From Siphonodentalium dalli (lineage: Eukaryota; Mollusca; Scaphopoda; Gadilida; Siphonodentaliidae), in assembly GCA_032622095.1 (NCBI GenBank), contig CP136067.1:93548707-93612706 (forward strand): a stretch of 64,000 nt of DNA, written 5' to 3'. The notes under the pieces were generated by a model. That model did not search any database, was not told the DNA's origin, and was given only the letters and a program-made list of their open reading frames with translations. The position numbers and the translations under genes were made by a program. Positions 1-64,000 of the stretch are shown here, in pieces (the stretch's first letter is position 1; every line of letters begins with the position of its first letter).

Positions 1-212
1 AATGATATGGGCCTGCTAATTAGAGGGTAAGTTTAGGGACAGATAACTCTACAAGTGTATTAATCTGATGATAGAATGCATGATTTTTGGTTTGTAATTT
101 CTTCTATATCCCGATTAGTTCATGTCATGTTTGGCTCATTTTTATGGTCTAAGTGATGAACTTATAGCACTAAGCCACATTGGAAACTGACCAAACATAA
201 TTCATTTTTCAG

Positions 213-347
213 CTGGATTCAACTGTAATTTCGACTCTAATTTATGTGGTTGGCAACAATCTAAGAACGACACTTTTGATTGGACAAGGAAGAGAGGAAC
301 CACTGGCAGCCACAATACCGGGCCATCACAAGACCACACTGGGCATA
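213..347 (+). CDS. MAM1 exon A (alpha type)
   Basis: The exon follows an AG at 211-212 and ends before a GTAAGT donor. It enters and leaves in phase 1. It reads [31 protein letters not shown]: the first two MAM cysteines and the FDWT and DHT motifs. The NDxFDWTRK wording groups it with the alpha domains MAM4, 7, 10 and 13. The preceding exon lies outside the window. Confidence 0.92.
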
Positions 348-3300
348 GTAAGTATCAACATTAGCTAACGTTTAACCTTATTCTACATTTTCAAAAAATT
401 TCACCTTTCTAGGTTCAGCCAAGCCTTGAAATAGGGTGTCTGTCATTTACAGAATGAGGTCCGCAGAGGGTGAATTTAGTGATGCTACCCCGCATAGCGG
501 GCTAGCATCACCAAATTCACCCTCTGGGGACCTCATTCTGCTTACACCTCAGCAGAATGAGGTTCCCAGAGGGTGAATTTTGGTGATGCTAGCCCGCTAT
601 GTGGGGTAGCATCACTAAATTCTCCCTCTGGGGACCTCATTCTGCAAATGACAGACACGCTATTTCAAGGCTAGGTTCAGCATGTACAATACATTTTTGA
701 CTAACATTTCTTGTTTGATTTCAATTGATTTCTTCTTGTTATCTTAATATTTTCATTATTTTCCAATTTTCTCTGCATCGCCAATGCCAAGTACGTCCTT
801 TCTTTTTTTAGGTTTCCGGATGATAACTTTGGATAGTCTCATCTGGAATGTAATGGAATTTTGTATGTTGGTTTACTAGTCCAACATGCTGGTCAATTTC
901 AAATTCTGGTTCCGTCCGCTGTTTTGGCCAGAGTTATGCCCCCCCCCCCTTTTTGTTGGAATTTTCACTTGATCTTTGTCTCCAGTAGGCCTGTACTGAA
1001 TGGATTGAAATTTGATATATAAGTTTATTAGCCCAAAAGACAGGTTTATGGCCATATTTTTGGGAGATTAGACTACTTGTAGCTGGTTGTGCGTGTCTCA
1101 TGTGTATGGCATGATATACATGTGTACGTCATGCTATATGATGTAGACCTTTTCATAAAGCCTGTGCATTAGGACATATAATTTTATTACCGAATACAGA
1201 ACGGTTTAGTTTTTACCTTACACACATGCTGGCTGACAAATAATGTCACAGATACAGCATAAACTAAACTTAGTATTGGATAGATCATCTCAACAAGTGT
1301 CTTCATAATTAAGAAGGATGGCATGCGTCTTGTTTGGGAGTTATTAACCCTATTCACGAGAACGTAGTGCTAGATACTATATTGCAGGATAATGCTCCCT
1401 TACAGTGTGTGTGGGAGTAACAGTAGAGCAGTCAGAAAAACAGTTAGAGGGACAACACATTCAGCTGCTGCTACCGAGTTCATTTTTATGTGAATAAATT
1501 TAAGGATCCAATGAAAAACACAAAAAGCTTGAGGATTTATATAGGCCTATTGTTCAAGCCTTAGTTTTGTGTACCTGTCATTTGCAGAATGAGGTCCCCA
1601 GAGGGTGAATTTAGTGATGCTATCCTGCTTAGCGTGCTAGCATCACCAAATTCACCGTCTGGGGACCTCATTCTGCATGACCTTATCTGCTAGCTATGGG
1701 AAACATAGACTCAGATTGAAGTTCCCAAATGGAGAATATTGTGACACCCATTGGGAACCTTGATTATGCAATGTGTTGTCTGCCAATATGGTCATATAAA
1801 GAAACTAAACTAAAAAAGAAATAGAATCTATGTAAAGAATTTTTTATGGAAATTTGATGATAAAGAAACTTTCCAGAGAAGATGAGGCTTTAACACTGCC
1901 CGATAGCGTCACTAAATTCACCCTCTGGGGACCTCATTCTGCAAATGACAGGCACATTATTCTCAGGCCTGACTATTGTGGTAAAATGGTGTCCTCTGAC
2001 ACTGTTGTGGATTACATGGATATTTGGTACCTTGATGTCTCCTTTTTAACATATTGGCTCCACCTCTTATGCAGTGTTCGCGCTGTCGGTAGCCAAATTA
2101 GCCAATGGCTAATATTATTCGAATTTGGCTAATAAAAATTTCATTTGGCTAAACTTTTTTTTACCCCAAATGGAGACGGAAAGCATAGAGTCGTAAAGCT
2201 AATTAATAAAAGCGCTGAATAGATCGAAGTTATGTGACGAAAGTATTTTGTACTTATGTTAATACGCCGTCGATGACATTTAACCAGCCTAATCGTCAAA
2301 ACGCTTAAGCTGTATACTGGTTATGTAACTGATTAAGCCGTCTGTAAGATAAAATACCTAAATGCTTTGTTCAGAAGAGCAGTTCTTAATCAATGGTTGT
2401 GTAATCTGCATCCCGTTTAATAAACTGGCTTCTCATCATAAAAGTGTCAACGACATAGAGTTATTACAATTAATTAGCTTAGCGAATTTATGCGGGCTTT
2501 TGCGATGTGAAATCCCGCCGTATTCTATAGTAATGTTTTATGAATTGATCTGCTTGTGTGATATAATACATACATATGTTCGTATAATATTGTTTTTAAA
2601 GTTGTTTTTGTGTTGTTTTAATTATGTTTTTATACTGAATAACAAATAAAGTTTAAAGCGAATATTTTAGTCATTAATTGTGAACCGCCCAGAAAATGAG
2701 GATTTAATTTGGCCAAAAAACATTTGGCTAAAGTTTTTTTCATTTGGCTAAAATATTTTTCGGTCCAGCGTGAACACTGCTCTTATCCAATATCGACATC
2801 CAGCTATCATATCTCCATGTACCCCCAATGTAGCCTGGGATAACAAGTTATACCATGTATGATTAATGAGGAAATTTCATTTGATCCCGACTATTTCATG
2901 TGACCATTCACATGTACAAAGGTTGCCGATTTGGTTTCTGACTATCATAATTTGGACTACCTCATGAGCTGGGCAATTTGAAAAAATTTAGTTGGGGATG
3001 TAATAATATAGTCTCCTACCAAATGCTTTTCCATGATGAGTTATTAGACCTGACTACACAGTATAGTTAGGGATCAAATTGCATCATATGAATGGGGTAT
3101 AAAAATATGTCCGTTCACTATGACAAATCTCTATATGCACTCCATTGTCAACCATATGTTAAAGTTACTTCAAATACATAAACTTATCCCATGTAAAGAT
3201 CCATAACCTGGTGATGGACTTCAACCATGCACCTTGGTCTCAGTTTGTAGTAAACATAGATTGAGAGTTAATGCACTCACCAGCTTAACCCTTTCATGAC

Positions 3301-6300
3301 TGGAGCTTCTTGAAATTTTGTGAAAACCCTGGGCCAATGCATTCTCTTATATATGCGAGTCGTCCATGGGGCACCTCGCATATATAAGAGAATGCATTGG
3401 CCTAACAATATTTACCTTGATATTGTAAGCCAGTGCATTCTCTTATATATGCGAGGCTCCCTATGGGAGACTCACATATATAAGGATATGCACATGGTGT
3501 ATAATGGAGTTGCCGTCATGAGAGAGTTAACATTTATGCTACTATACGTCCGTACTGAGTATGTATGTAAAATGTCACACACTGTGTGCTTTATGTCCGT
3601 ACTGAGTATGGACCCACTTCAGCTAGCAGTTCATAACTGGAACTCAGAGATTGATGCAGCTGAAACATTGTTTTAAACAGTGAATGATGTTACAGGATTG
3701 TGAATGATAATAGCCTTTTAACTGAGTCAGTTTTAGGGTTTTCGTGATACTCCCATTATAGTTTTCCACTGGAAAATGGCCATAGCATCAACAGCCCAGC
3801 ACATGACGTAATGACTCTTTATAATACTTCAGATGGGTACTTAACTATTATGTGTATGCCCTCAGTCTTTATTTGCTTATGTATAGCTGACTCTTGCTTC
3901 AGATGGGTACTATGTGTACATCGAGGCTTCATCGCCAAGGCGTCCAGGAGATAAGGCACAACTTGTCAGTCCTGTCGTTGTTGGCGCCGCAACACAGTGC
4001 GTTGTTTTCTACTACCACATGTTTGGAGCTCACATCAACGCATTAAACGTCTACTTGGCAACTGGTGCAAATCTCGGCAAAGTCGTCTGGACTCGGAATG
4101 GTAACCAAGGCAACAAGTGGATAAGAGGCAATGTACAGATCCCAGGTGGAATAGCGTCTCAGTCAGTCAATCGCGTAAGTTTTTAGATGAACAGCGTCTC
4201 AGTCAGTCTCGTAAGTTTTTAGATGAATGGCATCTCTCTCTGTCAGTATCGTAAGTTTGTAGATAATCGCATCTCAGTCAGTCAGTATCATAAGTTTGTA
4301 GATGAATGGGTCTCAGTCTGTCAGTCTCGTAAGTTTGTAGATAAACGGCATCTCAGTCAGTTAATATCGTAAGTTTGTAGATGACCAGTGTCTATGTCAG
4401 TCAATTGCATAAGTTTGTAGATGAACGGCATGGCATCTCAGTCAGTCAATCATGTAATTTTGTAGATGGACATCATCTCAGTCGGTCAATCACTTAAATT
4501 TGTAGATGGACCGGCGTCTCAGTCAGTCAATCTCGTGTGGGGTGCCATCACTAAATTCACCTTCTGGGGACCTCATTCTGCAAATGACCAGCACCATATT
4601 GTCAGGCCTGTTTAAAGACACTCTTTATTTTAGGTTGTGTTTGAGGCTCTTAGAGGGAGAAGTTACTTGGGAGACATCGCTATTGATGATGTCAGCATTT
4701 CATCTGGAAGTTGTTCAGGAGGTGAGGCTAATATAAAATACAGTAATGCCCTAATTAATCGACTCCTTAACCACAGCAGAATTATGGGTAATTTTTCAGG
4801 ATTTAGTCGGAAATATGGCTTGTTGCCATTCACCGGAAAGCTCAGTGAGAGCTTTCCGATGAATGGCAACAAGCCATATTTCCGACTAAATCCTGAAAAA
4901 TTACCCATAATTCTGCTGTGGTTAAGGAGTTGATTAATTAGGGCATTACTGTACATCTCTTAATCCTTAACCCTTTCATGACTGGAGCAACCTGAAAGTT
5001 TGCAACAACCCTGTGAAAATTTATTCTCTTATATATATGAGTCTCCCATAGGGAGCCTCGCATATATAAGAGAATTCATTGGCCTAACAATATTGACTTT
5101 GTCAGCCAGTGCATTCTCTTATATATGCGAGGCTCCCTATGGGAGACTCGCATATTGTGAGAGCTTTCCGATGAATGGCAACAAGCCATATTTCCGACTA
5201 AATCCTGAAAAATTACCCATAATTCTGCTGTGGTTAAGGAGTTGATTAATTAGGGCATTACTGTACATCTCTTAATCCTTAACCCTTTCATGACTGGAGC
5301 AACCTGAAAGTTTGCAACAACCCTGTGAAAATTTATTCTCTTATATATATGAGTCTCCCATAGGGAGCCTCGCATATATAAGAGAATTCATTGGCCTAAC
5401 AATATTGACTTTGTCAGCCAGTGCATTCTCTTATATATGCGAGGCTCCCTATGGGAGACTCGCATATTGTAAGAGAATGCACTGGTTTACTGAATTTTTC
5501 AAAAGCCCTATGACAATGCATTATCTGAAATATGCGATTCTCCCATACGGAGAGAGAATGCCTATGGACTAACAATATTGACCTTGTAAGCCAGTGCATT
5601 CTCTTCTATATGCGAGGCTCCCTTTGGGAGACTCGCATATATAAGAGGGATGCACTGGCACAGGATCTTCAATGCTGCACCAGTGCAACTCCCGTCATGT
5701 TTGTTTACTAATAAAATTAATTTAAGTTGCTAATTTCCCTATGGGAGACTCGTATATGTAAGAGAATGCACTGGCACAGGATCTTCAATGCAGCACCAGT
5801 GTAGCTCCCATCATGAAAGGGCTATATTCTCTTTGGAATGAAGAACACTGTTCATATTTTGTGTCTGGGTAGGAAAACGGATACAAATACTTTTATGTTG
5901 CCCACAACACTCAGCGATTCCATTATAATTTTATATATATTTTTGCAGTGACGACACCCACACCACCCAGCGGTTCCACAAACGCACCAGTCTCGGTTAT
6001 TGACTGCACATTCGAAAGCAGCACTTGCCATTATACCCAGGATAAACAGGATGTTTTTGATTGGACAAGGAGAAGTTCTCGCACAAGTTCAGGAGGAACT
6101 GGACCCTCAGCAGATCACACTTATGGAACGTCATCAGGTCAGTTTTACGCATACTTTGGGTTGTGTTTTAATATGACAAAGTAAATCTAATGTTGTTATA
6201 TCCAAGGAATGAAATTTGGAGCCCAAAATACAGGTCGTTAGAATTTGGGTTCCGCCCACCAATTTTATGGCCCTTTGTTCAGGAATTACCATGGGTGTAT

Positions 6301-9300
6301 TTCACCATGCCCTAGCATTCTATCCCTGGATAAGCTAGCTCTGGATTTAGTATGGGTGGCTATTATTACCCAAACACATTTCCACTAAAGTTAGTTGATC
6401 GTTTTCATGATTTATTTCAGCCAATAAAGTTTAATGACACATTTATTAATGAATTTGCAAATATATTTCATCACAACGGTTTTAATCTGGAAACAGGTAT
6501 ATTCTATCTCAGTTTGTATAAATGTACCTCAATTATTTCGTTGCAAATATTATTTTTCCGAGATATAATACCTGAATAAAAAAGTTCCATGCGCAGGGTT
6601 TCAGAACCATGACACGCTAAATATCCATCTCATATCTTACAGGACATTTAATACATATACCCGGAGGCTTCTTTGCAACATCTTTTTAACACCACCGTTT
6701 TCATCACTTATGTTGCGATGCTTGAATTTATGGTACAGATAATCCATGTGTGCTAAATATCCAACTCTTTTCTTGCAGGACATTACATGTACACGGAGGC
6801 TTCTTCGCGACATCCGAATGACGCGGCACGATTCTTAACACCACCGTTTTCATCATTAACATCACGATGCCTGACTGTATGGTACCACATGTACGGTCGA
6901 ACCATGGGAACGCTGAATGTTTATGCTCTTACCGATCTGATGCATCCTCAGCTTGGACAACCGATATGGTCAAAGTCGGGTAACCAAGGAAACAAATGGA
7001 TCCAAGCTTACATACCCCTGCCATCTCAATCTGCATTGAAGGTTCGCTTGTCATTACATATTTACATAGCCCATCTGTGTTACACTAAATCTTGTTCAGT
7101 GATTGGTCAACTGCCAAGTGGGTCACCCGTTTTATATCCCAATAAAACACTGACCGTAACATGAACACAACGTCGCAAATTGTTGACGTAATCACTATAA
7201 CCGGTCAGCAGAATAATTCTCGTAGAATCTGATAATAACTATCACTTGGTGGACTCTTATATCGGTCATAGCTGTCCCGTATTCCGGTAGAATATATATA
7301 TATTTGGTTCCTCTTCCAAATGGTATATAATATGGAATGTGGTCACATAATATTTAATCCTTATTAAAGCTGGCTAGCCTATTTTATTCTTATTAGAACA
7401 CACAGAGCGTAACATGAACATGATGTCACAAATTGTTGACCTATCCTGACCTAATCACTAAAAGAGGTCAGCAGAATAATTGGGTTTTCTTATCAAATTC
7501 AGGTGAATTGGATCTGAAGCCAGTTATTCATATCAATCATGTTATCATTGCTAAGTTCTTAGAATTTTATGTTGGGCTGACTTAGTGTGCTGCATGGGCT
7601 AGTCTCAAATACATGGCTGATTTTGTGAATATAAATAAGAATGCAATCAGCTTTTTTATGGGAATAAATCATCAATCAGAAAGCTATATAAATATAAGAA
7701 ATAAATATAGTGGGTGTGTTATTGTGTGATACGGTGCTGTGGTCGTTAATAAATGTATAGTGTGTGTGTTATTGTGTGATATGGTGCTGTGGTCGTTAAT
7801 AAATGTATAGTGTGTGTGTTATTGTGGGATACGGTGCTGTGGTCGTTAATAAATGTATAGTGTGTGTGTTATTGTGGGATACGGTGCTGTGGTCGTTAAT
7901 AAATGTATAGTGTGTGTGTTATTGTGGGATACTGTGCTGTGGTCGTTAATAAATGTATAGTGTGTGTGTTATTGTGGGATACCGTGCTGTGGTCATTGGG
8001 GGCACATTTAGTATTAAGGACTGCTTTGCCCCAATGACCGTTAATCACTATTCTATTGAAAATTCTTTCTCGATCAAGTTAAGGCTTTCATTTTTTGAGT
8101 TTTAAATGTTTCTTGTGATTGCTGACTAGTCATAGCATTGAAATCTTTTGGCCAAAAGTTTGGCCAAATGATAAGTAAGCATGATTGACTTTTAATAAAT
8201 TGTAATCCATACACAGGTGAGGTGGGTTTCATGGAGGTCTTTTGATAATTTTAGAGGTGATTGCTGACTACAGCCTTGAAACTTTTTGGCTATCGATATC
8301 TATGTTGCAGGCTTATGTCCATCTCCATGCAGAAAAGAAACAGAATATATCTGTGTTATCACAAACTATTTCTTAATAATTTGGTGGTGATTTCTAATCA
8401 CCTAACAATACAATCAAATCATCTGTTAGCCCTTTCAATTCAGGTAAATATGATAGGGTTAATGAATAAAATGACCTATCAATTTCAAACTTCCTAGGTG
8501 GTCCCTTTGCTACAGTAATACCCAAAATAATCGACTCCTTAACCACAGCAGAATTATGGGTAACTTTTCAGGATTTAGTCGGAAATATGGCTTGTTGCCA
8601 TTCATCGGAAAGCTCTCACTGAGAGCTTTCCGATGAATGGCAACAAGCCATATTTCCGACTAAATCCTGAAAAGTTACCCATAATTCTGCTGTGGTTAAG
8701 GAGTCGTTTATTTAGGGCATTACTGTAAATTGCTGTCTAGTTGAGACTATTCCAGTGATAATTGTTTTTCATTTCAGGTTGTTTTTGAGGGTTTAATAGG
8801 CCGTAGTTACACAAGTGATATTGCCATTGATGACGTGAAACTTACCACCAAATGTCCAACACCAGGTCTGTATAAATGATAACAATTATTTAACTTACAT
8901 CAAGATAGATCATTAAGTACAAACTACAAAATTATTTCGTATAAACATACTCTAGCTGACACATTTCAGTTTAATTACGGAATAATCACTTGATTGAACT
9001 GGTGACGTGAAATAATTTATGCAAGGAAGTGGCTTTGCACTCGTGTGTTTTACAAAATAGTCCCTGCCTTGAATGAATTATTTCATGTCACCAGTTCAAT
9101 CAAGTGATTATTTTGTTTATTATTTTCCACTACAAACATCTGGTTTACAAGAAATCTGAATAATACCACCATTATACCCAAGACGCATAAATGGTGATAG
9201 CGCGTATGAATACACAAGGCGCTAGTTAAAGTGACATAATTCCCTAGAGAAATTATCATTTATAATCACTCGAGAAATCAAGGTAAATCACACATAGGAA

Positions 9301-12300
9301 TGTAATAATACAACTTAATCAGAATGTATGTAAATTATACAACTGAAAAATCGCACATGTAATGTTATTTTCTTTCAAAATATGTACAATGAAATTTCTC
9401 AATGCCTTACAACAACAAACTTGTATCCTACTTTGAGGACCTACACTATACACTGGCTGCTAGCAAATTTGAATTGAAATTTTATTTGATATCAATATCG
9501 GGCTTTTCGATAACGGATTTTGAGTCTGCAGATTCACAATGCTTTCAATTTTGTCATGTTATTCATTTGCCTGACAATTGACCATCTCTATTTTAGGAGA
9601 CTGTACCTTCGAATCTGGACTTTGTGGGTGGAGTCAATCAACTGTTGATAATTTTGATTGGATAAGAGTTACCGGAAGTCGAGGAAAAATGTCAACTGAT
9701 CACACAACTGGAAAAGGAACTGGTGAGTTATCTTGGTGTCTTTCTTCATTCTACAATAACTGCTTCAACTGAAGGACTCGTGGCAGTTTAACCCTTCTAT
9801 ACTTAATGAATTCTCCCATTTAGTTATGATAGTATACACTGGAATGGTCTATTATTCCTCTGTAGGGATGTTCAGAAAATATGAGCAGACGACAGAGAAT
9901 AGAAAGTGCATCAGGAATCCTATTCATTGGTGGGAATGTTCAGATAATAACTTCAACGACCAACCTATGTTTGTTTGTTGTACTTATTATCTAAACATTT
10001 CCTATGGGAACCACTCATCAATGTCTGTTTAGTATAGACAGGGTTGTACTGTGTATGTTTATGATTTGATTATAGGATGAAAATAGGACTAAAGGGATTT
10101 AATCATTATCGTTTCTAGAGTTACAGTAATGCCCTAAATAATCGACTCCTTAACCACAGCAGAATTATGGGTAACTTTTCAGGATTTAGTCGGAAATATG
10201 GCTTGTTGCCATTCATCGGAAAGCTCTCAGTGAGAGCTTAGATTTCCGATGAATGGCAACAAGCCATATTTCCGACTAAATGCTGAAAAGTTACCCATAA
10301 TTCTGCTGTGGTTAAGGAGTCGATTATGTAGGGCATTACTGTATCTTACTTTTATTCAGGTCACGCAAAGTCAATTTGCTGTTTCTCAGGCCAAAAGTTT
10401 TTTAAAGCATGTGCTGTCTAATATTTTCTTATTTCTGGGGCGCACACAGCATTTCATATTTGCATCGGCTATCTCTGGGTTAAACCCTTCCATGACTGGA
10501 GCTTCCTAAAATTCTTCTAAAACCCTGTGCCAATGCATTCTCTTATATATGTGAGTCTCCCATATATTTATAAGAGAATGCATTGACCTAACAATATTTA
10601 TCTTGATCCTGAAAGCCATGCATTCTCTTACATATGCGAGGCTCCCTATGGGAGATTCGCATCTAAAAGAAAATGCACTGGCACAGGGTATTTAATGCTA
10701 CACCAGCACAGCTCCCGTGATGAAAGGGTTAACATTTTTGGTTTGATCATCTTACAGGTCACTACATATATTCCTACTCGACGCCTGTCATACAGCGGGG
10801 CCAGAAAGCCGACCTCATCTCTCCATCGATGAGTCCAACCAGCAGCAGTGGCGTGTGTGTTTCATTCTTCTACGTCATGTCAGGGGTCATGGGGTCACGA
10901 CTCAACATCTTATTAAACCAGGTATGATTTATATGCCGGGGGGGGGGGGGGGGGGGGGGGGGTCATGGGGTCACGACTCAACATCATATTAAACCAGATA
11001 TGATTTATATGCCAGGGGGAGGGTCATGGGGTCACAACTTAACATTAAATCAGGTATGATTTATATGCCAAGGGGAGGGGCCATGGTGTCACAAGACAAC
11101 ATCATAATAAACGAGTATGATTTACAATTTGGGGGGGCATGGGGTCACAACTGAACATCATATTAAACCAGGTATGATTTATATGATATTTGGGGGGTCA
11201 TGGGCACACAACTCGACATAATAAACCAGTTATGATATATATGCCGGGGAGGGGGTCGGTCACAACTTGACATCATGATAAACCATGTATGATTTATATG
11301 TCGGGGTTGGGGAGGGGGTTACCGGGGTTATGGGTTTACATCACCGATCTGTTCTAAAAATAGCACGTAAACATGTCCCTATTGATTGTATGTATTATAC
11401 CAGAAAATTCAAAATAAAATCAATATGATGACACCCAGCTATCACATTTCCAAGAAGATACAGATGTGTTTTAGAAATGTCCAGGTGCTCCTCAGTTAAC
11501 CCTTTACCCAACAGAACGGCCCTGTGCCAATGCATTCTCTTATATATGCGAGTCGACCATAGGTCGCCTCGCATATATAAGAGAATGCATTGGCTTAACA
11601 CATATTAATTGTTAACAAATGTAAGAAAAAATTATAAAAAATTTTTAGGCCAATGCATTCTCTTATATATGCGAGGCGACCTATGGTCGACTCGCATATA
11701 TAAGAGAATGCATTGGCACAGGGCATAACTGTAACTATCACAATGTGGTCAAGGAGCCGGTTCCAATGATATCCATATTTGTATGGTTCTATTGAGGCAG
11801 ACCGAAGATATTTTAGGCTGTTGAAACTTTATTTGGCCGGTTTGTTGGGTAAAGGGTTAATGGTGCTATACTGGGTAATTATTCTCATTTTAAAAGAAAT
11901 GTTGCAAATGTCAGCTGCATGCGCCTGACACAGAGTGAGATTTTAAGTTGTTCCTGCTAGACTAAGAGTTTGTTCTGAAAAAATGAAAGAAATCCTCTGC
12001 ATCTGGATTCTGGAAGATGTACCCTTGTCAGATGCCAGTATTGGAGACTCCTGAAAAGTCCTCTAATTTCAGTTATATATATTTAGGGCAACACATCCAA
12101 TGTGTTGTGGACGCTGTCCTCCAATAGTGGAAACAATTGGCAGAGTGGACAGGTCTCCTACATCAGTTCCGGACCATACACCATAACATTCGAGGTTATT
12201 AATGGTGGAACTGTGGCAGGCTACATCGCATTTGATGACATCGCATTCAGGGTTGGCCATTGTGCAAGTAAGTGGAATTAATCTCCTTCCATGTCAAATT

Positions 12301-15300
12301 TTCATCTTAATTTAGTCAAACAGATATTAATATTAACCCTTTCTATACTGAATGTATTCTCCCCATTCAGTTATAAAAGTATACATTGGAACAGTCTATT
12401 ATTTATTTTGAGGTATGTTCAGTTAATAAAAGTACACAACAGACATACGAAAATATAGTACAAGAGCAGAATGATTCATATTCATTGGTGGGAAATGTAC
12501 AGATAATAAGTTAACCCTTTCAGTGCCAAGTCAGATTTTTACCCAACAGAGCTCTTAGAGCTCTTTCCATCAATGTATCACATTATTATAATCAATAAAT
12601 TTGAAAAATATTAACCCTTTAAGCTCTAAGAGCTCTTTCCATCAATGTATCACATTATTATAATCAATAAATTTGAAAAATGATCAAGGAAATATGGGTT
12701 GATACAAAAATCGGACTTGGCACTGAAAGGGTTAAATAAACGACTGTTGTGTTCATGGCAATATGATACCACTGCAGATGTTTAAAAAACATACACATCA
12801 GCAACATTTCATGTTTTGAAATATGCTAGTTTGATACCCCTTTGGGATACTTTGCATATTAACCATTTCGTGATGGGAGCTGCGCTGGTGCAGCATTAAA
12901 GATCCTGTGTCAGTGCATTCTCTTATATATGCAAGTCTCCCACAGGGAGCCTCGCATATATAAGAGAATGCACTGGCTTACAAGGTCAATGTAAATATTG
13001 TTAGGCAAATGTATGGCTTATAAGAGAATGCATTGGCACAGGGTGTTCACAAAATTTCAGGAAGCTCCCATCATGGAAGGGTTAATGGTGATCAGTAATT
13101 ATTTTTGGGTCATAATTTATCTTAATATACTTGCAGAACAACCACATTATGCTGGCGGCTCAACTTTACCACCAGTGTCTACCACTGTGGCCACAACTCA
13201 AACAACAAGTAAGTACCTTTATAGTGGGTTTCACAATTCGACCTTACGCATGCAACATCAATGTCCCATTTTTTCAGGCCAAAAAATCTTGAAAAGCGTG
13301 CGAGCATGCGGTTTTTAATTTAATTTTTAATTTCTTGGGCACACGCCAATGAAGCATTTCACCCCTGGATCAGCTAGCTCTGGGTTAAAATCAGCTTCCC
13401 TCAGTCATTTTCACCCAAATAAATGTCCACAAAAGTTAGTTGATAGACTCACTTATGATTTATTTACCAAATAAAGTATCATTGACACATTTTTAAATGA
13501 GTTTGCAGAAGTAATTGTGTATTGTCTCAGTTCAGAGCAAGTATTATAAATGTACCGCAATGCTCTAAGTAATCGACTTCTTAACCACAGCAGAATTATG
13601 GGTAACTTTTCAGGATTTAGTCGGAAATATGGCTTGTTGCCATTCATCGGTAAGCTCTCGGGGAGAGCTTTCCGATGAATGGCAACAAGCCATATTTCTG
13701 ACTAAATCCTGAAAAGTTACCCATAATTCTGATGTGGTTGAGAAGTCGATTACTTAGAGCATTTCATACTGATTATAGTTATCTCTGACATATAAAACGC
13801 AAATAAAAAAGTTGCATGTGCAGGGTTTCAGAACCATGGCCGCGGGGTTTCCGGATCAGTTGATAAAGTGCATGGCGCATTAGGCTGACATAAGCTGTTC
13901 AGAGAAGACATGTTTAGTTCTATTCCCGATACATCAGCGGGGGATACTCTGGGCGGTGCACTTATTTATTTGATTCTCATTATTTATTACAGCTCATTCT
14001 CAGTGGGATTGTAACTTTGAGAAGAATTTATGCAGTTGGACGCAGATGAAGAATGATCAGTTTGATTGGACGAGGAAATCTGGAAGAACGGGATCGGCAG
14101 GGACAGGCCCATCGAGTGATCACACAAGTGGCCATGGTGAGTCTCATTTATAGCTCAGATTTGATAAATTCAAGTATTTTGGATGCATTATTTGACTCAA
14201 AATGATAATATCAAACAGAATTTTTTTTTTTTCCATATTATTCTCCGTAAAGCCTAGTCGGTGCATAGTTGTGTATATTATGAGTATAAGAGATACTGTC
14301 ATATATTAAAGGGACCTAAGGCCTTCTGCCCTTTTATTATCTGCCATCTGCTTATTTTACCTGAACATCCCTCCAAATGAATAATAGACCACTCCAATGT
14401 ACATTTTTATAACTGAATGGGATAATCCATTTAGTGTATAGAGGGTTAACATGATGAGCAAATTGTTGTGGTTGATATGGACCGGCTTGAAATTGAAAAA
14501 TAAAGTTTTCAGTTGTCGACTTGACTTGATCTTGTAAGCCAGTGCATTGTCTCATATATGCGAGGCTCCCTATGGGAGACTCGCATATACAAGAGAATAC
14601 ACTGGCACAGGATCTTTTATGCTGCACCAGCGCAGCTCCCATCATTAAAGGGTTAATAAGAGATATTCAACTTGAATTACAATTATTTATATTCAACGAG
14701 TTTAAAAAATAAATATTAAGGCCAAATAAAAATATTAAATATTTTAGTCTTAGACACCACTGCATTGAAATACAATGCCAGCATTTGACGTTTTATTTTG
14801 ATTTTTTATATTATGACAAAAAAAGTTAATAAAAATAAGTTTTTCTTTTTAAAATTATTTTGGTATGTTTTTACCAACATGTATGCTGAATTGAGCATTA
14901 ATTGCATAATACATGAACTCTTAACATATCTCTGTGTAGTGTGTGAAGATTGACTATAATGTATACATATAGTGACATAGACCATTAAGTAGTTGACTTC
15001 ATTTAAGAAAATGATTTGCTTGATCATCATAGTCTGGTGTACTAATTGTAACGTAAGCCAGTGGAGGAAATTTAGGATCACATGCTATATTGGAGAGGTG
15101 TCAATTTATAGACAACAATAACAATTGTGAATAGTTTGCGGCATTAGAACATTATTGGTAATCCCAATGTCATAAAGGTATACTAGTAGCAGAATGTAAT
15201 TTTTATATCAGATTAAATGAGTGTATAATAAAAAGAAAGTTCCTTTTACATTTTCTGACTATTACTAGACAAGGGAAGCTTTCATAATCCATGCTTACAA

Positions 15301-18300
15301 TGGGCAAAAATAAAAAAAATAAAATGAAGTCCACTCTTCCTCATTGATTCAGAACAAAAATAATAATATTTTTTGGCCTAACCTCATTAGTGGTCTTTTA
15401 AGGCCCCTGAACACTTGAGCAATCAAGCTATGCAATCAGACTCGTGAGCCCGATTGCTCGCGATTCGTGTTCCTTGCAGACTTGAGCAATTCTGCTCAGC
15501 ACTCTTTGGTTCCAGACCGCTATCGCGTGATTTTCTATCCCAGAAACATAGAAAGTGATACCTGCCTCTCCCCGTACCCACCCACCGTGCCAAATTTATT
15601 TTCAATAATGGGAGGATCCCTTTTGTATATGCCTTCATTAACTCAGTAAAATCACCCTGCTTGAGCAATCGGCCTCATGAATCCGATTTCTTAGCTCGAT
15701 TGCTTTAGAGTGCGGGGGCCTTTACGTTGTCAACGTCTGTCAACTAACTTAAAACTAACTTTTTTTCTTTTTCAAGGCTATTATATCTACATAGAATCCT
15801 CGTCACCGAGGGTTGTTAACGATTCAGCTCGATTGGCCAGTGCGTCAGTAACCACGACTACGCCTAAATGTCTGAGCTTTTGGTACCATATGTATGGAAC
15901 TCACATCCGGACCCTCAATGTTTACCTTATGGCGGGTGGACAACTCAGGACCCCCATCTGGAGTCATACTGGAACACTAAGTAACAAATGGTACAGCGCC
16001 AAGGTCAACATACAGAAAAGTGTGGCATATAATATTGTGTTTGAAGGAGTCAGGGGAGTCAGTTACCGTGGCGATATTGCTCTCGATGACCTTGCCGTAT
16101 CAGAAGGACAGTGTAGCGGTGAGTGTTGTTTTTTATGATATAACAATTAGTTTTTTTCTTTACTTATGATTATAACTTTCTAACCTTTCCATTAATGTAT
16201 CACATTATTATAATCAATAAATTTGAAAAATGATCAAGGAAATATGGGTTGATACAAAAATCGGACTTGGCACTGAAAGGGTTAAAGGGGTTCTGTACTC
16301 TAAATCTGGTCATTTATGGGACCATCTCCTTTTATGCTCAACAGAATATATGCAACAAATGAATGAATTTGAGCCATGGATGAGTGCAAAATACACTCAT
16401 GTGCGCTATGAATGATGCACACAACATGGTAATTATAATGAGAATGAGTTAATGACTCAAGTCATAAACTCATTTTCCTTATAATACCATGTTGTACACA
16501 TTTGTAAGTGGTGGGGGAATCAATTATGTACCGGTATAGTAAATGATTTGACTGTGTTTTGTTTTCAGGGGTAAGCAATGTATGTACATTTGAAGACCAA
16601 AGGATTTGTGGATACAAACAGGACCCAACAGATCAGTTTGACTGGATCTGGCAGCACGGAAGTACAAAGTCACTCAACACCGGACCCGCAAATGATCACA
16701 CCTATGGAACTACTGCTGGTAAGCTTAAAGGCCGATTATTATTTTTCATGGATTTGTTCAGGTGCGTGAAACTGATAATTTAGTATTCAGGTGCTATGTC
16801 AACTGGATGAATGTAGCATTCTACTAACTAACATCGCCGAAAATATCTAGCAAATCGACCGTGCTACTCTATAGGAAACATAGTCTGAACTACGCTCAAT
16901 TGTAAATATTTACTTCTCAATTCGTGATGCAACTATCAGCGATAAACTAACAAAAATGATTTCGCCATTGAGAGTCACTGCATATAATGAATATATAAAA
17001 TGATGGTGTGTGTTGTCAATTTAGATATAATATATTAAAAATAACTACTTTTAGCAAGATTATTCTCCATTTATATTTGATCACCCTTCCATAGTGTTTA
17101 ACATCACTTTAAAGGGCCCAAGGCACTCGTAATGGGTTAACGTGAAAAAACTATATAGTCAGTAAAAACATCATCACAAAGAAAAACATGAACCTTTTTA
17201 ACCTATCTCCTATTTCCTAGAAGATATTTGCTTTTATATTAGGTCACTATATGTATGTGGAGTCACCATCACCACAGCACATGAGAGATGAAGCTACTTC
17301 GATAATTCCCTCACATGCTGCCATGACTGCATGCTCCTTCTAGTGTGATGATTTCTGATTTTATACCCCCTGCAATGAGTTGTGGGGCGGGGTATACTGG
17401 AATCCAGCTTGTCCGTCCATCTTGTTGTCCATATTGTTGTCCATCCGTGGACACAATTTTCCGAGCTTTTATTCCTACATTACTGTTATTTTTCAACATT
17501 ATACGGTTCCCTGTCAAAACAAAAAGTTTCCAGGTTTTGTACTGATGGAATGTGATTCTATGGGCGTTAGCCAGAGTCGAGATTCATGGCGTGATCTAAT
17601 TTCTTATCATCTCTTTGGTATTATTATAGGTCACTATATGTATGTGGAGTCATCATCGCCCCAACACGCAGGAGACCGCGCTCGATTGATCAGCCCCTCA
17701 TATGCCGCCACGACTGGCTCCTGTCTCACATTCTGGGCTCATATGTATGGCAGAACGATTGGCTCACTGAAGGTTTATAAACGATCAGGAAATCAGCTCG
17801 GCAATTCTATATGGATTCGGTCAGGACCGCAAGGAAACAAGTGGTTTGTTAATCAAATCACCATCAAATCTGGAGCTTCATGGGAGGTAGGTACAGTAAT
17901 GCCCTAAATAATCGACTCCTTAACCACAGCAGAATTATGGGTAACTTTTCAGGATATAGTTGGAAATATGGCTTGTTACCATTTATCGGAAAGCTCTCAC
18001 AAACCATATTTCCGACTAAATCCTGAAAAGTTACCCATAATTATGCTGTGATAAAGGAGTCGATTATTTAGGGCATTACTGTATTAGGCGCCAAATTGTC
18101 CAATCACCAGATCTCATTAAATCCCTTCCACTCCTTATAGTTAATCAGTACATGTTCACCCATGTATCAATCCTGTAATAGTGTGTCTGTCATTTGCAGA
18201 ATGAGGTCCCCAGAGGGTGAATTTAGTGATGCTATCCTGCACAGTGGGCTAGCATCAACGCATTCACCCTCTTGGGATCTCATTCTTCTTAGGCCTCATC

Positions 18301-21300
18301 TTCTGTGAAGTATCTATAGTCTCAAATTAACATTGTTTTTAATTACTTTTTCCCTTTTTTGATTTATGGCAGGTCATAAATATGGTTGAGGAATGAGGCT
18401 TTCCGTGAGAAACAAACTATTTTATTTATTTGGCCTTGTATAATCAGACTTGGTTGTGTCTATGCAGGTTGTTTTCGAGGGTGTGGTAGGAAGTAGCTTC
18501 CAAAGTGACATCGCCATTGACGACGTGAAAGTGACACCTGGAGCGTGCAGTGGAGCCGGAAACTGTGACTTTGAGAAAGGCACATGCACCTGGATGAACA
18601 CCCCAAGTGGAGATAATTTTGATTGGTTGAGAGGCTCGGGTAGTACCGGATCTGCGTTCACTGGTCCGGGAAATGACCATACGATCGGAAACACTAAAGG
18701 TGAATTTAATTTGCTTCTATTTAGATTAGTATCAAGCCTGAGTTTAGTGTGCCTGTCAGTTGCAGAATGAAGTCCCCAGAGGGTGAATTTAGTGACGCTA
18801 TCCCGCATAGCATGCTAGCATCACCAAGTTCACCCTCATGGGACCTCATTCTGCATGGTCTCATATGCTATGGGAGACATACTCAGATTGAAGTTCCCAA
18901 ATGGTTAATATTGTGATGTCACCCACTGGGAACCTTGATTATGCAATATGTCATCTGCCAATTTGGGGATATAGAGAAACTAAACTAAAAAAGAAATAGA
19001 ATTTATGTGAAGAAATTTCTATAGAATGAGCAGAATGAGGACACCAGAGAGTGAATTTAGTGATGCTAGCCTACTATGGGTGATAGCGTCACTAAATTCA
19101 CCCTCTGGGGACCTCATTCTGCAAATGACAGGATCTTCAGGGTAACCTCTAGATGGAGTCGTCAAATATTTCCGAATTTAAAAAAAATACTTGGCTGCCA
19201 GTGGCCATATTTTAATTGATTGACACACCTTGTTAATATGGCTCTCCAGTTGACCTTTAGTATTACTTATTTAAACTTTCTGCATTCCTTTTTCGTATTG
19301 ATTGTTAATCTGCAGCAATGTTGTTTCCTTTGATTCCTTAACCACAGCAGAATTATGGGTAATTTTTCAGGATTTAGTCGGAAATATGGCTTGTTTCCTT
19401 CCATTCATCGAAAAGCTCGCAGTGAGAGCTTTCCGATGAATGGTAACAAGCCATATTTCCGACTAAATCCTGAAAAGTTACCCATAATTCTGCTGTGGTT
19501 AAGGAGTCGATTATTTAGGGCACTACCGTATTTGATTGGAACCAATGTTGGCTTGTGTATTTTGTGGAAGCTTTTGGTGCCTGACCAGTAACTGAAGTTT
19601 GGGTTATTTGATCATAATCAAAGTCGTCATATGCGTTTCTCTGCCAAAAATACAGCTAAAGTATGAATTTGGGTTTGGTGCAATGATTTTTGTTATAGCC
19701 AGCATTATCCATCTTCATCCACAATTTTGGTCCGAGACCGTCGAATTATTGCCAGGCCACCAAAAATTACATATCTCGCGAAATAAAAAATTTCAAAAAT
19801 AGATATATCTGATTATTCTGAGCTTTGAAGAGTGGGTTCCTCAACTCGAATCAAATATCTTTTTACTCCCGATGCCAAGAAATAGTAATTTGGGAGCGAT
19901 AATTCCGATTATGCATCTTTAACTGACAAGCCTTGAAATAGGGTGTCTGTCATTTGCAGAATGAGGTCCCCAGAGGGTGAATTTAGTGATGCTACCCCGC
20001 ATAGCGGGCTAGCATCACCAAATTCACCCTCTGGGGACCTCATTCTGCTTACACCTCAGCAGAATGAGGTTCCCAGATGATTAATTTGGTGATGCTAGCC
20101 CGCTATGTGGGGTAGCATCACTAAATTCACCCTCTGGGGACCTCATTCTGCAAATGACAGACACCCTATTTCAAGGCTTGTTAACTGATTTGATAAAAAA
20201 TATTTATGGAGAAATGCCTCTGTGAATGTCTTGTTTACTCATTCTCTTATTCTATTGCAGGACACTATATGTTCATTGAGACATCTGCACCTCGGGTGAA
20301 GGGAGATAAGGCATGGCTTATGAGTCAGACATTCCTGCCAACGTCATCTGGCTCATGTATGACATTCTGGTATAACATGAAAGGCCGCAGTATTGGTAAG
20401 AAATATATCATCCATGGTACTCATTTTAAGATTCACTGCAATATCTTACTGGTATAGCATGGATGGTACCAATTTTATTTTTATTGTTTTCCTCCCACCT
20501 CCCCTACCTTTGAGTAAAAAAAAATTGGTAAATCAAGTAATAAAAAATAAAATAACCCATGAAACATAACAAAAATCAATCATTTGTCACCCACAGCTCT
20601 GAATTAAGAAACTAGAATAATTTTCCCATAAGAAAACGATGGTTGCTCAAATGAACTCTCTCTCTATGGTGGGCACATTGATCCATGCTCTGTTAATTTT
20701 CAGGCACCCTGAATGTTTACATGTCAGGAGTTACTTCCGGTTCACAGCCGAAGATGATATGGACACTCTCAGGTCAACATGGTTCAGCATGGCTTCAGGG
20801 ACAAGCTCCAATCCCGCATGTTACATATGCCTATACAGTAAGTAGAAATGATTCGATCCCGCATGCACATTAGGATCCTCTTTTAAGCCTATGATCTAAG
20901 GTCCACTTTTAAGCCTGTGATCTAGGGTCCTCTTTTAAGTCTGTAATCTAGGGTCCTCTTTAAGCATCATATAATGATATAATGGCCTGTGGTCTAATGT
21001 CCTCTTTTATTCCTGTGATATAAGGTCCTCATTTATGCATATGATATGTAAGGTCCTCTTTTAAGCCTATGGTCTAAGGTCCTCTTTTAAGCCTGTGTCA
21101 TTAAAGTCCCCGTTTAAGCCAGTGATTAAATGCCCCCCTTAAGCCTGTAATCTAGGGTCATCGTTTAAGCCTGTGCCCATAAAGTCCTTTTTTAAGCCTG
21201 TGATCTAAACTCCTTTTTTAAGCCTATGGTCTAAAGTCCTCTTTTAAATGGGTTATCTCTTTTAAGCCCGTGTCCTCACGTCCTCCCTTAAACCTGTGAT

Positions 21301-24300
21301 CTAAGGTCCCCTTTTAAGCATGTGATCTAAGGTCCTCTTTTAATCATGTGATCTAAGGTCTTCTTTTAAGCCTGTAATCTAAAGTAATCTTTTAAGCCTG
21401 TGATATAAGGTCCTATTTTAAACCTGTGATCTAAGGTCCTCTTTTAAGCCGATGATATAAGGTCCACTTTTAAGCCTGATCTAAAGTCCTCGTTTAAGCC
21501 TGTGATCTAAGGTCATCTTTTAAGCCAGTGATCTAAAGTAATCTTTTAAGCCTGTGATCTAAGGTCATCTTTTAAGCCGACTATCTAAGGTCCTCTTTTA
21601 AGCCGACAGTCTAAAGTAATCCTTTAAGCCTGTGATTTAAGATCCTCTTTTAAGCCTTATCTAAGGTCCTCTTTTAAACCTGTGATCTAAGCCGATGATC
21701 TAAGGTCGACTTTTAAGCCTGATCTAAATTCCTATTTTAAGCCGATGATTTAAGGTCCACTTTTAAGTCTGATATAAAGTCCTCTTTCAAGTCAATGATC
21801 CAAGGTCCTCTTTTAAGCTTATGGCATAAAGTCCTCTTTTAAGCCTGAGATATACGGTCCTCTTTTAAGCATGGGATATAAGGTCCTCTTTAAGCCTGTG
21901 ATCTAAGGTCCTCTTTTAAGCCAGTAATCTAAGGTCCTCGTTTAAGCATGTGATCTAAGGTCTTTTAAGCCTGTGATCTAAGGTCCTCTTTTAAGCCTAT
22001 GATCTAGAGTCCTCTTTTAAGTCTGATCTATTGTCCGTGTTTAAGCCTGTGCTCTAGGTCCTCTTTTAAGCCTGTGATCTAGAGTCCTCTTCTAAATCTA
22101 ATCTAGCATCCTCTTTTAAAGGTACGGTTGGCCTTGGCGGTGGGTATCCTGTGAAAATATTTCCACCCGTCAAAAACCGCAACAAACAGAAAGAACATCA
22201 AAATATAGACAGACTTTGTCCGTATATAAATAAGAAATATCGCATAAACAGTATGTTATTCTCACATGTTTAACCATTGTTATGTAAACAAAAGCATAAA
22301 AAGTTACTTTTCTGGCGTTTGTTTATATTATGATGGTAAACATAAAGAGCGTTCTTTGTTGGTGTATTCCTGATATGGAACTAATAAAGAGCGTTTATGC
22401 CATTTGTGTGTGATTAGCCAGTAGTATTGTGCTGTCCTCTGTAAACCAATCAGGCTATTGCTTAGGTAAAATATAGTAGGTATTTATGATAACATGCTGT
22501 TTCCGTGATGGTCATGGTATATATGAACGAAACTGTATGCGTTTTAATGTTTTCCTGTTTACGGTGTTTGGAACAAATATGAATATTTTCGACAATTAAG
22601 GCCGCACGTGCCTTTAAGCCTGTGATCTTTGGTTCTCTTTTAAACCTGTGATCAAAACTCCTCTTTTGAGCCTATGGTCTAAGTTCCTCTTTTAAGCCTG
22701 TGATCTATGGTCCCCTTTTAAGCATGTGATCTAATGTCCTCTTTTAAGCCTGTGATCTAAAGTAATATTTTAAGCCTGTTATCTAAGGTCCTCTTTTAAG
22801 CCTGTGATATAAGGTCCTCTTTTTAGCCAGTGATCTAAGGTCCCCTTTTAAGCTGTGGTCTAAGGTACTCTTTTAAGCCTGTGATCTAAGGTCCTCTTTT
22901 AAGCCGATGATCTAAGGTCCACTGCTAAGCCTGATCTAAAGTCCTCTTTTAAGCCTGTGATCTAAGGTCCTCTTTTAAACCTGTGATCGAATGTCCTCTT
23001 ATAAGACTGTGATCTAATGTTCTTCTTTAAGCCTGTGATCTAAGGTCCTCTTTTATGACTGTGATCTAAGGTCCTCTTTTAACCTGTGATCTAATGTCCT
23101 CTTTTAAGCTTGTGATCTAACGTAATCGTTTAAGCCTGTGATCTAAGGTCCTCTTTTAAGCCTGTGATATAATGTCCTCTTTTAAGCCGATGATCTAAGG
23201 TCACTGTTAAGCCTGATCTAAAGTCCTCTTTTAAGCCTGTGGTCTAAGGTCCTCTTTTAAGCTGATGATCTAAGGTCCACTGTTAAGCCTGATCTAAAGT
23301 CCTCTTTTAAGCCTGTGAGCTAAGGTCCTCTTTTAAGCCTGTGGCCGATTGTCCTCTTTTAAGCTTGTGAGCTAAGGTCCTCTTAAGCCTGTGATCGAAT
23401 GTCCTCTTTTAAGCCTGTGATCTAAGGTCCTCTTTTAAGCTTGTGATTTAATAATGTCCTCTTTTAAGCCTGTGATCGAACATCATCCTCTTTTAAGCTT
23501 TTAAGTTCTCTTTTGAGCCTGAGATCTAAAGTTCTCTTTTAAGCCTGTGATATAAAGTCCTCTTTTATGATGTAATAATCGCACAGTAATAAATGTAAAA
23601 TCATAAGATACATATATTTTTATAATTATATAAAAGAAGGATTTGCTATGATTTTCTTACCTTTCATGATTTTTTCAGATCCGCATTGAGGGAGTTCGTG
23701 GCGTGAGTTACCAAGGCGACATCGCGATTGATGACATTCTGTTTAACCCACAGTCCTGTGGATGTAAGTTGTCTTCCATCATTATACCCCTATGACTGAA
23801 GGAAATGGTGGGTATACTGGATTACATGTGTCCGATCTGATCGTCGTCCATCCATCCGGGCAGATATCTCAACCACCGGTAGTCAATTCTCAATCAAATT
23901 TGGTATGGATGTTTACCACTATGCAGACACTTAATGGAGTGTTCAATCGTTTTGTTCATATTTTTCGTTTTAGAGTTATTCATCTTTGTTTATCTGGAAA
24001 TGTTTGTTTTCGGTCTGTCTGAGCAGATATCTCAGCCGCAGGTTGTCAGATCTCCAAGAAATTTGGTGTGGATGTTCACCACTATTCATCTTTGTATGCC
24101 ACATCGGGGTATGCACCAGGCTACAGCCCAGCTTTTGTTCGAAATAATTGCTGCTACCTATGAGATTTTATTTCCATATTTACAATATAGATATTGAAAT
24201 GACGTCACCTTATCAGAATATTTGGCAAAATTTCTTGAGAATGCCCCAAACCTGTACTAAAAAGGGAAAATATCTTGAGATTGCTCATTTTAGCATTGGT

Positions 24301-27300
24301 CAAATTAGGATGGAAATTTGTTGAATCACTATCGGTCTTCTGATTTCCGCTTAACTTCTAATGATTTTCAGCATCCATGTAATCAACTCAGTCTTTACTG
24401 TGAATCAAGGTTAATGCTAAGAGATTATGTTTTGTTTACAGACCAGCCATCCCAAGCTAATCCAGCCAATGCTTCAACAACACTGGCACCTATCACCACG
24501 CCAACACCCAAACCATTCCGTAAGTATATTACCACACCAACACCCAAAACACTCCGTAAGTATATTACCATGACAACACCCCAACCATTCCATAAGTATA
24601 TTACTGACAACAATGACACCATTTCGTAAGTATATTACTCATAACACCCAAACCATTCTGTAAGTATATTACTGACAACAATTCATATGTATATCCTTTT
24701 GTGGCTGGAATTCTTGCAAAAACAATGTGCCAATGTATTCTCTTATATATGAGTCTCTCGTATGGAGCCTTTGCATATATAAGAGAATGCGTTGGCCTAA
24801 CAAAATTTGCCTTGATCTTGTAAGCCAGTGTATACTCTTCTAAATTTGAGGCTCCCTATGGGAGACTCGCAGAAATGAGAGAATGTGCCGGCACAGGATC
24901 TTTAATGCTGCACCAGCATCGCTCCCATCTTAAAAGGGATATTACAGACAACAACACCAGTTCAAAAGTATGTCACTGATCACAGCAACTCCATTTCATG
25001 AGCATACTTCTGTCAGTTATCAAAGAACTTGTGAGCCTGACATTTCACATTTTAAAAGTTATTCTTATCTGTCATAATAGCATGAAAATTCCGGCCAGAA
25101 TACTAACGTCAGCAAAAACAAGGAAGCAGTAGAAGTTTTCTGCATCAACATAATGTGCCCTACTACAGCTGAAAGGGTCATTGGTGCCGCTTTTTTGTGT
25201 GTTGAGTATCCAGCTTAATGAAAAGGTGTTTTGGGTAACCAGCTTGACCTTTGCTGTTTCCAGCACACCTTTGATACCAAAATCTTGTATCCGATCACAT
25301 GGAGCATTGATAGTTATCATTAATATTGTTATTCCTGTCTCAGATTTTCTTTTTATCAGCAACATAATCCGAGAAAAGGTGATAATTTCTATAGCATAAA
25401 TCCACAAAGGTCAAACTGGGTACCCGAAATACTATTAGCCTCAATGACTCATTCAGCGTGACTGTGCCATAGCCAGAAGAAATTTTCGCCCCCCCTCAGC
25501 CACTCAAAATTATTGGTGGTGCTATTCAATGTGTTGTATACTAAAAATGTATTTATAAACAAAATTTGCAGATAATATGTTGAATTTACGTGTCATCTCA
25601 TTTAATTGATTGTGTTAACAATGTTTGATTTTCTTGTATATTAACCCTTCCATGATGGGAGCTTCCTGAAGTTTTTCGAAAACCCTGTTCCAATCCATTC
25701 TCTTATATATGCGAGTATCCGGTAGGGAATCTTGCATATATAAAATAATGCATTGTCCTAATAATATTTACCTTAACCTTATATGCCAGTGCATTCTCAT
25801 ATATATGCGAGGCTGCTTATGGGAGACTAGCATCTATAAGAGAATGTACTAGCACAGGATCTTTAATGCTGCACCAGCGCAGCTCCCATCATGAAAGGGA
25901 TAATAACTGAGGCCATATTTAAAGTTTAATATTTAACCCACAGGGAGCCTCACATAGATGGCAGCATGCACTACAGAGTATCGTCTGCTGCAGTCTATGT
26001 GGGGCTTTCTATGGGTCATGAAAGGGTTAAGTCTTATTTTTTTTTAGCCTTTATTTTAAATTTTCAGACTCTCAGTCCACTTATGACTGTGACTTCGAAA
26101 CTAACATCTGTACGTGGACACAGGCACATAATGACCAATTTGATTGGACGAGAGCCCAAGGTCCAACTGGCAGTAGGCAGACAGGTCCGACTACAGATCA
26201 CACCAAAGGAAACAGTCAGTATAAAGAGATTTAATTTAGTACATTATCATACAGTAATGCTCTAAGTAATCGACTTCTTAACCACAGCAGAATTATGGGT
26301 AACTTTTCAGGATTTAGTCGGAAATATGGCTTGTTGCCATTCATCGGAAAGCTCTCCCATAAATATAACACTTTTTTTCTTATAAATTACCTTGCAATCT
26401 TCATGCAAAAATAAAGTGTTCTGGTCCCTGAAGTAGTATTTCCATTGGTATCATACAGATAGAACTACACAAGTGTGTGAACTGGTTAGCAGTTATTGCA
26501 CGAGTTTCTTCTCACATGATGGGGAAATTGAGAATCATAGGTAAGAGTTTTACCTCGCAGCATGACAAACTGGTGCAATAACGTTAACATGTTCACACAA
26601 CTGTGTTGTTCTATGTTTATTGCACACTCTGAGGATCCTAGTTTGTAGTATACTGAAATTTAGATCCAAATTGCTTTTAATATAATTGAACAAACTTGTG
26701 ATTTATGTGTATTTGGACTGTACCTCATATGTGGACAATACCTTATAATTTAGTCCAACATTTGCTGTTACAGTTGACATCATCAATGACATCCTCAACA
26801 TAATCAGTTTAAGGATAAGACAAATATTTTATTGAATGTTTTGAAATCTGTATTTAACTGTAATTTGCCAAAATAAATAAATTGGTGTGCAATAAAAGTC
26901 TTCCGAGGCATTTGAAATCTGTATATCACACATCAATGGTACCTATTATGATCATACTGTAATATAAAACTGGGCTTTATCACACCAGAACCAGGCAAGG
27001 ATGTAACAAAAATAAGAAATATTAGGTATGATTGGATGATTCTAACTAATGGATCAGAAGTATATGGCTATTTTATCACCAACATGATATTGTTATTTGA
27101 CTATTGATTTTGATGACTTATACATCAATTGGACGCCTCATTATGTATAGGATATTCCCCGAGCTGTCGGGCATTCGGAGAAATAATTCACCGAGGCGAA
27201 GCCGAGGTGATTATTTGGACGAATGGCCGACAGCGAGGGGAATATCTGGCTTAATCCTCAGTATTTAAAGAATAACAAGACGAAATTTCATTTTACCTAT

Positions 27301-30300
27301 AGTATTACTTTGAAATTTGTCAATGACATTACAATGTATGATATATTCAACAAAAAGTCAATAAAAGTTTTAACAAAAAATGTGAACATGACCATTAAAC
27401 AATTTCCGAATCTGTCAGACAAATAAAGATTTGTACGCAAATTCAGTTGCCACTTTAAATAGTGATCTGGAGATTTGGAATTAAAATTGTCATTAAAAAT
27501 GTGTCAATCGCCATTGACACCTTCCAGTTACAACAAACATTTAATTTGCTTGGCCTGATACTGCTCGTCCTCGCTGCATTGTCTCAAATCAAAATTGTCG
27601 CATTGAGTTGGTATGCACTGAGCCGCGTTGACAATCCAGTTATGATGAGTGGTTATCGGGATATCAGTTATAGGTAGCCCCAAACATGATATTGCCTTTG
27701 TCGCCGATTAGCTTACCCCACGCTTTAATCTAATTAATTAACACGTCGTTCTCGGGCGCATTTGTAAATTGAATGTGAGAAGAGTGAATTTTGTCAGTAA
27801 AACGTACTCGAACAGGGAATGAAGTAATTTTCTGTGTCGACGTTATCTAAATGGATATTACATAGTTATATGTTATCAGCATGGCGTTCATTTTATAAGC
27901 GAAATAAACATCACAAGCACCCGGAGGTAAATGACAATCCAGCCGATGATCAAACTGATGTTTTCCGTTAATATTGGAATAAAAAAATCTTTCGATGAGT
28001 CGTTTTCGTATTGTACTGTTTATCTGATTTATTTCCATGAATTCGAAGTTGGATTTACAAGGAGTTCTTGACCAACGTAAGTTATCGAATGAGGTTTATT
28101 TACTATAAATATATAGTAGTCGTTACCCGTATAAAACGATCTTCAATTTCAGCATTTTGACATCAAATTCTTAACATTTTATTAAAATCCATGTAATCAA
28201 CGTAACTAATCCACTTAAGTTATAGTGTGGTGTACCCGACATTACGAACTGATTTGGATTATCAACATTTAAATATTTAGCATTTACCAGAAAATTATAT
28301 TGTGCGAGTGATTCCGTGTTATAAGAAGGCTCCACCTTCGTAAGTTTTTCATTATTAGAACAAGTCTCAAATACAATGCAAATGTGTCGTTAAAGATACG
28401 GGCGGCGTTGGCGGTGGGTATGCTGTTAAAATATTCCCATCCGTCAAAAACCGCCATAAATAGTGAAATATAGACAGACTTTGTTCTTATAGCAATCAGA
28501 AATATGACATAAGCAGTATGTTATTGTCGATTTCTTCCCCTTTGGCATGTAAACAAAAGCAAAACATGTTACGTTTTCTGGCTTTTGTTTAGATCCGGAT
28601 ATGGTAAACATAAAGAGCGTTATTTATTACTGTCTTCCTGATATGGAAATAATAAAGAGCGTTTATATCATTGTGTATGAATAACCAATCGAATTGCTCT
28701 GTGTTATGTAAGCAGAGCACAACTTGTGTGTGTTTACGTACACCATCGTACGAAAATATAGTCGAATTTCAACAACTAATACAACCAGTATTAAACATAT
28801 TTCGCAATAAATATGTTTTGAATGTTTGATACGCATAATGGCTTTTCGTGGATATGTTCAGATTATCGCAACACCGCGAAAAAGACAAATTAAAAAATAT
28901 ATAATGGTAGTATTTGTTATCAGCATCAGTTTGCCCTAACATCATCAGATAAATTCAGTAGGACCCAACCGCATCATAGCAGATTAGCAGGACCACTTGA
29001 CCGGGGTGGAATATATTTTTTCTAGTTCGAATTGTCTAATTCCGAAATTACCAATTTCACATTCCGGTTTGTAACTGTTTTCTTTATGTTCTGGCGGAAT
29101 CGACGATTATAAAATAATTTACCCCCCCCCCCCCCAAATAAGTGAATTCTTTAACTATTTCTAGGCTACAGCCTCCATACTTGAATGTGGGGAGATTTTT
29201 CGACCATTTCTTCGTGAAAATCATTATTTTTTTTGTTTTTGTATTGACTTGAAGCTTCCAAGCTTCTGCATAATCGACAAAGGCGAGGAGAGCCCCAGTG
29301 ATATACCGGCTTTGTGTGCTCTGAAAATAAATGTTAATATAACATATATTTTTCAGCTGTTTTAAATATTTCGCACACAAGTGAGAGAAAAACGCTCTTT
29401 ATTCATACCACACCAGGAATGTATTAACAAGGAACGCTCTTTATTGTTCAATGCCAAAGAAGTTGGGGAACCGAACTTTCTCAATTCAATCTCTTGAACT
29501 AGGCTATGTGCGGCATACAGAGGCCTTATACGAATATAACAAACGCGAGCATAATTTAGACCTTCATACCACTTATTCCCATAATCACACTGGTAACTTA
29601 AATAATAAATCTAATAAATATATTGTTTGTTCGCAACCAAATTACGACACTGACTTAGCATATGTGGCGTTGAGCAATGCATTTGCTATGCATATTGTCC
29701 AAACTCACACAAGAGCAGACTTCAATTTTAGCTTGTACATTGTTTTAATTCGTTGTGGAACTCACGCTACTATTTGTTAACAGCATCAGTTTGCCCTACC
29801 ATCATCAGAGCAATTCAGCAGGACCCAACCGCATCATAGCAGATAGGATAGGATAGGATAATTTTATTTATAATACACATATTAATAGTACAATAAATTA
29901 ACACATAACTAGATCATAATTCAGTATATTGCTGGACCACTTGACCAGGGGTGATCTATATTTTTCTAGTCCGAATTGTCTAACATTGATGTAAAATTGT
30001 TGTTATTACATTAAACAAATTCCACCCACCGTCTTTCTTAGTATCCCTATGATCATTATAATCACCTAAGACTGTTCAGTTTCTTATTTGATTGATTGAT
30101 TGGTCACACCAATTTTACATTCCGGTGTGTCAGCAAGTGGAGAACACAGCAAACAATGACTTGCGATTGTTATGACAATACCTGGGGAATATTTTAATAT
30201 TCCACAGTTATTGTTAAAATAATGCACACTTATTGTTTAAATAATCCACAGCTATTGTTACCAGTGGGCAATCGGCTGGATATTGTGCAAGGGAGAACAA

Positions 30301-33300
30301 TAGAAAATATGGCGACTGTGGATTAAATATTTTTAAGTCATTTTTCTGTAGTAAGTCAATTTATTTCTTGCTCAGATGAACATTTCAATCAATTAGATAT
30401 AGAAAGCTTTATAAACATTCATTAACTGGTATTTTGACGTTATCTGTAGACTAGGTGTTTGCCCGGGCAACATCCACAGGCATTAAACAGACGTGTTGTG
30501 ACACATTGGTTATTTTGTTCCCTGTTAAATGCTCTAATGTCTACTTCAGGTCAAGGGTGGTATGTGTACATCGAAGCTTCTCCACGTCACCTTAACGACA
30601 AGGCTCGACTCCTATCAGCCAGTATTCCTGCTCATAAACAATATTGTCTGACATTCTGGTATCATATGTACGGCCCGGACATCAGCGCACTCAATGTCTA
30701 TATTCAGGTATGAAAACATTCCAACAGTTTGTTAACCCTTCATGGAGCCCCAGACAGAGAGAACAATGCACTGATTACTGTCGTCTCCATTGGTCGATGT
30801 GAGGCTCCATACGGGACTATTTTATAACCCTTTCATGGCTGGAGCTGCGCTGGTGCAGCATTAATGATCCTGTGCCAGTGCATTCTCTTATATATGCAAG
30901 TCTCAAATATATAAGAGAATGCACTGGCTTACAAAGTCAAGGTTAATATTCGCTGGTGCAGCATTAATGATCCTGTGCCAGTGCATTCTCTTATATATGC
31001 AAGTCTCAAATATATAAGAGAATGCACTGGCTTACAAAGTTAAAGTAAATATTGTTAGGCCAATGTGTTCTCTTAACTCTTTCGATGCCAAGCTCGCATA
31101 AATGCGAGTTACCCAGTCGCTGCCAAATACGCATTTATGCGAGTTTGGGGGTGCACCTGGTTTACGGGTCGTAATTATATTGTTTTGTTGCATTACAACG
31201 GGGGTTCATTTATTTTATGTAGAGTGCTGGTGTGCGCTGACAATTTAGAAGCAAGGTCAGTCAAAGTCATGCTACTCCTGAAGTTCTATGAGTACAGTCC
31301 GAGCCAGAATATACCATTGACAAATTAACTTTTGGTGCATGGGATGCGATATATGAGTGGAAAATAAACATCATAATTGACTTGGCGGCCTCCTTTCTGC
31401 TGATCAGTTTAGCGTCCAAAAATTTTGTCGGAATGAGGTCGGTGAAAAATACGGAAGAGTAGCCGGAATATGATTAACTGGTGAAGCATTAATTAATGGG
31501 ATAGAACAATAGAACAAAAAACAAACATTTAATCATATATGGATTGAAAAAAATTACCGAAAAACATAAATTAAAGCACATCCAAGATGGCCGCCAATGG
31601 CACGTGACCCAAAGGCTTTGACCTTGAATGGGTCTCCACGTCGGGGCAGGTGATAGGTCATTGTCATATATACCCAAATGTGAAGTTTCAACTAAATACA
31701 CCGCTAATTACCCGATAGTCGTTGCATTACCCACATATACATAAAATACTTGTATTTACACCCAGAATGCTTGGCACTGGGGAGTATGTCTGTGTGGCGG
31801 GTGGCAGCGAAAGAGTTAAATATGCGAGTCGACCTACCTATGGCAGACTCGCATACATAAGAGAATGCGCTAGCACAGGGTTTTCGCAAAAATTCATGAA
31901 ACTCCAGTCCAATGAGCATCTTATGAAACCAATGAAAGCTTTGGACACTTATTCGAATCTGATGATATGATCATGATCATGATCCAACAGCTGCTAACGC
32001 AGGGAACAACATAGAGGGTGACTTGGGAGACAGGAATCAGCCTAGAGGGGGACTTGGAAGACATCTTGTCCCTAAAATGTGCCACTTCTCCATATTCTTG
32101 TCCAAGGGAGAAGTGACTTATCTCTCATATATCGGAACTCATATGTCCCAACAGCATGTTATTATAATGGTGATTACAATGATGTTCTTACCCACTATAA
32201 TGGTTTTTTAAATGGGATCTCTTTTTGCATCTTATTAGATCATAGAATGATGATGTTGGGGTATATATTGAACTTCCGCCATTTCTACTTCTCCATAATA
32301 ACAGTCAAACTTCTCCCTAATAACAAAACAGAAATGACTTCTTCCAAATTTCAAAACTCTAGGCAGCACATGTGCTAAAGTATGTTTGCCAAGGGTGATC
32401 ACGAATGATAGCTTTATTCTAGTCCCCAGATTAAGGTTTAATTACTAAGAGGCAATGTTGTGTTTTACCTACTGTGATGGAACCTGTTAGAACGAAATAA
32501 AGCCTTGTCTCTGTAATTTGAAGAATGAGGCCCTCAGAGGGTGAATTTACTGATTCTACCCTGCACAGCATGAGGGCATTTCTGTGTATATATGTTGATT
32601 GAGAAATTTGTTCTTTGCTAATTGTCTAACTGTGAAATAATTACGATAAGGTTATAAAATTGGGGACATTCAAAGACGATATTATTATTTTGTTATCGTT
32701 TGCAGAAGGGATCCACTCTTGGTCCAGCAGTGTGGTCTAAACATGGCACACAGGGAAATAAATGGATTCAAGGCAAATACCCGATAGCTTCACAATCATC
32801 TGCATTCAATATAGCATTTGAAGGTGTCAGAGGTCGCTCTTACCATGGCGATATTGGATTGGATGACATACAACTCTTCTCAGGTCCATGTGCCACAGCT
32901 CAAGGTATACCTGTTTAACCTCTTTATGTATGCACACAGCATTTAAAGGTGTACTGTACACTGAATCAGACCATTTATGGGACCATCTCCAAATATATGC
33001 ACCGTTGAACTCATCCATTGCTTAATTCATTTGGTGCATTTATTCTGTTGAGTACTATAATATGAGATGGTCCCATAAATGGCCTGATTTAATGTACAGT
33101 CCACCTTTAAAACCCTTTCATGATGGGAGCTGCGCTGGTGCAGCATTAAAGATCATGCGTTGGTGCATTCTCTTATACTAGTATATGCGAGTCTCCCATA
33201 GGGAGCCTCGTATATATAAGTGAATGCACTGGCTTACAAGATCAAGGTAAATATTGTTAGGCCAATGTATTCTCTTTATTTCCTTGATCATTTTTCAAAT

Positions 33301-36300
33301 TTATAATAATGTGATACATTGATGGAAAGAATATATATGCGAGGCTCCCTATGGGATACTCGCATATATAAGAGAATGCATCACACAGGGTTTTTGCAAA
33401 ATTTCAGGAAGCTCCAGTCATGAAAGGGTTAAATTTATATTTTATTTCTGGGGCACACCAACAAAGCATACAATCGCTACATCAGCTACAGTAGTGCCCT
33501 AAATAATCGATCCTTAACCACAGCAGAATTATGGGAAATTTTTCAGGATTTAGTCGGAAATATGGCTTGTTGGCAAGCCATATTTCCGACTAAATCCTGA
33601 AAAATTACCCATAATTCTGCTGTGGTTAAGGAGTCGATTATTTAGGGCATCACTGTGCTTCTAGTTTAATAATAAATTAATTTCAGTTGCCCGCAGCCAT
33701 TATTACCCATACAGATGTCCATAAAAGTTAGTTGATAGATGCCTATCGTCATTATCGTTATTTCGTCAAAAATCACCCAATAGAGTATCATTGACACATA
33801 TTTTTACTGAGTTTGCAAACACAATACAACACGTTTTTAACACGTGTTTGAACATAGTTACCAATTACATTAGCGACTTGGAAATTTTAATTGGGAACGA
33901 TCGGTTCGATCTCTCACTTATCTCAATTATTTCATGCCGATTAATTTACACAAAATTTTGAATGCGAATAAAAAGGTTGTATGCATGGGTTTTCGGATGT
34001 TGAATTTTCCCAATGAGTTATAAAATTATATAATGTGATGGTCTATTATTCACTTGGCAGGCTGTTTTTGTAAGGCAAGTGCAGAAGATATACAACTATT
34101 GGAATGATCAGATAATAAATTCAAAACAGGCTTTTGGCCATTTGTTGAACTTATTAAAGGGAAAGGAAACCCTCAACAAATCAGGTCGTTAATATATTTA
34201 GTATATCAACCATGGTGCAATAAAACACCTCTCATTTCTCAGTTACACTTATACACAACGATATCACATCACATAAAACAAAACTCTCGCTAATTGCAGC
34301 GCGTCCATATTTATAAGATCATGACATCACGGCCTCACTTCGCGTTACTTATCCTTAGTACATGTGCAAAGGCTATCACACTAAAATCATTTCAGTGTGT
34401 TTGTTTGTTATTCTGTGCAAAATCCAATCAATCACAGCTACATGTACATACATGTATTATAAGCCAAAATGATTTATGTTATAATTTTGAACAATTATTT
34501 TACAGCCAGTTAATGGTTGCATGACATTTGAATGTGACAATCTCGGCTAAACTCACACGACTTCTATGTGCAATATATGACAACCAAACAATGTTTCTTG
34601 AATTAAACTGTATTTAGAACAGATAATAATTTATTGTGCACAACAGACATTTAATCTGCTGTTTTCTTTATTTTCATATCTAAAAACAGACTATCGCAAT
34701 TCAGTTTAGCATTAAACAACCAAGTGAGACCGTGACATCACATACTGTAAAGGGAGATAATATTTCTTCCAAAATGGCAGCCTCAAGTTCGTGTTATTGC
34801 TTGTGCGGGTTAGTTTGAGACGCCATATCTCAGATCTTGTGTGGAGATTTGTGCTTGTACCATTCTTTTCCTCTTCAGTGTCATTAAGCTGTACCTTTGA
34901 AGACTCGACTCTTTGTGGATGGACACAAGACAAGTCAGATAATTTTGACTGGACGCAATCAGTAGGACATACATCATCAACTGGGACGGGACCAACATTT
35001 GACCATACTTTTGGAACAAATGCAGGTAAATGTTAAATCGCTATTTGGAGCAAGCTTATAAAAATGAACCCCAATTATTTTATAACAATTTTAATTTTTT
35101 TCCGACATATAAAAAGCAAATAAAAAGGTTGCACACCCTGGTTTCGAACCACATGCTCGGGCCTGAAATACTGAAAATTGCCTCAGTAAAGTGAATTCTT
35201 ACCAGTAGAAAATAAAACTATTCAGGATATTGCCAGATTTGAACTGAAGGGCCAGTTTTGACATTAACCAAGCTGAAATAGTTTGTCTGCCACTTGCAGA
35301 ATGAGGTCCCCAGAGTGTGAATTGAGTGACGCTATCCCTCACACAGTTACTTTCCCCAATTGATAATGTTCACCCCCAAGTCACCTTGCTTATACATTAT
35401 ATCTTCTGCAAATTAGGGTACATAGAAACTGAACAGAAGGGAAAAAATACCAAAAAACAATGTTAATTTGAGACTGTAGATACTTCACAGAAGATGAGGC
35501 CTAAGCAGAATGAGGTCCCCAGAAGGTGAATTTAGTGATGCTATCCCACTGTGCAGGGTAGCGTCACTAAATTCACCCTCTGCAGGCCTTAAAATCCATA
35601 AAATTTTGCGAGAATCAAAATATAACATTTCTACAGCAAATCAGCTGCTTTTACGAGAATCAAACTGAGAATCGTGATTCTGATTCTCGTCAGATTTTAA
35701 GTCCTGCTCTGGGGACCTCATTCTGCAAATGAAAGACACTGTTTCAAGGCTTGTGATGAGTGTATAATAAAATCAGCTTGTTTTGTCTCTTCATTTTAGG
35801 GAAGTACATGTATATTGAAGCAAGTAGGCCAAGAACACTTGGACAGAAGGCGAGATTACTGAGTCCCGCCCTCACATCAACATCCGGCCAGTGCATGCTG
35901 TTCTTTTATCACATGTTCGGGAGCCAGATGGGATCACTGAATATCTACACTAATAGCAGCACCACCAGCTCAAACAAGGCGTGGTCTCGATCGGGTAACC
36001 AAGGCAACAACTGGATTAAAGGAATGGTGACAATACCAGCTAATACTATGAAGGTTGGTCTATAATCAGAACATGTTGGAAATAATTTCTGTCAAAATTT
36101 GAGGAGAATTTAATCCTATCATTGCTAAGAATTTGCGTGTAAAAACTCCCTCTCAACTGATTTACTTGCGGTTCACTTGGCACATTAACCCTTTCACGAT
36201 GGGAGCTGGTGCATCATTAAAGATCCTGTGCCAGTTTATTCTCTTTGTATGTGGGTCTGCCATTGGGAGCCTTGCATATATAAGAGAATTCACTGGCTTA

Positions 36301-39300
36301 AAAGGTCAAGGTAAATATTGTTAGGCCAATGTATTCTCTAAAATATGCAAGGTTTCCTATTGCAGACACGCATATATAACAGAATGCACTGGCACAGAAT
36401 CTTGACTGCACCAGCTCAGCTCCCGTCATGAAAGGGTTAACATTATTTTTGCTTGAGTAAATTAAGTAATTTGCTCATGGACCATTATGGGCAGATATCA
36501 TTACTACTAATACTAGTAGTTTGGAAAGTATTAATATTAACATAAATTTACCACAGGTCACTGTAGAGGGAACTATCGGCCATGGATACAAAGGAGATAT
36601 CGCTCTAGACGACATCAGTTTGACACCAGGATCATGCCCAATGCCAGGTAAATTTTGTTCACAAATTTCCTGATATGGAGCGTATCACAGGAATCTCATC
36701 AAGAATAGAATCCTCTTTTTCCGCCAAGGAGAAGCCCTTCAACTGAACTATATGGATTATTATCCTCGGCCTTGTGTTATCAGGAGGGTTAAAATTTATT
36801 GTCCGTTTATTAGCCTACTCCGGTCAATCAGCGACTCCGGTCAATCAGTGCTCGGATTAGCTCACGCATGGATGCGTCCCGTGCAAATCTCGCTCTCCTA
36901 ACAATTCATCTAGCCAGTTTTATTTCTCTCCTTGGACCTATCAGACGTGGTTTTAACTAAAGGAAGTATTTCTCTATTGCGAGTTTATCAACTCAATATT
37001 TATTGTTGATCACAAACTTGCAATTTATCCGTTGCTTAACCGGTCGTTTAATATTTATAAGTTCGCGCAGAAACTCTTCGTTTCATAGTATGCGCAACGC
37101 TATTTATAAATATTCCGTGTTTTTATCGACCCATTTTATCTCAAAAAATTTTGGAATTGGAATCGACAAAATCACGTTGTGAACTTCGCCATTGATGGCC
37201 ATTTTGACAATGACTACGGACGCACATCGTTTACTTGTAGCGAACCTATTTTGCATTATTGTGCAACATATACGGTGGCATGAATCGTCAGATTTCTGAG
37301 TCCACGTGGTACGGTATGCGAAGTCTCCTAATTTTGTGCTAACTATATTTCATGATGCCGACTTCTTGCTACGTTCATTTCATGTACACTACATAATCGT
37401 ATCTGCAACAGCTCTGTTAGTGCGCAGAAAGTTGGCCAGGACAGAAATGTCTCCTTTGGCGATAATTTACATGTATTAATAAACAAGATAGAACTTGTAA
37501 TCCAATGAAATTTCTTTTGCCTCAACTAATTCAATTGTAACTAAATGTAAGTTGAAGTTGAGCGACTGGAACTTAACCGACATTTGGTAAATGATTATCA
37601 CAGAACATCATTGTACATATACAACATGTCGTTATAATTAATTGTGCTTACCGATTAATTTTTGCATATCTTAGCTAGCCCGAATGTATTACTATTAACA
37701 TGATGGCTCTTATTTGGATACTTGGAACGTCGCAAACGTTACATCGACTTCAAGATATTTATTTGAAATTCTGACTCTGTTCTTGCGATTCCATTTCCTT
37801 TCCCTCATTGTATTATCGGAACAATCGTTAGAAACAATGAGATTATGTTTGTTATAACATATAGTATTATATGGCCTGTGTTCAAATAATGCTGTGTCTC
37901 TTGAATAGTCTCTTTCTTTACATGTCTGTCCAGTATTACTGACAGTGTCCGCTTGCTACTACTAGTAATCGTGCAACTGGTTTGATTGGGGACTAGGATT
38001 ATCTGACACAAGATTGGGCACCAAGGATTTTCATTTCAAGTTCCAGGGCTCAAAATACATTTCATTTTGCGAGCATCAAATGCTGAATCATGTCAGTCAT
38101 GAGGCACTGAAAATTGTAAAGTTTTGTGAGAATCATTACGGGAATCGATTCGGTGATTCTCGTCGAATCTTGAAGCCTGAGTTCCCATTGTCGAATGGCG
38201 ATCTCCATCACTTCATATCGGTACTCTGTCGTTATTTCGGCGACAATTGTGTCTGTTTCTTTGCAATCACTCAATGTATTTTGCAGAATGGACTTCCCTG
38301 TTCGATGAGTGCACAGATATGCAAATGCAGTAGCCTGAACCTTCAGCTATAGTTTGCTTAAATATCCAAGGATACTTCCGTCCGTGGTCAGATCTCTTTG
38401 GAGAAATTTGGGATGCGAGCCTTTGGCTGGCCTACTTGACAGTACTTGTGGCATGTCACCATATCCGTGTGACCTAGCATGGTCGCAGTGTTGAAATGAT
38501 TCATTGGCTAGCCAGTGTCTCAATAAATTTTCAGTCAACAATGTTTATACTTTTGATGATTTTGATGTTTGACATTTCCACGTGTTCACTGTAACAAATA
38601 GACAACATCTGAACTGTTATCCTCAGATATTAGTGTTTGTAGATACATTCAAATTACGAATTTAAATGATACAAAATGGTGAGCTTAAAAACATGTATGG
38701 CCAGCCATTATTGTTCCATACTAGTACAAGGGTATCAGTGCCTCAAAGGCTCAATGACATACGAACTGACTATATCAATATGGCGTAAATTTTCACTGAT
38801 ACCGACATACTTCTGCGCTTTCAATCCGTGAATAGTCAAGGTGAACTACTATGCATTTATATTGTCATGTGCCCCCGATGCACTGTCAATAGCCTTTCCA
38901 ACAGAGTCCATCACTTGGCTCTCTACCTTCTATTTCCACATAGAAAGATCAAATGTCAAATAGCCTTCACTCCTGTATTAAGCACAGTTACAGGAAATGC
39001 ATTTATATTGCGCAGGGCCGCTGCCACTATAATTTCCATCAGAGACCAACACATGGCTCTTTTCCTTCTATTGCCTCATATCCAATTGATTATCGGGCAA
39101 ATAACAGAAAGGACAGCATTTGTATTGTCACACATATAAAGTGCAGTTACATGAACAGTGTTTCTATTTATATTGCGCACGACCACTGCAGGCCTGCGTA
39201 TTGGAGGCGAACGACGGTTCGGTTCACCTGGAGGTTGTGAAATCTAGGTCGCGTCAAAGTTGTATGTGGCTCTCGTGATACTGAATATAACAGTTTGTGT

Positions 39301-42300
39301 AACCTATGGGTACCTAAGCACAACCAGACAACCAACAAATACGTTACGGCTTCAGATTTATTTTGCATTCGGCAGGCCTGCCAGTGCCAATTTCAAAAGA
39401 GTCCAAAACATGGCTCTTCTCTTTCTATTACTACGTATCCATGATTATCTGGTAAATAGAAAACCTCTATGAATAACACAAATGAAAGCATTTGTATCAT
39501 CACACATATAAAGCGCCGTTCCCAAAGAAGCCTTTATATTGTGCATGACCACTGCCCAGTACCAGTGACTGGCGGGGTGCTACCATCGTTGATTTGGAAA
39601 ACAAATCTTCAAGGGCGAATGCCACAGCTCCTGAGCCTTAGGGTGGGGAAGACTCATCATGTGCCACTAATAGCGCACTAGCCAACCAGACTTCAGTTCT
39701 TCCCAGATGTAACCGCAGCTCGAGCTCTCATTTGCTCTCGCAATTCAGAAGACGGATGTACTTGCGCCTGTATAATCATCAGTTGTGTTTTTCTCAAATT
39801 CAATGTCATTGTGGGATAGACCTCAAAACATGCATGTTCCATGGCACTTTCACATTCCCATAATTTAACTGCGATGGGAACGATTTTATATATACCTTCC
39901 AATAGTTTAATATTGAATAAATGATTACTATGACCATGCACCTTCTGTCAAGAGGGAACAGTGCACAGTTTAATATTCGTGAATTAGAAAATTACAATTG
40001 CTTAAGGCTGCGTGAACAATTGCTCCTGTCTCCTGGGAAGGACTGAGACTTCTGACTCTTCCCCACGGTCCGTGGCCCACTCCATTACGAGAGTGGGTCT
40101 TGTCCCCCTGGATTCATACTCCCTCGGGATATTCCAGGCCTGCTCCACCATCTGCGGACTTTCTGTAAGTGTATAAAACGTTCTCCTCACCGTAAGCAAG
40201 GACTCCGCTATGTTCTTGCACAGGAGAAATCGGATCTCATCGTCCTCTTCGCCGAGAAAAGACAGTATCTTACCTGCGGTTTAATTTCTAGCAGGTAAGA
40301 TCACGTGGCCATCGTAAAGAACGGAATTTACCTTATTAACCTTGTTTTGCAATAACTAACAAATGTTTTGTATATTATGCTTGCTAATAACTAACAGAAT
40401 GTCTTGTCTTGCTTATTGTCGAACGAGATTCGACTTTGATGGCCGTACGGGTTGCTCATGAATTTACGCGATATTGTCATAGTTGGTTGAGGGCCCATTG
40501 GTCCATGGTTTTACATTTTGAGCAAACGTACCAGTCTTAACTCGGGCAGGAACCATTCGGTCCCCCCTGGTCATGCTGCAAGCCCCGTCTTCTGCAGACC
40601 GTGGGAGGCAGGGTACCGTCCTCCGGAGATTCGGGCAACCAATCCTCCAGGACACAAGCACCCGCGCCTTTGGCGACTGTTCTGGGTGGGGAAGCCTCGT
40701 TGTCCCGTGCCGCACAAAGCGCACTAGCCAACTGGCCTTCTGACGCTTCCCCACGGCGCCGTGGCCCACTCCATTACGAGGGTCGGTCTTGTCCCCCTGG
40801 AAACGTCATCCCAAGTGATACGTCCAGGCCTGCTCCTCTGCCGTCAGGGGATCCTAATGGTATGTCATCGACGTTTATGTCAGCGTGTCGGGACCACCTG
40901 CATTTGGGAGATTCGGTGGGGGGCTTTCCCTGGTCAAATGGATCCTTTCAATTTCCCTTTTTTCCGCCATTTTGGCCTTGGGGTGGGAAATAACACCTTA
41001 CAATCTAACTGCGAGCGCAATTGTTCCTCGTTCGAGCCATTCCCAGTGTGGGCTTCCCTCTAGTACCTTACCTCAACCTGATGCAGGCTGTTCTGTTGCT
41101 GGCGTCGATCCTGACATGCTTTCTAGTTTCTATAATTCTCCTGGCGTCTGATGGCTTTGACGACGATGAGCAAGGATCTCGGGCCGACGGTGGTTCCCAC
41201 TGTCGGTCAAGGATTCTGTCGTTCCTAGGGAACTCGCTTTGCGTACGGACACGACACGGGTCGATCTCTTGGAAAAAAAGAAAAAAAAAACTTCATCACA
41301 GGATATGCGTCAAATCTTGTTACAATGAATTACACAAACTTTGCACAACTGTACCAGTCCTTGGGCTGTACCAGTTCGCGCCCCCTGGTCCTGCATCAGC
41401 AGACCGTGGCAGGCAGAGTGCCGTTCTCGGAGATTCGGGCAACCAATCCTCCGGGACAATAGCACCCGAGCCTTTGGAGGCTGTTCTGTGTGAGGAAGAC
41501 TCGCTGTCGCGTACCGTCTATAGCGCTTTCTATTTGGGAAGATATAAATAGTAAATACCGCCATCACTCTCATCGCAGGACACGAGAGAAAAGCAGCAGC
41601 AGAAGAAGTCTCTACTGCTCGGTTTCTACTAATAGCTGGCACGTATGGTATGGCACTGCCTGGGATGTTTATTCCAAAAGACAAGGGGGGAGGTACAAGC
41701 TTGAGCAATGCTGGAATCTGAATTTATGAGCTCTTTCACATAACATATCAAAGCCGATTCATGACTAAATCACATTTACATGAAATCTGTTTGGAAGAGT
41801 ACATTCCCGTCAAACTGGAATATTAAATTTATTGCTCGTTGCCTCCTCCTGGGCTTGCATTCTATTCCATATAGTTCAGTTGAAGGGCTTCTCCTTGGCG
41901 GAAAAATATAATTTTTATATTAAAATTAGTTTTTCCTCAAGGGAAGCCCGAAACTGAACTATCATAGATCCCTCCCATGGCGGTGCCATTCCCAACCCCG
42001 CGACTCGCAAATCTTACTATTAAAAGTCGGAAATAAAACTGGCTAGATGAATTGTTAGGAGAGCGAGATTTGCACGGGACGCATCCATGCGTGAGCTAAT
42101 CCGAGCACTGATTGACCGGAGTCGCTGATTGACCGGAGTAGGCTAATAAACGGACAATAAATTTTAACCCTCCTGATAACACAAGGCCGAGGATAATAAT
42201 CCATATAGTTCAGTTTCGGGCTTCCCTTGAGGAAAAACTAATTTTAATATAAAAATTATATTTCCAAAGAATCTATAATTATATATGCATCAATGTTGTT

Positions 42301-45300
42301 TTCGATCAATCTGTCAGTGTATAGAAGTGTGATGCTGAATTACATACTGTATAATTTTACAACAATCCGCATAAATTAGTTGGTGATTAAACTAGTTTTA
42401 TGAAGAAACTATATTAAAAACACTAAAATAGTAAAAGTGATACTTGTGTCTGGACTTTATCTGCTCTTTTAAATGGAAAATGGGAAATTCTGTCGAGAAT
42501 AAATTGGGCGACCGACCGGAAGTTCACACACACAATTCGATCTCTGTTTCCAACTTTCCAACTACACAAAATCAAGACACCACACCCTTAAACTATTAAA
42601 CTGTACTTGCTGGTGTAAATTCACTTATTTCCGGTGTTCCAAAACTTCCCCACTGAATTTGCGGTCTCTGGTGACAAACTTGAAAGGTCATGGCCACTGT
42701 CATGTCATATTAGTATTGGCACGAAGCAGGATAAATGCTAATAATAATGGTGGAATAGTTATGTAACATATTTCTTTATCCCCAACTAAAGTATCGCATT
42801 TCATAGTTTCACTGATCAGTCTAATTTGTTAATGTATCACTGCGTATTGTGATGCTGAAAACGACATTTACCTCGGTTGATAGAGATTGTCGCTACCAAG
42901 CGTATCTAAGGGCCTTGACCAATCAAATGCACGAATTTAAATGAAAGCGAAAGTAGCTGTAATTATATGGTGATTCATCATGTAAATTGATTTTTTCCAA
43001 TGTCATTTCAGATTTTGGCTCTTCTACACAACTGCCTCGTATAATCACCTAATTACCCACGGCCCCTCCTTAATAGAGCAACTTTTTCGCAGAGTTGATC
43101 AGCGTAAAGAATTAATTAATCAACATTTATTGGGACTTATATGGCCAACAAATTGTAGACAATGGAATCAGTTGGAACAATGTTCCTTGAATCACTGAAT
43201 ACCGCTGGAGATGCAACTTTGTCTGAAATGTTTTTCTCAGAAATGATCAACTGCGAATCTGTTGAGAGATTGGTAACATTTTTAGTAAGATTATTGCCAT
43301 TTTTCAACTTATTTTTGCAACATATATTATTTGTCTGAGCTTCAATTATTGGTTAATTGTTTTAAAACTTGGCACAGCTGTTACCACTATTTTAAACTGC
43401 CATTGTGAAGCGTGTCAAACTCATTTTGGCAGAGTTAATGTTTAGAAAGTTTTTACTATAGGTACCCTATTTGTAACTGAAGTGGACATATGGGAGGTGT
43501 CCTTTGTCCCATTGGAACATTACAGTTTCAGTTGGAAGAATATAGTATATAAATGTATTCTTTCCATACAGGTAACTGTGACTTTGAGAAAGGGATGTGC
43601 ACTTGGACCAATGTCAATGGCGACAATTTTGATTGGATTAGTGGACGAGGAAAAACAAGCAGCGGACTAACTGGACCATCATCCGACCACACACTCGGGA
43701 CATCAGCAGGTATGATTCACCTTCCTCATGCAACCATATAGTTGTGACATTTGTAAATAGAATTACCTCCCTTATAATTCGACCACACTCGGGAGATCAG
43801 CAGGTGCAATTACTCTTCTTTATGGGACCAGACAGTCATGACATTAACAAATAATATTACCTTGCTTATCATCCGACCACACACTCGGTACATCAGCAGG
43901 TGTGATTACCTTTCTTTTGCAACCACACAGTCGTGACATTAGCAAATCATTAGCTAATAGAATTACCTCTCTTGTCATCCGACCACACAATCGGGACATC
44001 AGCAGGAAATTATACCTTCCTCATGCGACCACACAGTCATAATATTAGCAAATAGATTACCTCCCTTATCATCTGACCACACACTCGTGACAACAGCAGG
44101 TGAGAATTCCTTTCTTTATGTGACCACACAGTCAATATATTACTGCGATCTCACTAATTATCATTCGACGACACACTCGGGACATCAGCTAATAGAATTA
44201 CCTCCCCTATTATTCAACCCCACACACACTAGGGACATCAAGCTATAGAATTACCTCCCTTATTGTTCGACCCCACACACGCTAGGGACATCAACCAATA
44301 GAATTACCTCCCTTATTATCCGACCCACACACACCAGGGCCATCAACCAATAGAATTACCTCCCTTATTATCCAACCACACAGTCATGTTATCAGTCAAT
44401 GATACCTCCTTTTAAAGATTTTGATCAGCTGGACACATTTTAACCCTGTCATGACTGGAGCTTCCTGAAATTTTGCGAAAACCCTGTGCCACTGCATTCT
44501 GGAGCCTGGCATATATAACAGAATGCATTGGCCTAACAAAATTTACTTTGACCTTGTAAGCCTGTGCATTCTCTTATATTATATGCGTGGCTCCCTATAG
44601 GAGACTCGCATATATAAGAGAATGCACTGGCACAGGATCTTGAATGCTGCACCAGCGCAGCTCCCGTCATGAAAGGGTTAAGTGATTGGAGCATTGATTC
44701 ACGGGGTTGCAGTGAACAACGGGTTATTATATTCCCTCACTTTTTTGATGAAGCTTATGTTTAATAATCATAATGAAAGACATCGTGAAAGTTGATTAGT
44801 ACATGTATTCCATTACAAAATATCCCAAGAATTAGATTTCTTTCTTGACTGCAGCTGTTGAGTGATAATTCATAAAAGACATTATAAATTTAAATAGGTT
44901 TTAGAACTCAATTATGCCATAAATGTTATACTTGATGAAGCGGTGTGGGAATGGGTTAGGCATGTGGAATTAAAACTAGACTGACTTATGTTTCACTCTC
45001 TGTTTATTTTCAGGTCATTATATGTTCATTGAGTCATCTGCACCTCGTCGTCAAGGCGATAAAGCCATACTTCAGAGCCAATTGTTTCAACCGACTGCCG
45101 GAAACTGCTTGACATTCTGGTTCCACATGTACGGATCGAGTATCGGCAAGCTATCAGTCCAGGTCAAGGACACTGTTACAAACAAGACAATCGTAATGTG
45201 GAGTCTGCAGGGGGCACAGGGGAACAACTGGCTGAACGGGAAAATTCCCATCTCCGAGATTCATCCATTCTATGTGAGTAAACAAACCTACCTTAGGCCG

Positions 45301-48300
45301 TTACCCCATTCTATACTAAATGGATTCTCCCATTCAGTTATAACAGTATACATTGGAATGGTCTATTATTCATTTGGAGGGGTGTTCAGGCAACAAAAGC
45401 AGACAACAGACGTATGAAAAGATAATACAATTGCAGAATGATTCATATTCATTGGTAGGAAATGTTTAGATAAAAAGTTCAACAAACGACCCATGGCCGT
45501 TTGTTGAACTTATTTTATGAACATGTCGTAGGGGAACTACTCATCATTGAGTGTTTAGTATAGAAATTGTTCTCATAATCTGGAAAACATAGGCCTACTC
45601 CAGAAACAAAACAAATTCATGTTCGATGTTCAAATCCATTATTTCTAACAGAAAATATTGAAAAAAATGGTTGACGAAGCTTTTTAGAAGAACATTTCAG
45701 TGACATGGGAGGTGTCTGAGAACACAGAATAGTTATTTATTTGACCTTAGTTATCTGAATTTGTTGGCTCTCTCCATAGTATAACCACAAGCCTAGGGCT
45801 GATTTCTGAGCTCAACTTCGATGTAGTCGAGGGTTTCAATTTAAAATAGTATCATTTGGATATCTTCACTGACGGCATTAACCCTTTGGCAGATACAATT
45901 TGTTGTAATATTGTAACAATCCCCTAATGTAACAAATAAATCATACATACAACATTATTTAAACAATGAATCAATGTAAATAATAAAAATATAATCCATC
46001 CACATTATAGCCTTAAGTTTCCTTTCGAGAGATAATTTTTCATGTACATCGTAACATAATATCACCTCAAATCTACCATAATAACTTAAACAACTTAAAA
46101 TGTTGTTCTCCCACCAAAGAGTTACACATACAGTAATGCTCTAAATAATCGACCCCTTAACCACAGCAGAATTATGGGTAACTTTTCAGGATTTAGTCGG
46201 AAATATGGCTTGTTGCCATTCATTGGAAAGCTCTCGGGGAGAGCTTTCCAATGAATGGCAACAAGCCATATTTCCAACTAAATCCTGAAAAGGTACCCAT
46301 AATTCTGCTGTGGTTAAGGGGTCGATTAATTAGGGCATTACTGTATGTTACAATTTCATGATTTTAACCCTTTCATGTGGAGCTTCCTGAAATTTTTCAA
46401 AAACCCTATGCCAATTCATTCTCTTATATATGCAAGTTTCCCATAGGGAGCCTTACATATATAAGAATATATTGGCCTAACAATATTTATATATAAGCAT
46501 AGATAAGAGAATGCACTGGCACAGGATTTCTAATGCTGTCATGAAAGGATTAACTGATAATCACCGACGTCTGCTGGTGTTTCGTAGTTATGACTTAAAG
46601 AATTCTACATTACTTCTCAATGAAAAAGTTTAGCCGAGACTTGTAAATTGATCGCTTGTGTCCTCCGAGAAATTGAGTTAAGACATTCATTTGCTAATTA
46701 CCCAACTGAATTTTAATTTTGTTTTCCAGATACAATTTCTTGGAGTTCGAGGTAGTTCATACAGAGGTGACATAGCAATCGATGACATCAGCATAATGCC
46801 ATCATCATGTGCAGGTTGGTATTGTCTATGATGCCCTGACCCCTCTTTCTTTAAGTATTAGCTGATTTTATTAATACTTGAATCACTCATCTGGTTGAAA
46901 AGAAACTTCATTTTAAAATTTTCATGGGTTGGTCAATTGCTGGCGTCGTTTCAAACAAGCGTGGAGCTGCTTCTACGCATGCCTGTCCTGCCTGTAAGAG
47001 CGGCCGACACAAATTAAGGTTATCAAGAATTAACTTTAATGGCTAATTAAGTGACAACCAATTGTTTTACAAAATTCCATGAATTGACACATCATGAACA
47101 AATAATATTAAATTATTAACTACATGCATTCAATGTTACTCCCCATAATGAGGCATGATATTAAACCTTTGGTGGATTCCATGCTCTTCTGGAAATCATT
47201 TATAAGTATTATATGATAATAGTATAATAGTATAGCTCAAAATGCGCAATTCAATAACTCTTGTGTTAAAAACTGAATGTTAGATAATATACGTAGACAA
47301 CAGACAAGAAAAACAGAATGATTCATATTCACCATTGGGAAATGTTCAGATATTAATCGATTTATAATTGATATAATTTGTTTTCAGTAAAATAAATTTC
47401 AGATTATATTCATCTTGATATTCTCCCTGTCCAATTTATTATAAATATATTATTCAAAGATTGAGCCAAGACATGTGAATTTTATGACTCCACACTTGTC
47501 GCTAGAACTTTGCTAACCCTTTAATGACTGAAATTTTGTGAAAACCCTGTGCCAAAGCATTCTCATCCATGCGAGTCTCCCATAGGGTGCCTCGCATATA
47601 GAAGAGAATGCGTTGGCCTAACAATATTTACCTTGACCTTGTAAGTCAGTGGATTCTCTTATATAGACGAGGCTCCCTATAAGAGAATGCACTGACACAG
47701 GATCTTTAATGTAGCACCATTACCTCATTATTATGTCTTTTGCAGTTGTTCCAACGACGGCCGATATGGGTGGAAACCTTCCAACAATGTCACCGGCTGT
47801 AACCGTGGCAACCACACCTCAAGGTAATTCTTGTTCTGAATTAAATAAAATAATCTTCTCTCAGATCTCATAACCTGAACCCAAGCTATTCAAAAAAATG
47901 GATTTACAATTTTACACCAAATTTTACAAGAGGACAGAAATCACTCTCACATTAATCCATGATCAGAAATTTAGTTTTGAAGATTTTGTGGCTAAAATGC
48001 ACAAAGGTAGATTTTAGATTGCTTGAAAAATTATAGGGTTTAAAGGTTCCGATTCGATGGTCCCCTATCATCAGATTCCAACAACAACATTTCTTCAAAA
48101 GACACTTTAATTATCATAATTGATTAATTACCAAAAAATAATGCTAACCACTGTCAACTCTGGTATAACATTTTCCAAAAGGTGTTATATATCAACATTT
48201 TGTTCATCGCAATTTCGTATCAAGAGTATGTTGGTTGGCTCGTCAAATATTTGCTATGCCCCAAATATTCCAGCTGGTGAAAAATAACTGATTTAAAAAA

Positions 48301-51300
48301 TTGATATCTGATCATTCTGAGCTTTGATTGGTGGGTTCCTTGACTCAAATCAAACATCTTTCACCCCCGAAGCCAAAGAAATAGTAATTTAGGGGCAATA
48401 ATTTGGATTATGTATCTTTAATCCAAAATAAATTATTTCCAGTAATTTCAAGAATTCTTGGAAAAATAATTTTGAAATCCACTCTCCATCATCCAGTTGT
48501 TTGATATTTTTAATTGCCTGAGGTATTTATTTTTAATGTCCTTAGGCATTTTAGGTTATAACTTTCATACACCAGTAACACTAATATGAAACTTCAGTAC
48601 AATTTTAAATTGCAGATCAGTACCATTTTACCATGTTTATTTGATTTATTGAGTATTTGTAAGTTTGACAAACTGTATGAATTACCCCAGTCATTTGTAC
48701 AAGCCAATCAATGAACCGGCTGCAGCCATTGCAGGCGCTGCTCTAGTTTGATCAGAAATGGTCTGATTCTCATCAGTATGACGGGCTGACTGGTACTCGT
48801 TTAACGCATGAGTGATGCAAAGCCGACACAGTATGACCGACCTTGCTCAAGCGTCACAACTTGGCGCAGGTTTTGAAACAGCGAGCAATCCGACAATTGA
48901 TCACTCAAAGCCGCCAAGCCACTGCTGTGTGAAGACTCAATTAATGGTGACATGCTGCGAACCCATATCGATTTGTACAGTGAACTAACCACTGGACCAC
49001 TGAGCTCCACTACAATTTCAAATGAATGGGAATCAAGTGGTACCCATAGACAAGTATCCAGTTATCAAAAGGGTTAATGTTAATCAGATAAAAATGCATT
49101 TGTTTTCAGCCAGTCTGCTGTATGCCTGTAACTTTGAGAAAGATTTCTGTCAATGGGCACAGACTCAAGATGATCAATTTGATTGGACAAGAGGGACTGG
49201 ACCTACAACAACAAAAGGAACCGGTCCGAGCAACGACCACACAACTCATTCAAGTTAGTGGCTATATACATTATATATATATATATTATACATCAGATTT
49301 ATGAAAGCACAGACAAATTTTTTATTTTTTTTTATGATATTTTTATTCAGACAAAATTGTAATTATGACAATGTATTGAATATACATACAAATGACATGT
49401 TTTATATATACAAAACATATAATATTGTTATTTCCTTCTGTATGTTTTTCTTTGTATGGGATGGGTGGGGTGTGGTTGGCTATATGTAACACCTAGGAAT
49501 TTGCATTAATTTGTGATATTAAGGGCTTGATTTATTATTGGGTGGTTGCATGCAGAGTCGTGATAAGTATATGTGGATTTAAAAATAGTATATATTGTTG
49601 TTATGTATGTATATGTTTGTATATAAAAAGTCAATGATTTAGAAGCAAACGCAGACGGAAAGGGTCATTATGTATACTAACTGCAACATTAATCATCATT
49701 GGTATCGTAAAATATCCATATAAACATGAAACTATTTAATCAAATATTCTAAATATGACCAGTGATGTTTGAATTGGTTATATCGACCTTGGTTATAGTA
49801 ACAAACCCGTTCGGCTTGATAATATGAGCATAATTCTCTTTTTAAACAAATAATGGTCGGTATGTTGCTATTCAACTTTGATCTGTATATATGATATCTG
49901 ATAAATAAAGTTTACTATAGTTTACCTAGGTGCTACCTGCATGCCTATGTTTTTATCTGACAGTTATGAAAATTACTAATTTTGGCATGGTTATTTGCTA
50001 TTCCATTCCGGACAACTTAGCAGAGTGTTTCACTTGTATTTAAAAAATTTAAAAGTTAGATTTATTTTTATTTTTTCGGTTATTTTATTGAATTGTAGCA
50101 TCTGGCCACTACATATATATTGAGACGTCGGCTCCAAGAAGACCAAATGACAAGGCTCATCTGCAGTCACCTACAATCGGTCCGACGAAACAAGGATGCT
50201 TCAACTTCTGGTATCACATGTATGGTGCTCATATCAAAACGCTTAACATCTACACGAAGGTCGGAACCCAGCACGGCATCTCAGTGTGGACAAAGACTGG
50301 TACACAGGGAAATAAATGGATTCACGGACTAGTCGATATCACTTCCAATCAGCCATTTAAGGTTTGTTGATTAACATTATGTATCCAAGTCTGGATATAC
50401 AGTAATGCCCTAAATAATCGACTCCTTAACCACAGCAAAATTATGGGTAATTTTTCAGGATTTAGCCGGAAATATGGCTTGGTGCATTCATCGGAAAGCT
50501 CTCACTGAGAGTCAATTATTTAGGGAATTACTGTACTGTGTCTGTCATTTGCAGAATGATGTCACCCAGAGGGTGAGTTTAGTGACGCTACCCCGCACAG
50601 TGGGCTAGCATCACCAAATGCACCCTATGGGGACCTCATTCTGCTTAGGCTTCATCTTCTGGGAAGTATTTATAGTCTCAAATTAACATTGTCCTTTGTT
50701 ACTTTTTCCCTTCTGTTCAGTTTCTATATCCCCTAATTTGCACAGAAGATAAAATGCATAATCGAGGTGAATAATGGGTGAACATCACCAACTTCAACTG
50801 GGGAACATTCTGATCCTAGGTCTCTCATAGCAGTTGAGGCCTAAGCAGAATGAGGTCCCTAGAGGGTGAATTTGATGATGCTAGCCCACTGGGGACCTCA
50901 TTGTCGGGTTATTTTCAGATTGTTGTTGAGGGAGTTTGAGGTGTTATTTGGATGGGAGATGTTAGCTCTATGCGAGATATCGCTTTCGGTGATATTGGAC
51001 ACACCCCGACCCCATGTCACACCGACACCACTCTTTGAGATTTGATAACCCCTTCTATTATTTTTTATTATTTTCAGATTGTTATTGAGGGAGTTCGCGG
51101 TGTTAGCTGGATGGGAGATATCGCTCTTGATGATATCGGATACTCCCCAGCTCCATGTCATACAGGCACAGGTAGGCATAATGGAAAAACGATTGGAGCG
51201 AATTCTGAAATAGAGAGGCATTGTTTCGTTAATCACACAATTAACAACTTCGCTGCTAAATGATGTTATGACATCGTGTGCTGGGCTGTTGATGTTATTG

Positions 51301-54300
51301 CCATTTTCCAGTGGGAAAATATAACGGGAATATCACAAGAACCATAAAACTGACTCGGTTGAAAGGCTATTATCGTTCACAATCGTGGAACATCATACAC
51401 TGTTTGAAACTTTGAGATACAGTTATTCCGATGCACCATTCTCTGAGTTCCAGTTATGAATAATGGCCAATTGCTAGTGTGCTGAAGTAGGTCCGTAGTA
51501 CCTATGGACCATTATGCACATGGTGTGCATTTTTACGTCCGTAATAGTTACGGACGTCATTGCAGCGAAGAGGTTAACACCGCGCAACGTGGTAATACCT
51601 CACACAAATACAGGTCTGAAGTCTGTGTCGATGTTAATTGCTGTTCCACGTTCCACCAGATGTCGGTGGAATATCGAGTCTCCCATAACCGTGACTCGGT
51701 TAAATTAAGTCATACAGTAATGCCCTAATTAATCGACTCCATAATCACAGCAAATTATGGGTAATTTTTCAGGATTTAGTCGGAAATATGGCTTGTTGAA
51801 TGGCAACAAGCCATATTTCCGACTAAATCCTGAAAAATTACCCATAATTCTGCTGTGGTTATGGAGTCGATTAATTAGGGCATTACTGTATGTGTTTCTT
51901 GTGTCCATTGACCAAGGTCAATCTTACTGTGACAGCCTTGTCTTACCTAGCATATTATATGTGCGTGTACATGTCTTGTCGATCTAGTGAAGCATTTTTA
52001 AAATGGCAAATCAGCATGTTCGTGCATCCGAGAATACGCAGATCAAGTTTGAATTTGGTCACAAACCGATTATTATAACAATTATGCGCCTCTTTAGAAA
52101 TTCAAATTTTTAGGTTGTCCGAATGATAATATGAGTAATGTTCAACAGAATTTCTTCATGTATTGTTTATAATTCAGATTTGAGATGATGCAGTTCAAAT
52201 TCAGATTTGGTTGCGGTCTTATGATTTTTGTCCGAGTTATGCCCCCATTTTTAAGATTAGAATTCACAAATTGTTTTTTGTTATTGCAGCATATGCTTGT
52301 GACTTTGAAGATAGTAGTCTGTGTGGCTATACACAGAGCAAGCTGGATAAATTTGATTGGTCGAGATCAACAAGTAATACGGGAAGTCAAGGAACAGGCC
52401 CTCAAAATGATCACACATACGGAACTCCAAGAGGTCAGTTAAGTTATGCTGTCATTTATTCATAATAATAGCAAGCCTTGAAGTAGTGTTTCTGACATTT
52501 GCAGAATGAGGTTCCCAGAGGGTGAATTTAGTGAGGCTGTCCCGCATGTCAGGCTAGCATCACCAAATTCACCCTCATTCTGCTTAAAACTCAACTGCTA
52601 TGGGAGACCTAGGATCAGATTTAAGTTCCCAAGTTGAAGTTGGTGATGTTCACCCATTAGTCACCTCGATTATGAATTTTATCTTCTGCAAATTAGGGGA
52701 TATAGAAACTTCTCAGAAGGGTAAAAGTAAATAAAACAGTGTTAATTTGAGAGTATACATACTTACCAGAAGATGAGGCCTAAGCAGAATAAGGTCACCA
52801 GAGGGTGAATTTTGTGATGCCAGCCCATAGTGCATTGTATCATCACTAAATTCACTAAATGGGGACCTCATTCTGTAAATGTCAGACACACTATTTTCTT
52901 GCTTCAATAATAGATAAACTACATTGTAGAGTAAGATCATGTAAAATGATCAAGAAACCCTAAATAATTCATTTTCGTTGTTCAAATCCTATACATGTAT
53001 TTCTAACAAAAAATATTGAAAAAAAATTTTTAGTGACGAGAGAGATGCATGAGAACACTGAAATTAAAATATTTTTATGTTGGCTCTAAACGTGATTTAT
53101 ATTCACAGGTCACTACATGTTTATTGAATCAAGTACACCGAGGAAGCAGCGAGATAATGCCGTCCTAATCAGTCCATCGTATCCGGCAACCGTCGGAATG
53201 TGTCTCCAGTTTTACTATCACATGCATGGAATAAACATGGGCACACTCAACGTCTATCAAGTGACAGGCATTACCAAATCTAAGATCTGGTCCAAGACTG
53301 GTAACATGCCAGATAAGTGGCTGAATGGCCAGGCTACATTACGGAGCTCCGGAAACTTCACCCTGCAGTTTGAGGGAATTGTGGGAAATGGTTGGAGATC
53401 AGACGCAGCTATTGACGACATCAAATTAATACCCGGTATCTGCAGTATTCCAGGTGAGAGGAAATTTTTAATCCTGAATATGATTTAGAAAATTTCTTGT
53501 TTTGCTAAACTAAAGCAAAATGATGAAAATAATTAAACTTATTTTTATCTGCCTGTTCTAATAAAAACAGGACGCATTAGGCCAAACAAAATTAATGTTT
53601 TGTTTCACGGGCATTTTTTTTTAAAAATTCAGTGCAGGCGGGCGGGTTTTATTTTAATTTATTATTTCCTGATAGCATACCACCTAATGCCTACATTGCG
53701 GCATGTCGGTAACATTGTATTGTCTGTAAACATTTTATTTTAGTCTATTTCCAAGGAAACTTCTAAAATAAGTTGGCATTTGCATGGGGCCCAAACATTG
53801 TCTCAAAAGTCCTATTTTTTTCTTTAATTTGCTTTGGTTTTTCTATTTAGTATAGAAAGGGCTAAACTGAAGGCTGAGATTGAATACGAAATTTAATTGA
53901 TATTTTCCTGACACTGACAGCTACATTTTGAATATACTTCAAATTGATTATGAATTCTCTTGCAAACAGGTGACTGTGATTTTGAACATGGACTGTGTGC
54001 TAGTTGGAGCAACACTCAAAAGGGGGATAACTTTGATTGGGTGATTGGTAGCGGTAGTACGCACAGCGTCTTTACAGGTCCATCACAAGATCACACAACG
54101 CAGAGCAATAACGGTGAGTCAAACAAATATCATCTATTGACAAGCCTTAAAATAGTGCGTCTCACATTTGCAGAATGAGGTTCCCAGAGGAAAATTTAGT
54201 GATGCTACCCCACATAGCATCACTAGTATATACCATCGGGCTAGCATAACTAATTCACCCTCTGGGGACCTCATTCTGCTTAGGCCTCATCTTCTCTGGA

Positions 54301-57300
54301 AAGTTTCTTTATTATCAAATTGCTATAGAAACTTCTTCACATAGATTCTATTTCTTTTTTAACCCTTTGAGTGCCAGGTCCGATTTTTGTATCAACCCAT
54401 ATACCCTGTGCCAATGCATTCTCTTATATATGCGAGTCGACCTATGGTTGACTCGCATATATAAGAGAATGCATTGGCCTAACAATTTTTTTTTTACAAT
54501 TTTAATAATTTATTCTTATATTCTTTAACAAACTTATTTTGTAGGTTTAGGGGCGATGAGATCGGCCCCTGGCACTCAAAGGGTTAAGTGGGTATAACTG
54601 GGTGGGCGAATCTCTTTAGTATAGAAAGACTGAAATTTTTGACATAAAAACTTGGGACTGAGCTTACCTTCGATGACCGTCCCATCCCGTCCCTCCTCCG
54701 AATGCAAAATCTCAGTTTGCTTTCATAGTGCTAATATGTGTTTTATATGAATCATGATGTATATTATTTTATTTAATGAAAATAATTTGTTTTGTGTTTC
54801 ATTAATATGCTAGATAAATATTCAAAATAAGACACAATAATCATCTTATATATATTGTAATACAGAATTTTGTGAAACACAATGGAACAGGTCATATTAA
54901 TAAGTTTGCAATGCAAATTAGCTGGAGTAATACTAATTTTGTGCATGAATTTTTGTCATCTTCATTCAGAGTTAACTTGACATCAATGTATACACGCCCT
55001 GTAATTTCAAAAAATGGGGTGGATCACCCCATGACTTTTTTGGGAGCAAAAACATAAACTGGGCTTATCGTCAGGGATGGACTTACTGACGAGTGCATAC
55101 AGTATTAGTGATGAGTGCAACTCGATGGCTGATAAATGTTTTATTTCCAGGAAAATACATCTTCGTTGAGTCCAGTGCACCACGTCGTCCTGGCGACCGG
55201 GCATGGCTTGTCAGTCAGACCTTCCCACCGACGTCAACTAAATGTGTCAGATTCTGGTACAACATGCTAGGGAAGGGCATCGGGTCGCTGAACGTGTATG
55301 TGAAAATTGGATCGACTAACAAAACCATGTGGTCTCTGTCGGGTAACCAGAATAATAATTGGCAGAATGGGCAGTTCCCGATCAACAGCAAAGGGCAATC
55401 TTATCAGGTATGTATCAGATTACTTGTTGACTTGAGATAAACAGTCCCCCCATCGGGAGACCCGCACACAGAGAAGCTGACTACATTCAACATCTTGTTT
55501 TTGTGAGGTTATAATAAAAAAGTTAGAGAATATAAATACTGGTATGGTGATTAGGTATAAATACATGTTTCTGATTCCATCAGGTTATAATAAAAAAGTT
55601 AGAGAATATAAATACTGGTATGGTGATTAGGTATAAATACATGTTTCTGATTCCATCACGTTATAATAAAAAAGTTAGAGAATATAAATACTGGTATGGT
55701 GATTAGGTATAAATACATGTTTCTGATTCCATCAGGTTATAATAAAAAAGTTAGAGAATATAAATACTGGTATGGTGATTAGGTATAAATACATGTTTCT
55801 GATTCCTTCAGGTTATAATAAAAAAGTTAAGAGAATATAAATACTGGTATGGTGATTAGGTATAAATACATGTTTCTGATTCCTTCAGGTTATAATAAAA
55901 AAGTTAAGAGAATATAAATACTGGTATGGTGATTAGGTATAAATACATGTTTCTGATTCCATCATGTTATAATAAAAAAGTTAGAGAATATAAATACTGG
56001 TATGGTGATTTAGGTATAAATACGTGTTTCTGCTTCCTTCAGGTCATAATGGAAGGTGTGAGAGGCTCCAACTATCAAGGGGATATCGCTGTCGATGATA
56101 TCAGCTTCACAAACAGCATGTGTGCACGTGAGTTCATCCATCATGAGGCCTTTCATTATTTGGTTAACCCTTCCAGAAATTTTGCAATAATCATATGCCA
56201 AAGCATTCTCTTATATATGCGGGTCTCCCATAGGGAGCCTCGCATATATATAGAGAATACATTGGCCGAACAATATTTACCTTAACCTTGTAAGCCAGTG
56301 CATTCTCTTATATATGCGAGGCTCCCTATGGAAGACTCACATATATAACAGAATGCTCTGGCACATGAGCTTTAATTCTTCACCAGTGCAGCTCTAGTCA
56401 TGAAAAGGTTAATTGTAATGTTTTGTATTTGTTCGACACTCTTGTTTCTTCTATTCCTTTTATATGGTTGTGAGGGGATATACGAACAATGACATTGTTG
56501 ACAACTTACGTAGAAAATTTGTTAAACAATTCCTCGGACTAAAACCTAGCACCCCTGATTTCATGGTGTATGGCGAAAGCAGTCGACTGCCACTTAGTAT
56601 ACAGATTGACGTACGAATGATTAAGTTTTGTTTCAAAATTATAATTAATAATGGCTGAGTTAGGTATGTGCTATATTAGTAGAATCTAGTCAATCACACT
56701 TTATTGATTACAAGATGTTGCTTGATAGATAATTCTATTTTATTCTTGTCAACCAGTATTGATAATCATACCAGAGGCACCATCTATAGAAAAAAGAAAA
56801 TTATTGAAAAAATATTTAATAATTATGTTTTCAATAATTTTCTTTTGGTCGTGTTTTCTTCAGCTTTCTCTCAATATAATCTCTATTTTTTAGTTTCTCC
56901 ACCAATAGCCGATCCAAGCAAACAGACGACAGTAACCACTCCAGGAACGACAGCCAGACCATCAATAGGACCCACACCACGTAATTGCATGTTGTGATCC
57001 TTTATTAACCCTTCCATGACTGGAATTTTGTAAAAACCCTGTGCCAATGTTATAAGTTACAAGATGCTTAGTTGTCGGATATGGTGTCATGTGAGGCGAA
57101 GTGAGATCAATATTAGTCTCGGCCATATTGATCTCACTTCGCCTCACATGACACCATATCCGACCACTAATCGTCCCGTAACGTATTTATTATGTCAGTG
57201 GACAAAATCCATCATATCCCTTTAATTAATCGTCACTGTAATTTATTTTAATTTGGTATGTTAAATGTATCGTCTATGGCTATTAACTTATGTAGCGTCA

Positions 57301-60300
57301 CAGTGACGTGCCATGGGCGTTGAACGTCAATGCATTGAGTCAATGGCTAATCACTAGAAGTAGGACAACTTGTTGAGTTTGATAGTTAATTTATGAGTTT
57401 TTAGAATTTCTCAAATATATCGCATGCAGGTTTCGGTACATGGTACTATGTCTTTAAATTTGCAGAAAATGATTTCCGACAGATATCACTTTTCTTGGTG
57501 CCAAAATACACCAAAAATATCCCTGAGGCGACAGGGGGTGGGTCGCGCACAAAAATTCCATATATGAGGCGGGGGTGGGTGGGTCATTTCACTTGGAAAA
57601 AATGCGTAAATGACCAAAAATGCAAATTTTTTCCTCCACTTAAAATCACTGCTTTTGTGCTCATGTAATCTTTTAATATCAACCATATGACACACTATGC
57701 TATTTAAAACATACTAACCAGAACTAACTACCATTTAGGGGTGTATGTATGCTGATGTATGTCAAAATTAATGTACCAGATTTCGACGGATGAAAGATAT
57801 ATTATATAAGCATAATTATGAAATGATTACCATCTTCTGTTCTTAATCCACTTAATGGATATTATTTGTTATCAAGATAAACTTGATGATACAAACAAAA
57901 ATAACAGTTCCACTATATTCCACTGGTTTAAAACTATAAAACAAAATAACTCATACAAAAAGTTCATACTATTTGGATAACAATATGAAAACTTAGCCTT
58001 TTGTGATATTAAATCAACCACAGTTATTATTCACAAGTCTAAGCAGTTAGGTACTGTACATATACATGTAATAAGGTAGTATATCTTGGAGTTCCAGTTA
58101 TTTGACTGCCAATACATATGGTATTGTAATTATTAGTTGTTTGTTCATTATTGGTTGCTTTGATATTCAATTTAGGATATAGCAGGATAGAGCAATGTAA
58201 CTATAAAAGTAGCTTTTGGTATTAAAGTCTCAACTTATTCCATATGCAACATAAAGCTAGAATATAAACATGACTAATATGAACTTTGTTCTTGAAACTA
58301 ATTATAAATCATACTAACCTGGATCAAACTGCACAGGTAATCTATGCAACTCTCTTCATGCGAACTTTCTCAGAGTCACATATCTCAACTGAACAGTCTG
58401 ATCCAGGATGCTTGTTCTTATAATGGGTTTCCATGTGATACGTCCAGTAAACCACATTGCACAGGGGGAACCTACATGTATACAGACGGTTTGTACAAGG
58501 TGACCGTGGCTTGGATATCTCTGCTGGCTTTAAACTAAACTTTATACTCTGATAATAAGTTAATAATACTACCAATTTTTCGCTAATATTGGTATATGTC
58601 AATCTGCAAACCAACATGACATACATACATGTATTTAGACTGAGCTGCTGTGAGTGTGACTTTCCTTGGCTTGGGTCCCAGATGAAATTTGTTCTACCCC
58701 TATTACTACAGTATTACTATTGGGCCTTGACTCTAAAACATCTTATACTATTGTTATATAAAAGAATATGGAGTTATTGAGGATATCAGGAAATGTATTA
58801 CCTCGTAATTATTATGTTTTATGGCATTATGCCCAATGTTTTTAAGTGCATGCGTTCAGCATTTCCACATTTTATACTAATATAATTATCTCCCTTTAGA
58901 GCAGTTTAGAGGTTTACTAAAATGCTGGGAATAGTATTAAATAATAAGAAATGGAACAATTCTTTGCTAGGCTTTGATTTGGTTTATATTTTATGTTTTT
59001 TGTAAGATTTTGGGGGGTGGGTCCCAAAAATTGGGTGGAAAAAAAAGAAAAAAATTGCAGGTAGAGGGGTGGTGGGTCCCCGAAAGGGGCAAAAACATTT
59101 TTTTCGCCCTATATATGTAAATTTTTTCCGCGACCCCCCCCCCCTGGAGGCGACAGATTTTTCTGAAAATATTTATTTCATATGGGGTCACTGACCTAAT
59201 ATGGGTTCATACACCATCGCTATTTGTTGATGCTGATTGGCTAATCGCAAGAGCCGACATAATGAATTCTCTTATATAGCCTTGCATGTATAAGAGAATT
59301 GACCTAACAACATTTACCTTGACCTTTGTAAGCCAGTGCATTCTCCAATATATGTGAGACTCCCTTATATAGGCTCACTATTGGAGACTTTCATATATAG
59401 GAGATTGCATTTGCACATGATCTTTCATGCTGCACCAGTGCCGCTCCTGTCTTGAACTCTCAGAGCTTTCCGATGAATGGCAACAAGCCATATTTCCCAC
59501 TAAATCCTGAAAAATTACCAATAATTCTGTTGTGGTTAAGGAGTCGATTAGTTAGGGCATTAATGTATCTCATTTTGTGGGTGGAGGAAAGACTTGTAAG
59601 GGAAGAAACCACATACAGCTATAATTAATCTAATTAATCGACCCTCCTTAACAGTATTACCACAGTACTCAACCAAGTTCATGTGATCAACCATGTCAAT
59701 TATACCGCTGCCGACCACGGTGTCATGTTGCATTCATGGTTAGACCAACTTAGACTGTATTCTTCATGCGATGTTTATATGAATTTTATTGTTTATTTTT
59801 AAGTTGACATTGTAACAACACCAGAGAATTTGTCATTTTTGACATGGAGTGATGCTGAATTGATGAAATAATTGATTAATGTCTGCCAGTGAATTTATGA
59901 AATTTTGTTTTGTGTTTAGATAACTCGCTGTTTTTGAAGTCGCAAACAAAATTTAACATGGCAGCAATTTACTTTGTTATCGCAGTTAAAAATATTAATG
60001 TGGTACGATTACTGGTGGATACCGGATATTGACCACTAGCATTCGGGTGGTACCACTTGACTGCGGTCATTAGGCCACAGGAAGTTGATTCTCTGTTTCT
60101 CAGACACTTTTTTTCCCAAAGCAGGCAGGCAGGCAGATTTTTATATTTATTTTTTATGGCCAAAATTTACCGGCAGGCAGGTTTTTATTACCATATTTTA
60201 TGACCAAAATTTCCCGGCAGGCAGGTTTTTATTTGTTTATCCTAAAATTGTAAAACCAATGTTCGGACATTGAAACATGACTACTTGATTTGATTTTAAT

Positions 60301-63048: not shown

Positions 63049-63077
63049 ATTTTAATATCATAGATTTAATCTTTCAG

Positions 63078-63185
63078 CAGATGGTTGGTAAATGTTTATC
63101 GAGGCGTCGGCACCATGTCAATAGAATTATGACACAGCAGTACATAACAGCCCTCTTATATATTCCCTTCAAAGATACGTTACAC
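63078..63185 (+). pseudogene. Second, decayed copy of MAM13 exon B
   Basis: It is preceded by ATCTTTCAG and starts GATGGTTGGTAAATGTTTAT, matching 62933 except that TGG-TAC has become TGG-TAA, a stop. CGAGGCGTCGGCACC, ATGACAC and AACAGCCCTCTTA still align. It then diverges. Confidence 0.85.
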
Positions 63186-64000
63186 ACTGAACTACATGGT
63201 ATATTCATCTTTATTCACAAGAAAGGATTCTATGAGATCCGTTTAAAATTTATTGTTTTGGTACGAAATAGCTTAAGTACCTTTTTGAATCATTATTTAT
63301 ATGACGTAGCAGGTCAAGGTCATTTGTTCACTTGTTATGTATATAAGCAAGTGGGGATTCAGTCAAGATCCTTTTTTTTTCTTGTGACTCGAAGGGAAGT
63401 ACACGCTATGAGCAAATTGAAAACCACATATTATTGTCGGCTTCATTTAACAATTCCGTTCCAATTTGTTTAATTTGTTGTGACATCGTTTCATTTTTGG
63501 GAAACGACACAATAATTATTAAATAATATCAGAGTGACAATTTCATTCAATTTCACTTGTTTTATTTTAGCCAAAAAAATAAAATTAAAACTATTTTATT
63601 ATGTTGAAAATTGTGGGTAATTCCCCAACTTCCGGTTTCGGAGCACGTGGTTTAGTATTCCGAATTGAATTCGAAATTGAATTTGTCTGTATATATGCAG
63701 CCGTTCACGTGTTGAACTCTCTTTGGGAATGCCTATACAGCACAGTTGCTATGTTATCTCTGTTCTTGTGGTTTTAGAATGTAAGTATTAGATCATTCAA
63801 CCAGTGAGACAACATTGCGGTTATAACTTTGTTTATGTGGTAATTGCCACGTGACAACATTCGTTTTGTTTACGTCGAAATTCTGAAATTGTCACTCACA
63901 CATCTGTTTCATGTTGACATATGTAGCAAAATTAGGGATCAGGTTTGGGTCCTTTTTTCGTTTATCTAGGAATTAACTCACTTGTGTGGTTTTGCTTGGC
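63186..64000. other. Window end, nothing recognised
   Basis: No MAM exon, domain motif or family repeat was found. The open frame that continues to 63473 has no motif. The sequence from 63600 is somewhat richer in CACGTG-like text, but I cannot call a promoter. Confidence 0.5.

Follow-up and report, generated by a model that had tools for sequence, protein, structure and literature searches.

The MAM gene and its exon model

The window analysed here is a stretch of 64,000 nucleotides (C7:93548707-93612706) from a genome of 2.2 Gb in 9 contigs. It reads as lying inside one giant MAM gene, with LDLa domains further downstream, and the MAM matches of this gene span C7 ~93.42 to 93.80 Mb. Gene-wide analysis covered C7:93400001-93600000 joined to the window, a sequence of 212,706 bp (212.7 kb) that represents part of the gene. 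Positions marked "gene" refer to this joined sequence and those marked "window" to the 64,000-nt stretch. A MAM profile (a home-made HMM) was built from uninterrupted MAM domains of the same gene and returned 102 sense-strand and 0 antisense matches in the 212.7 kb at E<0.01. Exons were called by combining this profile with splice-site scores and rules on phase (MAM exons A, B, and C; intron phases 1, 0, and 1). The resulting model contains 91 MAM exons with 172 edges across the 212.7 kb, all of them predicted from the home-made HMM and a hand-written splice matrix and not derived from RNA.

Four merged-exon edges and one pseudo-hit were taken out of the model, and eleven profile matches without a clear exon type were excluded from the exon list. 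Nine of these are copies inside arrays and the other two (gene 116912 and 169409) are probably real exons, the edges of which are uncounted. The acceptor at window 56043 (gene 204749) was set by hand to ..CCTTCAG/GTCATAATGG, and the acceptor at gene 142176 was also hand-set. Linker edges at gene 81742, 81867, and 173225 were found by eye and are counted separately from the MAM edges.

Two regions beyond the window have further features of note. Directly upstream (C7:93546134-93546915 and 93548124-93548403), a closely similar second copy follows both a MAM B exon and a C exon, with the second B copy having lost its start. As the phases rule out copy-to-copy splicing, the C pair could be mutually exclusive exons. 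Near the 3' end of the gene (C7:93.743-93.784 Mb), several MAM and LDLa domains lie in single uninterrupted frames of 512-834 codons, whereas most MAM domains in the upstream part are split over three exons. This difference suggests intron loss in the 3' part.

Tandem arrays in the window

The earlier note described six minisatellites in the window, each seeded on an exon edge, five with a donor and one with an acceptor. TRF and reading of the sequence agree on all six (Table 1). The five donor arrays hold the last 26-39 exon bases and the donor, while the sixth holds the acceptor and 8 exon bases. The accompanying statement that the arrays begin or end exactly at an exon does not hold, as the donor arrays begin inside the exon and run across its edge. 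The first array is seeded by the tip and donor of the MAM exon B at 3903..4174. The array at 43678..44382 consists of two adjoining groups of TRF rows, with units of 94-106 and 53 bp. The array at 61572..62115 contains 10 further intact donors, each scoring at least as high as the exon's own.

Table 1. Predicted exons and edge arrays of the window, in window coordinates.
Feature	Position	Strand	Basis
MAM exon type B (MAM positions ~43-130)	3903..4174	+	MAM HMM match 43-123, acceptor/donor scoring
Donor-type array, 40 bp unit x 9.7, donor 4174, 26 exonic bp in first unit	4149..4536	+	TRF, sequence
MAM exon B1 (positions ~43-97)	10758..10921	+	MAM HMM, splice scoring
Donor-type array, ~56 bp unit, donor 10921, 39 exonic bp	10883..11300	+	TRF, sequence
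Thr/Pro-rich linker exon, 78 bp, phase 1-1	24442..24519	+	By eye, sequence and splice sites
Donor-type array, 34-36 bp unit x ~5, donor 24519, 29 exonic bp	24491..24680	+	TRF, sequence
MAM exon A (positions 1-45)	43572..43709	+	MAM HMM, splice scoring
Donor-type array, donor 43709, 32 exonic bp	43678..44382 (43678-44134, continued to 44382)	+	TRF, sequence
Acceptor-type array, 76 bp unit x 7.1, acceptor 56043, ends 8 bp inside exon	55506..56050	+	TRF, sequence
MAM exon C (positions ~131-154)	56043..56127	+	MAM HMM, splice scoring, hand-set acceptor
MAM exon A	61461..61607	+	MAM HMM, splice scoring
Donor-type array, 50 bp unit x 10.9, donor 61607, 36 exonic bp	61572..62115	+	TRF, sequence

The window also harbours repeats of other kinds. 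A 2.7-kb array with a 26-bp unit (window 20876-23567) fills most of one intron without exon sequence, starting 39 bp past a donor that was read by eye. Two-copy 103-bp TRF rows at window 450-645, 19956-20151, and 30848-31053 appear palindromic (CAGAATGAGGTCCCCAGAGG... and GCCAGTGCATTCTC...). These 103-bp elements recur in introns of the gene and, although TRF calls them tandem, they look like hairpin MITEs.

Edge arrays across the gene

TRF identified 101 clusters in the 212.7 kb of gene. The period counts given below leave out seven two-copy hairpin-like clusters, those with a best period <5, and everything upstream of gene position 15,000. Edge arrays number 22 when two on linker exons are included, of which 12 are donor-side and 10 acceptor-side. 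In these, the six of the window among them, the tandem unit spans the exon-intron boundary, save that the array at gene 139361 only touches its donor. TRF match ranges from 73 to 97% and copy number from about 2 to 92. One array (gene 141636-142155) was assigned to the edge class manually, its TRF end being 21 bp short and its unit holding the acceptor and exon start. Three arrays (gene 82686-83145, 83196-83491, and 192877-193088) were counted as non-edge and look like continuations of edge arrays.

The longest array (gene 119726-124618) extends over 4.9 kb, with 92 copies on the donor of an A exon, and an acceptor array at gene 60234-61137 has 22 copies. At gene 57596-58243 the exon tip is matched by the MAM profile eight times in a row, and one intron carries edge arrays at both of its ends (gene 51949-52333 and 52462-52788). 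The exonic part of the unit can be very short, with just 8 bp of exon in two acceptor arrays and an overlap of only 1 bp with the donor edge at gene 139361.

The units are mutually unrelated, in agreement with the earlier note. Among 21 edge arrays, a single pair cross-matches at E<=1e-3, its members sharing ~30 bp of homologous MAM exon tip. A genome search with the 53-bp unit of the 92-copy array matched only its own array (42 matches, one candidate scored), which indicates that this array arose locally. Together, the unrelated units and the local 92-copy unit rule out a single spreading satellite.

Excess of arrays at exon edges

Of the arrays with a period of at least 30 bp, 20/44 overlap one of the 172 MAM exon edges in the 212.7 kb, increasing to 22/44 once the two linker-exon arrays are included. 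Random placement of a founding unit of one period predicts 2.9 MAM edge overlaps among the 44. A tandem-repeat scan of the gene against random placement, as the earlier note proposed, hence places edge overlap ~7-fold above chance. Edge overlap was found in 14/27 arrays with at least 2.9 copies and in 6/17 with fewer. Conversely, 0/42 arrays with a period <30 bp overlap a MAM exon edge in the 212.7 kb. No other array with a period of at least 30 bp ends within 100 bp of an edge, while three do so within 150 bp; three arrays of shorter period lie within 100 bp. The observation is therefore real and non-random, and founding duplications in this MAM gene hit exon edges at several times the frequency of randomly placed founding units. 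For this gene, the ~7-fold excess and the lack of long-period arrays stopping 100 bp or less short of an edge support the proposal that exon-intron borders are favoured starting points of duplication.

Shuffle tests were run on an exon model predating the last hand corrections, where 12/21 long arrays of the strict class lie on an edge. Exon-sparing random placement predicts 3.1, with the observed number reached in 0/5000 shuffles. When placement is allowed to cover whole exons, 6.3 are expected in this class and 33/5000 shuffles reach 12, and for five looser array classes 204-433/5000 shuffles reach the observed number. The shuffle result thus depends on barring exon-destroying positions. Chance placement is ruled out by the 20/44 overlaps against 2.9 expected together with the exon-sparing shuffles. 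In the TRF list no array lies wholly inside an annotated exon, which indicates that exon-internal arrays are rare or lost. The GC content of edge arrays is 0.364, compared with 0.369 for introns and 0.468 for exons. As edge arrays are intron-like in GC, GC does not drive the excess, and a preference for a certain base composition is ruled out as its cause.

Other MAM loci, a control gene, and genome-wide motifs

At a second MAM locus (C5:255.43 Mb, 19 kb in two pieces), 3/7 arrays straddle edges and a fourth, with a 27-bp base period, abuts an acceptor. A third MAM stretch (C5:52.14 Mb, 5 exon matches) has no edge array. A C7 gene resembling cubilin, read over 24.5 kb in three pieces with 12 CUB exon matches, has 8 arrays, of which 0/8 straddle an edge. 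Here, arrays lie 24 and ~6 bp outside exon edges, a third lies ~30 bp from an uncertainly placed edge, and two of the 8 have base periods near 21 bp. Elsewhere on C7, inverted runs of CUB exon matches occur at 9.69-9.93 Mb (+) and 10.56-10.74 Mb (-), many of them paired with near-equal scores, which would fit two copies of one long cubilin-like gene. A run of numerous myosin-head matches at C4:274.2-275.5 Mb, all close in score, suggests a tandem myosin heavy chain cluster.

Genome-wide, three tandem copies of a donor motif are not in excess over the reversed control. Among the matches listed, AGGTAAGT x3 gave 2253 vs. 2548 for its control and AGGTRAG x3 gave 15,643 vs. 35,025. This is a blunt test as the counts are swollen by long arrays. 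Within the gene, AGGTRAG x3 marks 3 sense arrays and 0 antisense, with 0 for the control, and AGGTAAGT x3 marks no array. The lack of a genome-wide donor-motif excess, along with the lack of edge arrays in the small cubilin control, suggests that the effect is gene- or family-restricted. On these thin controls, the edge excess looks tied to some MAM genes. The earlier note held that its idea would fail if there were no excess genome-wide. This is partly the case, with no surplus of donor-motif arrays by the blunt test and 0/8 in the cubilin-like gene, while the excess within the present gene stands.

Extra splice-site copies

The splice dinucleotide is kept in 176/193 extra copies across 21 arrays. 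Of these intact extra sites, 90 equal or exceed the functional site in score on a simple home-made matrix. An in-frame, stop-free exon extension is possible from just 3/176, two at gene acceptor 133351 and one at window linker donor 24555 (the second donor, adding 12 codons). When scored against the copies' own consensus, GT/AG does not exceed the remaining unit positions in conservation in the 5 of 21 arrays tested. In the 91-copy set, 50% of other positions are as invariant as the splice dinucleotide, and two arrays retain one of the splice bases in no more than 67-78% of copies. When scored against the exon copy instead, dinucleotide identity is above that of other positions in 16/21 arrays. 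This comparison is discounted, as the exon copy is itself constrained at the dinucleotide.

These arrays provide a natural test of splice-site choice, in which an exon can have as many as 91 additional copies of its donor behind it. On the acceptor side, up to 20 intact acceptor copies precede the exon. On either side, use of nearly any of these copies would disrupt the frame.

Comparison with mirages and related repeats

No named process was known to the earlier note for arrays of this kind. This was incorrect, as such structures are already called mirages in amphioxus. In two papers on lancelet genes, mirages are minisatellite-like tandem repeats across exon-intron boundaries (PMC3087553, PMC3902484). 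They are described in amphioxus Adh3 and, at either boundary, in the globins BflGb6 and BflGb9 (PMC3087553). A further case is lancelet PGBD5, in an account that also refers to Adh and troponin C (PMC3902484). The published units measure 10-160 bp, and AG/GT is kept in many, but not all, copies (PMC3087553, PMC3902484). According to the globin authors, mirages apparently leave regular splicing undisturbed, differ in length, and could give rise to new introns (PMC3087553). In amphioxus, unchanged splicing has RT-PCR support. Length and somatic instability are further traits of mirages.

The arrays described here are an unusually rich new example of this known but poorly understood structure. 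As in mirages, a short segment across the exon-intron boundary is duplicated in tandem, in six cases in the window and 22 gene-wide, and both 5' and 3' boundaries are duplicated, here 12 on the donor side and 10 on the acceptor side. GT/AG is likewise present in many but not all copies, here 176/193 extra ones. The accessible accounts of lancelet globins and PGBD5 have one or two arrays per gene, whereas the present gene has 22 in 212.7 kb with up to 92 copies. The arrays resemble ordinary intronic minisatellites in their period, copy number, and decay, but differ in being concentrated on exon edges. They also sit in a 2.2-Gb, 9-contig genome, figures that argue against a lancelet, as lancelet genomes comprise ~0.5 Gb and 19 chromosomes. 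Searches for mollusc haemocyanin and annelid linker families, the controls of which were likewise silent, gave no match.

In human genes within segmental duplications, internal tandem repeats of the minisatellite type also reach exon-intron boundaries. Half of these lie in coding exons and boundary ones can create new introns (PMC2812944), whereas here almost every copy is intronic and its use would disrupt the frame. Intron gain via tandem duplication of AGGT is described for potato RdRp (PMC4974935), and the Rogers model of intron gain by the same duplication is cited in PMC3087553. Splice signals are duplicated in both settings, but the present arrays demonstrate no new intron. A literature search, with subscription papers mostly beyond its reach, found no count of the edge preference of such arrays. 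The present analysis supplies one for mirage-type arrays, with 22 cases in part of one gene.

Origin of the edge arrays

The arrays are best explained as mirages, with a probability of roughly 0.7, arising from founding duplications biased to exons or their junctions, followed by intronic expansion and silent toleration. Initially, slippage, template switching, or microhomology repair would probably have produced a tandem duplication of ~34-130 bp across an exon-intron junction. The array may then expand or shrink by slippage and unequal exchange, as suggested by the copy numbers and TRF match. Selection would hold only the exon-side copy and the other copies would drift inside the intron. Their splice sites would be passed over and the exon spliced as before, for which there is RT-PCR support in amphioxus. 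Such arrays would be silently tolerated because the exon-side copy keeps working. As founding duplications exceed random expectation on edges, this gene or family shows a duplication bias towards exons or their junctions. The 3/7 straddling arrays at the second MAM locus and an anatomy equal to that of published mirages support this explanation. Against it are the few non-MAM controls (12 CUB exon matches, 8 arrays), the third MAM stretch without an edge array, the exon-covering null, and the dinucleotides that are better kept relative to the exon copy in 16/21 arrays. In addition, the 20 edge overlaps include the 1-bp contact at gene 139361 and the manually assigned array at gene 141636.

Neutral tolerance alone, in which duplications arise evenly and those inside exons are removed while intronic or edge-crossing ones survive, would account for the lack of TRF arrays wholly inside annotated exons. 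However, it predicts ~2.9 edge arrays of 44 where 20 are observed, and intronic arrays hugging an edge should be as common, yet none with a period of at least 30 bp lies within 100 bp. It is therefore improbable, and the suggestion of the earlier note that arrays keeping splice sites are tolerated does not by itself make edge arrays more frequent than plain intronic ones. One narrower variant of the preferred explanation, which may be entertained tentatively, is a bias to duplicate whole exons, for example one linked to transcription or chromatin, with purifying selection leaving the border-crossing events in which a functional copy survives. This would explain why edge arrays are common and why edge-adjacent intronic and exon-internal arrays are missing. 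It fits poorly with GC not being the driver and with arrays that contain very little exon (1 bp at gene 139361 and 8 bp at two acceptors).

Selection could act on the extra splice sites themselves, retaining them as backup sites or as sites that draw in splicing factors, in a gene of long introns and ~90 small exons. The 176/193 copies that keep the dinucleotide, the 90 sites that match or exceed the functional site on the home-made matrix, and the higher identity to the exon copy in 16/21 arrays are consistent with such a role. Selection is disfavoured by the ordinary conservation of the dinucleotides against the copies' own consensus in five arrays, and splicing at these sites would in nearly every case disrupt the frame or run into a stop, making this role very improbable. 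An assembly artefact or dispersed satellite is scarcely credible, for although the longest array reaches 4.9 kb, the units are mutually unrelated, one was found only in its own array, TRF match falls to 73%, and the same pattern occurs on another contig at the second locus (C5).

A stronger version of the junction bias is that MAM-gene junctions in this lineage are true tandem-duplication hot spots, where a junction-linked process feeds intron growth and non-standard intron gain. The splice sites of this gene family would then acquire duplications of 34-130 bp at a rate well beyond that of the genome, with splicing-coupled R-loops, polymerase pausing at splice sites, or RNA-templated repair as candidate processes. 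This version is considered unlikely. In a comparison chosen after seeing the data, with non-standard MAM introns picked by eye, an edge array was found in 4/8 of these vs. 15-16/~81 standard introns (p 0.06-0.07).
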